Assembly: GCA_019915015.1 (NCBI GenBank)
Contig: JAHBBC010000011.1
Span: forward strand, 1,659,025-1,723,024
Direction of reading: 5' to 3'
DNA length: 64,000 nt
Origin: Auriscalpium vulgare
Lineage: Eukaryota; Basidiomycota; Agaricomycetes; Russulales; Auriscalpiaceae
This document shows, piece by piece, positions 1 to 64,000 of this stretch (position 1 is the stretch's first letter; the number at the start of each line of letters is the position of its first letter). A program made the translations under genes and the position numbers. A model generated the notes under the pieces. It worked only from the letters and a program-made list of their open reading frames with translations, did no database searches and was not told the origin of the DNA.

Positions 1-823
1 GACGCTCGCATCCGCGAGGCTTGTGTGCAGCTCGAGGGAGCGCAGCGTTGTCAACGCAACGCGGTTGCGGTGCAACGCATTAACCGCCGAGCCTTCTAGC
101 TCCAAGCGCAATATCAGCTCCTCCAGCGCGGTCATGCGTTCCAGGGCGTCGAGCATCTCCGCAAACTCCCCGCTACCAATCGTTTTATTGATGTACGGAA
201 TCTCCAGCACGACAAGCTTGCTCCCGAGTAGCGGCGACACCCACGGAAGCACGCCACCGCGCAGCCGTAGGTACCGCAGCGACGATGGACCCGCCGCTCC
301 GCCAACCAGGCTATCGGGGAATTGAGGCGATGAGTGCGGTGAGTCCCAAGTTCTCGAGTGCAACGCGATATCGAGGCTGTGGAGGAGCGGTGCAGGGGTG
401 CAGACGGCGTGTAGGCTGTCGTCGGTGACAAAGGCTTGCAGGGCGCGCGTACGTGCGAGGTTTGTCCCGAGGAATGCGAGCTCTACAGGGCGAATCCGGC
501 GCCTGCGCCGCCTGAGGGGCCACATGATGGTAAGGGGAACCTCTTGGGCACGCAAGAGGAAGGCAACGGCCCAGCGGCGGCCCATCGCAAACGGAACAGT
601 GATGCTGGATGCCCAGAGCGTTGGCTGGTGGAGAGCGACGCGCCGCCAGCGCTGGCAGACGTGCGTAATCATTAGCCAGCCAAGTCGATAGTTTGCCATT
701 GAAATAAATATGACTGGATCGATTGAGCACAGGATGGTGAAGATGGCAGCAAGGATCTCGGGATGGAGGCGCGCGATAGGGATCAATTCGTTGTGTTTCT
801 GGAGCTGGGATGTGTCTGTCGCC
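1..823 (-). CDS. F-box domain protein, partial (cut by left edge)
   Basis: One continuous reverse-strand frame runs from a likely splice acceptor (TTAG, 824-827) to the left edge. It opens with an F-box-like motif (LIPIARLHPEILAAIF), followed by the usual second half of this domain (THVCQRWRRVALHQPTLW), then leucine-rich sequence. Such proteins act as substrate adaptors of SCF ubiquitin ligases; that role is family knowledge, not shown here. An in-frame stop lies just upstream of the acceptor, so the start codon must be in an earlier exon that I could not place. The C-terminus is outside the window. Forward-strand frames over the same stretch are shadows. Confidence 0.62.
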
Positions 824-2786
824 CTAAGTCACTCTTTGCCTATGAATGGTGAACTAATTTGAACACACCAAAGACGGTGTTGGCGGCCACCAAATCGTCG
901 GACGTCGAAGGAATGTTGGAGCCGAAGGCATTGTGTTGCGTTGCGCCTTGCTGACGTATGGTGGGATGAGCTTTCTCAGTCTGGGGCCAAGTTGCGTTGT
1001 GACACCAGCCAATCGAGCTGTAGTAGCCATTAGCGCACAGATGTGTGCAGCAGAACACAATGTGTCCTGACCTTTCGGCTGCGTGGACTTCAGAGGTCAT
1101 CGCAAGTCTTCGAAGAAGCACAGATTTCGGGGCGGTCAAGCACGATCAGAGACAAAAAGCAACAGCACAACGACGTGTGTCGTGTAGCACAAGCGCTCAG
1201 AACATGCAGAAGTTGAAACGCGGGCGATGGCTGTGCAGGCGACCGGCGCACCTGATCTTGTCACCAAATCTCCTCCGAGTCGGAGTCTTCGAATCTAACC
1301 CTATCCTATTATCCCAATGTGCAAGTACTGAATGTTTCATCTCACGTACGACTATGGGGTAAGATGGCACCACGAGCACCCGCACGATCAACCTCGGTCC
1401 TTCCGGACTCTCCAGCAGGCATGCGCGTCGACCAATCTCACGAGCCCCGTGCTGCGCTTGCAACCTTGCCGGTTCTCCAAACTATGCCATGCAAAGCACG
1501 CGAGCGCTCCGCAGATGGCTTCCTTGTAGGCCGAACACCATCTTGATGGGCGGGAGAAGGCCTGTACACAATTTATAGCGCCGACATGAGGACGTGATAT
1601 TCTAGCGAGAAATGGAAGGTACGACGTACTGATTGGGCCTGATATCGAAGGTAGACAACCATTATGACGACCGTGGGCGATATGAGCCATGCCGACAGCG
1701 AGGATGATATGTTTGCTCGTGTGGCAATCTGCAGCGCACGAGCGTGGGGACGAATCATGATGCCCCACACCGTCGTGTTGGATCCCATCGCGGGGTGCCC
1801 ACCCGGACTTAGTGCGAGCACGACCATGTCCGACTCTCCAGGTGGCTGAGGCTGATGACGAGCTCAATTACATTGGGGGTTCTCTTCGGCGACGCCATTG
1901 GAGATGATATGCGAGGCTGGGGAAGATTGGGACCAGTGGCAAGGAAGGCGCAGTCGAGCTGAACGGGGGTTCAATAAGGATACGCCGATGAGGGCTCAAA
2001 GACACGGACTTACTTTAAGACCGGGAAGGTTGAGAATAGATCTTGAAAACACTGAGCCATGGGCCCGCTTTCGTGCTTGGAAGAGGACATTGACGGGCAT
2101 GGCTGGTGCTAGTGAGCACACGTCGTGAAACCGAGCTGTAACACGCACCAACGGTAATGTTCATTCCTGCCCTCGGTGCAGGGTCGACCGCGGGCAGGGG
2201 ATGGATGCGGCGCGTGAGGAGGGGTCGGACGGCGGGTTGAAGCGCAGCGCGACGTGGCGGCGCACGCAGGTCTCGGTGGATGATGGGCGGTGGAGGGTCG
2301 GGTATAAGCCGTCGCGGAGTGTGCTGGCCAAGATCGGGGAACTGTTGTAAGAGGTGTAAGAGTACTTTAGTATATTCGAGGGTCTAATGCGAGAGCGCAC
2401 GAATGGGGCAGAAGGAAGTGTTTCGTTGCCGATGTTGCGCGGAAGACAGTCGTTTCGCCACAAAGAACCAGCACAGTCTGCGCGGTCAAAATCTGATGAG
2501 ATAGAACCTGGCTTGCGTTTAAGGCCAGGCATCCTAGTGATGGCCGCATTGCTCTGAAGGATTCCCGGTCGCGAACGTTGGTGGACATAACGAATCTTCA
2601 ATTTCGCGATATCATACAAAGGGCGTCTGTATGCACGGCTTTAGTAGTACAGCAAAAACTGATGAAGCGGAGGGTCAGAAGGCAATAGTATCGATAGCGG
2701 CACCACGCACCAGGGTGAAGGTTACATGCAGAACGGATGCTGGCTCCGATCGTGATCGCGAGCAAAGCGGGAGGATGAAAGCGAAA
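824..2786. other. Intergenic; one short coding-like exon
   Basis: I see no convincing gene here. The only coding-like piece is a forward frame at 2201-2350 (49 codons, TAA stop) preceded by a possible acceptor (GCAG ending at 2181). Its basic/serine-rich peptide ends in LAKIGELL and could be the last exon of a decayed gene. I do not recognise its family. The rest has stop codons in all frames and no clear repeats. Confidence 0.3.
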
Positions 2787-3394
2787 TTAATTCGCCGGCC
2801 ATGGCATTGCGGGGACAAACGGCGCGATGACGATGCGCTTTGGATCCCACTGGATAGTTCCACGAGGATGAGCTCAACGCAGCATGGCGAATGTTGGTTG
2901 GAGTACTCACCACGCCGCTTGTGTAGTAAATGTCGCTTTCCACTATCTTCTGCACTTCCTCCAGACTCTCCGCCTCATAGACCAACACCGACCCGACCAT
3001 CTCCTTTGGCTCCTTATCCACGGACTCAGGAGTCAGCATCGCCCCACCGAAGACTGCGACGTCACAAAATTGTCAGCGTGGACATCCAGGACGTGGTGGA
3101 TACGTACATACGTAGGTCACCGGTACCCAGCAACTTCTTGACGCCTTTCATGTGACGAGGACGAACGGAGAGCCGACGCTCGAAGGTTCCTTCCTCTGCC
3201 TTGTCCGGGGCGTATACGATGAATTTGTGCTTGGGTGACTTGGGCCGTGCCGGTGACTTGGTTCGTGCTGGTGACTTGGGTCGTGCTGGTGACTTGGGTC
3301 GTCCTGGGGTCGCGGTCGACATGTAAGCGAGGCTGAGACGTGGCCCAGCGACGAGCCCGCGACTGGTAACGCCATGAAAGACTCGCGCAAGCAT
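2787..3394 (-). CDS. YCII-domain (YciI-like) protein, 3 exons
   Basis: Exons 3112-3394, 2911-3053 and 2787-2849 join in frame to a 162-residue protein. The introns are 58 bp (GTATGT donor, CTGAC branch) and 61 bp (GTGAGT donor). After the first join the chain reads GDLLFGGAMLTPE, then GSVLVYEAESLEEVQKIVESD, YYTSGVWDPKRIVIAPF and a stop at 2787-2789. This matches the YCII fold, a small ferredoxin-like dimeric domain of unclear enzymatic role. The N-terminus (MLARVFHGVTSRGL) is basic and hydroxylated like a mitochondrial presequence, with a second Met just after it (MSTATPG). A six-residue Lys/Ser/Pro repeat separates the leader from the domain. The chosen ATG is the first in frame that gives this leader. 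Confidence 0.85.
3234..3305 (-). repeat. In-frame 18 bp tandem repeat (4 units)
   Basis: Four 18 bp units (3234-3251, 3252-3269, 3270-3287, 3288-3305) differ at one to three bases. They lie in exon 1 of the YCII gene and encode a SPARPK-type hexapeptide repeat. Because the unit is a multiple of three, changes in copy number would keep the frame. It probably forms a flexible basic linker after the presumed targeting peptide. Confidence 0.85.
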
Positions 3395-4808
3395 CACCCG
3401 GTGTAGTGTATGTGTCCGTAGCGAAGGTCTGGGAGGACTCCTGGGGAGGACTATGTAGGCGGACGGTTGACCGTCACTGGAGGGCAAAGTCGCCCGGTAG
3501 ACGCCCGGGCCGGAAGTTGCTCTCACCCTCCACCTTCTCCCCGTCCACTTCTTCAACGTCCGCCCAATGTCCCCTTATCCAGCGAGCTGCTATCTCATGG
3601 GCATGGGGGAGAACAGTCGACCGCGAGGCTGCCCGCCGTCTTGCGCGTGAGCATCGACTGGGGTGCGCCGAAATAGCAGCGCCGGCCAGGAAGACTTACA
3701 TGACACATCGTGGAAAGCAGTGCTCTTGATGAAGCATTGGAGGGATGCAACGGCGTGAAGGTGTGCGACATGCTTGTCTCGTAATGCGGGCGGTGCTGTA
3801 CTAATGCGCCACCTGCAGTACTATTTTCACGTCCGTCCATCGAGCCCGTAGCAAATTGGGTTTCTTCATTGTATGAGCTCGCAATCTCCTTTGCCTATCT
3901 CGGTCTTCCATGGTCCCCAAGGCTCGCTATGATTGTAGGAGCACGTCAACAAGCCTTTCTCTTCGACAATAGCAGGGCGTCGCTTTTACTCAGATTGCGT
4001 TCATCTGGGTAGCTCGCACCCTTTGTCTGCTCCCTTCGAGCGCGCCGCTGTTACCCATCGACTTGTCTTGTCACTGGAGGTCTCTGTCACAGTCCCCACA
4101 TGTCAGGCATTTCATATCTTCACATGCGCCCGCCTTGATCTCATCGACGATTCTGACAGGACGAGATGGCAACATCAAATCGACCATACGAGGATCCTAG
4201 TACATGCGCTGAGGAAGATCGTTTGCAGGAAAGGATGAGATTCGGTCTAATGGTTATGCATGGTACGTCGCCTGTCAGATTTGCTTCGAATAGTATTGAG
4301 TAGGTGCATAGCGCGACCAAGGACGTCTCGACAGACCGTCCACGCGGATCTATTCATCCCGGCGCCCAGCCGGCGCAGCGCTTGTCAATATGGTTCCTGT
4401 ACTACTCGAAAGCGAAGCTCGTCGTCATGGAGAGCATCACGGACACAGAAAGACAGCATCCTAGCATTCACCTTCGCATCGAGCGCTACAGCAATTCCTC
4501 GACCCCCGGTCTGATCGAGTCTTCGGACACCCGGCGACGCAACTTACACCGTGAATGGTCGTACTCAGGCTCGCTTGTTTCCTTTTCGTACTTTTTGACA
4601 TGTATCTAACGCACGTCACCTTGCAAACAGGCCGACTCCTCTTGACTGTATGCGCTCCCGTATGGCCCTGCCACGTCGATACGCATAAGTACACGAAGTC
4701 CATCAGTACCCAAGCAAGAACCTCGTTTCATCATACGGCTGCACGCATCCTTGCCATGAGCTTTTGCTCGCTACCGCCAAACAGCAACCCACCTCGTCGC
4801 CGCGATGG
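3395..4808. other. Intergenic, no gene supported
   Basis: Short open frames exist on both strands (for example 4023-4238 and 4304-4609, forward), but none shows a recognisable domain, splice continuity or biased composition. The last 80 bp (about 4725-4808) resemble 5592-5680 and are the 3' flank of the first secreted-peptide gene, shared with its tandem duplicate. Confidence 0.5.
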
Positions 4809-5026
4809 TCAGTTATTCTCGGATTTGATGCAGGGCGACCGCTTAAACCAGCCACATTGGCGAATGTTTAGCTCTGCAGACCGTCGACGGGTCAGCCTCG
4901 TTCTCTTGACTGGAGGAAAAGCGATAACCCACCCATCGCGCGCTCCTCGACGTGCGCAGGGAGGGCGTGAACAGATGCCACGAGGACAGCGAGGGTAGCG
5001 AGCGCGGTGAAGGATGGGAGCTGCAT
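4809..5026 (-). CDS. Small secreted cysteine peptide 1 (52 aa, 2 exons)
   Basis: Exon 1 (4933-5026, 94 nt) encodes a typical secretion signal (MQLPSFTALATLAVLVASVHA) and a short pro-region (LPAHVEERAM). A 59 bp intron (4874-4932; GTGGGT donor, CTGACC branch, TGCAG acceptor) leads to exon 2 (4809-4873), whose peptide is LNIRQCGWFKRSPC plus a short polar tail and TGA. The mature product would be about 20 residues with a C-x7-C pair able to form one disulfide loop. A TATA-like CTTATA (reverse-strand TATAAG) lies at 5066-5071, about 40 bp before the ATG. The structure and both splice sites are repeated in the copy at 5680-5900, which is the main support for the gene. I do not recognise a named family. 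Confidence 0.72.
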
Positions 5027-5500
5027 TCTGTATATTCTGGCTCTAAGAAGCGGGTCCGCATACCTCTTATACTCAGTACGATCTTTCTTCACCTCTTATG
5101 GTCGCCCACGCTTGACAGAGCCCTGCACCTTCCATCCCAGAGGACACACCGATCTGCCTCCACTTTGCGAACGCGCATGCCCACGCCCGTCAAGTCACTC
5201 GAGCGTTGATCCTGCTTCAACGCCTGCGGATGATGCCCCGGTGAGCGTATTCTGCGTTTCTTGCAGCCATCGCAAAGCTCTGACGCCCATATGAATCTTG
5301 GCGTAGCCGTCCAGTGTGCGGTGCGCAACACGAATACCAGGATGCCGCCGCTCGACCGAGCACATCAAAACTGTGGTCCGTCATCGATTGCGTCCATCAT
5401 CCCTCCCACGATGGGATCATCACGAGTTTCGCGATCCACTCTAACGCTTCTCTGCAAGCTCAAACCGCTCGCGTTCCGTTGACTCGTTGACGGCTCACTC
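5027..5500 (-). promoter_or_regulatory. Conserved upstream block of peptide gene 1
   Basis: Going upstream from the ATG at 5026, the sequence carries a TATA-like box (5066-5071). From about 5100 a block follows that is repeated upstream of peptide gene 2 (about 5970-6430) and once more at about 16521-16970. The best conserved part starts GCCCACGCTTGACAGAGCC on the forward strand. The two copies beside peptide genes belong to a tandem duplication of about 870 bp that includes the genes. Confidence 0.6.
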
Positions 5501-5679
5501 TGGTCACGTCTTGTCGCCGAATCCGGCATTCCAAACACATACATTAAGTCCTCTTTAACACTTATAAGCCAGCACCCAAGCAATCACCGTGTTACATCGT
5601 ACGGCTGCATGCCTGCCGTGAGCTTCTTCATGCAATCTCGAAACAGCGACCCACCTCGAGGCTCGTCGGCGCGCGAAGA

Positions 5680-5900
5680 TCATTTCTGCGCGTGGCTGCA
5701 GGGCGCCCGCTTAAACCATTCGCATTGGCGAATATTCAGCTCTGCATACCGTCCACCGGTCAGCCTCGTTATCCTGGTACTGGTAGATGAAAATGCGAAA
5801 ACCAACCGATCGCGCGCTCATCGACGGGCACAGGAAGTGCCTGAACAAATGACACCAGGACAGTGAGGGTAGCGAGCGCGATGAAGGAGAGAAACTGCAT
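5680..5900 (-). CDS. Small secreted cysteine peptide 2 (51 aa, 2 exons)
   Basis: This is a tandem duplicate of the gene at 4809-5026. Exon 1 (5807-5900) is again exactly 94 nt and encodes MQFLSFIALATLTVLV and a pro-region ending DERAI. The intron (5742-5806) is 65 bp with the same CTGACC branch. Exon 2 (5680-5741) gives LNIRQCEWFKRAPC and a short tail. The intron has diverged more than the exons, and the mature core changes only G to E and S to A with both cysteines kept, which suggests selection on the peptide. A TATA-like element lies about 40 bp upstream of the ATG. Confidence 0.72.
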
Positions 5901-6440
5901 TCTGTATATGCTGGCTAATATGAGAGGGTACGCATGCCTCTTATACTTGGCCTAGTCGTTCTTCACCTCTTACGGTCGCCCACGCTTGACAGAGCCCTGC
6001 ACCTTCTATCCTAGAGGACACCGATCTGCCTCCACGGTGCGAACGCGCCTGCCCACGCCCGTCAAGTCGCTGGAGCATTGATCCTGATACAACTTTCGCG
6101 GATGATGCCCCTTCGGTGAGCATACTTAGTCTGCATCTCTCGCGGCCATCGCAAAGCTCTGACGCCTCTCCAGCCATATGACTCTTGGTAGTCGTCCGGG
6201 CTGCGTAGAGCGCAACACGAATACCCGGATGCCGCCGCTCGACTGAGATCCAGACTGTGGTCTGCCATCGACTGCGTTCATCATCCCTCCCACGATGGGA
6301 TCACTACGAAGCCGCCATCGCCTCTCTGCAAGCTCAAACCGCTGCCGGCCGTGTTGATTCGTTGACGACTCATCACGTCTTATCGGCGAATCCGCATCAG
6401 CAGGTCTCCTTTCTGCGGGCTTGCGAAACACGTGTCCAAG
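5901..6440 (-). promoter_or_regulatory. Conserved upstream block of peptide gene 2
   Basis: This is the second copy of the promoter-side block. It has a TATA-like element on the reverse strand at about 5938-5945 and the same conserved segment from about 5970. Homology with 5100-5500 fades near 6440, which marks the far end of the duplication unit. Confidence 0.58.
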
Positions 6441-7631
6441 TGCGCGGCGTCTCTCGTGCAGTTTCCCAACGCCCCAAGCTCACCCCAACGCGATTTGTGC
6501 TTCGAAAGGGTCCACTCTTTCGCCACATCGTCGCGGGATGTCATCCCAGTCTCTGACGCTTTGTCGCCAGCGTCTCCCAACCTTGCCTGTATGTCGTCTA
6601 TTCGACGCATCAAGATAAAAAAAGAACCGCGAGCTGCACGAAAATCTTTCGACAGCGACGAACCATAATTCGCTCTCGCACCTTTCTCATCCAATCAGCC
6701 GACGCCCTAGTTCGCACGGCACCGAAACCGCCTCTTCTTTGCCGCGCACGTCCAGCTGTTCTTTTACATCGCCGGTGTGGACCCGTGTACCCGCACGCTC
6801 ACCGTACGCCCCCTCTCGCTGAGTCGGTAGCATAGCTGACGCGTTCAAATTTTACAGGAAGATCTGGCCGGGCACCGGCCGGACTTATGCTGTCTGACGC
6901 GATGCTCGACACGGCGCACCGCACGCTCGAGCCGTGGCACACTACGATTTAAGAGGGCATCGCGCTCGATGCGCATTTGATCGATATATGCGGACGACGA
7001 CTTCAAGTTCCCCACGTCGATAAACGACGGCGCATTCAATCAACCCCGAAGATGTGGAGGACGGCAAGATAGCCATGGGCCTTGCGGCCTCGGATTAACC
7101 CCACGGACATGCGTACAACGTCCACCGGCCGCTGCGGTGTCGGACATATGCACGCAGGAACGGGGGCTCCGTTTCCCGACGTAGCTCGCTTAAGAGCAAT
7201 GGGTCAAGCACGGGCATGCGCCTGGATCCGCCCGCTCAAAGTCCCACTGGAGCAGCAGGCGTAGCAGGAGACGCGGACGCGCACACACGTCGTCAGACCG
7301 TGCATGTCCGCACTGTTGACGGTGCAAAGCTTGCACGGTGGACGTATTCAGAGTATACGGACGACACTTTGGTGGACGCAGCAGCCGTATTCACTCCCTG
7401 GGAGAGCGACACCGACGTTGAGTGCGCCGATGAATAGGAGTGCCAAGTCGACGCTTGGATTTGGATCAGGGCGGCTAAACGAACTTCGCGTCGTAGGCTC
7501 TACAGTACTCTACCAGTCTTATCTTGTATAGTAGCCATGGCTTGCAGATGGAGAGAGTCCCACTATTGGCGACACCGGTCACCAAAATAATGTAATATCC
7601 CTCTTCCTCGCAGCCGGTCGTATCCGTCGTG
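6441..7631. other. Gene-poor stretch with decayed coding-like fragments
   Basis: Several short frames look coding-like but do not join. One is forward at about 6740-6835 (FFAAHVQLFFYIAGVDP). Another is reverse at 6845-7039. A third is forward at 7216-7437, ending in an acidic tail (ESDTDVECADE) before TAG. They could be exons of one degraded gene. I could not find splice sites that connect them and recognise no domain. Confidence 0.3.
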
Positions 7632-9647
7632 CTACAAGACCTTCAACACTACCTGCGATACGGGATGCCCACTTCGTGCACGGTCTGCGCACCATCCTGA
7701 GAGCTCCTTCACGCCATGGCTGTCCTTTCTGATGCGTAACAGAACAAGCGACGCTAGGTGCGGCAGCACTGCCGTGGCGCGCGGTTCGGCGTCACTTCCC
7801 TCTTCAACCATGGGCAGTGCTTGATACACGAGCTTCCTCAAGAAAGTCTGCCCCGTATTCCCCCAGGCGCACACGCGCCGCAGCCGGGGAGAGTGAACGA
7901 CGAGCGGATCCCACCCTTCTGATCTGAGATTCGCAGACACAGAGACCTGGGCGAGTCCCGTGCCCCAGAAGAGCTTGCATGCGGCCGCGGCGATGGTGGA
8001 TTCATGGCCTGCTGAAACACGCCTCCGGGTGATGTCGACAAGCACCTCGGGCTCCGGTTCCCCCGCGCGGCTGCTGCTTCCCCTGAAGTGGAGATCGCCA
8101 GGGTATTCCGGCCATGCTTCCACGAGCACCCTGTACGGCTTCCCAGGTGGGGACCGGATCCGCGCAGCGACAGGCTCAAAATGATCTCCCCTCGTCCCTT
8201 CCCGAGAGCCCATCCACTGCCTCAGCGCCTCGAAAAATCCCTTTAGCTCTTTGTCCGGCGCGATGTCACAGGCCACATTCAGCCGGAGAAGTGCGCGCGC
8301 TGGCACGGCGAGCGTTGCCAGCAGGTACGTGCACTCCCAAGGTGAGCCCCGGAGAGTAAGTTGCTTGAGGCGACGGAAGACGACCCTTCGTGCTCCCAGG
8401 CTTGACCGTGCCCACTTGGAATGCTCCTCATACGAGCAGGCTGCAATGTGTAGCCTCGCGAGATCTCGCAGGCCCTCCAGCATGTCGAGGACGGTAGCGA
8501 GGGGCGTCACTTCGTCATCGTCCAGTACCATATCAAGCGACTCGAGGCCGTGCAGAGAAGGACGAGCCCAATCCAGTGTCCTGTAGAACTGATGAGATGC
8601 GAGATGGCGGAGGCGGGGAGCGTGCACAGTAGAGACATTGCCAAACAGCATATATGAGTTGTTGTATTCGGTGTTGCATATTTTGAAATGCAGGCTCTCC
8701 AACAGCGGCATTTCCGACGGAAGATCGTCGAGGAGAGCGCTGAACGCCCTTTCATGCCCATCCAGACGCAGGGCTCGCACGCGTGGGCTGTTATCGATAA
8801 TGAGGCGCAGAGCACTTTCCTGCGGTATCATGAAGCTTGTTTCTTCATCGGCATCTTGCATGACTCGGATGAAGGTGAGCGGCGCATCCTGTGCGCGACG
8901 GACCATCTCGTGCGCGCCGTGTTCGCCGAAGGAGAGGTCAATTACAGCCCAGAGGAAGGCAGAGTTGAGGGCCAGCGCGCGCCAAGCCCGGCAAACATGC
9001 GTCACCGCGATCAGCGGGCGTGCGCAGTACTGTTTTTGGAAGAGGTTATCCGTATATCGGCTCGCGTACCGGCTCGCATTGAACTCGTTTTTGTCGTCCA
9101 AGTTCTTGCCCGCTGTAGGGATGCCTGCTCCGTCATCGGTATCTCCTTTGTATACATTATTTACGCACCACCAATTTTGTCTCTTGTGTCTGCTGTCAGA
9201 CTTTCGCCCTCGTCCGGTGCGGATTTTACTTCGTCGGCGCTGATTCCGGCCATGAGATCCTCTCCCTCGTACTCCTTGGCATAGTACTGCCACTCCTCTT
9301 CGACCTCGCGAGTGTCTGCAGGCGCACACAGCGCAAATATGCGGGTGAGGAGCTCAACCGGAAGGCGAGAGATGGGAGCACGGGTGTTGCGGAGGGTGCG
9401 AAGCTGAAGGACAATACGAACGATCGCATGCTCTTCCTCGTCGAATGTGCTCAGTGAGACCCCTGGGATGGACAAGGAATTTATGGCTGGAATACGAGCA
9501 GAGAGGGCAGAGTCCCAGAAGGACGTGGCGAGGCTGGGTATATTGGTAAATGCATGTCAAGTTACAAGTACTGAACAGAAGGAATTCGACATACGACGGA
9601 TTGTTGGCAGGAGTGGGCTCGCCCTTGCGAGCCGCGTTGGAAGACAT
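7632..9647 (-). CDS. F-box / leucine-rich protein, 632 aa, 3 exons
   Basis: Exons 9595-9647, 9169-9533 and 7632-9112 join in frame across introns of 61 bp (GTATGT donor) and 56 bp (GTGCGT donor). The ATG at 9645-9647 gives MSSNAARKGEP. An F-box-like motif (APISRLPVELLTRIFALCAP) lies at about residues 70-89. An acidic insertion of about 60 residues then separates it from the second half (VTHVCRAWRALALNSAFLW). The remaining 450 residues are leucine-rich with no obvious enzymatic motif. It would be an SCF-type substrate adaptor by family analogy. An alternative acceptor 12 bp earlier would give a 44 bp second intron. The gene looks intact, and no GTCCGTCC palindrome precedes it, unlike the F-box genes at 38-48 kb. 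Confidence 0.8.
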
Positions 9648-10044
9648 GCCTTTCAGGGTGGTCAGAAACTTGTTCAGTATTTGCAGTTTCTCTAAAGGAT
9701 GACCACGCGTACCGGATCTTTGGACAAAGGAAAAAAAGGTCAGGCCCGGGCAGGAAGCACGTCGAGGCAAGCAGAGAGGAAGCGTGAGAATTCAGTCTTC
9801 ACCGAACCACGTCTTGAGCTGTCTTGAGTGCACCAGCTCTGCACCTTCCCGCATGCAGAATGTTCTCTTTCTTTCCCTTTCGAGCCACACGGATGAAGAA
9901 TATGGACGGTATCAGCAGGTCTTCTCGCTGCAGTGTACCTGAGTACTTCGAGAACGGCCAAGGACCTACGGTGAAAAGACGGGGCGCGAAGTAAGGAGAT
10001 CCGATATAGGTGCGTCCCTTTTTTCCATTCTAGTCAGTCGTCTC
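9648..10044. other. Intergenic, no gene supported
   Basis: No convincing coding frame or repeat is visible. It probably holds the promoter of the reverse-strand F-box gene (start at 9647) and the 3' flank of the reverse-strand peptide gene at 10045-10253. Confidence 0.5.
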
Positions 10045-10253
10045 TCATGCACGCGCCCAGCACCACCGCATCTGCTCTGAAGATGTCTCACAAATATCAG
10101 CCGGATCTTATGCACTGCCGACCAAGCATCATGGCCAACGCGCCAGACGCTTAACCCACCCATCGCGCGCTTATCGACGTGCGCAGGGAGGGCGTGAAAA
10201 GATGCCACGAGGACAGCGAGGGTAGCGAGCGTGGTGAAGAAGGAGAGTTGCAT
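10045..10253 (-). CDS. Small secreted peptide 3 (diverged C-terminus)
   Basis: Exon 1 (10160-10253) is again exactly 94 nt and encodes MQLSFFTTLATLAVLVASFHA followed by LPAHVDKRAM, so here the pro-region ends in a Kex2-type KR. The intron is best read as 83 bp (10077-10159; GTGGGT donor, CTGAT branch, TTCAG acceptor). Exon 2 then gives EQMRWCWARA and TGA, a 41-residue precursor with one cysteine. An alternative acceptor at 10115 would open a longer tail (VHKIRLIF and on). Signal peptide and TATA spacing match genes 1 and 2, but the mature part is unrelated in sequence. It is either a diverged family member or a decaying copy. Confidence 0.55.
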
Positions 10254-10726
10254 TCTGTATATGCTGGCTAATAGGAGCGGGTACGCATGCCTCTTATACT
10301 CAGTACAGTTGTTCTTCACCTATTACGATTCCCTTGAATCGTTTCTTATGTAAGCACCAGTCGCGGTTTTTGGACCCCCATGCAACTTTCATCTTCCCCC
10401 CCATATATAGCTATTTGTTCACACGGTCCAATTTCCCTAGCAAACACAATTCCCCCTCTTCGCACTTCAAAAGACTCCCGTTTCAGACAGTATTTCGCAT
10501 TTTTTAAGCTAACTAGAATAGATATGCACATAATTTCAGTGGCTCTGAAGTCAGAAGAAAATGCTCCATAATTGCCATTTCCGGTAAATAATTCCCACGC
10601 TTGATCCCATGACGTCAGTCTCGGATGCACAGCACAAGTGCACTCGGAAACTACGTCATTCCTCTCTACTCCGGCTACTGTACTACCCGGACTCGATTAC
10701 CAATCTTTTCAAAACTGTTTATAACA

Positions 10727-10786
10727 GGAATTGAACTGCAAACCTCCAAGTTTTGAAGACTATACAGTGCAGATACCACTAGACTA
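10727..10786 (-). repeat. tRNA-related SINE head (polymerase III boxes A and B)
   Basis: On the reverse strand, a box-A-like TAGTCTAGTGG (10776-10786) is followed about 32 nt later by a box-B-like GGTTTGCAGTTCAATTCC (10727-10744). This is internal pol III promoter spacing. The flanks cannot form a tRNA acceptor stem, so it is not a functional tRNA gene. A second, weaker box B (GGTCTGCAGTTCAATTTC) lies about 230 bp to the right. This is the layout of a tRNA-derived SINE, perhaps two partial copies. Confidence 0.5.
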
Positions 10787-10971
10787 CAGAGCCATTGACA
10801 ATATATACATCAATACATATGTTATAGACTATTCCTCTAGGCTTTTCAAAGCATCTAAGTCTGTCACCTCCCCATTCGTGCATTCAGAAATCATGTCATG
10901 TCTGAGCTCTAGCCAAAGTACTACGCGGAGTGAAGTACATATAAGTGTTTCTATCAGAAATTGAACTGCAG

Positions 10972-11050
10972 ACCATGCCCCTGATCAATACCTGGTGGCC
11001 TGTGCAAGCATGCGAGCGAGGCCGGCCAGGTATTAATTGGGGCATGGTTG
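10972..11050. repeat. Short hairpin-forming inverted repeat
   Basis: Arms of about 29-30 bp at 10972-11000 and 11021-11050 are complementary apart from a few mismatches, with a 20 bp loop. The shared core is ACCATGCCCC...AATACCTGG. It could be a miniature inverted-repeat element or the end of the neighbouring SINE-like sequence. No open frame is associated. Confidence 0.55.
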
Positions 11051-11132
11051 AGTCCATGTTTCACGGAGCAATGCACAATGTTGCTGAGCAAGTTCATGCA
11101 CAGCGATGATGGGCACCCACATGTAGTATAGT

Positions 11133-11430
11133 TGTAATAGCTTGATGATAGACTTAACAATCCCTCGGGATGAACGCGACCCGTGTGCTCGTATTGGCAA
11201 CGATGGATGCGTACAAAAGTGAGTGGATGTAGTCGTGCCTCCTCGAGAGCGAGGAGGCGCGGCCTAATGCCTACAGCCTAACAGATACAAACAATCTGTT
11301 AGGCTCCTGTGCCAGCCTAGTTGGCCACAGGGAACCGACGCGCTGGCTCCACGCGTCGGTAGCCTCGTGTCGCGCTTCTCAAGCGCTGCACGAGCGCGTT
11401 GCGCGCCCACACGCGTTCGCCCCTCTTACA
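11133..11430 (-). repeat. 3' LTR of element B copy 1 (298 bp)
   Basis: The sequence is bounded by TGTAATAG and CTCTTACA, giving TG...CA ends, and matches 56755-57052. Its inner end adjoins the polypurine tract. I saw no difference between the two LTR copies, which suggests recent activity of the family. Confidence 0.8.
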
Positions 11431-11496
11431 TCCTCCCCCTGGAGCCGCGCCAGGGGCTCCTGAACGAACCGCCCCCTCTTCTATTCGCTCCCGGGC

Positions 11497-13839
11497 CTAC
11501 AGTTCACCGTCCGACGAGTCGGGAAGCGGGACTGCATCTGCGAGCGCCATCATTGCAACATCGTTGTCGATGTCGGTGGGCCCCGCAGCCTCGCCAGCCG
11601 AGGAGGCGACGTCGGTCACCTCGGCGTCACTCCCGCGTTGCGCGGCGGTGGCGTCGGCGGCGCTGGGCTCCCCAGCTGTGGCAAGGGCATCGGTGGGAAG
11701 GGGTGCAGCGGTCGTCGCAGACCCTCCTGTCGTTGAGATCAGGGGGGCTCGATGATCGAGCGAGCGGTTGGGGTATTCGTTGATGTACACCCCGTCCGCG
11801 AGTGGGCGTGTCGCGCTGTAGCGCTTCACGAGGCTGGCTACCGTGGGTTCGGTAGGCCAGTCTGCCGTCGAGAGAGGGTCTCGGCCCAACAGCTCGTTAC
11901 GGCGCCCTACGGCGTAATTCTCCAAGTAGGAGAGGGATACGGTCCGGGGGCGGTAGCCGCAGTGCGCGAAGTGATGCGCGACTTGGCTGTGCGTCATGTG
12001 ACGCGTGTCTCCAGTGAAGGGGACAGGGTGGGTATTGGCGGCGCGGGAGTACCGTTGGTCTCGGATGAGAGCCTCGAACATCCCGCGCACGGAGAACAGT
12101 TCCTCCGCAATGCGGACGAACTCCTCATGCTGGGGATGCTCGACTCCGTTGCTCCCGGCAGGGCCGGCCCGGCGAACCGCGAGGTGTTGGTCCAGCGCGG
12201 CGCTCTCGGGGTAGCCTGCAGGGATCCCCGGGGTGTTGCGAAATTGCACACCGAGGGGTCGCTTGGATGGGTGGTCGAACACGTACCGCACTCATACCCC
12301 GACGTCTTGGCGATACGTCGGTTCCTGTGTGGAGGACTGGGCAGTGTTAGCTGCCGGTTCCTCCACAGAGGTGTCCATCGGCGAGGGAGGGCGCTCGGGC
12401 TCCTTTCCCTTTCCTTTGGACTTCTTCGCCTTCTTGGCCGGAGCCACTGGCTCGACGGCGGCGTCTACGGGTGAAGGGGGGCGTTCTACTGCCTTCCCTT
12501 TGCCCTTGGACGCTTTGGACGCCTTCTGCGGCGTGGAACTGGGTGCCGCAGTGGCAATGACAGCCGGCGGTGGCACCACGGCTGCAGTCGCGGCGGGTTG
12601 CGTGCTCGGCGCGACCGTCGAGCTGCTGGGTATGGGTTGCGAGCCCATACTCACCCCTCCCCCTGTGCCAGCGTCCGGCTTGAGCAGTTTGACGCGTGGC
12701 CAGAGCGCGGAGAGCGTGCGCTCTGCGGGTGTGCGCGTGGCCGAGGGTTTGGACGTGGCGGGACCGACGAGGGACTTGGCTCGCAGCCAAGCGATGAGGT
12801 CACCTTCGGCGGCGAGCATCAAGTCCTTTACCTCCGGGCCAGTTCGTGGCGCGAAGGTTGCCCATCCGGTGATGGGCGGTCCTCGGCGGTTAGGGTGCCC
12901 GGGAATGGGCTGCCGGCCTGCGGACGTGGGCGGCGGAGGGTGTACGTGCGGGAACGGTGACGGTGCTCCAGCCTGCACGGTGGAGGTGGAGGCAGCCGGC
13001 GCTGCCGCGCGCTTCCGCTTTTTGGTGGGCGGCGGTCCGCTCGCGCTCGCGGCGCGGGCAGACTCCTCGACGGCTGCTGCCCAGTCTTCGAGGTACTCCT
13101 CTTCCTCGTCAGAGAGTGGAGGGCCCTGCGGTCCCTGAGGCGCGGGCTTTTGCTTGGCCTTCATCTCGTCATGGACGATGGTCAAGTTGTGCAGCTTGCG
13201 CTGCACCGTCTCTAGCTCCGCCTCGAGCGTAGAGACGCGTTCGCTCGCCGTATTCCGTTCGAGACGGAGGCGCTCCTCGGTCTGGCGCGCTCGGTCGCGC
13301 GAGCCGAGGGCGTCATCGAGCTTGTCTTGCAGCTCGTGACGTGCCTCTGCCTCCGTGCGGCGGACTCGGTCAACCGATTCCGCTGCGAAGGCGAGGCCGC
13401 GGTCGATACCGTCTTCGACGAGGTTGTTGCGGGTGCGTTCGTACGCGTTTTCCGCGTGCTCCCAGCTGGAAGACCCGTCATTGAGGTGGAGCGCATAGGA
13501 GGTACAGACCAGGCAGTTGTGGGAATGCCTGAACTGGAACCTCTCCCCATCGAAGGTCCAATGGGGTCCCCCGACGTTGGGGATGCGGACTCGCACTGGC
13601 ACGTCGGGGGTCGGGTCGCTTGGCACTCCTGGGAGAGCCGGACCCGTAGCTGCGAACAGCGGCGGCGCATCAAGTTCGGTGTTCATTGCGTCGGCGGGCA
13701 AGCCCGTGCGCGGCGCAGTGTTCACCGACTCCAGTCCCGTAGGGGCTGGAGGCCCTGCTGCTTGCGCAGCAGGGTTGGAGGGAGCAGTGGACGAGGCGGG
13801 GACGATTGGGGCGGTGTTGCGGGACGACTGGGATGACAT
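11497..13839 (-). pseudogene. Element B extra ORF (ORF3), copy 1, with a nonsense codon
   Basis: This long ORF follows the integrase/chromodomain end of pol. The start MSSQSSRNTAPIVP is followed by a Pro/Ala-rich stretch, then a segment with SHNCLVCTSYALHL, then about 110 residues of heptad-rich coiled coil (RTEAEARHELQDKL onwards). Next come basic patches (TKKRKRAA), more Pro/Ala linker and a C-terminal domain (PLGVQFRNTPGIP, GCYRPRTVSLSYL-like). The codon at 12292-12294 is TGA where copy 2 has TGG, which splits it into 515 and 264 codons. The part after the stop continues to 11497, further than in copy 2. No signal peptide or membrane helix is visible, so it is not an obvious envelope protein. 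Confidence 0.7.
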
Positions 13840-13891
13840 GGTGGTGGTAGCAGAAAGTGCTGAAGTCGCCGTTGGCGCACTTCAGATCCTT

Positions 13892-15957
13892 TTAGGGATC
13901 CACGCGCCTAGATGAAGATCTCACTTGGTGAGATCTCCTCAGGGCGCCTGTCGCTATCTGACAACCGGGCGTCAGATTTGCCGCAGATTCCATCGGGATC
14001 CAGCGGCGGTTCCGAGGAGACACCGCCTTACGCGCGGCGATCTTCCTTGGCAACTGCCTCCACTCCGCTACTCCTTGTAGCGCGAGATACTGGTCGAGGG
14101 CCTCCACCTCGTCCAGATTTTCGATGGGCTCCCAGGTGTAGTCACCTAAAGCCCATCGAACCTGGAAGAGGATAGTCTTCCCCTTCCAGTCGTGTCCCAC
14201 GATCGCGTCGACGACCCACTCCTCCTCGTCGGCGCGCCCAAAGTCGTAAAAGGCTTTGGGCTCCCGTCCCGGGAACAGTGCGTCGTCGTTGGCTTCGTGC
14301 TTCCTCAGCAGTGAGGAGTGGAACGTCGGGTGTATCCGGCGTTTCCGTAACTCCTCAGGGAGATCCAACTTGTAGTTGGATGTCTCGGGTCGTGCCTCAA
14401 TCACCGAGAAGGGCCCGATGTACTTCGGCAATAGCTTGAACGCCCTCCCCTTGGGGAGGTTTAGGTTAAGCGTGCTGAGGTACACCAGGTCACCGACCTG
14501 GTACTCGTCGCCCTCGCTTCGGCGACGGTTCGCGTGGAGCGTCTGCTTCACGCGGGACTCTATGATGGAGTCATGCGCACGCTCGAGACTCTCCCGTGCG
14601 TGCCTGGCGTATTCTCGTACGCCAGGGTACGGGGTACTTGCCACGGGGAACTTTATGATCCGTGGCATATACCCGTACGTCAACTCAAACGGGGCGTATC
14701 CGGTGGATGCGCTCACGCTGGAGTTGATGGCAAACTCAGCGAGCGGCAGATGGCGCACCCAGTCCGATTGGTCCGGGCGTACCATGCTCCGCAAAATCTG
14801 AGACACTGTGCGTATCGCGCGCTCAGATGCACCGTCGGTCTGCGGGTGAAACGATGTCGACATCGTTAATTTCGTGCCCGTGATCCGGTGCAGTTCACGC
14901 CAAAATATTGACGTGAACTTCGCGTCCCTATCGGATACGATGGAATCTGGGATTCCATGAAGCCGTACCACCTCGCGCATGTACAGTGTTGCGAGCTCGG
15001 TGGTCTTGGTGCGCGTGGTAATCGGCACCAAGTGGATTAACGACGTGAACCGGTCTATGACCAGCCACACGTAGTCATATCCGTCAGACGGAGGGAACGG
15101 GCCGAAGAAGTCCATTCCAATGGATGACCACGGCCGCTCGGGCGTTGGCAGACTTTTCAAAAGTCCGGCCGGCGCTTTGTTCAGCGTTTTGGTGGTCTGG
15201 CAGGTTCCGCATGACAAGCAGAACTTGTCTACATGCTTGCCTAGCCCTGGCCACCAGAACCATCGGCGCACATACTCGGCGGTTCGCTGACCCCCGAGAT
15301 GCCCGATGATATTGTGGGCCGCGCTCACAATCATCTCGCGCAACTTGCGCTTCCCGACCATCGCGTCAGGCACGCAGACACGGTACTCGCCACCTGTCGT
15401 CTTCACCCAGATTAGTTCATCGCGCGTTTCAAACGCTGCGTGTCTATCTGGGTGTTCGCGAATGTCGGCGAAAAATGTGTCATGTGCGTACGTGGAGCGA
15501 GCTAGTCCGGCCCAATCCACGTCTGCGCTGATCATCTCATGTAATGAGGGCCCTCCTTGTAGGGCGCTGTCCACGGCCTGATCTCCATCGGAGTTCTGTC
15601 CAGTGGCCAGCCCCGCTGATTGTTGCGCATGCTGTGCCAACTCAGCGGCCTCGATATCTCGAGTTGCAACCAGCTCTTTGACAGAGATTGCTGCTAGTTC
15701 GAGGACGCGTTCCGGAGACAGGTCGTCATGATCTGGATCCAGTACTTCGTCCATTCGAACGTACTCAGTGCCTGGCGGATCGGGGCCGGTGCCGCTGAAT
15801 ATCCTCGAGAATCCATCGGCTACTATATTGTACGCGCCTGAGACGTATACAATTTCCTTGTCGAATGTGGCAAGGAACTCCCACCACCGCGCTTGCCGTG
15901 GTGAGAGGTTGGCGCGAGTCTCGAAGAATTCGAGGGCCTTGTGGTCGGTGACGACTG
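13892..15957 (-). pseudogene. Element B pol, C-terminal part (integrase, chromodomain)
   Basis: The frame is open across the whole segment. It contains the integrase zinc finger (HNIIGHLGGQRTAEYVRRW, then CLSCGTC), the catalytic core (GMDFFGPFPPSDGYDYVWLV; IPDSIVSDRDAKFTSIFW; SFHPQTDGASERAIRTV) and a chromodomain (EEEWVVDAIVGHDWKGK, then YTWEPIENLDE). The chromodomain places it among the chromoviruses of Metaviridae. The upstream RNase H part is missing because the element is cut at 15957. In copy 2 the same region has a 1 bp deletion and an extra stop, so copy 1 preserves the better integrase. Confidence 0.85.
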
Positions 15958-16520
15958 TTACGATTCCTACGAATCGTTGCTTATGTCATCCATATACAGC
16001 GTTTTTTCGACCCCATGCAACGATCATCTGTGTCGCCTTTTTTGGAAATTCGCTCCCACGCTATGTCAACTCACGACTTTACCCCTCCTCATTTGCTCCA
16101 CACAATATACACAAATGATTGCCTAAATACACGGATTACTAGGCCATGCAACATATACAGAAGTTGCAGAACAGTGATGTTGCGACAACTGAGATGCACC
16201 AGACAACACAGGCAGAAATACGATGATGTCACTCCGGGGTTTTAAATTACAATTAGAGCCCGAAATGATGTCATCACTCTTGATTTCACAACAACCACCT
16301 CAGGTGCAGCTGCACACCCAACTTATGTAAATTTTAATGCCCTCCAGTGAACAGTATTGCCCACCATGACTTAAATTTGGTATCAGGGCCACTCCCAGTC
16401 GCGTTTTGGTGTCTAGTACATAGTGTCTCAAGACTATTATTTATGTATATATTTGATTATGTAACCAGAAACCCCCTCAGAGCGGAATCGTACTGCCGCG
16501 CTACGCGTCGGCCCACTCCC
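15956..16520 (+). mobile_element. LTR-like fragment with a methionine-tRNA-type primer site
   Basis: This sequence replaces the rest of element B copy 1. It starts TGTTACGATTCC with a short inverted motif (ACGATTC/GAATCGT) and is AT-rich. At 16378-16390 it contains TGGTATCAGGGCC, one mismatch from the primer-binding site complementary to initiator tRNA-Met used by many Ty1/copia elements. I read about 15956-16377 as an LTR and the rest as a short leader. The end by 16520 is abrupt. A related start occurs at about 10321. No coding part is present. Confidence 0.42.
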
Positions 16521-16970
16521 AGCAAGTCATGGTTGCCCACGCTTGACAGATCCCTGCACCTTCCATCCCAGAGGACACCGATCTGCCTCCACGGTTCGAA
16601 CGCACATGCCCGCGCCCGCCAAGCCGCTCGAGCGTTGATCCTGCTACACCTGCTGCGGATGATGCCCGGTGAGCATAGTACTTAGTCTGCATCTCTCGTG
16701 GCCATCGCAAAGCTCTGACGCCTCTCCAGCCATATGCCTCTTGGTAACCGTCCAGGCTGCGTAGAGCGCAACACGAATGCCCGGATGCCCCCGCTCGATT
16801 GGGCACATGGTCTGCCAGCCTCATCTACTCCGTCCATGATCACTCCGACGATGGGATCACCACGAAGCCCGTGATGCACTCCAACGCCTCTCTCTGCAAA
16901 CTCAAACCGCTCGCACGTACGTTGCATCGACTCGCTATCACGTCTTGTTGACGAATCTGGCATAAGCAGG
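16521..16970 (-). repeat. Orphan copy of the secreted-peptide promoter block
   Basis: From GCCCACGCTTGACAGA at about 16530 rightward, the sequence follows the blocks upstream of peptide genes 1 and 2 for about 440 bp. Homology stops just before the position of the TATA-like box, so the TATA, ATG and coding exons are absent. It is a truncated duplicate with no peptide gene attached. Confidence 0.6.
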
Positions 16971-17390
16971 CCGCCTTTCTGGTGGCTTACCAGGTCCCTA
17001 TCCAGATGGGCGCGCGTAATGTATCGCCCTTGTTTTCACCGGAGCGTTCGTCGCCCTGGTACACCCGTATGTGTCGATGCCCCCCATAGCCGGTAAGTTG
17101 ATGGCCTCTGCTTTCCAGGTCGACAAGGCTGATTTGTGCTACCTCACGCCACAGAGGTCAGTTCCGGTCCGACATTACCACTCTCGTATCTCCACTAATT
17201 GATCGTGATGGGCTCTCTTTCAGTCGAAGGAAGTTGAGCGAGATGCGATGGTATTGTCGGTGGCGTTGAGATGCAGTCGGGTTCACGACGTGTTCACGTG
17301 TATAACAACTTTGTCCAATAAACGCCGCGGCGCTCAAGTCTCTCTCTACATGTCCTAATTCGAAAACTATTCACCAACATCATATTCTAG
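16971..17390. other. Intergenic, nothing identified
   Basis: No coding frame, repeat or RNA gene is evident. It contains the 3' flank of the reverse-strand F-box remnant that ends at 17391. Confidence 0.5.
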
Positions 17391-20300
17391 CTAATCCACC
17401 TCCCACCGCACATTCACCAGCATACCCGGCACCTCCTCACGCAGGGCCTGCAAGAATGCCTCGTCCACGATGCACTCCAACAGATCGAGCTCCTTCAGCG
17501 GGTATCCAGCGCGCGCGCGCTCTGCGAGACCGCGCAGGAGCACGGCCGCCACATGCACTATCTCGTCATCCGGCGGCCCCGCCTTGATGTCCACGCCTGA
17601 AATAACAAGCGTAGAGAGCGCGGGAAGAAAGCCCGCGGGGCCATCAAGTGCAGCGCAGAATGGCGCGGCCGCAGTGCCGTCGACCGTGACGCTCCGCAGC
17701 GCCTGCCCGCTCGCGCGCCGCAGAACGTCCGGCCACGCAGGGTCCCACCCGCCGCACCCCACGGCCAGCTCTTCGAGGCGCTCCAGAGGGAGGGACTTCA
17801 GCGCACTGGGAACGACGTCCCACTCGGAATACTCTTCCTCCGTATCATGCGCGAATTGCACCGCCAAAGACGGCGCGGGTGCTCCTCCTGTACCGCCAAT
17901 ACGCCACACAGTCACAACAACACCGGCGTCGTCCGCGTCGCTGGTGGTTGGCATTATGTGCAGGCGGGAGAGGGGCGCGGCGCGGGCATCGATGCATGCA
18001 ATCACTGCTGAAAAGAGTCCTGCGAGCTCCGCCTTCGTGAGGTCGAAGCGCTCTTCATAGTGGAGGGCGACTTCTGCGGGCAGCGCGAGGTGTGCAAAGG
18101 CGAGGTACGCGTCTTCAATCCTTGTGTCCGTCCCGGACGGACACACACAGCGCAGGGCCCGCTGACAGCAATTGCGCGTGCAGTGGGCGTCCAGGACGCC
18201 CACACCGCGCGCCAGCCTGCGCAGCATGCTCGGCAGCATCTTTCCTTGACAGAGACACACAGCGCAGGGCCCGCAGACAGCAATTGCGCGTGCAGTGGGC
18301 GTCCAGGACGCGCACGCCGTGCGCCACCCTCCGCAGCGTGTTGCCTGTGCTCGGCAGTGTCCGTCCCGGACGGACACACACAGCGCAGGCGCGTGCAGTG
18401 GGCGTCCAGGACGCCCACACCGCGCGCCAGCCTGCGCAGCATGCTCTGCAGCATCTTTCCTTGACAGAGACACACAGCGCAGGGCCCGCAGACAGCAATT
18501 GGGCGTGCAGTGGGCGTCCAGGACGCCCACACCGCGCGCCAGCCTGCGCAGCATGCTCGGCAGCATCTTTCCTTGACAGAGACACACAGCGCAGGGCCCG
18601 CAGACAGCAATTGCGCGTGCAGTGGGCGTCCAGGATGCCCACACCGCGCGCCAGCCTGCGCAGCATGCTCTGCAGCATCTTTCCTTGACAGAGACACACA
18701 GCGCAGGGCCCGCAGACAGCAATTGCGCGTGCAGTGGGCGTCCAGGACGCCCACACCGCGCGCCAGCCTGCGCAGCATGCTCGGCAGCATCTTTCCTTGA
18801 CAGAGACACACAGCGCAGGGCCCGCAGACAGCAATTGCGCGTGCAGTGGGCGTCCAGGACGCGCACGCCGTGCGCCACCCTCCATAGCGTGTTGCCTGTG
18901 CTCGGCAGTGTCCGTCCCGGACGGACACACACAGCGCAGGGCCCGCAGACAGCAATTGCGCGTGCAGTGGGCGTCCAGGACGCCCACACCGCGCGCCAGC
19001 CTGCGCAGCATGCTCTGCAGCATCTTTCCTTGACAGAGACACACAGCGCAGGGCACGCAGACAGCAATTGCGCGTGCAGTGGGCGTCCAGGACGCCCACA
19101 CCGCGCGCCAGCCTGCGCAGCATGCTCTGCAGCATCTTTCCTTGACAGAGACAGCGCAGGGCCCGCAGACAGCAATTGCGCGTGCAGTGGGCGTCCAGGA
19201 CGCCCACACCGCGCGCCAGCCTGCGCAGCATGCTCTGCAGCATCTTTCCTTGACAGAGACACACAGCGCAGGGCCCGCAGACAGCAATTGCGCGTGCAGT
19301 GGGCGTCCAGGACGCCCACACCGCGCGCCAGCCTGCGCAGCATGCTCTGCAGCATCTTTCCTTGACAGAGACACACAGCGCAGGGCCCGCAGACAGCAAT
19401 TGCGCGTGCAGTGGGCGTCCAGGACGCCCACACCGCGCGCCAGCCTGCGCAGCATGCTCTGCAGCATCTTTCCTTGACAGAGACAGCGCAGGGCCCGCAG
19501 ACAGCAATTGCGCGTGCAGTGGGCGTCCAGGACGCCCACACCGCGCGCCAGCCTGCGCAGCATGCTCGGCAGCATCTTTCCTTGACACACACAGCGCAGG
19601 GCCCGCAGACAGCAATTGCGCGTGCAGTGGGCGTCCAGGACGCGCACGCCGTGCGCCAGCCTCCGTAGCGTGTTGCCTGTGCTCTGCAGTGTCCGTCCCG
19701 GACGGACACGCACAGCGCAGGGCCCGCAGACAGCAATTGCGCGTGCAGTGGGCGTCCAGGACGCCCACACCGCGCGCCAGCCTGCGCAGCATGCTCGGCA
19801 GCATCTTTCCTTGACAGAGACAGCGCAGGGCCCGCAGACAGCAATTGCGCGTGCAGTGGGCGTCCAGGACGCGCACGCCGTGCGCCACCCTCCGCAGCGT
19901 GTTGCCTGTGCTCGGCAGTGTCCGTTCCGGACGGACACACCCAGCGCAGGGCCCGCAGACAGCAATTGCGCGTGCAGTGGGCGTCCAGGACGCCCACACC
20001 GCGCGCCAGCCTGCGCAGCATGCTCTGCAGCATCTTTCCTTGACAGAGACACACAGCGCAGGGCCCGCAGACAGCAATTGCGCGTGCAGTGGGCGTCCAG
20101 GACGCCCACACCGCGCGCCAGCCTGCGCAGCATGCTCGGCAGCATCTTTCCTTGACAGAGACACACAGCGCAGGGCCCGCAGACAGCAATTGCGCGTGCA
20201 GTGGGCGTCCAGGACGCCCACACCGCGCGCCAGCCTGCGCAGCATGCTCGGCAGCATCTTTCCTTGACACACACAGCGCAGGGCCCGCTGACAGCAATTG

Positions 20301-20955
20301 CGCGTGCAGTGGGCGTCCAGGCCGCCCACACCGCGCGCCAGCCTGCGCAGCATGCTCTGCAGCATCTTTCCTTGACAGAGACACACAGCGCAGGGCCCGC
20401 AGACAGCAATTGCGCGTGCAGTGGGCGTCCAGGACGCCCACGCCGTGCGCCAGCCTCCGTAGCGTGTTGCCTGTGCTCTGCAGTGTCCGTCCCGGACGGA
20501 CACACACAGCGCAGGGCCCGCAGACAGCAATTGCGCGTGCAGTGGGCGTCCAGGACGCGCACGCCGTGCGCCACCCTCCGCAGCGTTGTTGCCTGTGCTC
20601 GGCAGTGTCCGTCCCGGACGGACACACACAGCGCAGGGCCCGCTGACAGCAATTGCGCGTGCAGTGGGCGTCCAGGACGCTCACACTGCGATAGGTACGC
20701 CGCGGTCCCCGACAGGAGCAGCTGAGATGCTAACGCTGCCGCTGTAGGGTATCAAGCTGCGCAGGTGCGCGTCGTCTTCACCCTCCCGTGAAAGCTCGCG
20801 CGGCAGCGTTTCCAATGGACTACGTTGGCCCCGCCCACCTCGCGTACACCGCCAACTCAACCGGGTCTGAGTTAAAGACTCGGCACAATATGCTTGAGTC
20901 CTTGTGATCAGAGCTGTAGGATATCGAGGGCAGGCCTGTGAGGTCTGAAGATGAG
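17391..20955 (-). pseudogene. F-box/LRR-type gene remnant with a giant minisatellite intron
   Basis: The last exon (17391-18120) encodes about 243 residues (IEDAYLAFAHLALPAEVALH and on, ending NVRWEVD), the leucine-rich tail common to F-box proteins of these fungi. An upstream exon lies at 20685 to about 20950 and ends GDRGVPIA plus a split codon. The two join in phase across 18121-20684 (donor GTGAGC, acceptor ACAAG), so the minisatellite is read as an intron. Within the upstream exon the frame shifts once near 20830: the frame with DPVELAVYARWAGPT hits TAG, while SPLETLPRELSREGEDDAHL continues in another. No F-box start is visible further right. It is best called a pseudogene. Confidence 0.6.
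18121..20690. repeat. 112 bp minisatellite containing palindromes
   Basis: About 2.57 kb of tandem repeats. The basic unit is 112 bp (for example starts at 18510, 18622, 18734). It includes CAGCAATTGCGCGTGCAGTG, GCGTCCAGGACGCC and CAGCATGCTCTGCAGCATC, themselves partly palindromic. About every third to fifth unit is a variant that carries the palindrome TGTCCGTCCCGGACGGACA: 18123-18145, 18358-18376, 18909-18927, 19690-19708, 19919-19937 (one mismatch), 20484-20502 and 20606-20624. Because 112 is not a multiple of three and the unit lacks reverse-strand stops, all three reverse frames stay open; this does not indicate a protein. Confidence 0.9.
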
Positions 20956-22766
20956 TATCACAGGAGAGCTAGAAAATTCAGATACCTAGCAAAGATCTCC
21001 TAGGATATCCCACAGGTATTCAATGCGCCAGGTCTTCGAGGTGCCGGCCGTGGCTCTCGCTTATAAATATACACCGCTTGATTATTTCCCTTGATTTCTC
21101 CGGGCTTAAAATTTTTGCTCGCCGCTTATGTGGTGCTCAGCAAACTAGCATTGAAAGGTACTGCATGTATTACTGTAGTATGTATTTACAATAGTAAGAG
21201 TAGAGTCTCCCAATGACAACATCAATAAACACTACACAAGGAGCGTGAGTAGGCAGGCAGTCCCAGCAGTACCCCAGCTCTCCCGATATGTTGCTGGCTA
21301 AACAGTCCTAGCCTACACCGCCGTTCCGGCCAGAGCTTCGGAGAGTCTTCTGACGTATTCTCCCACAGATGCCAAGGCAACTCTTGCCGCATCTCCGACG
21401 AACTCTTGGAGAATCTCGGCCCCTCTTCTTACTGAAGCTTCACCAAGAGCAAGCTTTGAGAAGAGTTAGCGGGAATCTTCCACGGCTGTCTGCAGGCAGG
21501 GCATTATATGTAGCATTTATTAGGCATTATTGGGGAGCCATGATCAGACATGTTAAACAGAAAACAATGCTGATTACTGCAAGGACTAGATACACACAGT
21601 AGCACATCTTCGCAGGTATAAATACTACATCTAGGTGCATGAACTACGTGTGCGGCCACAAAGGGGCTCGGACAGGGTTGCGCCAACGGCCAACCTCGTT
21701 CGCTCACCGTCTCCATACCCTGGCGCTCTCACTGCCTCCGCGCATTGCCGTCCCATCTCCACCTCACGCACTGCCGGTCGTTGGTCCCCGGCTTCGGTGT
21801 GTCCCGCACCTGGAAAAAAAAGTAGAGCGTGTTAGTTAGAGTTGGCGGCCATGGCCGCTGGAACGAGTACCCAAGAAGGCAGCCAGATCCCAAAAGCCTA
21901 GCCTGAAGCGAACAGCACACAGGAAAGAAAACACTCAAGGAAGCAGCCCAGGGAGAGACCTGACCAGGACCAGACGGAGGACGAGCAGGTAGGACCAGGG
22001 TAGGACGACGACGTTGAAGGCATAGAAGGCGAAACATGGCAAATCAACTCGCAGTCGACGCGCGTCCTGTTGACTTTCCCACGCACCGAAAATGGTCGCG
22101 CACAGACCATCTCACAAACGCCTTGCCTTGTGACCGCCTTCTGTTGGGCTTGGGTTTACCGTTACGGCCGCGTTGCACTGTTCAATTGCGCAGCAGATAG
22201 CTCATGTTTCTCAGTTTTATCTTTATCATATGTACATAATGCTCAACAAAATTGCGTGCGCTCCGACTGCACCATCACGAAAGGCGCACCCGTGAAAGAG
22301 GAATATTGGGCACGAACCTTGTGCGGCTCAATTTGCATGTCGCAGGCCCTACGAAATAAGCCGAGACAGCGGCAAAGATGACGGCGACTCACGCAAACAG
22401 GGGGAACGGAGGGCGCACAGTACTAGTGCGGAAGGTGAAGGGGGTGACAGGGTGGCGGTGGTTGCGGAGGGCCCCACGGCAGAAGATTGAGAGAATTGTA
22501 ATCTTGTCTAGATAGTGGCCGGAATCTTCGCGCAAGAGCTGCAAAAGCTTCAGGCCAGCTGTCGCTGTGAATGACGTGTGGAGCTTGGCCCAATTGTTAG
22601 AAGATCTTGAGCGAGAATCTTGTCCAACTGTAGGACTCGAGGATCTCGGAAAGATGCGGTCGGGTTGGCGGTGTAAGAATGACGATGAGGAATGTCGACA
22701 GACGGCGGAGTCCGGACGATTTGGAGGATGGGAAGCGCGACATAGCAGACAGCGCAGTTGTGCTAG
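20956..22766. other. Intergenic, no gene supported
   Basis: The stretch has short frames on both strands (for example 21369-21602 forward) without recognisable domains. Two short AT-rich patches with repeated GATATC/AGATATCT-like words (about 20935-21035 here and 23240-23335 beyond) resemble each other and may be remains of one element. Nothing else stands out. Confidence 0.45.
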
Positions 22767-22945
22767 GCAGCGAGCGGGACAGGGCAGCGAGCGGGACAGG
22801 GCAGCGAGCGGGACAGGGCAGCGAGCGGGACAGGGCAGCGAGCGGGACAGGGCAGCGAGCGGGACAGGGCAGCAAGCGGACAGGACAGTGAGCAGACAGG
22901 GCGGCGAGCGAACAGGGCGGCAGACAGGGCGGACGAAGCGGCGAG
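22767..22945. repeat. 17 bp minisatellite
   Basis: Six perfect copies of a 17 bp unit (GCAGCGAGCGGGACAGG) occupy 22767-22868, followed by about four degenerate units to roughly 22945. Open frames through it (22567-23136 forward, 22597-23133 reverse) follow from a unit that lacks stops and do not support a gene. Confidence 0.9.
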
Positions 22946-23438
22946 TGGGACGGACTCGAGCGCGACTGCGGGAGCGTGAGGCTGGCGTTTTCTCTGAGTG
23001 GTGTCATCCACGGCCTTTCGGATCCAGTGTTCATGTCAGGTTGGTATTTGCAGAGACGTATCATCGTGGCCGGCATGCGGGAAGTGATGAAGTCGGGAGG
23101 AAAGAGGGTTGGCGACGCTCGAAGGTTGAACATTGAACATGGTCACGCGGGCATGAGTGTGTTTAGGGCAGGCTTGCTCGACACTTCCATCAAACAACAG
23201 TGTGATGGCACGAGTGGGGGGAAATTTTCTCCAGAGCTTTCACAGATATCCAAATTTTTCGAGAGCCCAGGCAAAATATCTGTACTGTCTCTTCGAGATA
23301 TCTCATAGATATCTCAGAGGTATCCTACAGATAACTACGCGCTGTGATCTCCGGGGCCTCAAATTAAGATCCCACGGACATTTCAGGAAGATGTCGCTCA
23401 GGTGCTCCGCGCCGGAGCTCTCTGTGATATCTGGTTGA

Positions 23439-23711
23439 GTTGGCGGTGTACGTGGAGTGGTTTCCACCGTTCGGGCCAGCGTCAGAGCCAAACCATCTCA
23501 TGTACTTACCGGGTGTCGCGAAAGTTCCGAACGGGCCTCCGCAGGCAGGCAAGCGCGATTGCCGTCAAGGACATCCACCGGAGCGTGCACCTCATGCTGC
23601 GATTCGGGCCGCAAGCTCCTCGCCACTGACTTCAGAGAACGTCCTCGACAAGTGTAGAAAGTTTTATGTATCTTCCTTTGTAGACAGACACATCTATATT
23701 ACAGTCTATTG
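23439..23711 (+). pseudogene. Degraded transposon-type ORF fragment
   Basis: Three forward frames hold successive pieces of one protein-like sequence: YVEWFPPFGPASEPNHLMYL, then IHRSVHLMLRFGPQAPRH, then TSENVLDKCRKFYVSSFVDRH. This succession resembles the C-terminal end of large transposon-associated ORFs that are abundant in Agaricomycetes (of the Plavaka/KDZ sort). That assignment is from memory of the family pattern and is tentative. At least two frameshifts separate the pieces, so it is dead. Confidence 0.42.
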
Positions 23712-24500
23712 ACACCCCATTGCACTGATCTGTCTGGCAAGGAAGGACCACCTGTGACGCCCTTGCAAACACTTGCAAATGCCAGTGAAGGCCACGCGTC
23801 GGGCAAGAGGGGGGCACAGATGCAGCGACTGTATTCGGTGGGAGCTACGTGCGGCGCCCGCTGCGGAGGCCGTCTCATCCACTCCCCGAGGACGAGGACT
23901 CGTCAACGCCGGCAAACCCACCGCCCCAGACGTCGTCATGCCAGCCATTCCACCCCGAGCCGCCTCAGGCGTCCCCTTCCCCGCCATTGCCCACCCCCGA
24001 GACGCCCCAGCCATTCCGCCTCCAGACAGCAGCGATCGCGTTGCGGACCATCTGGTCGGTGACGCGTGGAGGCCCCGCAGGGGCCCTCAGTGGCCCACCA
24101 AATACTCCCCTCTCGCTCATGCCCCGCTTCTTCCGCAGCAATGCCGCCCGGACAGGATCCCACACAATCCCGCCGTCCTTCCAGACACATCCGGAGGCTG
24201 GCGCGCCCCTGCTCCACGCTGTGAGCGATCTGCGACGGGCGAGTGCTCATAGGACCCACCATCTTATGGCCGTCTCCTCTCGCTGCTTCAGCTTGCGAGC
24301 CTCTCGCTTCCAACTGGGCTCGGTCCTGTTCAAGCGCATCGGATGCTGGTGTGCAGGGTGCTTGGTGGTGGAGGCTGCAGCGGTGGTGGACGCGGTACGA
24401 GAGGCGGACTGGCGCAAGCTCGCAGACTCCTTCCCACGCCGGCTCGTTCTCGCCCAGGCGGCCCGAGACAACCGACTAATTATAAGACAACCGCAAGGGC
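23712..24500. other. No clear gene; long Pro/Ser-rich forward frame
   Basis: A forward frame is open from 23849 to 24562 (about 237 codons). It is Pro/Ser-rich at first (PEDEDSSTPANPPPQ) and ends within the palindrome-bearing repeat at 24546. Overlapping frames on the other strand are also open, as expected in GC-rich DNA. I recognise no domain and do not call a gene with confidence. Confidence 0.3.
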
Positions 24501-24860
24501 CCGTCGCGGACGGACGGCCGCGGACGCCGCGCGGCACTCCTACGCAATCACGTGACCTGTAAGAGGTGGCCTGGGAGTGTCCGTCCTGGCCGGACGCGCA
24601 CACTCCCAACCCTTGATAGCGACCTTGACAAATTCTGAAATCCTCGAAGCCCTGTTTACGCGCCATATCAGGTAGTTTGTTATCATGCCGGTGGAGCGCA
24701 GCCAAAATTATGTGGGCAGACGGTCGCGCGACGCGACGTCGGACGCGGCTCTCCTGCAAAATCACGTGACTTGCATGGGGCGGTCTGCGAGCGTCCGTCC
24801 CGGACGGACGCGCCCATCCCCTCAGAGCGACCTCAACAACCCGTCCCATGTCGCATTCCC
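24501..24860. repeat. Palindrome-bearing repeat, locus 24.5 kb
   Basis: Two related units each begin with a CACGTG-type palindrome (TCACGTGAC at 24548-24556 and again near 24763-24771) and contain the GTCCGTCC palindrome (degenerate at 24578-24596, perfect CGTCCGTCC-C-GGACGGACG at 24792-24810). Each continues into an AGCGACCT motif. A short decayed palindrome (CCGTC-GCG-GACGG) sits at 24501-24513. The same unit, including a GGTGGAGCGCAGCCAAA segment, occurs in inverse orientation at about 39380-39760. Confidence 0.7.
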
Positions 24861-25106
24861 AAACCCCCACCTTAGCAACAACCACCGCTTTCGAGGTGTT
24901 CCAATAGCGAATTATGGTGGCGGAATGCCTTAATTTGCCCTGCCTGGTAGGTGTCTCACTATTGTGATGTTTCAGGCCCGTTTACATTCCTCTCTGCGCT
25001 ATGTTTATATCTCGCCGCGCGCTGCGCGGTCCGTCCTCGACGTTCATCCTGCATGACATGATGGTGCGATAACACTTGTTTGAAACAGGACTTAAACAAC
25101 TTGTAC

Positions 25107-25549
25107 CTAAGCCACCTTCACCTTAACAACCGTACAGCTCCACCTCTTTATCTTTAGCCCTGGAGCTCCCTCCTCCCACGCCGCGAGTATCCCTTTTGTC
25201 ATCCTGCAACACGAAAGCATGACCAAAAATGCAGCCCGATCCCGACTCGTCCTCCACATCTTGACATCCTGGGGGAATGTCGCAGTCGGGGAGTTCATGA
25301 AGTTCACCTCGTCAATATTCAACGTGTGCAGGCTGGGCAGGTACGACCCATCCACAGGCGCCTTACTCATCGCCTGACAGAAGGCCAGCGCGTTGTGTCC
25401 GTCGACCGTCACCTCGTACAGGTGGTGGGCCGATGCCAGCCATTCCCTCCACACATCTTCATCGGCCGACGTGTCGCCTACTGAGTAAAGCAGCCGCTCT
25501 ATCTTGAGCCCGGACATCGCAGGGACAGCAGCCTGGGCAAGATGACGAC
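25107..25549 (-). pseudogene. F-box gene, C-terminal half (3' of element A)
   Basis: The frame starts directly at the edge of the 12.5 kb retrotransposon and encodes the C-terminal 146 codons of an F-box/LRR-type protein (HLAQAAVPAMSGLKIERLLYS onwards, ending VKVKVA). It is the continuation of the N-terminal part at 38067-38997. Removing the element and one copy of the 5 bp target duplication gives an uninterrupted frame. Its closest relative in the window is the gene at 47571-48940, which shares DGSYLPSL, ATFPQDV and APGLKI in the same places. Confidence 0.85.
25545..25549. repeat. Target-site duplication of element A (left)
   Basis: ACGAC directly precedes the 5' LTR and is repeated right after the 3' LTR at 38067-38071. 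Five base pairs is the usual length for Ty3/gypsy integration. Confidence 0.9.
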
Positions 25550-26162
25550 TGTGACGGGAGAAAGAGGCCCGGAGGTAACGCGGGCAGAAGGTCATCAGTC
25601 TCGACGCAGGACGCTATTAGATTACTGTACAATAGATTAGATTAGTCGGAGTTTGAAGATGTCTGTAAGTATATAAGTCGTGTACTGACAGCATCGTGCA
25701 TCATCAATACAACGTGTTTCTTTTTCTTTCTCTTTTTCTCGTCTCTTCGCCTTCCTCAATTCTCTTCAAGTCTCCCTCAGGCAAAGTAGTTGCTAGTCGA
25801 CTACGAGAATCGACGACGCGACGACGCGACGAGTCACGAGCGCGTGAGGCTTCTCGAGCGCCAACAGCGCGCCCACAGAACCACACACGCGCGACGCACT
25901 TGGGCCGTCGGCGCCTCGCCCTTCTCTCTCTCGAGCCAGTCACCAGGAGGAAGCCTCCTAACGACTGAGCTCCCGCTCGGGCCTTGCGCCTACGGGCGTG
26001 ATCACATCTCCTCGCCCTCCACTCCTTCCGTGCTACGGAGGAGGTCTGTCAACACGGGGAAGCCCCGTACCGACAGGACAACACACCTTTGGTTCCTCCC
26101 TGGGCTCGTCTCTCGCCCGTCCTACGCCCGAATCTCGAGACTCACCTATCAGAGGCGTCTCA
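25550..26162 (+). repeat. 5' LTR of element A
   Basis: It starts TGTGACGGGAGAAAG, ends GAGGCGTCTCA and is matched by 37454-38066. It contains a CT-rich tract around 25715-25785 and a GACGACGCGACGACGCGACG stretch. Open frames inside both LTRs (90 and 79 codons) are shared only because the sequence is. Confidence 0.93.
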
Positions 26163-26185
26163 AAGGTGGACATATCCGGAACGTA
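26163..26185 (+). other. Candidate primer-binding site of element A
   Basis: Four bases after the LTR comes TGGACATATCCGGAACG (26167-26183). It starts with the TGG expected for pairing with a tRNA CCA end. I could not assign the tRNA, and a self-priming mechanism cannot be excluded. Confidence 0.4.
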
Positions 26186-26234
26186 GGACACGAAGACCGG
26201 TCCTGAGGAACTTTCTTCGCAAGTCGGGAACAGT

Positions 26235-29200
26235 ATGCCGCCGCCTAGCCCAAGTCATTTACAGACTCCCTCCAGAGCGGCTACATTGGATTATTCTTTC
26301 ACTCCCAGGCGCGCTGGAGAAGTGAAAGCCCAGTCGCGACATTTGCCAGCAGCCCCTCAGTCAGAGGAAGACATTACTTTGGACAATGCGTCTCGTGCGG
26401 AAATTGCGGACAGCATTTACGCGAAATTTCGCACTTCTCCCGACGACTACGAACCATCTCTAGAAGCACGAGTGGAGGCTTTGATCAGTGCTCCGCTGTC
26501 ACAACGATATATTCTACGAGATGGACCTCTATTACCCGTAGGATCGGAGCAATATTCGTTGAAATCTCATGCGTTGTGGCCTGCTATTGGAGTAGCCGCA
26601 GAGCTTCAGGATTTAATTTCACAACTCTATGCGCTCCTGGATCCCCCAAGGTCGAGCTTTGTCATTGACTATAACAATCATCTAATTGTTGCGCTGCGAG
26701 GATCCCGTACATTGAACGAGCTCGACTTAGCCTGGGAAATCCTCGTACACCGGCTTTCCTTAGCTGTCAAACACTTGGAGAAAGCTAGAGAGGAAATAGT
26801 AGGGTCGGTCAGAATCGCTTCGCCAGCCACAACCACGCAATCCGAGACAGTGCGACTCCACGGACTAAGTACTCTTAACGTTCTCAAAGAGTATTTACAG
26901 CGGCCTGCTCTGAGAGAGCGTATGGATCAATTCATCATGGATTTACTACGGACAAACGCACAAGCTCTACCTCACGAAGTCTGGCCTCTCCCAGACAATT
27001 TCCTCGATGAAGTCATAGCGGCCGAATCGCAGCCGCCTCCAAGAACTCTAGCGCCCTCTCCTCGACAGAATACTCTTATAACCCCACCTCGTATACGAGA
27101 TGAGCCCGAGGAAGCCTCGGGACAGGGAAATAAGGGTAAAGGAAGAGAGGACGAGACTATCATCGGAGAGCAACATACTCGGTACGAAAGCTTTGCGACA
27201 GGAGCCTCAAGTCGGCCTCGTTCTTCTCTACCTGCACAGTTAACTCTTCAAAATGTGGAGCATCCGCCTTTTCGAAAAGCTGGAGATTTCTTTGAACGGT
27301 TCAATAAACCATCGGCTACGTACGTGTCACAGGTGTTACCGTATACGCCAGTACGTACGGCCACTCAGGTTTCTATGGCCAGAGGCGACGTCACCCAAGG
27401 ATTGGGGCTTCCCGGGGATATACCGGGAGCAGACCCGCTCCCTTCAGAACCGGAAAATGTCGCCGAGCAGATTCAAGTGCAGAGAACACCCGAGGCAGAT
27501 ACTTCCTCCAAAGAAGTAGCGACGTACCTCGCTCCATCGATGTACAACGCGGAAACAGGAAGCGTCTCGGCTATGCCATACAAACGCAATCTCTACGCTC
27601 AACCTCCGCTTCAGCCGGCCTTCTCCTTAGATGCCATGGGCGTAAAGACGCAGCCTATCACCCAAGGCTTACCGGACCGTCAAACGCCTCCACACCTTCG
27701 AAGCGCGAATTTAAATAATTTCGCGACTCAACCTACACGCGTTGAGCGCACGGTGAACTTCGAGGAACGTGTACCTTGGGACAAGCGTATGGCTAGAGAC
27801 AATGGTGACGAATTCCCTACCGGACCTTCCAGTTCTTTACCTCTCCTCAAAGGAGAATGGCCCCGGAGCTCACCGCCGAAACCCGATCAGCAGAATCTTA
27901 CTCCACCATGGGGCAGTAATTTCCCATTCGCGCCTCGCCGGAACACCCTCGTAACCGGTTTTCCCTCTAAACCTGATCCTCTTCCTGAAGATCCATCAGC
28001 CGGGTACTCGAACCACGGAGACTCGGCTGAACCAGCTGGCGGAGGAGTTCCTGGAGGAGGACCCCCGGGATGGCCTCCTTCACTAGGAGGAGCAGGAGGA
28101 TCGGGAGGTGGACCCCCTGGAGGTCCCCCAGGATTTCCGGGCGGAGGGCCGCCCGGCGGATATCCTGGAATGCCTGGAGGTGGCGGAGGACCACCTGGAG
28201 GAGGGTTGCCTGGAAATTTTCCAGGATATCCCGGAGGAATGCCTCCGGGTGGACCCTATGGACCGCCTGGAGGTGGAGGACCACCTGGAGGGCCACCCGG
28301 TGGAGGCGGAGGGCCGCCTCCGGGGTGGGGTTACCCTTGGCAGTGGCACGGTTATCCCAACAATCCTCAAGGTACCCTGAACCTCGGGCCGAGGTTAAAG
28401 GAAGAGCTAAGGCCCGATCATTTGCCCAGTTGGGATGGGAACAAACATACCGCTATTGCATACTTCGCCGATGTTCAGGAATTAGCGGTAATGAATGAGT
28501 CGCTTCCCGCGGCCATGGGACGTTGGCTATGGACGCAGCTCAAGGACAACTCGCGAGTGAAGCGGTGGTGGATCCAGGTGTCGAGGCGCATGAAAACCTA
28601 CATGATGGCCAACCACTTGAATTGGCTGAACGGTCTCAAATCCGTATTCCTGGGACGTCAATGGCAGTTGGAACGGAACATGGAATTCACGGAGATGTTC
28701 TTCCGTCAAAAGGGACATGAACGTGAAATGCCCGAGGATTACCTACAGAGGCGCATTATGTATGCTCGCGCTCTCCTGAACACGGATAACGGAGGACCCG
28801 AAGAAGCCCAGATCGTCCTTCGCAACGTACCCTCTAGCTGGATGACGACTCTGAATGTGCCGTTACCATTAAGCACGGACGATCTCACTCGAAGGGCTCA
28901 GGATAACGCCTTAGCTCTAATTGCTGCTTCGCGTAATTCCAGCGATTTGGTATCTAAAGAAGAGATACCACAGTTAGTCCGGCAAGCGATACGTGAAGAG
29001 AATGCCCGGCCCTTCCGGCCTAGAGCATTCCGCGGCCGTAATGATAGAGGCCAAGCGTCCGTCCATCTAGCTTCCGGGAACGGGGATGAAGCTAAAGAAG
29101 CTGAATTCCCTATCGTTAATGAAGATGACGAGGAGAATCTAAGTGCCCCGGACCAAGTCGACCCCGCCGTATCAGCACAAGTATTCGCTACGTTGGTTAA

Positions 29201-30650
29201 ACGGCAGAGGGCTCCTCCGAAAGGAGGTTATCCTTTTCCTAAAGCTGATGGCACGAAGTCCCTTGTCAAACCACCTCCTTCACCTTGCAAGCTTTGTGGG
29301 AGTAAACATCATTGGGACCGAGAATGCCCTCACTGGCCGACTTACGTCAAAAAGAAGGAAGTAAATCTTTTGAGCGCGGGATTAGAGTCGGATAGGTCTC
29401 CGGAGGATGAACTCATGTATAATACTTTGTTTGAAGCGTACCTAATGGAAGCTATTTCTTCAGCTTATATCGTATCGCGCCAGAGCGAATGGTCGGAAGC
29501 CGACCATGAGACGATAGAAATGAGATCCATTGAGAAGCAGGTAGATAGTGGGCAGGAAATCCCGTCCGTACGAGAAGTGCTGACAGCACGTACTCGAGGA
29601 AACCTCGAGAAAATCGTACGGACCCCCTCTCCTACAGTAGAGGAAGTGGAAGACGAGTATTACACTCAATTAAGGCTCCACGGTCGACCAAGTCCTAGCG
29701 ACGGCAGTCTCATAGAACGAATTGAGGCATTGCAAGCCGAAACGCCTGAGATGGAGATCATCAAATTAAAGAGGAAGCGCACTTCTATCCCCGGAATGTC
29801 AGCCGTAGGCGTGTCAGTAGTGTCCATGAGAGGACGAATCATGATTCCCTCTGGACCTTTGCGCGATTTACGACTAGATTCATGCGCAGATATCTCTCTC
29901 CTCTCCAAATCGACTTATGATCAGCTAGTTAATCCGCCGGCCCTGAGGCAGGGGTTGAAGTTGAAGCTCGTGCAATTGACAGCTAAGGAGGCTTCCTTAC
30001 ATGGATATGTGATGTTACCCATTTTCGTGCACACGGTCGACGGAAGAGAACTCCAACTAGAAGTCGAGGCGTACGTGGTATCGAACATGTCGGTGCCCAT
30101 TCTACTGGGAGAGGACTTCCACCAAGCTTATGAGTTGGCTGTTGAACGAAACTTGGAATCAGGAACTCGAGTATACTTCGAAGGACGGAAATACGAGGTT
30201 CTAGCTGAAAGAGTTCAAGAGTCAAATGGGAAGGAAGCTCGGATAGCGAAAAGGGTACTGGGGGCTCCACTGGCACGCTTTATTCTCGCTAAAGCTCATC
30301 GTCGGAACAAGGCGAAGCGCAGAGTCTTGAGAAAGGATGCGGAAGGTCCACGAAGCGTGCGGGTATCTAGTGACGTCAAAATTCCCCCACATTCAGTGAA
30401 GCGTGTACAAGTCTCCGCTAGCTTCACGGACGAGCGCACTTGGATGGTAGAGAAATCTATGGTAGCTTCGTCCAGAGCTCCCGTCTTCGTAGTTCCCAAT
30501 ACTCTTCTGAACCAATCGTCTCCGTACATCCCGGTAGCGAATACGTCAGCGCACCCTAAGATGCTGCGGAAAGGAGAAGTCGTAGGACATCTGGTCGACC
30601 CTGCTAAATTCCTGGATGCCCCGGGAGTGTCGAGAATTCGGAAGCTTTAG
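26235..30650 (+). CDS. Element A Gag-protease polyprotein (1471 aa)
   Basis: ATG at 26235. About 600 residues of variable, Ser/Pro-rich N-terminal sequence are followed by a collagen-like Gly/Pro tract (residues about 600-700; PPGGPPGFPGGGPPG type). The gag core lies at about 730-900 (HTAIAYFADVQELAVMNESL; MPEDYLQRRIMYARALL). A zinc knuckle CKLCGSKHHWDREC (CX2CX4HX4C) is near residue 1018. A retropepsin-like segment follows near residue 1214: LRLDSCADISLLSKS, then VPILLGEDFH. The usual Gly of the DSG/DTG triad is Cys here. The pol frame overlaps its end by 43 nt in the -1 frame (30608-30650). Confidence 0.9.
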   Translation: MPPPSPSHLQTPSRAATLDYSFTPRRAGEVKAQSRHLPAAPQSEEDITLDNASRAEIADSIYAKFRTSPDDYEPSLEARVEALISAPLSQRYILRDGPLLPVGSEQYSLKSHALWPAIGVAAELQDLISQLYALLDPPRSSFVIDYNNHLIVALRGSRTLNELDLAWEILVHRLSLAVKHLEKAREEIVGSVRIASPATTTQSETVRLHGLSTLNVLKEYLQRPALRERMDQFIMDLLRTNAQALPHEVWPLPDNFLDEVIAAESQPPPRTLAPSPRQNTLITPPRIRDEPEEASGQGNKGKGREDETIIGEQHTRYESFATGASSRPRSSLPAQLTLQNVEHPPFRKAGDFFERFNKPSATYVSQVLPYTPVRTATQVSMARGDVTQGLGLPGDIPGADPLPSEPENVAEQIQVQRTPEADTSSKEVATYLAPSMYNAETGSVSAMPYKRNLYAQPPLQPAFSLDAMGVKTQPITQGLPDRQTPPHLRSANLNNFATQPTRVERTVNFEERVPWDKRMARDNGDEFPTGPSSSLPLLKGEWPRSSPPKPDQQNLTPPWGSNFPFAPRRNTLVTGFPSKPDPLPEDPSAGYSNHGDSAEPAGGGVPGGGPPGWPPSLGGAGGSGGGPPGGPPGFPGGGPPGGYPGMPGGGGGPPGGGLPGNFPGYPGGMPPGGPYGPPGGGGPPGGPPGGGGGPPPGWGYPWQWHGYPNNPQGTLNLGPRLKEELRPDHLPSWDGNKHTAIAYFADVQELAVMNESLPAAMGRWLWTQLKDNSRVKRWWIQVSRRMKTYMMANHLNWLNGLKSVFLGRQWQLERNMEFTEMFFRQKGHEREMPEDYLQRRIMYARALLNTDNGGPEEAQIVLRNVPSSWMTTLNVPLPLSTDDLTRRAQDNALALIAASRNSSDLVSKEEIPQLVRQAIREENARPFRPRAFRGRNDRGQASVHLASGNGDEAKEAEFPIVNEDDEENLSAPDQVDPAVSAQVFATLVKRQRAPPKGGYPFPKADGTKSLVKPPPSPCKLCGSKHHWDRECPHWPTYVKKKEVNLLSAGLESDRSPEDELMYNTLFEAYLMEAISSAYIVSRQSEWSEADHETIEMRSIEKQVDSGQEIPSVREVLTARTRGNLEKIVRTPSPTVEEVEDEYYTQLRLHGRPSPSDGSLIERIEALQAETPEMEIIKLKRKRTSIPGMSAVGVSVVSMRGRIMIPSGPLRDLRLDSCADISLLSKSTYDQLVNPPALRQGLKLKLVQLTAKEASLHGYVMLPIFVHTVDGRELQLEVEAYVVSNMSVPILLGEDFHQAYELAVERNLESGTRVYFEGRKYEVLAERVQESNGKEARIAKRVLGAPLARFILAKAHRRNKAKRRVLRKDAEGPRSVRVSSDVKIPPHSVKRVQVSASFTDERTWMVEKSMVASSRAPVFVVPNTLLNQSSPYIPVANTSAHPKMLRKGEVVGHLVDPAKFLDAPGVSRIRKL

Positions 30651-33600
30651 CAAATCACGCAAGCGTCCTCAAGCAGTTAGTACACGCGAACTTAAACTTG
30701 CAATCTGAAGTAAGAGATGCGGAAGTCAGGGTTGCTCCCGAAAGGCCGACGGAAGCCGTCGAGCCAGAACCTCAGGAAGAGGAGATTTGGGGGCCCAAAA
30801 CTGCTGAAGTGCCCGATCCAACCATATGGCCATCTCAAGACATGGAAGAGCTCCTCGATGTAGGGCAACTTCCGGAGGAGCTGAGAGAACGAGCTTGGGA
30901 AATGCTGCGACGCAGACAACGAGCATTTGGATTTGATGGAAGATTGGGAAAGCACCAATCGAGGGTACACATTCGTACCGAGGACGGACAAGTGCCTATA
31001 GCCGTGCCCATGTACGGGAGCTCTCCGGCCAAACGAATGGTTATTGAAGAGCAACTTAATGTGTGGTTTGAGCAAGGGGTCATTGAACCATCCGTTAGCC
31101 CTTGGAGCGCTCCGGTCGTCATCGTCTACCGAAATAACAAGCCAAGATTTTGTGTAGACTACCGGAAGCTCAACGCAGTCACTGTCCCAGACGAATTTCC
31201 TATTCCACGCCAGTCTGAGATTCTTTCTTCACTCTCAGGATCTCAAGTCTTGTCATCTCTGGACGCTCTAGCCGGATTCACTCAGTTAGAGATGGCCCCG
31301 GAGGATGTAGAGAAAACTGCCTTTCGCACGCACAAAGGGCTCTTCCAGTTCTTGAGGATGCCCTTCGGACTACGTAACGGCCCTTCGATCTTCCAACGCG
31401 TCATGCAAGAGATCTTGTCCCCGTACCTCTGGTTGTTTTGTCTGGTCTACATAGACGACATAGTGGTTTATTCGAGGAGCTATGAAGAACACATTGAACA
31501 TTTGGACAAAGTACTCGGAGCCATTGAGAAATCAGGAATTACATTATCTCCGAAGAAATGTCATCTTTTCTATAGTTCCATCATTCTACTCGGACACAAA
31601 GTCTCTCGGTTAGGTTTGTCGACGCACAAACAAAAGGTGGAAGCCATCTTGAAGATGCCGAGGCCTACTAAGGTGGCCGAATTACGCACGTTCCTGGTGA
31701 TGGCGGTGTATTTTTCAGCGTTCATACCACACTACGCTACACTTGCAACTCCTCTATTCTCGCTGACCCGGAAGGGAGCTGCATGGAATTGGCGTGCCGA
31801 ACACGAAAGAGCCTTCGAAGAGATCCAGAAAGCTCTATCTCGTGCTCCGGTACTGGCGCATCCGGAGATGGGGAAGCCCTATCGGTTGTATACGGATGCT
31901 TCCGGAGACGGTCTAGGAGTTACTTTGCAACAAGTGCAAATAATGGCCTTGAAAGATCTGAAAGGAACGAGGACTTATGAGCGTGTCCGTCGGGCATACG
32001 AGTTGGGGAAGCCGGTTCCCAAGCTCACGACCACTTTATCGAGCAAGATTATTGACTGTGATTACGAGAGCTCCTGGGGAAGCTCTTTCGAGGATACGAC
32101 CGTACAAGTCGAAAGGGTAGTAGGATATTGGAGTCGAACTTTCAAACCAGCGGAAAGGAATTATTCTGCAACGGAGAGGGAGGCTCTAGCCGCTAAAGAA
32201 GGGCTCGTAAAATTCCAGCCGTTCATCGAAGGCGAACGTATCTTACTCGTCACTGATCACGCGGCTCTTCAATGGGCAAAGACGTATGAAAACAATAATC
32301 GACGACTGGGAGCTTGGGGAACTGTCTTCTCGGCCTACGCTCCGGGCCTGGAGATCATTCATCGTCCGGGTAGGGTACACTCCAATGTGGATCCCATCTC
32401 TCGCTTGCTCGAAGGCGTGCCCAGTTATGTAACTCCTAACGACGAAGACTCACCCGCTCTAACGCTCGCCAAGTTGTCCGAGTCTCCTCTGAGGGGCAAC
32501 TCCGTAGGAGAATTAGAGAAGTCCGTACAATTGGTATTAACGGACTGGAACGACGGCTTGTTTAATCCGCCACATCATTGTTTCCAAGTTACGACCCGTT
32601 CCTACAAGACGGCTAGTAAGAACCTAGTTTCGGAACGCGCAACGAAGGACCACATCTCGGGGGAGCCATCGTTGGAAGCCGACACAGGAGAGATCAGGGC
32701 GTCTGACGTGTCAGAGCATATCGATCTGTACGACAAGCAGCGAGCCTGGGAAGCCGCAAATCCCCCTCCTACTATTCATGTCCACATGGATAAGAGTTAT
32801 CTGCAATCCTTTCTGCAAGGATATAAAGCGGATGCCGCTTTCAAGCAGAGATGGGAAAGTACTAGTACTTCTCCGGATTCTTGGGATGCGGGACAGCGAT
32901 ATTTCAAGGACGAGAAAGGACTGCTATACTTTAGAGATGCGGATTTCCAACCCCGGCTTTGTGTTCCCAAATCCCTGCGAGCCAGTCTGCTCCTTCAAGC
33001 TCATGAATCTCCATTCGAATCGGCTCATGCCGGCGCAGAGAAGCTATGGCAGCTCATGAGCGGAAAATTCTTTTGGCCTTCAATGAAGAAAGACGTACAA
33101 CGGTTCTGTGACACCTGCGATGTATGCCAGAAAATCAAGCACAGGAACTTTACTAAGTTCGGCCGTTTGATTCCGAATCCAGTTCCGCGACGCCCCTACG
33201 AATCTGTATCGCTGGATTTAGTGACTGGCCTACCTTGGTCGCTAGAGTTCAATGCTGTCCTGGTTACAGTCGATCGACTGTCAAAACATGCGCAGTTTAT
33301 CCCTACTACGACTGGCCTAACAGCCGAAGGATTCGCGAAGCTTTTTGTCAATCATGTCATCTGCAGGTTCGGCGTGCCCGATAACATAGTTTCCGATCGT
33401 GATCCTAGGTGGACTTCTGACTTCTGGAAAGGGGTGTCGAAAGCGCTCAAAACTAGAATGTCTCTATCATCCTCAGCACGATGGACAGACGGAAATCGTA
33501 AATCAGAAGCTGGAGATCATGCTACGCGCCTATGTCGCTACGGACAAGACGAGTTGGGCCGAATGGTTGCCGCTGCTTGAACACGCTTATAATAATCTTC

Positions 33601-34304
33601 CCCATTCGTCCACGGGGACGAGTCCTCATTTCGTACTCTATGGGTTCCAACCCAAATCCAGCTTAGATTTTGCGCAGGCAGAAGGAGCGGAAGCCGCTCC
33701 GCAGGACGCGTTATTGAATGACCGATCCGATGATTTCGTGCGACTCATGCAATACCATAGGGAAAGCGCGAGGATGGCTCTCGCGCGAGCTCAGTTGAAA
33801 CAGAGCGAATCCTACAACAAGGGTAGACGAGAGTTAGAATTCAAGGTCGGAGATCAAGTCCTGGTGAATCCTCATTCTTTGGAATGGTTGGAAAGTAAAG
33901 GGGAAGGGAGCAAGCTAGTACAGCGTGCAGTTGGTCCATTCGAAGTTCAGGAGCGTATTAACCCCAAAGTCTACCGTCTCCGACTTCCCGACAATTACCC
34001 TGGCTCCAATGTCCTTAATCTCGAACATTTGCGTCTGTACAGACCATCAGATCCCGAATTCGGGCATCGCACTGTGTTACCAGACACCCGTTCAGACAAG
34101 CCAGCTTCTGAAGAATATCACGTCGATAAGATTGTCGGTCATCGTTACGATAAGCGCAGGAAGCAGATGCTCTACCTCATTCGTTGGGAGGGGTATTCGC
34201 CGCTATACGACTCATGGGCAACCGCCACGGATTTACGGAACGCACCCCAACGATTATTCTCTTACCGACGGGACGCGGGCTTGGCAGGTCCTGCTAAACG
34301 ATGA
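30608..34304 (+). pseudogene. Element A Pol: RT, RNase H, integrase, chromodomain (one frameshift)
   Basis: The pol frame is open from 30608 and overlaps gag in the -1 frame, so it is probably made by frameshifting. The RT carries the template-grip motif (FCVDYRKLNAVTVPDEFPIP) and catalytic YIDD at 31448-31459. RNase H shows YTDASGDGLG and later ALQWAKTYEN. Integrase has an HH-CC finger (HAGAEKLWQLMSGKFFWP; CDTCDVCQ) and the core LDLVTGLPWS ... GVPDNIVSDRDPRWTSDF. Between about 33450 and 33475 the frame changes: the first frame ends at 33580, and the rest (YHPQHDGQTEIVNQKLEIML) continues in another to 34304. The tail is a chromodomain (YHVDKIVGHRYDKRRKQ; LIRWEGYSPLYDSW). Confidence 0.9.
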
Positions 34305-34536
34305 AGCAGGATCGCCTCCATGTATATAATTTCTTCTGATTTTATTTCTTGATGTACTATTCATCGCTAAGAGCACCGCCTTTTAATTCTATCTTACTTA
34401 TTCTACGCGACGCGACTGCAGCACGTGACCCCGCCGGGCGCCACCGCCTCGAGGCGCGCTTAGACGGAGAACGGACGACTCGGGTCCCTCTTCTTTGTCT
34501 CGAACCATCACCTCGCCTCTACCCCGTCAAACGCAA
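34305..34536. other. Spacer between pol and ORF3 of element A
   Basis: This is 232 bp without a start codon-led frame of note; the ORF3 frame is open from about 34495 but its first ATG is at 34537. It could contain an internal promoter or a splice acceptor for a subgenomic ORF3 transcript; neither is obvious. Confidence 0.4.
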
Positions 34537-37458
34537 ATGTCGTCGTGGGCACAACCATCGTATGGTTGGGGAGCGGAAGCCGCTCCCACGCCCCCGCCGG
34601 CAGGGAAACTGCGAGACATTGCGCGTCGACGGCGCGCCGGAGACCCCAAGGCAGTTTACGATGAATCGGTCAAGCCATACAGCATAGTGACGTCCGGAGG
34701 ATATCTCGCCGAAGTATACACGTCTTCAGTTCCAGGAGTTCAATGGGTGGGATTCGGAATGGATCCAACGCCGTGCGGACGCTCGCCGGTGCCCTTACCT
34801 TCACGAACTGCTTTACACGCGACTCCCCCATTTCGTTATCGATCGGACGGTCCAGACATTCCCATCGAATGGTGGGATTACAAACGACCTTGGCTGGCTT
34901 ATCGCCCGCTGCCCAACGATAGCACCAACGACGAGTGGGTGTATAACGATGAAGCGGACGGGAACGGCTTCGTACGTGTCGGCAACGACCGGTATCAATG
35001 CACTCCGAAGGCCTTATCGTGGTTAACGGAGTACACAGGCCATATGATGCAGATCGGAGAGGCCATGCAGAAGTACTTGGGTTACGATGCGGCTCCACTA
35101 CGTATCCCTGCCATGACCCGAGAGCCAGCGGTTAAAGGCGACCTCAAGAAACAACTCTCGATCATTCGTCGTTCTATGCACGAGTGGATGGCTTTCGTGG
35201 TATTTCTCGCAACTCATGCGGGTCATGGCTGGGAAGCAATCCCTCTCCCCGTAGCTGGTTGGACCAATACGATCATCATTTGGCTTTCAGGAGAGCGCGT
35301 GGGCACCCTCATAGACTTTCATCTCCCTCGAATCACCTGGCCGAATGTTCAAGAACTCTACCTTCATGGCGCGAACCCTCGGTATCTGTGGCACTTCGAG
35401 TTGGAGAAACCTGAGTTGGAAATGCTCAACCCTCGCAATCTGGGTGCGCGAGAAATCGGAGCGGTAACACGTGAACGAGACAAACGCTTGCGCAAGTGGG
35501 AGAAAAACGCCGAGAACTTGAAGCATAGGACAAACGAACTGCTCCGCAAAGACCGTATTCGAAAAGTCAGTGAAGTCCGTCGCTGGCACGAGCAGATGGA
35601 TTCGGACGACCCCTCCACGAGGCGGTACATCGCAGCCAAGCACGTGAAGGATGGCGAGTACATGGGATGTGCGGTTCGGTTGAATCATCCTGAACCTGGG
35701 GACGGTACCGTGTTCGTCGACATAACCGACTTCCGTGCGACCAAGGAGCTGCCGGGCGAATGGGAGATGCTGCCGCTTCCCGCCTATGACCAGGACGAAG
35801 AAGACGATTTCATCGAGTCTATATACGGGAAGAACATCGGTCCCATGAGGCCGCCGGCCGATCCTCCAACCCCTTCAACTGCCGAGCCGCGCGCCTCATC
35901 GCCATCCGGGAAAGGGAAGCAGAGAGCACACGTCGACCCATCATCCCCACTCCGCGAAAGCGACGCGGATGTTGAACATCAGCTGCATCAAGAAGAGGCC
36001 GACGTTCAAACCGCCATTCGTGTCTCTCTCCAAACTCTCCATCACGGGCCTGGAGAAAGTTCGTCGCAACGTGCCTCATCGGACGTGGTTATGGAGGACA
36101 GAACTGGACAGTCCGGTTCTGCGAAGAAGGATAGCTCTTCTTCATCCTCCCGCGGACCAACCACGCCCATCGAGACACGCGGACGTAAAAGACCTCGAGA
36201 GGACAGCTCTCTCGAGGGTGGATCGAGCGCTCGATCTCTTCTTGATCGTCTGACGGGTCCCACATCAATGGTTGAGAGTATATCGAGAGAATTTGACACT
36301 CCAAAAGTTCCAACGTTGCTGGCTCGCATGTCCCACGGAATTTCTGTTAAGCCCGCATCTTTGTTGTCGCGGTTGGATACAGTGCCCACGACTTCACTGA
36401 TGGACAGAATATCCGAGACGCGCGGCGATCGGTCGACGGCCATGGACACCGAGCCTGTTTCCCCCGCTCCGGCCAACGTCAGCTTAGAGGAGCAGCCCGT
36501 CACTGTTAATACGGAAGTGTACGGGCCATCTTCACCGCTGCATGGGGTCGCTACGTTCTCAGCGGCTATCTTACGTCCTTCGGAGACTCCGTTGTCCATC
36601 CCGCCCACCTCTCCCATCCTTACGGGGCATATTCACTTGCTGTCGCGCTCGAAACTGCGAGTAGCGATGTGGAGAGATGCCTGCACTGCACCGTGGCCAG
36701 ACGTGATTGCCTTCATGCTCAGCAAAGGCATTTCCTTCCGATGGAGCTATCCAAAGAGTCGTTTACCGCGGCCACTCCCAATCCTGCCGGACAGCTGGGC
36801 GGCGTACGCGCACGTCAACCTCACCCAAGTTCGTTGGTGGGAGGCACGCGCCAACATCTGGGACGCGTACCTCGCGACTGTGCGCGACCTCATGACACAG
36901 CCTAACGCACGCATGTTCCTCCAAGCGGGTGGCATTTCTTGGAGACTCGCCCTTCAATTTGGGCCTCCTAGCCTGTTGGAGGATGCGGGTACGGGGCCTT
37001 CGCGGCTAGTAACGGAATATGGCATTGGCGACGCGACTACCACTCCAGTTCCTAGCTGCTTCGACCGCACGACCCCATCGGAGGTAGATCGGCTGTATGG
37101 AGGAAAGAGCGGACGAAGCCTTTGGCCGAGACAGAAGGACTTCTTGGACAGTCGCGCATGGAACGGTGAATGGTCATGGTCCAACGAAGTCTGGTTCACC
37201 ACACGTCTGAACAATCTCTCCGCGGCGAAGCAAGACCTCACCCTCACGCCGACACAGTGGACTAAGGAACTGCGTAATGCCTTGCGCCCAGCTGAACGAC
37301 GTGCACTGGACGGTGTAGGCTCGGAAGCACATGCAGAAGGCCAGATCAACGCGGACCCCGACATCGCAGCCCTGGGAATCCTCGACTTGGGCGCGCTGCA
37401 GGCATCTTGGGACAATTCGAGCGAAGCTTCCAACGCCGAGACTGGGGGGGCTTTGTGA
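34537..37458 (+). CDS. Element A extra ORF (ORF3, 973 aa) in env position
   Basis: It lies between the chromodomain and the 3' LTR. The ATG at 34537 gives MSSWAQPSYGWGAEAAPTPP. The first 350 residues look globular (WDYKRPWLAYRPLPNDSTND; WLTEYTGHMMQIGEAMQKYL; FHLPRITWPNVQELYLHG). A basic, possibly helical segment follows (TRERDKRLRKWEKNAENLKH). The middle is acidic and Ser-rich with a nuclear-signal-like TRGRKRPRED. A C-terminal globular part has SRSKLRVAMWRDACTAPWPD. There is no signal peptide or transmembrane helix, so it is unlikely to be an envelope protein. The TGA stop (37456-37458) lies inside the 3' LTR. I recognise no functional domain. Confidence 0.85.
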   Translation: MSSWAQPSYGWGAEAAPTPPPAGKLRDIARRRRAGDPKAVYDESVKPYSIVTSGGYLAEVYTSSVPGVQWVGFGMDPTPCGRSPVPLPSRTALHATPPFRYRSDGPDIPIEWWDYKRPWLAYRPLPNDSTNDEWVYNDEADGNGFVRVGNDRYQCTPKALSWLTEYTGHMMQIGEAMQKYLGYDAAPLRIPAMTREPAVKGDLKKQLSIIRRSMHEWMAFVVFLATHAGHGWEAIPLPVAGWTNTIIIWLSGERVGTLIDFHLPRITWPNVQELYLHGANPRYLWHFELEKPELEMLNPRNLGAREIGAVTRERDKRLRKWEKNAENLKHRTNELLRKDRIRKVSEVRRWHEQMDSDDPSTRRYIAAKHVKDGEYMGCAVRLNHPEPGDGTVFVDITDFRATKELPGEWEMLPLPAYDQDEEDDFIESIYGKNIGPMRPPADPPTPSTAEPRASSPSGKGKQRAHVDPSSPLRESDADVEHQLHQEEADVQTAIRVSLQTLHHGPGESSSQRASSDVVMEDRTGQSGSAKKDSSSSSSRGPTTPIETRGRKRPREDSSLEGGSSARSLLDRLTGPTSMVESISREFDTPKVPTLLARMSHGISVKPASLLSRLDTVPTTSLMDRISETRGDRSTAMDTEPVSPAPANVSLEEQPVTVNTEVYGPSSPLHGVATFSAAILRPSETPLSIPPTSPILTGHIHLLSRSKLRVAMWRDACTAPWPDVIAFMLSKGISFRWSYPKSRLPRPLPILPDSWAAYAHVNLTQVRWWEARANIWDAYLATVRDLMTQPNARMFLQAGGISWRLALQFGPPSLLEDAGTGPSRLVTEYGIGDATTTPVPSCFDRTTPSEVDRLYGGKSGRSLWPRQKDFLDSRAWNGEWSWSNEVWFTTRLNNLSAAKQDLTLTPTQWTKELRNALRPAERRALDGVGSEAHAEGQINADPDIAALGILDLGALQASWDNSSEASNAETGGAL
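37443..37453 (+). other. Polypurine tract of element A
   Basis: TGGGGGGGCTT abuts the 3' LTR (37454) and is also the last coding stretch of ORF3. It is the expected site for plus-strand priming. Confidence 0.65.
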
Positions 37459-38066
37459 CGGGAGAAAGAGGCCCGGAGGTAACGCGGGCAGAAGGTCATC
37501 AGTCTCGACGCAGGACGCTATTAGATTACTGTACAATAGATTAGATTAGTCGGAGTTTGAAGATGTCTGTAAGTATATAAGTCGTGTACTGACAGCATCG
37601 TGCATCATCAATACAACGTGTTTCTTTTTCTTTCTCTTTTTCTCGTCTCTTCGCCTTCCTCAATTCTCTTCAAGTCTCCCTCAGGCAAAGTAGTTGCTAG
37701 TCGACTACGAGAATCGACGACGCGACGACGCGACGAGTCACGAGCGCGTGAGGCTTCTCGAGCGCCAACAGCGCGCCCACAGAACCACACACGCGCGACG
37801 CACTTGGGCCGTCGGCGCCTCGCCCTTCTCTCTCTCGAGCCAGTCACCAGGAGGAAGCCTCCTAACGACTGAGCTCCCGCTCGGGCCTTGCGCCTACGGG
37901 CGTGATCACATCTCCTCGCCCTCCACTCCTTCCGTGCTACGGAGGAGGTCTGTCAACACGGGGAAGCCCCGTACCGACAGGACAACACACCTTTGGTTCC
38001 TCCCTGGGCTCGTCTCTCGCCCGTCCTACGCCCGAATCTCGAGACTCACCTATCAGAGGCGTCTCA
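37454..38066 (+). repeat. 3' LTR of element A
   Basis: Same 613 bp as 25550-26162 with no difference noticed by eye; TGTGACGG...GTCTCA ends. It is followed by the right target duplication ACGAC (38067-38071). Confidence 0.93.
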
Positions 38067-38997
38067 ACGACTCAGCGCGAGGCGCCAAGGGACAGTGATG
38101 TAGCAGGCCTTAACCTCGTCACCGTGCGTGCGCGCGATTATATGGATCCTCAGGTGGCCCTCCCATTTTTCAATACAAGCATCGTAGGCAATGTCTTCGA
38201 CATTCTCCTGTAAAAGATGTTCAACCCTTCATTGAATGAATTGCAAAATATAACCTGAACCCCACCTGTCCCATTCCAGTGGGGGGATTCACCATGAGCC
38301 GGATGAACGCCTCCTCTGATATCGCTGGGTAGGCCTCTGGCCAATCGTTGGGGAACCACATATAGGCACGTTGACAGTTGGATGGGTGATGGATGTGTGA
38401 GATGAGCGTTGTAGCCTCCCCCATGGACTCCCCCCAAATAGTCAGGTTCTCCAGTTTCGGCAAGGTGATGGTTGGTTGGGTGCCTCCGGGCAGAAGGTGA
38501 ATTCGCACTGCAAGGTTCGTCAGGCCAGCGAAGGCGCCGCAGAACCGCAGTACCTCCGGCATGCGCAAGTCCACCGCGTACACCGGATGGTTGGAGATTG
38601 CAAGTGACTTCAATGGCCCGGCAAGAACCTCCTTCGAAAGATCACTCCACAAGGCGCGAGTATCATCAGTCACAAAGAAATGGAGGCGTTCCAAGCGGTC
38701 CTGGCAAGCCAAGATTGTTTTGACCATCTGCTTCGATAATGTGCGGCGCAGTTTGACTGGCCGCACGACCAGGGTGATTGGTGCGCGACGCGTCCTCTCG
38801 AGGTACTTCGCCACAGCGCCCGGGCCATGTCGGGTGTAGATTGTGACCCACAGTGCAGGCAAATTGACGGCAACGTGATTCCAATCCTGGCACACCAGCA
38901 AGACGACCGTCCAACTTCCACTCCGTGAATGTTTCACGATTGCCTTCAAGTGTAGGAATATTTCTCCCAATGTTTCTGCTGCCAGACGTGAGGGCAT
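38067..38997 (-). pseudogene. F-box gene, N-terminal half (5' of element A)
   Basis: Exon 1 (38266-38997, 244 codons) starts MPSRLAAETLGEIFLHLKAI and includes VVLLVCQDWNHVAVNLPALW, a typical F-box-like start. A 58 bp intron (38208-38265, phase 0) leads to exon 2 (ENVEDIAYDACIEKWEGHLR and on), which is cut at 38067 by element A. Joined to 25107-25544, the pre-insertion protein would be 436 residues, against 437 for the paralogue at 47571-48940, and the intron is in the same place in both (after PPTGMGQ here, PPTQMAM there). The gene is therefore a recent insertion mutant. Confidence 0.88.
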
Positions 38998-39110
38998 TCT
39001 TGATCACTACTCCACTTCGTTAGCATCATCAATGCAAGGGCCTTAGACTTTGAAGACCTACCAAGACTGGGGCTTTCAAAGGCTGCACCAGAGGAAAACC
39101 TGGTCACAGC

Positions 39111-39120
39111 CCTTTTATAC
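39111..39120 (-). promoter_or_regulatory. TATA box of the interrupted F-box gene
   Basis: GTATAAAAGG on the reverse strand, 114 bp upstream of the ATG at 38997. A GTCCGTCC palindrome lies a further 190 bp upstream (39309-39325). Confidence 0.6.
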
Positions 39121-39199
39121 GAGCTGCTTTCCCGGTATGTCCAGGCGAATGAGACATTGGTGATGCCATCAACAATCTATCGCCTATCATATACTATAC

Positions 39200-39780
39200 A
39201 TGTTGGCCCTGCTGCAGGGCTATGACCGACCCTGACGCAGGCTTGTCACCGACCCTGTCGCAGTGACCCTGTGTCAGGGTACCATGCCCAACCCTGACAC
39301 CAGGTTGCGTCCGTCCCGGACGGACACGTGCGCGCCTGCCCACAAAGTGGTTCACGCCAGCCGAGCAACATGACAACTTCATCGCTGGCAGCTGGTTCAG
39401 GCGGGACACCTCATGCAGGTCACGTGATTGGCCAGGAGAGGCACGAGCCGTCTGTACGGACACCCTGAGGATTGGACACTTCTTGCCCACCGGCGTGAAA
39501 CAGGCTTCCCCTGATGTGGCGCGTAAACACTGCTGTCGTAGTCGAGCATCGAACAATATGCCAAGGTCGCTATCAAGGGGTGGAGCTGTCCGTCCTGGAC
39601 GGACGCTCCCTGACCACCCCATACAGGTCACGTGTTCGCACAGGGGGTGCCGCGAACCGTCCGTCCGCGACGGACAAATAGGGTCGATGCGGCGGACACC
39701 TGTTGCCTACATAGTTTGGCTGCGCTCCACTGGCATGAAAACAAGCTACCGGGGGTGTGAAAAGTGCCGTCGTACTTAAT
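39200..39780. repeat. Palindrome-bearing repeats upstream of the interrupted F-box gene
   Basis: Palindromes at 39309-39325, 39588-39604 and 39659-39675 (the last with a 3-base centre, GTCCGTC-CGC-GACGGAC). CACGTG boxes at about 39420 and 39628 precede units that match 24546-24860 in inverse orientation, including AGGTCGCTATCAAGGGG and TTTGGCTGCGCTCCACTGGC. Around the 39588 copy the whole unit can fold into a longer imperfect hairpin (GGGGTGG...CCACCCC). At 39210-39300 a separate CCCTG(N)CGCAGG-like word repeats four times. Confidence 0.7.
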
Positions 39781-40034
39781 CCATCCTGTCGAGCATTTAA
39801 CACTGTCAAGCTCGCTAACCTCATTGTCTCCTACTATAGGGGACAATTGGTTGGGCGCGTCGGCGCTGAGACGTAGTCATCTACCCGTGGCATTTGCATG
39901 TTCATCGCGAATCGATGAGGCGCACCCGACCTGACGATCCGTGCGTGCAACAAGTAAGGCAGCTGCCGCACGCAGCGGCGCTTTTCGAGTTTGGACAGGG
40001 GCAGGAAAATCAATGACTATCAATGAATCGTACT

Positions 40035-40651
40035 TCACAGCGACAATACAGCATGATTGTACAACAAACGCGAACCAAGAATATTTTCAGCACATGCGCC
40101 CCACCGCCCGCTTGCTCCGCCGTCCTCCACCATCCGGACGCTCACGTGGGGGCCGGCGGGCCGGCTTCGGCCCGCGGTTTTACTGTACCGCATCAGCATG
40201 TGCCCTGCATGGTAGAGACGGAGGGGACCCACCTGGACGAGGACACTCTCGGTGGCGCTGAGCGGCTGCGCGCCGCTGGGGCCGGTGCCGAGCCTCCTCA
40301 AGGCCCTCGTGAGGGCTTCGACGATGGCGCGCCAGTTGGTGGTGCCGAGGACGTCGGTGATGTACACCGTTGACACCCAATACAACCCTACCGCATCCGT
40401 AATGCTGTAGCGCTTTCGGCTCTCATTGAAGTTGTGTGATTCAGACGTTTGCGTGATAGCGACGCTGACATGAATGTAATGTGAGCTACACTAAGGGCAA
40501 CATGTTGGAGTACGCACGTTAGCTCGTCGTCCACAGGGACGATCACGGGGACGACGCTCGTCGCGAACGTTTGTAGCGTATCCCCGGAGCTCAGCAAGTC
40601 CTCGAGACGGTCCGCGACGCGGACAAAGACAATGTTTGGTAGAGGGGACAT
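40035..40651 (-). CDS. Hypothetical protein, 187 aa, 2 exons
   Basis: Exon 1 (40518-40651) starts MSPLPNIVFVRVADRLEDLL and is followed by a 53 bp intron (40465-40517, GTGCGT donor). Exon 2 (40035-40464) continues TVAITQTSESHNFNESRKRY, then SITDAVGLYWVSTVYITDVL and GTTNWRAIVEALTRALRRLG. The join is in frame and the sequence looks protein-like on both sides. A second possible intron (CAG|GTGGGTCC, 50 bp) would end the protein at a TAA directly after the join (LVQ-stop), about 60 residues earlier. I do not recognise a family. It is divergent from the kinase-like gene, with 169 bp between the two ATGs. Confidence 0.5.
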
Positions 40652-40820
40652 GGTGGTTGGGAGAAAGAGCAGCGTGGTCCACAAATCGCTTTGGGTTCCT
40701 TATGTACCTCCATCTATTATTGTAAGGTTGTCGCAGCGGAGTCAGAAACTGAGTGCAAAGCAGATATCTTGCTCTGAACTTAGTTTGTCACCCCTCTTTG
40801 TTCTATCCACCATAACATTA

Positions 40821-41838
40821 ATGCAGCCATACGTCTGGCAGGATGATCAGCTCGAGGCCCTTGCGAGGAGACGCATTGTATTGACCAGCAGGACAGCGGT
40901 GAGGCAATTTCTACGTTCTCGACTGGCAGAACGTCCTGACGAGTCGATGTGTAGAACTGGCAATCGACTGTGGTGTTCGCAGACGGACATGAGGGCGAGG
41001 AGTATGTGATCAAGGTCGTTGACCGCGACTCAGAGGAGCTATCCATCCTGCGCATCCTCACCCACCTGCCTCACCGTCATAACCACACAATCCCTGCCGA
41101 GATATTGGAGTGTGAATCTACAGCGATAATTGTCATGCCTCGAATGTCGACGCAAGACCGAGTCATGTGGCTCTGGCGCGGACCCCAGTGGAGTTTTTTG
41201 AATGTCATTGAACAACTAATTGAGGTATTTATTGGCAGACCAAATATATAATATCTGACATGGAAAACTGATCATTCACCTGTAGGGAGTGCGCTTCATG
41301 CATGACAACAAGATAGCTTATATTGTGGGCCTACTTTTGGAAACAACTGGTTGCCAGGGATTCACTAATATTTCTCCTCACCAGGACATTGCACCCTCCA
41401 ATCTTGTGTTTGACAAGGAAGGGAACAAGGTCTTCTTCATTGATTTCGGGTCATCTAGATGGTTGCCAAACTACCAACTGGGAGAGACTGCGAATGTGGA
41501 TACAGTTGTGGCACATTACCACCCCAAAGACAAGGAGAACGCTGGTGACCCGTTTCAGTTCGATGTATTCGGCTTGGGACACGCGATATCCACAATGTTG
41601 GAGGTCAGTCCTTTTCTTCGGCGCTTGGTCCAGCGGTGAGGTAACAATGTTGGCACAGATTTCAGGGAAGACAGGTCCAGATATCACTTGCCTGAACGCA
41701 TTTGGCCATGCTCTGTCTGTGGAGGCAGCCCACATACGTCCCAGTATACGGGCAACTGTTTGGGGGTTCAGAGCTCTGAAAGTCTGGTTAACTGCCACTG
41801 CATGGTTGCCATCTGTCGCCACAGAGAGTACATCGTAA
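40821..41838 (+). CDS. Compact protein-kinase-like protein, 261 aa, 5 exons
   Basis: Exons 40821-40898, 40955-41224, 41286-41324, 41385-41603 and 41659-41838 are all joined in phase 0 by introns of 56, 61, 60 and 55 bp. The chain has the beta-3 lysine context (EEYVIKVVD) and a C-lobe with IEGVRFMHDNKIAYIDIAPSN, FIDFGSS (DFG kept) and a late HIRPSIRATVWGFRALK that fits the end of a kinase domain. No glycine-rich loop is seen; the N-lobe starts almost at the lysine. The catalytic HRD reads YID, keeping only the Asp. It belongs to the expanded basidiomycete kinase-like families. Activity is doubtful, so a pseudokinase is possible. The last exon's acceptor is the least certain. Confidence 0.68.
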
Positions 41839-42200
41839 GTTATTTCACTGTAAGGGAACTCTTGTGGCTGATACCCCATCTAGCGCCGTCATCATTGTGC
41901 GCGGTTGGAAGGTCATCTGGTGCGCAGTGCAGAAGTTGCCGCTCTGATGTGAGGGGTCCCTGGCGGTCATATACAGTACTGTACCCACTGAATGGTACCA
42001 ACGGGCCATGTTGTGTTGTCAATCAGACTGAGGTCACGCATAACAAGAGCTTCGTTGGAGTATTTGGCACAAATTTTCGAATTTTCTTCTCACGTTGAGC
42101 CATATAAGCTACTACATATCACGTTTCCTCGAGGCGTTCTGTGTCAAAATTGGACGTGATGCCGCATTTTACGGCATATGCAGCAAGATGTGCAACGCGT
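41839..42200. other. Intergenic, nothing identified
   Basis: Short frames only. It leads into the palindrome-bearing tandem repeat that starts near 42201. Confidence 0.5.
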
Positions 42201-42530
42201 CAGCTGCGGTGCCACCCACGCGTGTCCGTCCGGGACGGACAGATTGAGGGGCACCGCTATGCGTGGGGACAGCTTAGGCCCCGCGCTCGGCCTGTCTGTC
42301 CAGGTGCGGTGCCACCCACGCGTGTCCGTCCGGGACGGACAGATTGAGGGGCACCGCTGTGCGTGGGGACAGCTTAGGCCCCGCGCTCGGCCTGTCCGTC
42401 CAGGTGCGGTGTCACCCACGCGTGTCCGTCCGGGACGGACAGATTGAGGGGCACCGCTATGCGTGAGGACAGCTTAGGCCCCGCGCGCGCTGTCCGTCCT
42501 GGACGGACAGGCCGAGTGGGTTACCAGCTG
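42201..42530. repeat. 100 bp tandem repeat with palindromes
   Basis: Three units with an exact 100 bp period (palindromes TGTCCGTCC-G-GGACGGACA at 42223-42241, 42323-42341 and 42423-42441), plus a partial fourth ending in a T-centred palindrome at 42491-42509. In the full units the matching position near the end of the unit is decayed (CTGTCTGTCCAGG, CTGTCCGTCCAGG), so each unit originally had two palindromes. The array ends about 230 bp before the TATA box of the next F-box gene. Confidence 0.92.
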
Positions 42531-42760
42531 AGCTTGCAGTGACGCCTTCCTCGCCTCGTTGTGTCTTCCAAATTGAGAGTGTTCATGCGATGGCGCAGAG
42601 AAGAGCAGTCGCGCTGCGCAAGAAAATTAAATGCCAGATATAGACAAGGTTAAAATTAAATTCAACTCAGATGCGGAAATGAATGCCGACATGGCAGAGA
42701 AGGCCGCTGCGAAGAATCCCGTTGACAGCAGAAAGTGCGTGATTTGAAATGCAGTGAGGA

Positions 42761-42768
42761 TATATAAA
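42761..42768 (+). promoter_or_regulatory. TATA box of the F-box gene at 42.8 kb
   Basis: TATATAAA, 69 bp upstream of the first in-frame ATG (42830) and 252 bp downstream of the last palindrome. Confidence 0.6.
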
Positions 42769-42829
42769 CGCCAGAGGGCCATCCATGGGTGGCAGACGAG
42801 CTCGTCGCTGTATCACCGAAAGTGCGTAA

Positions 42830-44335
42830 ATGCCCCTACGACGCATGTGGTACATATGGCTCACAGCGTGCTCCCACAGAAACCCCGTCATGGTCCTCCA
42901 GAACCAGCCCGTTGAGGTTGTTGAGAAGATATTCCGGCTTGTCGCCGATGAATACGGACACTCGATGAGAGAGTTGCTCGCGTTGAGTGGCCTGAACCGC
43001 TATTTGCGCGAGGTGGCATTACACCAGGGCGACCTGTGGACACATATCGACATGGGGTATGGGCCGTGGTGGACCACAGAGTTGTTTGAACGCTCAAAAC
43101 ATGCTTTGGTCGACTTCATCGCCCGCCGCCAGCTCGACCATGCAACCTGTGCACTCCTCATCAAGCACCAGGGTTGTCTACGACATGTTGATCTTCGACA
43201 AGCTGGTGACACCTACTCACTGCTGCGGCGGATGACTGGCCCGGCGGACGCGCTGGTGGGCATCTTGCTTGCTACACCGGTCGGGCGCCATGAATGGCCC
43301 ACCGAATTTCTCTCCCAGGGATGCCATAGCCTGACCAACATCTCACTTGGTCACCGAGTCAGCTATGGATTCATCGACCGCAACAACTATTCAGTCCCCA
43401 GAGCGCTGCAGCCCCTTCGGACATTCGCTTCATTGCAGCACCTGGAGTTCAACGTTGACTTCCACATGGGTGTGGAAGTACAAGCCGTGACATTACCCCA
43501 CCTCCGGGTCCTGCGTCTCACAGGCCGTGGCCCTCCGGATGGGATGCTGCAGTTCCTATCCATGGTGATAATCCCCCCCACCTGTCAACGGAAGATCACG
43601 CTCAGCAATGGTCACATTGATCCGTCCGAGATGGGAGGGATTGCAGCTGCCCTAGCATTTCCGGAGAGCAGCGTATGTTTGGATTTTCTGCCTATGAGCC
43701 CACATTATTCATTGTCATGCCACCCACAGCCTACTCTTCAGACACCTACGACAGTCTCTGTGTCCGTGCGGAACAATGACACAAGCTGCTGTCTCCACAT
43801 CACGAATGATACAGAAGATGCGACAATAGTCGTCTCCGTTTATGAGGACCGTATGGCGTGGCTGTCCGCTTGCCTGCGGCTGCTCAGAAGGCGAAACATA
43901 CAGGCGTTTTGGTACCTTGGTGCCACCATGAATCCGGATTTTTCAGTCTGGAGGGAAGTCATGCGTCCCCTACACCAGCTCACTGTGGTCACCCTCAACC
44001 AGGGTGGGGCCGAAGGGTGGATGAGAGCCTGCGTGGGTGCTCAGGGCGGGCAGTTCCTCCCGCAACTCGCTCGGGTCACCATCCACGACTGTGAACAGGT
44101 CAGCCTCTTCCACTCCGGGGGTTTTCTAGCGGAAGCGAGGTGGGGCAGGGCGGAACGCACGGTGATATTTCAGAGATGTGTGCTACAGGACCAGGCACTT
44201 TTGCTTTGGTCCACCTGGGCGACCGCTGGTACGATGGTGAAGTTGGATTGCTGCCACTGGGTTGACCGGTACCATGATGCAGTGGCAGCCCCTACGCCCC
44301 CTGCTGGGCGCTTTGAACTTAGTGATGAGATCTGA
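42830..44335 (+). CDS. F-box domain protein, 481-501 aa, single exon
   Basis: One uninterrupted frame. The F-box-like motif (VLQNQPVEVVEKIFRLVADE, then LSGLNRYLREVALHQGDLWTH) begins right after the ATG at 42890. The upstream ATG at 42830 adds 20 hydrophobic/basic residues and is closer to the TATA box, so either start is possible. The rest is leucine-rich. It is paralogous to the gene at 45275: both have HQGxLR followed by LLRxxxGPA and a C-terminal block GxxLxxARWGxxER-like. No sign of decay. Confidence 0.8.
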   Translation: MPLRRMWYIWLTACSHRNPVMVLQNQPVEVVEKIFRLVADEYGHSMRELLALSGLNRYLREVALHQGDLWTHIDMGYGPWWTTELFERSKHALVDFIARRQLDHATCALLIKHQGCLRHVDLRQAGDTYSLLRRMTGPADALVGILLATPVGRHEWPTEFLSQGCHSLTNISLGHRVSYGFIDRNNYSVPRALQPLRTFASLQHLEFNVDFHMGVEVQAVTLPHLRVLRLTGRGPPDGMLQFLSMVIIPPTCQRKITLSNGHIDPSEMGGIAAALAFPESSVCLDFLPMSPHYSLSCHPQPTLQTPTTVSVSVRNNDTSCCLHITNDTEDATIVVSVYEDRMAWLSACLRLLRRRNIQAFWYLGATMNPDFSVWREVMRPLHQLTVVTLNQGGAEGWMRACVGAQGGQFLPQLARVTIHDCEQVSLFHSGGFLAEARWGRAERTVIFQRCVLQDQALLLWSTWATAGTMVKLDCCHWVDRYHDAVAAPTPPAGRFELSDEI

Positions 44336-44620
44336 CTGCAGTATGTATAATTGCGTAGGGCTACACTAGTACCAGGGGAGGTGAGGTGGATGCTGTTGTA
44401 TGAGAGGCATTGCCAGGTAGCGTCTCGATCAGGTCGTGTAAGCGAGCTCTATCGTGTTACAAGATCAACCCACGATTGCAGTAAAATGGGCATTGAGTGC
44501 ACTGCAAGACCCACTACCTATAGGTAGCGGGAATTATAGCATAAATTTGTCCAGTGCCGCCGCGGGGGCCTCTCGTGTAGTCTTCGTCGGTCAGCGAGCG
44601 GAATGTGAGCAACACTTGTC
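44336..44620. other. Intergenic spacer between F-box genes
   Basis: No gene or repeat recognised; it leads to the palindrome repeats at 44640. Confidence 0.5.
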
Positions 44621-44639
44621 GAGGTGTGGTCTTCAGGGT

Positions 44640-44990
44640 GTCCGTCGCAGACGGACGTACAGGCAGGGGGTCCTTGGGCAACTTCCTTACAATTCATGCC
44701 CGCCGTCCGTCAGGGGCTGCGCCGCCGTGGCACTATCGAGGTGCGCGCCAGCACTCGCCGTACGAGGACGTGTTGCATCCGTCCGGGACGGACAGTGTGG
44801 GCCCCGCGAAGTGCGCGCCAATTGACTGTGCCAGGACGCGTATCGAGGTGCGCGCCAGCACTCGCCGTGCGAGGACGCGTTGCGTCCGTCCGGGACGGAC
44901 AATGCGGGCCCCGCGATGCTGTCGAAGTGCGCGCCAATTGACTGTGCCAGGACGCGGGGCGTCCGTCCAGGACGGACACGCGCACTGATC
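44640..44990. repeat. Palindrome-bearing repeats upstream of the 45.3 kb F-box gene
   Basis: Four palindromes: 44640-44656 (3-base centre GCA), 44778-44792, 44884-44900 and 44961-44977. The last three sit in a loose tandem repeat of about 105 bp containing GTGCGCGCCAGCACTCGCCG and GCGCGCCAATTGACTGTGCC. The body of the unit has no obvious relation to the 100 bp unit at 42.2 kb. Confidence 0.85.
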
Positions 44991-45157
44991 GGGTCGAACA
45001 CCATAATCTGTTGATCGGGTAGCACGCGCACTTGTTCCGTGTCTGGACGGCCGATCGGGCTACGTCACAGGTCAGGCGGGTCGCGCGGTGCTCCCCATAC
45101 AGGACATTGTCGGAGTCCCAATCACACAGCGGAAGCGCGCCTCCGTACCAGACATGT

Positions 45158-45165
45158 TATATAAG
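45158..45165 (+). promoter_or_regulatory. TATA box of the F-box gene at 45.3 kb
   Basis: TATATAAG, 110 bp before the ATG at 45275 and about 180 bp after the last palindrome. Confidence 0.6.
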
Positions 45166-45274
45166 GGCCGGACGACAGCACGGGAGGAGACACCCCTCTT
45201 TCCCCCAAAGCTGGTATGTATGCTAGGTTTACAGGCGCACTTGGTTTACTAAGACATGGGTCTCCGAAGGTGAA

Positions 45275-46732
45275 ATGTTGCACCCAACAATCAACGACCT
45301 GGCCCCCGAGATACTAAGCACCGTGTTCCGGCATCTTGCGTGCGATCGGGGCGACACGTTGTCCCTGTTGCTTACAGTGAGTAGCGTCAGCCAACGGTGG
45401 CGTCGGATAGCGATAGACGATGGAGAACTTTGGACCCGCATCAATCAGATCGACGGCGGCGAGGAATGGGCGATCGAGTTTTTTGCGCGCTCAGGGGCCC
45501 GTTCGGTCGACTTTACCGGCATGGATTGCCACATGAACCCACGCCTCACAGCGAAGATAGTTGAGCACCAAGGGCGCCTGCGGGGCCTCCAATTGGATTG
45601 GAGTCCGGAGAGGTACGGCGATGGTACCCCGCTGTTGCGCCAACTCCAAGGACCTGCACCGCTGCTGGAGTCCCTTACCATGGCTTGCTGGACAGAGCGA
45701 CCGCTGTTCCAGGCGGTACGACGTTTGCCCAGCCGATTCCTGTCACGAGGAACCCCCCTCCTCCGAAGCGTGACCTGGTATGACGTAGTGTGGCCGGAGT
45801 CTGTCCCCGCCTCCGGCCAGTTGGTCTCATTCCGATTGCGATCCGGAGGGGAGAACCCCCTGACTCGCTCACCAGTAACCCACGACTGGGAAGCCATGCG
45901 ACTTTTGCGGGGATTCAGCCACTTGGAGAATCTCGACATCGAACTCCACCTCGCAGAGACCGCCACGTTCGAGGCAAGCGATCCAGTCATATTCCCTCGC
46001 CTTTCTACTCTTCAAATATACGCGCCGAGATTGCAAAATTGGTCGCCCCGTCGGACCATCGTTCGGGTCATGGGCCTCATGCACTTTCCCGTGACATGCA
46101 AGCGATCATTGATTCTCGAGGGCGACAACGCTGAGGTGAACACTCTGGTCTCAATGGTGTTCCCACGCCACATGATTGGGGTATGTCCATGGAGTACCTT
46201 GAGCATGCGGGACGCTGACATACAGCAGATTCCCACGCGGTCACCCATGACTGTCCACTGCTCAGAAGGTAGCGGCCGCCGCATCATGAAATTGGGAAAC
46301 GACTGCGAGGAATGCATCATCGATTTTCCCGCCGAGGGTGGCTCATGGTCATCCCTCTGTATGCGCCTGCTACCAGACATGAACGTATCAACCCTTCACT
46401 ATCTCTGGCGACGGCGCAAGAAGGGGATTATTTTGGAAGGTTTGGGCTGGTACCCATGCTTTTCCTCGCTGGTACTTGTCACCATTGGGGACTTGGATCT
46501 ACGCAACCGCAGATGGACCCGGGAGGTGTTGGAGTGGCTGAAGTCGGACAAATGGGGAGCACGAGAGCGAAGGGTCATTTTCAAACGCTGCATGGTAAGC
46601 GGCAAATATGTCGAGGAGTGGGCCAGACTTGCGGCGGATGGGGTCAAGCAGTTGAAGTTTGTAGATTGTTATTTCCGTGACCCGCCAGCGTCTGAGAGTT
46701 CCCGTTTGGTAGTCGATAGTACTCGAGCGTAG
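45275..46732 (+). CDS. F-box domain protein, 485 aa, single exon
   Basis: A single open frame from ATG 45275 to TAG 46732. The N-terminal F-box-like region reads INDLAPEILSTVFRHLACDR, then SVSQRWRRIAIDDGELWTRI, followed by leucine-rich sequence to the end. It is paralogous to the neighbour at 42830-44335. Gene order, strand, single-exon structure and palindrome-plus-TATA promoter layout are the same, so the pair probably arose by local duplication. Confidence 0.82.
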   Translation: MLHPTINDLAPEILSTVFRHLACDRGDTLSLLLTVSSVSQRWRRIAIDDGELWTRINQIDGGEEWAIEFFARSGARSVDFTGMDCHMNPRLTAKIVEHQGRLRGLQLDWSPERYGDGTPLLRQLQGPAPLLESLTMACWTERPLFQAVRRLPSRFLSRGTPLLRSVTWYDVVWPESVPASGQLVSFRLRSGGENPLTRSPVTHDWEAMRLLRGFSHLENLDIELHLAETATFEASDPVIFPRLSTLQIYAPRLQNWSPRRTIVRVMGLMHFPVTCKRSLILEGDNAEVNTLVSMVFPRHMIGVCPWSTLSMRDADIQQIPTRSPMTVHCSEGSGRRIMKLGNDCEECIIDFPAEGGSWSSLCMRLLPDMNVSTLHYLWRRRKKGIILEGLGWYPCFSSLVLVTIGDLDLRNRRWTREVLEWLKSDKWGARERRVIFKRCMVSGKYVEEWARLAADGVKQLKFVDCYFRDPPASESSRLVVDSTRA

Positions 46733-46860
46733 TCATTTCGCTGCCTGCAGCCCTTGGTTGGAATCGGGGCTTGTATTATTTCGTCGCTCTGGTTCCACAC
46801 ATGGGCGTGCGATGAAATGTTGAGCATTCGAAAAGATGCCGCGGGTCCGGCAAGATAGCC
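46733..46860. other. Spacer
   Basis: 3' flank of the preceding gene; no feature recognised. Confidence 0.4.
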
Positions 46861-47400
46861 GCGATTACATCGGCGAATATGGGCCATGCACGCACGCGTC
46901 CGTCAGGGACGGACATAACTGGCTCTCAGGGGCGATTTGAGATCGTTGACCGCATCGATCGTCGGGCGATGCCCGCAAATATGGGACATGCGCGCACGCG
47001 TCCGTCAGGGACGGACAAAACCGTCCCTGAAGGGCGAGTGAGGTTGTTAACCGCATCACGCATGTGTGATGGTTGCCGGGTGATGCCTGCGAATATGGGC
47101 CGTGCGCGCACGCGTCCGTCAGGGACGGACAAAACCGTCAATCGCGGGCGACCTGAGGTTGTTAACCGCATCACGCATGTGTGCGTCAGGGTCGCCGGGT
47201 GATGCTTGCGAATATGGGCCGTGCGCGCACGCGTCCGTCAGACAAAACCGTCAATCGCGGGCGACCTGAGGTTGTTAACCGCATCACGCATGTGTGCGTC
47301 AGGGTCGCCGGGTGATGCGTGCGAATATTGGCCGTGCGCGCACGCGTCCGTCAGGGACGGACAAAACCGTCAATCGCGGGCGGCCTGAGGTTGTTAACCG
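46861..47400. repeat. 101-119 bp tandem repeat with palindromes
   Basis: Five units, with the palindrome GTCCGTC-AGG-GACGGAC at 46899-46915, 47000-47016, 47114-47130 and 47346-47362. In the unit at 47233 an internal deletion has removed one arm. The unit body (GCGAATATGGGCC, AACCGCATCACGCATGTGTG, ACCGTCAATCGCGGGCG) differs from the repeats at other loci; only the palindrome and the CGCACGCGT just before it are shared. The last copy ends 209 bp before the next ATG. Confidence 0.9.
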
Positions 47401-47570
47401 CAGTGTGACAAGGGATATAACGTAGAACAACCCGGGGTTGGTAACAGCATGTAGAATAAAAGCGGGGCGGGGGTGTTCGTTCGATGAATGACTTTATATC
47501 CCCCGGTCACCGTAGGTCTTCCGCAAGTCTTCTCGCCGAAATGCTGACAGAGAGATGGTAACAGTCAATA
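47401..47570 (+). promoter_or_regulatory. Promoter region of the 47.6 kb F-box gene
   Basis: Contains a TATA-like GATATAAC (about 47414) and AATAAAAG (about 47452). Which of them is used cannot be decided by eye. Confidence 0.4.
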
Positions 47571-48940
47571 ATGCAGTCACGTCTGGCGACAGAAACACTT
47601 GGCCACATATTTCTAATTTTAAAGGCGGAGGTGGAAGAATCGGAAGCAACAATGTGCAGTTGGACGGCGGTCTTGCTGGTGTGCAGGCGATGGCACGACG
47701 CTGGTCTCGCCTTCAAGGCTCTGTGGGCGAAAGTCTACACTCGGCGTGGGCTGGCCTCGGTCTCGAGCCACCTTGCCAGGAGTGGTTGCGCATTGATCAC
47801 TATGTTTGTAGAGCCCCCTCGCGGAGAAAGAGCACTGGCGCCTGAGATGGTTCAACTTATCCGATCCGCCCGGGAACGCCTGGAGGTCCTCACGTTTTGG
47901 GTTGATAACGCTCCCGATACGCTCGAGTTGTGGAGTCGCCTTTCTATGGAAGCTGTTGCGGTGCTGCTGAAGTCACTCATACTTCGAGGGGGGTTCTATC
48001 CGGGTTTGGAGTTGTCGGACGCACTGCGGTTCTCCGGTGCGTTTGCGGGTCTGACAACCCTTCAAGTCACAGTTCAACTTTCCCTTGACATCGAGGGAAC
48101 CATGCCGATCATCACTCTCGCGAGACTGGAGGTACTGGAGATTACCTGGCAGGACTCAGGCTCTCTCCGGATGGTTTCTATGCTCATCTCGCACGTCCAA
48201 CATCCCTCCACCTGCCAGCGCACGATCTTCGTTAAGCATCACCAGGTGCCGGACCATGAGGCGGCCGAAGGGTTTCTGGCAGTGTTAGCTAAACCCCCCA
48301 CACAGATGGCAATGGTGAGGACAGATCCAGTTTTGTTGCGATGTGATCAAGAGTTTAACGCCGGTTCCAGGAGACGGACCAAGAGATCTCCCACCAATTG
48401 ACCATAGACCGTGAGAGTGGGCGCTGGTGGAAGATCGCAATCAGCGCTCAACGGGCCGGCCACAAACCCTCCATCATCGTTGTCGCGCCGTTCTCGAACC
48501 GTGGGATGGTTTTACGCCTTGCCCACGCCGCTGTCGTTGCCACGTCCGCGCTGAAAATGGTTGACCTGGTCTACAACATCGGCGATCCAACAGCCGCGCC
48601 GTGGACGTGGAGGTCATTGATGGCATCAGCCCACGTCCTGCGTACAGTGGAAGTCTTTGGCCAAAGCGCGATTACTTTCTGCGAGGCGATGGGCGAAGCG
48701 CCCTTGGACGGGTCCTATCTGCCCAGCTTGACAAAGTTGGTCATTGTGCAAGTCGATTTCATCATGTACACCAAGGCGACGTTCCCTCAGGATGTCGACA
48801 GGTGGAGGAAGAGTCGGACGCGGGATACGTTTTCCGTCGAGGCTTTACGCTGCAAGATGACGAGGGGGACATTCGCGGATTGGGAGGTTAACGCTCCAGG
48901 GCTAAAGATAGGGCTGGAGGCCGTGGAATACGGGTATTGA
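47571..48940 (+). CDS. F-box domain protein, 437 aa, 2 exons
   Basis: Exon 1 (47571-48314) starts MQSRLATETLGHIFLILKAE and includes AVLLVCRRWHDAGLAFKALW. A 56 bp phase-0 intron (48315-48370, GTGAGG donor) is required because exon 1's frame ends at a stop soon after, while exon 2 (48371-48940) continues ETDQEISHQLTIDRESGRWW and ends EAVEYGY. The interrupted gene at 38067-38997 plus 25107-25544 has the same intron position and nearly the same length, so this is its intact paralogue. It is leucine-rich after the F-box. Inferred role: SCF substrate adaptor. Confidence 0.83.
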
Positions 48941-49777
48941 GGGAAAAGGTGGTGTAGGTATTTGTGGTTAAGGGTCTATTTGAAGACACGGTTCACGCAG
49001 CATTGAAGCGGACCGCTCAGGTTGCCCCCCTGGAGTGATTTGCGATGAACATTTTGATGCGACACCTGCGTGACCTGAGTGGAGCGCTGTGCCTGCGGAC
49101 AGCGTAGATGGTGGGCGCGGGCGGTCCGTCCTGGACGGACACGTCGGTCCTGGGGTTGACTCGCCGGTGACGAAGGTACGCCCCAGCGGTACAGCCCCGT
49201 GTGTCCGTCCTGGACGGACGCCCCGCAGGGTCGTATGGACAGAAGAGGCCACGCGGGTCAGATATACCTCCCGTGGAACGCCGTCTGTTTTGCCTCAGCA
49301 TGAGGACGGTCCCCGCGGTGTCCGTCCGGGACGGATGCCATGAGCATTCCAGGCCGTGTTAAAATGCTCAGCCCATCACAAATTGTGGAAGGAGTGGTCA
49401 GTCGTCATTGCCCTGGGAGGGAACGCCCGTCGGGACACTAAGCCCAGGGAAAATGTTTATCGCAGCTGTGCGAAGCCTTTCAAGGGATTGTTGGAGGCGG
49501 CATCGACGCGCATACTGCTCTCCTTCCGAACGTACACCTCAGGACCATTTGGGCCTGATGACCGCGACACCCGCACGAGTAGGGAAATCACTGAGCCACA
49601 TCTGCTCGGCCGGTTCCGGGTCATATTCGCGCTCGGCATCCCCGGACCCGCTTTGGCTTTGACACGCGTGCCCGTCCGCATTGGTGCTGCCGTGAGTCAT
49701 GTGCTCCTAAATTCGATCGGCCAGGCAGTATATAACCAGCACGAGTTGGGTCTCAGTCGCCCTCTCTTTTCCCCACC
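48941..49777. other. Intergenic: palindromes and helicase promoter
   Basis: Three palindromes: 49124-49140, 49203-49219 and 49321-49335, spaced about 80-118 bp within a poorly conserved repeat. A TATA box (TATATAAC, 49729-49736) lies 42 bp before the helicase ATG. A forward open frame at 49356-49979 overlaps the helicase start in another frame and is not supported. Confidence 0.65.
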
Positions 49778-52700
49778 ATGCCCACTTTGTCGTATATGCT
49801 CGCCACTGTCCTTCTGCCAACGCACCTTTTCGTCGATAGCTACGAGTGGACTGAGTACACGGGCGGCGATATTCCGCCCTGGGCCACAGAGGCAAGGCCT
49901 GAAACTGTGCCCAACCTCTCGCAGTCACAACTGGATACTGCGTGTGCGTTTGCCAAGCATGTCAGGGGCGACCACCTGAAACCCCGAAGGCTGCTCACGG
50001 TCCAAGAGACGAAAGAGAGGGCGCGCGACGAGGAGTACAGAGAAGGCCGGGCGATTGCACACACGTGGCACGCCAATGTTTGGAAGAAGTGGAAGGTGCC
50101 GCAGAGCGTCAGGCAGTTTCTAGAGGAGGTCGAAGAGGTCAATCCCTATGAATATATGGTTGCGATGCAAAAATCTGAGGTGAGTTACCCACTGTCCATG
50201 ATAGTTTCTCACTCAAGGCGCCATAGTTCCCGTCTTACACCGAGCTCTCGGTGAGCTACGAGAACATCGCCAGACACCTGTTTGGCGATGAAGCATTCCT
50301 TATCACCAAGTCGGGCGCGGCCCTCCTGACCCCCGAGCTACGCAACGTTGTCGGTTGCTTGATCAACAATGTCTGGGATGGATGGCGGACAAGCCATACA
50401 CGCATGAAAAAGACTCGAACGAAGTACGAGCAAGACCTGACTGTGCGGTGGACTGGTATGTAGGACATGTGTAACTGCTCGTCTGCTCATGCTCACCCCT
50501 CATAGGCATATTCGAGGGGAACGCGAATGGCGACGGGGTCCGTAAGTACTTGGCCACGGCCAACAAACTCATGGCCATCGTCACCAAGTGCCAGGACGGT
50601 GAGGCAGTGACGATCTTGGAGGCTAGGAAGCAGCAAGTGCGTGACATTTTGGCGGGGCTCCAGCCCGATGAGCCGGACAAGACTGCAAGTAAGTGCTAGA
50701 GCTATGGAGCAAGCAGACTGTCTGACGACAACATGCAGAGCTCCCGAAATTGATGCGCGAGGCTTTGGAAAAGATAGCGAGTGAATCAGGCAGCGGGGAC
50801 CTCATCCCCTGGGCGCGTCACCTCAGTCGAGACGAAGATCCCGACGAAGAGCGAACGGACCACCCAGTGCCAATGTCGGCCGATGCAGCCATGGGCGACT
50901 TGAGCAACGCGGAGTGGACCACCGGCGTCGATCAATACAAGGACTACACCGTTGAACAACTCTGGCAGGCGCTCGGGATCACGACGGGCCAATTGCCGTT
51001 CTTCCATCCGAAGGTGGACCTGGAAGGCAGCAAGGTACCATCGCTGCATCGGGCTTGGTTCGAGGAGGAGAGCAATGGCGTGCCCTTGGTGCCGCACTGG
51101 CATCAACTTGTTGGCATCTGCAGAATGCTCGATTGTGCATTCGAGGGTAAACCTGTCCTCCTCATGGACGACGTGGGTCTTGGAAAGACCCTGCAAGTCC
51201 TCGGTTTCTTTGCGATGCTCGCGTGGTGTAGGGATGAGCGCCGGCAAGGCCGACCTTACCCAGGTCAATTTGGTGAGTGGTGCGACATCTTAGGCGCAGC
51301 CGGTGGTTCCTTATCCGCAGCAGCAGGAAAGAGGTTCGGCGGCCCAAACCATCCGACCGGACGCGTCCCCAACGCTCCGTTTCTGATGGTGGTTCCGCCT
51401 GGCCTCGTCGGTCAGGTGGCTCATGAGGTCGCGAGGTTCCTTCGCGCCGACTCGATTCCAGTCCAGCCCATCACCGGGGGCATCCTGAGGCGCTTAGGCG
51501 CTCTGGACGAGATCAAAAAGAGGACAGGGAACCGCTACAATAACACCATCCTGCTGATGTCGACTACGGTATTGTCAACTTGCTCAACCTCAGCGAGCTG
51601 AGCTGACACCCAATAGGCCGCTATGTCCGACTTCCGTCACGTCATGGTTCCAGACCCTAGGAAAAAGGCGTTCGCACCGCGCGAGATGCCGAACATCGCC
51701 AACAAGCTGCCTCACACCGTCTTCGGCGAAACCTTCGCGGCGACTGCGCTCGATGAAGCCCACGTTCTGAGGAAGGTTAATTTCATGTACATGACAGGTC
51801 GGACGCTTCGAGCCAAGTCGGGAGTCTTCGTTGCCATGACCGCGACACCCGTCCAAACACACCCAAAGGTGACTGTAATCTAGACTGCCGATATCACGCA
51901 TGCTCTGACCTCAACCGCAGGATCTTTGCAACCTTGGCCGCGCACTTGGGCTTGCAGCGTTCGCCGACGCATGTGAAGACCGCATCAATCAATGGCAGAA
52001 GACCGTCAATTCGGGGACTGCCCTGGACCGGAAAGAAGCGAAGAAACAAGGCCCACCCAAGGAGGTACTCACGAGGACGATCGCGGGCCAGACCGGCGTT
52101 GCCTACGGCAAGCACCACAGGGAGAAGCTTGGACAAGTCGTTGAAGAAATTCGTGTTGCGTTCGAAGGCTGTGTGATACGTCGCACGGGTAAGTCGCTCG
52201 GATCGGACGGAAAGCCCATCTCTGGTCTCTACCCGTATCGCGAACACCTGGTGGTTCAAAAGCCTCACCCATGGGAGATGGAAGTGCTGGAGCAAATCGC
52301 AGTCGATCAACTCGAGACTGATGCCGGAATCAGGAACCCGGCCAAACTTGTGAGTGTGAATCGTAGTTACTCATTTCCCGTCTCGGACGGACGTACTGTG
52401 ACGGCTTGTACTGGTGGGGAGCCCCGGGACACAAACGAGGGCCCCATGGCAATCTGCCGCCGAGGACGGACAGCGAGGCGCACGCGCCGCTCGCCGCAGG
52501 AGGCTGCAACGCCTCCACGGTGGAGGGCGCCGTGTGTGACGTCTGCACCGTGCATGGAGGCAGCTCCTCAGTTGTCCGTCCCAGACGGACAGCGCGCGCG
52601 GCGTGCTCGATGGACAGTCATGAGGGTGTCCGTCCCGGACGGACGCTGCGTGTGCGCTATACGCCGTGTACTCTGCGTAGGCCACCAGTCCCTGTAGTAT

Positions 52701-55700
52701 AATAAGAAATAAGACCGATGACCATCGGTGTGCTAGTTTCGAGGATTGACCGATAAGGATATCATTTTAAATGGGTCGGCGTAGGAGATATTTAAAATGA
52801 TTCCGACGGTAAAAATGTTGTGATCCTATTGGCTACGGAAAAATCGGCTAAAATCTGATAAAATGTTGAAAAAATTCAGTCCGTGTCGGTTCCCACGGGT
52901 ACGGGACGGAAATAAATCATTTGAAATGATTACCAGTACTACGAATAGCTGCCCGTAGGGCTTGGAAAAATAGGGAATAATACGGAGAAATCGGAATATA
53001 TTTGGGGGCGTCGGTGTCTAGCCGATATCTCTTCCCACGCGTCAACATATTCCCACGGTCCCAAGAAATGCTATTTTTAATCATTTGCGCTGGTATATAA
53101 TCCTTTCTGTAGGCCCTGGGAAAACCCATTGACAACCATACAGTGCATGTATGATGTAGACTTACATGTAGTCCATATATACAAACTGCTTGAAGCCCAT
53201 TCTATTCAAATGCGAGCTGGACGGAACCACAAACCAGGAAAGTATCTGATACAGAATATCCTGCAGGCATGATATTCTTTACCTAAGCAACCAAACTTTG
53301 TACACAGATAGCTCTCAACACTTCAAGACTTATAGTATTTTTTCCATGACCCAAGCCCCCCCTCAATTCTTCTCAAACACAATTTCTTTAGTATTTATGC
53401 TGTTGAAATAGTATTGATATACATATCTGGACTACTTTTGAATACATTTGGCATGGTCTGACTGCTGTAGATGCCCAGTCAAAGTGCAACTAGTCTCTAT
53501 CATTACTTTCTAGATTTACCATGCTGAAGCCATTGGTAGACTGCACATATATTCATTATTTATATATTTTGGCCCAAAAGAATGGAGTGGGCCTAATACT
53601 ATTGCTTTCCAGGATTTGGTCAATATAATCCCCAAATATTTCGGGGCACTCTCATACCATGCCCAACCCACTGCTATAAGTATTGGAATCCTACAAAGAT
53701 TTGGTAGATGGTACTGTACTTCCACTCTGACATACCCTTTAAGATATAGAATGGTCCCAGGCTTGTACATGTATATATGAATGGCCTTATTCTCAGTTAT
53801 CATAGGCTTATGCTCAACCAAGCTGATATCACAAGTCAAGATTCAGTGGAAAAAGAAAGGACCATTTGCTATTGCACATGCATCTGGGACAAGGACTGTA
53901 GTATGGGCTGTATCAGAGTAGAAGTACAGTACTATCTACCAACTCCTTGAAGGAATTCGATACTTATAGCAGTGGGTGGGGCATGGTCTGTGAGTACTCT
54001 GAAATATTTGGGAATTTCATTGACCAAGTCTTGGGGAGCTATTAAGCACACTCCATTCTTTTGGGCCAAAACATATAAATATTGAATATATATATTGAAT
54101 GCAGCTTACCTGAGGCTTCAAAGGAGAAGATGGTAAATGGGGAAAGAAGTGGTAGACAGTGATGTTATTTTCACTGTGCATCTATGGCAGTCAGAACATG
54201 CCAAATGTATTCATAAGGAGTCCAAATATGTATATCAATGTTATTTCAATAGCATAGATACTAAAGAAATTGTGTTTGAGAAGAATTGAGGGGGGGCTTG
54301 GGTCATGGAAAAAATACTATAAGTCTTGAAGTGTTGAGAGCTATCTGTGTACAAAGTTTGGTTGCTTAGGTAAAGAAGATCATGCCTGCAGGATATTCTG
54401 TATCAGATACTTTCCTGGTTTGTGGTTCAGTCCAGCTCGCATTTGAATAGAATGGGCTTCAAGCAGTTTGTATATATGGACTACATGTAAGTCTACATCA
54501 TACATGCACTGTATGGTTGTCAATGGGTTTTCCCAGGGCCTACAGAAAGGATTATATACCAGCGCAAATGATTAAAAATAGCATTTCTTGGGACCGTGGG
54601 AATATGTTGACGCGTGGGAAGAGATATCGGCTAGACACCGACGCCCCCAAATATATTCCGATTTCTCCGTATTATTCCCTATTTTTCCAAGCCCTACGGG
54701 CAGCTATTCGTAGTACTGGTAATCATTTTAAATGATTTATTTCCGTCCCGTACCCGTGGGAACCGACGCGGACTGAATTTTTTCAACATTTTATCAGATT
54801 TTAGCCAATTTTTCCGTAGCCAATAGGATCACAACATTTTTACCGTCGGAATCATTTTAAATATCTCCTACGCCGACCCATTTAAAATGATATCCTTATC
54901 GGTCAATCTTCGAAACTAGCACACCGATAGTCATCGGTGTTATTTCTTATTACCCTACAGGGACGCCTGCGTAGGCGGTATTGGGCTCCCCTCCAGGGTG
55001 TCCGTCTCGGGCGGACATTGCATGTGTGCGGCATGCGCCATATCGTCTGCGAAGGCATTGGGCTCACCCCCAGGGTGTCCGTCTCGGACGGACATTTCAT
55101 GTGTGTGGCATACACCATATCGTCTGCGAAGGCGGCACTGGGCTCACCCCCAGGGTGTCCGTCTCGGACGGACATTTCATGTGTGCGGCACCCTCTGAGC
55201 CGTCGCTTTCCGCCCTCCCTGCAGCCGGGTGCTTACCATTTATTGATCCCACAGGATTTCTATCTCGACCTTCGCATTGCGAGCACGCACCCAGATTGTC
55301 TTAACGTAGGACCCCTCCCTGCCACCATGGCAGAGTACGACAGGCGCCCGTCGCGTAAGCTGGACAACGTGGCGGAGATATTGAACCACCATCTTCAGGA
55401 CAAGCACGTCGTAGCTGGGCTTCACTATGAGCAACCAGCGGGTATGCGAGTCATTGTCCATCGTCGTTGTCCGTCGCTGACATTTCTGTAGCCGATGGCG
55501 ATGCTATATCACCGCCAACCGTTGAAGACCTACGGGGAGACGAGCCTGTCACGGACGTGAGCCCGGACAAAGTCGTCATTTACTCGTTCTTCATCTTCAA
55601 CCATCCGCGTCTGCAGAATGTGAGCTTCCGACGATTCCTCTGTTGTCATTGTCCTCATCACCGAGCTCAGCAACTGAAACTTCTCAACAAATCCTCCTCT

Positions 55701-56759
55701 CTCGTGCTGACCGGGAGCATGACGATGGACGCTCGGAGTAAAGTCGTTGAACAGTTCCGCACCGATCCGAACATAAGGGTTCTGATCATATCCGAGGAGG
55801 GAACAGTTGGCCTCAATCTCCACGTGGCCAATGTTCTCATTATCATTGTATGCAAGGAGTTCATTTCGTCTCTCACGCTCTAACAAAAACCACCCACAGG
55901 ATGTGATGTGGTCCGTCATGACCGATCAGCAACTTATCGGACGTCTCTGGAGGCAACCGCAGGCGAAGACGGTGCATGTCTACCGTCTCATCGGACACCA
56001 GACGCCAGACGTGTGGCTGAACAACATATCGTTCGCTAAAGGTTACATCCAAGAGGTGTTCACGAGCTCGAAACCGGCATTTCGTGAGTCCCACTGCACC
56101 TGTCAGAATCCTTGTCTTACAATCGAACAGAACAATTGGCGACCGCTGACGACCTCGACGATGCCGACCCCACCGATGTCGAGTCGGAGGAGGAGAGCCT
56201 TGCGGTCCAGGCCCAGAAATCCAAAGGCGCTAAGTCTGCGAAGGCTCCCGCGGGCAAGGTGAAGAAACCGCGGCGGAAATCGCGCAAGGCAGGCAATGAG
56301 GACATTGTCGATGGTGCCGTCGAGGAGGAGAGCCCGCCAGTGAAGGCCAAGACATCCAGGACGCCTGCGAAGGCCGACGCGGGCGAGGTGAAGAAAGCAC
56401 GGCGCAAATCGGGCAAGACAGGCACGGTGCAGCCACCAGCTGGCAAGCCCGTAACCCCCGCCGCAGTTGGCCCCTCCACGCGCTCAGAGGACAGTGGCCA
56501 ATCAGACACGGCAAAGTCCCAAGCTGCGACTGCGACCACCAGCGCCAAGTCTACGGACCAGCCATCAGGGCCTGCGTCGGACAAGTCGCCACCCGGCGAA
56601 ACATCTTCACCCAAGCCGACTTCCGGTCCCAATTTGCCACCAAGGAAGGACGAAACGCCCCCGGTCAATGAATCCTCCCGCGCCCCGTATCCAGAGGAGC
56701 AAGTCTCATCAGGCATGGGCGATGAATCAACCGGATCGCAGCCCGCCCACACATTGTAA
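49778..56759 (+). CDS. SNF2-type DEAH helicase, about 1209 aa, 11 exons
   Basis: Exons 49778-50179, 50227-50455, 50506-50688, 50739-51568, 51617-51868, 51921-52349, 55255-55441, 55492-55619, 55671-55847, 55900-56083 and 56131-56759 join in frame; ten of the eleven are separated by 47-52 bp introns. Motifs: Walker A (LMDDVGLGKTLQV), VVPPGLVGQV, DEAH (TALDEAHVLRK), MTATPVQTH, then in the C-lobe LVLTGSMTMDARSKVVEQF, EGTVGLNLHVANV and QQLIGRLWRQPQAKTVHVYR (QxxGRxxR). The C-terminal 200 residues are Lys/Pro/Ser-rich with repeated GxVKKxRRKSxKxG, likely DNA- or nucleus-directed. The sixth intron is 2.9 kb because of inserted repeats. The stop codon is supplied by the LTR of element B, so the natural C-terminus may be lost. 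It is probably a chromatin or DNA translocase of the SNF2 superfamily. Confidence 0.8.
52378..52644. repeat. Palindromes at the left of the helicase intron
   Basis: CCGTC-TCG-GACGG at 52378-52390, TGTCCGTC-CCA-GACGGACA at 52573-52591 and GTCCGTCC-C-GGACGGAC at 52628-52644. The last unit's right flank (TATACGCCGTGTACTCTGCGT) resembles the unit at 55076-55150, linking both sides of the inverted repeat. Confidence 0.75.
52688..54964. mobile_element. 2.28 kb foldback (inverted-repeat) element
   Basis: The two halves are reverse complements about an axis near 53825. The outer approximately 700 bp of each arm (52700-53425 and 54225-54952) are nearly identical, including a mirrored 72-codon frame (52917-53135 reverse, 54517-54735 forward). 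The inner 350-400 bp are still recognisable but clearly diverged, and a central spacer of roughly 160 bp is unpaired. The DNA is AT-rich, unlike its surroundings, and has no transposase. Short flanking words GTCCCTGTAG (52688-52697) and CTACAGGGAC (54955-54964) extend the symmetry. It resembles a foldback element or two head-to-head insertions. Confidence 0.82.
55000..55195. repeat. 80 bp tandem repeat with palindromes
   Basis: Palindromes at 55000-55016 (degenerate), 55076-55094 and 55156-55174, each TGTCCGTC-TCG-GACGGACA type, in 76-80 bp units containing ATTTCATGTGTG and GTCTGCGAAGGC. It lies at the 3' end of the giant helicase intron. Confidence 0.88.
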
Positions 56760-57052
56760 TAGCTTGATGATAGACTTAACAATCCCTCGGGATGAACGCG
56801 ACCCGTGTGCTCGTATTGGCAACGATGGATGCGTACAAAAGTGAGTGGATGTAGTCGTGCCTCCTCGAGAGCGAGGAGGCGCGGCCTAATGCCTACAGCC
56901 TAACAGATACAAACAATCTGTTAGGCTCCTGTGCCAGCCTAGTTGGCCACAGGGAACCGACGCGCTGGCTCCACGCGTCGGTAGCCTCGTGTCGCGCTTC
57001 TCAAGCGCTGCACGAGCGCGTTGCGCGCCCACACGCGTTCGCCCCTCTTACA
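56755..57052 (-). repeat. 3' LTR of element B copy 2
   Basis: 298 bp with TG...CA ends, matching 11133-11430 without a difference noticed by eye. The polypurine tract (forward TCCTCCCCCT) follows at 57053. Confidence 0.8.
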
Positions 57053-57118
57053 TCCTCCCCCTGGAGCCGCGCCAGGGGCTCCTGAACGAACCGCCCCCTC
57101 TTCTATTCGCTCCCGGGC

Positions 57119-59461
57119 CTACAGTTCACCGTCCGACGAGTCGGGAAGCGGGACTGCATCTGCGAGCGCCATCATCGCAACATCGTTGTCGATGTTGGTG
57201 GGCCCCGCAGCCTCGCCAGCCGAGGAGGCGACGTCAGTCACCTCGGCGTCACTCCCGCGTTGCGCGGCGGTGGCGTCGGCGGCGCTGGGCTCCCCAGCTG
57301 TGGCAAGGGCATCGGTGGGAAGGGGTGCAGCGGTCGTCGTAGACCCTCCTGTCGTTGAGATCAGGGGGGCTCAATGATCGAGCGAGCGGTTGGGGTATTC
57401 GTTGATGTACACCCCGTCCACGAGTGGGCGTGTCGCGCTGTAGCGCTTCACGAGGCTGGCTACCGTGGGTTCGGTAGGCCAGTCTGCCGTCGAGAGAGGG
57501 TCTCGGCCCAACAGCTCGTTACGGCGCCCTACGGCGTAATTCTCCAAGTAGGAGAGGGATACGGTCCGGGGGCGGTAGCCGCAGTGCGCGAAGTGATGCG
57601 CGACTTGGCTGTGCGTCATGTGACGCGTGTCTCCAGTGAAGGGGACAGGGTGGGTATTGGCGGCGCGGGAGTACCGTTGGTCTCGGATGAGAGCCTCGAA
57701 CATCCCGCGCACGGAGAACAGTTCCTCCGCAATGCGGACGAACTCCTCATGCTGGGGATGCTCGACTCCGTTGCTCCCGGCAGGGCCGGCCCGGCGAACC
57801 GCGAGGTGTTGGTCCAGCGCGGCGCTCTCGGGGTAGCCTGCAGGGATCCCCGGGGTGTTGCGAAATTGCACACCGAGGGGTCGCTTGGATGGGTGGTCGA
57901 ACACGTACCGCACCCATACCCCGACGTCTTGGCGATACGTCGGTTCCTGTGTGGAGGGCTGGGCAGTGTTAGCTGCCGGTTCCTCCACAGAGGTGTCCAT
58001 CGGCGAGGGAGGGCGCTCGGGCTCCTTTCCCTTTCCTTTGGACTTCTTCGCCTTCTTGGCCGGAGCCACTGGCTCGACGGCGGCGTCTACGGGTGAAGGG
58101 GGGCGTTCTACTGCCTTCCCTTTGCCCTTGGACGCTTTGGACGCCTTCTGCGGCGTGGAACTGGGTGCCGCAGTGGCAATGACAGCCGGCGGTGGCACCA
58201 CGGCTGCAGTCGCGGCGGGTTGCGTGCTCGGCGCGACCGTCGAGCTGCTGGGTATGGGTTGCGAGCCCATACTCACCCCTCCCCCTGTGCCAGCGTCCGG
58301 CTTGAGCAGTTTGACGCGTGGCCAGAGCGCGGAGAGCGTGCGCTCTGCGGGTGTGCGCGTGGCCGAGGGTTTGGACGCGGCGGGACCGACGAGGGACTTT
58401 GCTCGCAGCCAAGCGATGAGGTCACCTTCGGCGGCGAGCATCAAGTCCTTTACCTCCGGGCCAGTTCGTGGCGCGAAGGTTGCCCATCCGGTGATGGGCG
58501 GTCCTCGGCGGTTAGGGTGCCCCGGAATGGGCTGCCGGCCTGCGGACGTGGGCGGCGGAGGGTGTACGTGCGGGAACGGTGACGGTGCTCCAACCTGCAC
58601 GGAGGAGGTGGAGGCAGCCGGCGCTGCCGCGCGCTTCCGCTTTTTGGTGGGCGGCGGTCCGCTCGCGCTCGCGGCGCGGGCAGACTCCTCGACGGCTGCT
58701 GCCCAGTCTTCGAGGTACTCTTCTTCTTCGTCAGAGAGTGGAGGGCCCTGCGGTCCCTGAGGCGCGGGCTTTTGCTTGGCCTTCATCTCGTCATGGACGA
58801 TGGTCAAGTTGTGCAGCTTGCGCTGCACCGTCTCTAGCTCTGCCTCGAGCGTAGAGACGCGTTCTCTCGCCGTATTCCGTTCGAGACGGAGGCGCTCCTC
58901 GGTCTGGCGCGCTCGGTCGCGCGAGCCGAGGGCGTCATCGAGCTTGTCTTGCAGCTCGTGACGTGCCTCTGCCTCCGTGCGGCGGACTCGGTCAACCGAT
59001 TCCGCTGCGAAGGCGAGGCCGCGGTCGATACCGTCTTCGACGAGGTTGTTGCGGGCGCGTTCGTACGCGTTTTCCGCGTGCTCCCAGCTGGAAGACCCGT
59101 CGTTGAGGTGGAGCGCGTAGGAGGTACAGACCAGGCAGTTGTGGGAATGCCTGAACTGGAACCTCTCCCCATCGAAGGTCCAATGGGGTCCCCCGACGTT
59201 GGGGATGCGGACTCGCACTGGCACGTCGGGGGTCGGGTCGCTTGGCACTCCTGGGAGAGCCGGACCCGTAGCTGCGAACAGCGGCGGCGCATCAGGTTCG
59301 GTGTTCATTGCGTCGGCGGGCAAGCCCGTGCGCGGCGCAGTGTTCACCGACTCCAGTCCCGTAGGGGCTGGAGGCCCTGCTGCTTGCGCAGCAGGGTTGG
59401 AGGGAGCAGTGGACGAGGCGGGGACGATTGGGGCGGTGTTGCGGGACGACTGGGATGACAT
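57119..59461 (-). pseudogene. Element B extra ORF (ORF3), copy 2, with a nonsense codon
   Basis: The frame is open from MSSQSSRNTAP at 59461 through the position that is a stop in copy 1 (TGG here) and ends at TGA 57371-57373, where copy 1 has CGA; it would otherwise continue to 57119 as in copy 1. Domain order is as in copy 1: Pro/Ala-rich head, SHNCLVCTSYALHL segment, coiled coil, basic patches, C-terminal domain. The two copies thus carry different single-base inactivations of one otherwise conserved protein of about 780 residues. Confidence 0.72.
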
Positions 59462-59513
59462 GGTGGTGGTAGCAGAAAGTGCTGAAGTCGCCGTTGGCGC
59501 ACTTCAGATCCTT

Positions 59514-60689
59514 TTAGGCATCCACGCGCCTAGATGAAGATCTCACTTGGTGAGATCTCCTCAGGGCGCCTGTCGCTATCTGACAACCGGGCGTCAGATT
59601 TGCCGCAGATTCCATCGGGATCTAGCGGCGGTTCCGAGGAGACACCGCCTTACGCGCGGCGATCTTCCTTGGCAACTGCCTCCACTCCGCTACTCCTTGT
59701 AGCGCGAGATACTGGTCGAGGGCCTCCACCTCGTCCAGATTTTCGATGGGCTCCCAGGTGTAGTCACCTAAAGCCCATCGAACCTGGAAGAGGATAGTCT
59801 TCCCCTTCCAGTCGTGTCCCACGATCGCGTCGACGACCCACTCCTCCTCGTCGGCGCGCCCAAAGTCGTAAAAGGCTTTGGGCTCCCGTCCCGGGAACAG
59901 TGCGTCGTCGTTGGCTTCGTGCTTCCTCAGCAGTGAGGAGTGGAACGTCGGGTGTATCCGGCGTTTCCGTAACTCCTCAGGGAGATCCAGCTTGTAGTTG
60001 GATGTCTCGGGTCGTGCCTCGATCACCGAGAAGGGCCCGATGTACTTCGGCAATAGCTTGAACGCCCTCCCCTTGGGGAGGTTTAGGTTAAGCGTGCTGA
60101 GGTACACCAGGTCACCGACCTGGTACTCGTCGCCCTCGCTTCGGCGACGGTTCGCGTGGAGCGTCTGCTTCACGCGGGACTCTATGATGGAGTCGTGCGC
60201 ACGCTCGAGACTCTCCCGTGCGTGCCTGGCGTATTCTCGTACGCCAGGGTACGGGGTACTTGCCACGGGGAATTTTATGATCCGTGGCATATACCCGTAC
60301 GTCAACTCAAACGGGGCGTATCCGGTGGATGCGCTCACGCTGGAGTTGATGGCAAACTCAGCGAGCGGCAGATGGCGCACCCAGTCCGATTGGTCCGGGC
60401 GTACCATGCTCCGCAAGATCTGAGACACTGTGCGTATCGCGCGCTCAGATGCACCGTCGGTCTGCGGGTGAAACGATGTCGACATCGTTAATTTTGTGCC
60501 CGTGATCCGGTGCAGTTCACGCCAAAATATTGACGTGAACTTCGCGTCCCTATCGGATACGATGGAATCTGGGATTCCATGAGCCGTACCACCTCGCGCA
60601 TGTACAGTGTTGCGAGCTCGGTGGTCTTGGTGCGCGTGGTAATCGGCACCAAGTGGATTAACGACGTGAACCGGTCTATGACCAGCCAC
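59514..60689 (-). pseudogene. Element B copy 2: integrase C-terminal part and chromodomain
   Basis: Continues from the integrase core after a 1 bp deletion at about 60581-60583 (copy 1 has GAAGCC, copy 2 GAGCC). It contains SIVSDRDAKFTSIFW, SFHPQTDGASERAIRTV and the chromodomain. A TAG at 59622-59624 replaces TGG of copy 1 and removes the last 38 residues present there. Confidence 0.8.
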
Positions 60690-62895
60690 ACGTAGTCATA
60701 TCCGTCAGACGGAGGGAACGGGCCGAAGAAGTCCATTCCAATGGATGACCACGGCCGCTCGGGCGTTGGCAGACTTTTCAAAAGTCCGGCCGGCGCTTTG
60801 TTCAGCGTTTTGGTGGTCTGGCAGGTTCCGCATGACAAGCAGAACTTGTCCACATGCTTGCCTAGCCCTGGCCACCAGAACCATCGGCGCACATACTCGG
60901 CGGTTCGCTGACCCCCGAGATGCCCGATGATATTGTGGGCCGCGCTCACAATCATCTCGCGCAACTTGCGCTTCCCGACCATCGCGTCAGGCACGCAGAC
61001 ACGGTACTCGCCACCTGTCGTCTTCACCCAGATTAGTTCATCGCGCGTTTCAAACGCTGCGTGTCTATCTGGGTGTTCGCGAATGTCGGCGAAGAATGTG
61101 TCATGTGCGTACGTGGAGCGAGCTAGTCCGGCCCAATCCACGTCTGCGCTGATCATCTCATGTAATGAGGGCCCTCCTTGTAGGGCGCTGTCCACGGCCT
61201 GATCTCCATCGGAGTTCTGTCCAGTGGCCAGCCCCGCTGATTGTTGCGCATGTTGTGCCAACTCAGCGGCCTCGATATCTCGAGTTGCAACCAGCTCTTT
61301 GACAGAGATTGCTGCTAGTTCGAGGACGCGTTCCGGAGACAGGTCGTCATGATCTGGATCCAGTACTTCGTCCATTCGAACGTACTCAGTGCCTGGCGGA
61401 TCGGGGCCGGTGCCGCTGAATATCCTCGAGAATCCATCGGCTACTATATTGTACGCGCCTGAGACGTATACAATTTCCTTGTCGAATGTGGCAAGGAACT
61501 CCCACCACCGCGCTTGCCGTGGTGAGAGGTTGGCGCGAGTCTCGAAGAATTCGAGGGCCTTGTGGTCGGTGACGACTGTGAAGTGTCTTCCTCGCAGCTT
61601 ATCCGACCATTTGGCCAGTGCTTCTAGCACCGCCAATGTCTCCTGCTCGTACGTGAAGTAATTCTTCTGTGCGTTGGAGAACTTCTTCGACATGAATCCT
61701 GCAGGACGACATGTCTGCCATTCATCGCCTTGGCCATATACGGCGCCAACTCCGTAGGTGGAGGCGTCGCATATTACCCATATGGGCACTCCTGTCCTCG
61801 GGTCTATTGGCCTGAGGATAGGAGTTTTGCAGGCTAGATCGCGTATGCTCTCAAAGCATCGCTGCTGCAAGGGGCCCCAGATGAATGGCCGCCCATGTCC
61901 CATAATCCCCGAGAGGGGTGTTGTGTACGCGGTGACATCTGGCATAAATGTGCCAGATACTGTACCAGCCCAGGAATCTACGGACATCGTCCTGGTTTCT
62001 AGGGACGGGCCAGTTACGGACGCGCGCCATCTTGTCAGAGTCAGCGTGTAGTCCGTCCTTGTCCACAATATGGCCAAGACAATCCATTTTCATGGAATAT
62101 ATGTCGCACTTTTCCTGGCTCAGGAATAAGTGGTTCGTCCTTAGTCGGTCGAACACCACCCCCAGGTGGGATTCGTGTTCCTCGATTGAGTCGGAGAATA
62201 CGAATATATCGTCAAGATATACATGAACGTAAATTCCAATGAGGTCTTGGAATATTACAGTCATGAGTCTTTGAAATGTAGCAGGGCATTGCAGTCCCCT
62301 TGCTGCATGACAAGACTTACGAACGTCCCATAGATCGTGGCGAACGTTGTCTTCCAGACATCGTCCGACTCGATACGGATCTGTTCGTATGCATCGCTCA
62401 TGTCGATCTTCGTACGGAACTTCGCGCGAGCGACGTCCATACGGATTTGATCCTGGTCAGGAAGGGTGTTACATCCTTCTCTGTGTTGTCGTTGCGTAAC
62501 CTTGCATCGACAACAGTCCTGAGCTTCCCTGATTTCTTGGGGATGCACAGGAGTGGGGCTGCCTCGCGTGCAACGCGGCGTTCCCACCATCCAGCCGCTT
62601 CATAGCGCTGGATCTTCTCAGCGAGTTGTGGCTTGAGAGCATCCGGGCATCGTGGGAGGCGAAAGTTGATTTTCAACTTCTCGTCTATCAGCGATATCCG
62701 GTGATTGACTAGTCTAAACGGCGGTAGTTCGAGCGGTACGGGGCACATCACGTCCCGTGTACGCTCGTACCATGCCTGCCTCAACTTGTCGATTTCCGTA
62801 TCTTCCCCTACATCCGGAGGCTCTGGCTCCGGGCGCCGAGGAGGCGCCTCGTGGTGGCAGGTTCTACTCTCATAGAGCCTGCCGACACACTTCAT
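60488..62895 (-). pseudogene. Element B copy 2: RT, RNase H and integrase N-terminal part
   Basis: Four overlapping reverse frames hold successive parts. 62398-62895 is the RT start (WWERRVAREAAPLLCIPKKS). 62261-62590 reads RTKIDMSDAYEQIRIESDD. 61851-62264 carries the catalytic VYLDDIFVFSDSIEEH. 60488-62077 has RT thumb, RNase H (VICDASTYGVGAVYG; FTVVTDHKALEFF) and the integrase finger. At least three frameshifts (about 62460, 62275 and 61970) are therefore needed to read it, so RT is inactive in this copy. Confidence 0.82.
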
Positions 62896-63545
62896 TCGTC
62901 ATCATCTTTCGGTGCTTGACGTGCGGCTTGCACTCGAGGGTGTGCCGCTCGCGCACGTCCTGTGGACTTGCGCTGCTGTGCGCGTACGCGCTCGGCGTCA
63001 AGGGCCACTGCGGGGATCGATTTGCTTCCGATTTTCACAGTGTGGTCCTCGAAATCGAGCTTGACCTTATTGGCACTCATGAATGGGGTGCCCAATATTA
63101 CGTCGTAGTGCTCGATATTCGCCACGTCGAGGTATACGAGCGCCTCATGCTGTCCGACCGTGACAGTAGAGTTAGTGCCGTAGTTAATACGGCACTTGCT
63201 CCCTATGACACCCAATTGTAGTGTCATAGGAGCGTGAAGTTCGAATACGTCGAGCTTCGCGACATGGGCAGCATCCATGCTGATCCCATTCGTTGTACTG
63301 CCGCTGTCAAACAGTGCGTACATTGGCGTATTGCCTACGTTGATAATTGCTGCGAGCACTTGGTGCTTCACATTATCACGTACCGGCTGCTCTTCTGGTG
63401 AGGAGTTGCGCCGGATGTTCGCTGAGTACACCCACTGTGTGGGTTTCGGCGGGCTAACTAGGTTAGCCTGCTGAATCTTCGCGCGCATTGCGAAGAGCCG
63501 CAGTTCCTTTTGCGTGTCCACACGCGCTAGCTGCCTGCGCGGCAT
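62892..63545 (-). CDS. Element B aspartic protease segment (217 codons)
   Basis: Reverse-strand frame with MYALFDSGSTTNGISMDAAH, the DSG catalytic triad of retropepsins, followed by YDVILGTPFMSANKVKLDFE, which fits the second conserved loop (ILGxxF). It lies just upstream of RT, the normal position in Metaviridae. The frame is intact over the protease but is part of a broken polyprotein. Confidence 0.75.
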   Translation of the reverse strand: MPRRQLARVDTQKELRLFAMRAKIQQANLVSPPKPTQWVYSANIRRNSSPEEQPVRDNVKHQVLAAIINVGNTPMYALFDSGSTTNGISMDAAHVAKLDVFELHAPMTLQLGVIGSKCRINYGTNSTVTVGQHEALVYLDVANIEHYDVILGTPFMSANKVKLDFEDHTVKIGSKSIPAVALDAERVRAQQRKSTGRARAAHPRVQAARQAPKDDDE

Positions 63546-64000
63546 AGCGTGCGTCCCCTCCCCCTGAACATCTGGGCAAGGTCCGCGCTAGGATTTTCCC
63601 TTGCGGGCTCGTCTGCTAGCGGCGGCGGCTCGGAGTCTGAGTCGTCGCTCTCAGGTCCAGCTGATGATGCTGCGGCCTGAGTTGTGGGTTTCATTACACG
63701 ATACCTTTTTATAGGTATCGTGTGCACCGCGCGCTCTGCGTCGTGGTACCCTTTTACCCAGTCGTTGGACATGGTGTGTGAAGGGCGGAAGATCTTAAGT
63801 TCGGACCATACGGCTGACAACGCGGTGTTTGTAGCCTAGGTTAAATTGATCTTCTATTGCGTCCTCGTAATATTTGCGAGCGCGCAGAAGATCTGCGTCT
63901 CCACGGTCCTCGGCCCGTCGGATATGTGTCGCGTATGTGAAACATGACGCGCACATCGTCTGATGTGAGCAGGCGTGTCCTGGGTTGACCACCAGGTGCC
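63546..64000 (-). pseudogene. Element B gag-side fragment (cut by right edge)
   Basis: Two reverse frames (63795-63992 and 63527-63820) with a likely frameshift between them near 63800. The first reads GHACSHQTMCASCFTYATHI, then a charged helix-like stretch. The second reads SNDWVKGYHDAERAVHTIPI and an acidic linker. The SH-x2-C-x2-C-x2-Y-A-x-H pattern matches ORF3 of the same element (SHNCLVCTSYALH). The gag N-terminus and 5' LTR lie outside the window. Confidence 0.55.

Follow-up and report, generated by a model that had tools for sequence, protein, structure and literature searches.

A clustered palindrome in a Y'-like subtelomeric block of Auriscalpium vulgare, a candidate recognition site for a dimeric DNA-binding protein

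INTRODUCTION

Fungal Zn2Cys6 regulators have everted CCG/CGG sites. The Y' elements of Saccharomyces cerevisiae are subtelomeric, carry helicase genes, form tandem copies parted by telomere-like tracts, and are near-identical between chromosome ends. In Plasmodium falciparum, the SPE2 element consists of two imperfect repeats of 6 bp separated by 4 bp that were found by experiment to be bound by the ApiAP2 protein PfSIP2; its hundreds of copies form clusters in front of members of subtelomeric gene families and in the non-coding TARE2/3 arrays and are nearly confined to chromosome ends (PMC2829057). The telomere-linked helicase (TLH) genes of the UTASa and UTASb regions, for example in Ustilago maydis, are reported to be RecQ-like (PMC10532341).

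Here we describe a palindrome in a window of 64,000 nucleotides (the whole stretch of DNA that was analysed; contig JAHBBC010000011.1, assembly GCA_019915015.1) and the repeated block to which it is nearly confined. Like SPE2, the palindrome precedes subtelomeric genes, also occurs in telomere-associated repeats, and is rare elsewhere (3 listed sites off the block); unlike SPE2, it occurs in a fungus and also in helicase introns, its binder is putative, and it does not match the bipartite SPE2 sequence. The block adjoins telomere repeats and has tandem copies with interstitial telomere-like tracts, as do Y' elements, but it is about ten times larger and contains F-box-family genes and SNF2-type helicases. 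It resembles the TLH/UTASa/UTASb regions in having helicase genes near telomeres in a basidiomycete, whereas its helicases have SNF2-rel_dom and Helicase_C domains and matched no RecQ-specific Pfam family. The palindrome holds CCG-N7-CGG with a symmetric core, a fit to Zn2Cys6 sites in letters only.

RESULTS AND DISCUSSION

Sequence and frequency of the palindrome

The 17-mer GTCCGTC-N3-GACGGAC had 27 exact sites in the window and 33 with at most one mismatch, spanning positions 18126 to 55173, in agreement with the number and placement of the roughly 33 palindromes of the original prediction. No site with zero or one mismatch arose in 30 first-order Markov simulations of the window, and looser matching in the same simulations gave means of 0.37 per window at two mismatches and 4.4 at three. 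Genome wide, the exact 17-mer was found 387 times and its reversed control 0 times, and the expectation from base composition was about 0.4 sites (hand arithmetic). Centres of one or three bases had been described; the one-base centre, with 8-bp arms, is indeed the commonest form of the site, but the three-base class is the identical 17-mer with the inner pair altered. A pattern of 7-bp arms with a one-base centre has the wrong spacing and no real sites, and the N3 centre fits.

Outer arm variants are symmetric (TC/GA, GG/CC, and TT/AA) and flank the core CGTCC-N-GGACG. The original prediction missed 21 further sites in the 112-bp satellite at 18.1 to 20.7 kb that combine this core with an outer GG; 15 of the 21 are symmetric (GGGCGTCC-N-GGACGCCC).

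Clusters and neighboring genes in the window

The clusters and the genes beside them were as follows (gene models are conceptual, from DNA alone; a dot marks features without strand).

18124..20690, +, cluster A, block edge on the chromosome side, made of the 112-bp satellite: 6 exact palindromes, 1 with one mismatch, and 21 GG-type same-core sites
24499..25045,., cluster B: 1 exact palindrome and 3 imperfect ones (1, 1, and 2 mismatches)
38224..38997, -, first exon or open reading frame of the gene with ATG at 38997: shares 44% identity with the 47571 gene and itself matches no Pfam family
39309..39675,., cluster C: 3 exact palindromes, the nearest 311 bp upstream of ATG 38997 (-)
42224..42508,., cluster D: 4 exact palindromes, 3 of them in tandem units of 100 bp; ATG 42830 lies 321 bp downstream
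42830..44335, +, gene: shares 25% identity with the F-box gene at 45275 and itself matches no Pfam family
44640..44977,., cluster E: 3 exact palindromes plus a fourth with one mismatch; ATG 45275 lies 297 bp downstream
45275..46732, +, F-box-like gene: PF12937 match exceeding its cut-off
46898..47362,., cluster F: tandem units of about 113 bp with 4 exact palindromes; ATG 47571 lies 208 bp downstream
47571..48940, +, gene, paralogous to the one at 38997: F-box-like match that is weak and falls short of the Pfam cut-off
49124..49336,., cluster G: 2 exact palindromes plus a third with one mismatch, the nearest 441 bp upstream of ATG 49778
49778..56759, +, helicase 1, of SNF2 type: 12 exons and 1191 amino acids in a conceptual model
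52350..55254, +, long helicase 1 intron, which holds clusters H and I: in the window, 4 exact palindromes and 1 each with one, two, and three mismatches; interrupted by a 2284-bp insert

The predicted placement upstream of genes stood at five genes (ATGs at 38997, 42830, 45275, and 47571 and the helicase at 49778), where the nearest palindrome is 208 to 441 bp upstream, and gave way elsewhere, since palindromes also lie in the modelled helicase 1 intron (52376-55173) and in the satellite. None was present in the divergent intergenic region at 40652-40821, between two gene starts as read here, or in the roughly 2.9 kb that precede helicase 2. Tandem duplication accounts for much of the site count in clusters A, D, F, and I, and cluster D had no match in a plasmid collection.

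Genome-wide distribution

Only 3 exact sites among the at least 316 listed (387 in total) were off the block-bearing contigs; the distribution figures rest on these listed sites, the other 63 sites and 8 matches sitting on contig C27 or later contigs. Palindrome copy number is mostly a matter of block amplification, because nearly all listed sites are in copies of one block. The scan of the genome for the predicted palindrome thus returned abundant copies, nearly all of those listed belonging to block copies. A search of the genome with the F-box protein gave 80 matches (88 of 224 candidates scored), of which 61 were outside the block; 58 of these 61 were on contigs C1 to C24, where every exact site was listed, and no exact site lay closer than 10 kb to any of the 58. 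A genome-wide F-box regulon was rejected on these outside-block matches. Together with the scarcity of listed sites off the block, the positions in introns and satellite, and the empty intergenic region at 40652-40821, they leave a general promoter site unsupported. The alternative foreseen in the original prediction, a single transposon family with conserved flanks, was found in half: there is a single block family, but the flanks inside the block are mostly unrelated. A transposon family with conserved flanks was rejected on the unrelatedness of most clusters, although B, C, and L have flanks in common, and block copies share all of theirs.

The subtelomeric block

The block is about 50 kb long, contains F-box-family genes along with two helicase genes of the SNF2 type, and starts on its chromosome side with a telomere-like tract and the 112-bp satellite; its copies are near-identical between chromosome ends. 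The telomere repeat is TTTAGGG, which closes the block ends of C2 and C8, and no TTAGGG telomere repeat was found. Telomere tracts were present near the outer end of C27, C42, C51, and C56, no telomere tract was found at the ends of C11 and C13, and C26 had one in the opposite orientation. Some block copies are in tandem and joined by telomere-like tracts, one of which was read between copies at C13:1605300-1605430, and on C13, C42, and C52 the starts of such tracts adjoin block boundaries. Both helicases matched Pfam SNF2-rel_dom and Helicase_C, and neither matched any RecQ-specific Pfam family. By analogy, the layout is like that of yeast Y' elements, and the block is of interest in itself as a Y'-like arrangement with SNF2-type rather than RecQ-type helicases. 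A literature search of partial coverage, in which absence is not proof, gave no title matching the palindrome, the block, or a mushroom subtelomeric SNF2 helicase, and among the matches listed for the half-site letters none was on fungi or telomeres by title.

Paralogs, introns, and flanking DNA

Three paralog pairs were recognized: 38997/47571 (44% identical), 42830/45275 (25%), and helicases 1 and 2 (298/827 residues, 36%). Palindromes occur in both members of all three, either upstream or, for the helicases, inside an intron at the corresponding position. The palindrome-bearing intron is the sole long one in each helicase model (611 bp in helicase 1 and 352 bp in helicase 2, in the C2 copy), the remaining modelled introns being 10 of 47 to 54 bp and 6 of 42 to 61 bp, respectively.

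As predicted for the surrounding repeat units, the DNA between palindromes is mostly unrelated across clusters; the exceptions are clusters B, C, and L, which are mutually homologous, and H and I, which are homologous to each other. With palindromes masked, the flanks of 42830/45275 and of the two helicase introns aligned no better than shuffles. The masked flanks of 38997/47571 (score 26 versus a shuffle maximum of 25) and the masked upstream regions of helicase 1 and 42830 (34 versus 26) exceeded shuffles, and therefore 2 of the 6 pairs tested have some other similarity. Outside the palindromes, no 10-mer was common to at least 3 of 13 regions (B, C, and L taken as one). The palindrome stands out in paralog flanks that have little or no other similarity. 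Between the window and the C2 copy, excluding the satellite and the segment at 38067-39927 (cluster C), 2 of 328 sites within palindromes and 75 of 18916 sites in the rest had changed, small numbers in which no extra constraint was detectable.

Interpretation of the palindrome

Judging from sequence, we read the palindrome as a subtelomere-specific element of the Y'-like block that a symmetric (dimeric) DNA-binding protein most likely recognizes, and give this reading about an even chance of being correct. A putative dimeric protein would bind the palindrome clusters of the satellite, those ahead of block genes, and those of the single long intron of each helicase; once bound, it could govern chromatin or expression jointly in every block copy, so that the block might, for example, be silent with intact telomeres and active under telomere stress. 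The existence of this protein, its binding as a dimer, and a part in regulation or silencing are inferred; the palindrome and its clusters, their near-confinement to the block among listed sites, the place of the block at telomeres, the presence of palindromes in both members of three diverged paralog pairs with little or no other flank similarity, and the symmetric variants can be read directly in the DNA. Counted in favor were the number of sites far above chance, the symmetric outer variants, the position of the block at telomeres, the paralog pairs, the sole long intron of each helicase model, the flanks that align no better than shuffles, the lack of shared 10-mers, the spacing at the five genes, and the like placement of SPE2. 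Sites where a promoter would be unexpected were counted against, as were the palindromes of recent copies, which change no less than the remainder, the inflation of clusters A, D, F, and I by tandem duplication, the other similarity in 2 of the 6 pairs tested, and the two upstream regions that lack a palindrome.

Nearly all listed copies are block copies, and several clusters contain tandem units, as would be expected if the palindrome had no function and a single ancestral stretch containing it had spread as genes and the block were duplicated, had been multiplied by local tandem duplication, and had been kept perfect by template switching in quasi-palindromes. Such correction by template switching creates symmetric variants, so the symmetry seen here would also follow, and recent copies have no lower change rate. 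By itself, however, symmetry correction does not preserve arm sequence, and the arms are retained in DNA otherwise diverged past recognition, beside paralogs of 25 to 44% identity, and we regard this explanation as rather unlikely. A replication or recombination element of the block, such as a fork barrier or an origin-linked or break-prone site aiding amplification, homogenization, and movement between ends, would suit an amplified block that is near-identical between ends, tandem arrays located at clusters A, D, F, and I, a C11 satellite that starts directly at a palindrome, and a C8 telomere fused within cluster C, and it needs no promoter role for sites in intron and satellite. But the breakpoints on C1, C2, C8, and C13 are at a telomere-like tract and not at the palindrome, and the similar upstream distance at five genes is not predicted; we consider such an element unlikely. 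Preserved pairing in the outer arm changes and, provided that the gene models are correct, the position of two clusters within a gene that is transcribed would suit an RNA hairpin acting in untranslated regions or introns of transcripts, which is nonetheless very improbable: several clusters are 200 to 560 bp ahead of the start codon and upstream of TATA-like boxes by our own reading, the satellite has no evident gene, and when three stretches of 65 bases were folded under DNA parameters, one was better than its shuffles (z of -3.16) and two were not (-0.94 and -0.51). It was on the folding of only these three stretches that a hairpin was rejected as a general explanation.

A bolder and unlikely reading would be a dedicated chromosome-end regulatory code in a mushroom lineage, in which one protein reads the palindromes of the satellite, of the regions upstream of F-box-family genes, and of the helicase introns and co-switches all copies of the SNF2-helicase block as a telomere-maintenance or end-identity system. 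A palindrome shared by satellite, promoters, and helicase introns in DNA otherwise diverged between paralogs offers concrete bait in the search for a protein controlling mushroom chromosome ends, and such an element would be an independent parallel to SPE2 in Plasmodium.

Spacing of paired sites

A pair of sites 77 to 80 bp apart was present in 5 of the 8 non-redundant exact-site clusters, the exceptions being C, D, and F. A first simulation of spacing (11 of 12 clusters, 0 of 20000) was not relied on, as its range was set post hoc and imperfect sites were included. With a spacing window that was likewise picked after the fact, the observed pair count was reached in 41, 210, 161, and 105 of 3000 simulations at widths of 4, 6, 10, and 15, respectively, a signal that is moderate at best. 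A separate simulation at width 15 reached it in 91 of 3000, and in 30 of 3000 when cluster L was kept.

Genome-wide distribution of the palindrome

In the window, which is the final 64 kb of contig C11, there were 27 exact GTCCGTC-N3-GACGGAC sites and 33 with one mismatch allowed, whereas none arose in 30 simulated sequences; the originally reported number of about 33 agrees with the count that accepts one mismatch. The proposed genome-wide scan (51.6 Mb, 96 contigs) yielded 387 exact sites, compared with 0 for the reversed pattern used as a control. Split by centre and preceding base, the sites formed groups of 72, 163, 53, and 99, together 387; the last group came from 108 matches, the difference implying that nine of its sites were matched on each strand. 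Since 100 sites of the group of 163 and 100 of the 108 matches of the group of 99 were listed, the places of at least 316 sites are known. All but three of these listed sites (at least 316) were located at the start of C1, at the ends of C2, C8, C11, and C13, or on C26, C27, C42, C51, C52, and C56, and each of these contigs bears a copy of one segment, the block. The exceptions were C2:2170, C4:365883, and C9:66618, and an imperfect second palindrome lay about 66 to 67 bp from the lone exact sites of C4 and C9. The C4 pair (L035:1504-1580, at 365.9 kb), outside the block, included one symmetric TT/AA variant.

The block at chromosome ends

The window and C2 copies aligned in four collinear stretches with 98.6 to 99.8% identity, and the chromosome-side flanks of C1, C2, C8, and C11 were mutually unrelated, save for 50 to 57 bp at the boundary itself. 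On C1, C2, C8, and C13, the block started with the telomere-like tract GGTTATGGGGCATGGTAGGGTTCAGTAGGGTT (17 occurrences at ≤2 mismatches), followed by the 112-bp satellite (on C13, the tract alone was read). C11 was without this start, its satellite opening directly at a palindrome (18124), and its end was a copy of the retrotransposon stretch at 11.1 to 16.0 kb, with no telomere there.

C2 and C8 terminated on the right in TTTAGGG repeats, and C9 and C10 opened on the left with CCCTAAA repeats. Of 19 TTTAGGG tract starts detected by a search, 12 were on block contigs and 7 on C9, C10, C17, C20, and C22. On the block contigs, tracts started at the right end of C2 and C8, at most 3.3 kb from the left end of C27, C42, C51, and C56 (two), and, in the opposite orientation, at 287 on C26; those on C13 (two), C42, and C52 were interstitial, including tracts beside block boundaries at C13:1657691, C42:58252, and C52:18879. 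C56 carried two successive block copies spaced about 52 kb apart. Telomere repeats at block ends, interstitial tracts, and tandem copies show that the block is subtelomeric, with an organization like that of Y' elements. TTTAGGG telomeres have been reported for the mushroom Stropharia rugosoannulata and for Rhizoctonia cerealis. At the right end of C8 (L034, equivalent to window position 39471), telomere repeats were fused inside the block between two cluster C palindromes, an arrangement resembling chromosome healing.

Genes of the block and placement of the palindromes

Genes and their nearest upstream sites in the window
38997 (-), no F-box-like Pfam match; last exact site 311 bp from the ATG
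42830, no F-box-like Pfam match; 321 bp
45275-46732, F-box-like Pfam match above cut-off; 297 bp
47571, weak F-box-like Pfam match, below cut-off; 208 bp
49778-56759 (+), helicase 1; one-mismatch site ending 441 bp before the ATG, nearest exact site at 558 bp

Paralogy linked 42830 to 45275 (25%) and 38997 to 47571 (44%). For the 45275 protein, a search scoring 7996 candidates found one relative, from Auriscalpium vulgare and 40% identical; the gene was intact at 8 places and split in two pieces on C26. Spliced conceptually, helicase 1 comprised 12 exons encoding 1191 aa and contained SNF2 and Helicase_C domains, the closest relatives being Lactarius, Amylocystis, Suillus, Mycena, Boletus, and Pisolithus proteins (top identity, 37%). 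Taken together, these relatives indicate that the source is a mushroom-type fungus, which may belong to the Russulales. Helicase 1 occupied 8 main places (7 copies identical or nearly so; the C2 copy in two pieces), plus a fragment at the C13 end. Helicase 2 had 6 places (C2, C26, C42, C51, and C56 twice) and was absent from the window, C11 ending before its expected place. RecQ-like telomere-linked helicases are described in Ustilago maydis (PMC10532341), whereas the helicases here are SNF2-type; classification of the block as TLH was therefore rejected.

The originally reported spacing of about 210 to 445 bp upstream of five genes was matched with exact sites at four (208 to 321 bp) and only with the mismatched site at 49778. 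Placement upstream of genes was too narrow a description, however, since palindromes also lay in the cluster A satellite (18124-20690) and inside long introns of both helicases. The helicase 1 intron spanned 52350-55254 in the window; its C2 counterpart was 611 bp long and contained five exact sites. The intron of helicase 2 (a gene modelled without its first exons) was 352 bp with two exact sites. These introns correspond in position, both falling between codons directly before DFYLDLR and RFYLSIR, respectively; the remaining modelled introns (10 and 6, respectively) measured 42 to 61 bp. Zero palindromes were present in 40652-40821, read as lying between two divergent gene starts, or in the roughly 2.9 kb preceding helicase 2.

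Conservation and possible function

That the palindrome is the conserved part, amid mostly unrelated surroundings, was borne out in part. No 10-mer outside the palindromes was common to three or more of 13 regions compared, and with palindromes masked, the 42830/45275 flanks and the two helicase introns scored within the range of their own 100 shuffles. However, the 38997/47571 flanks were slightly above shuffles (26 versus 25), and among three unpaired comparisons, helicase 1 versus 42830 upstream exceeded them (34 versus 26), the other two falling within. As evidence against conservation, the palindromes had diverged between the window and C2 at least as much as the other sequence (2/328 versus 75/18916). 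A functionless origin is possible. The core CGTCC-N-GGACG was constant, and the next two positions varied jointly on both sides: TC/GA was the main form, GG/CC occurred in the satellite (symmetric in 15 of 21 in the window), and TT/AA was found at a single place, on C4, among 100 listed of 125 matches.

Folding lent no general support to the suggested selected hairpin (one of three stretches), and a role in replication or recombination is possible. Judged from sequence, the palindrome best fits a site for a putative subtelomere-specific DNA-binding protein, because it is symmetric, lies in the block's promoters, introns, and boundary repeats, and is nearly absent elsewhere among the listed sites. 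Its placement is like that described for SPE2 of Plasmodium (PMC2829057).

Other repeats and probable mobile elements

24744-25204 and C2:3202.9-3203.4 kb, palindrome-containing inverted repeat (about 460 bp, 91%) close to either end of the block's gene-bearing portion
25550-38067, LTR retrotransposon whose 614-bp termini are identical to each other, with matches to reverse transcriptase, RNase H, and integrase
52683-54966, 2284-bp insert within the palindrome-bearing helicase 1 intron; its inverted arms, each about 1 kb long, are 92% alike
11132-15958 and 56754-61579, retrotransposon stretch in two copies (99.3%), the second extending to the contig end

Neither C2 nor C8 had the LTR retrotransposon at that site in its block copy, and there the two flanks share an overlap of about 6 bp; the intron insert was missing from the C2 copy, with a 10-bp flank overlap, as with target duplication. 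The start of C4 (L027:1-160) resembles, by its motif, a Penelope-type reverse transcriptase fragment. At the start of C1 (L024:1-1797), a putative reverse-transcriptase-like reading, made by eye, had a 3' TATCC repeat adjoining the 112-bp satellite.
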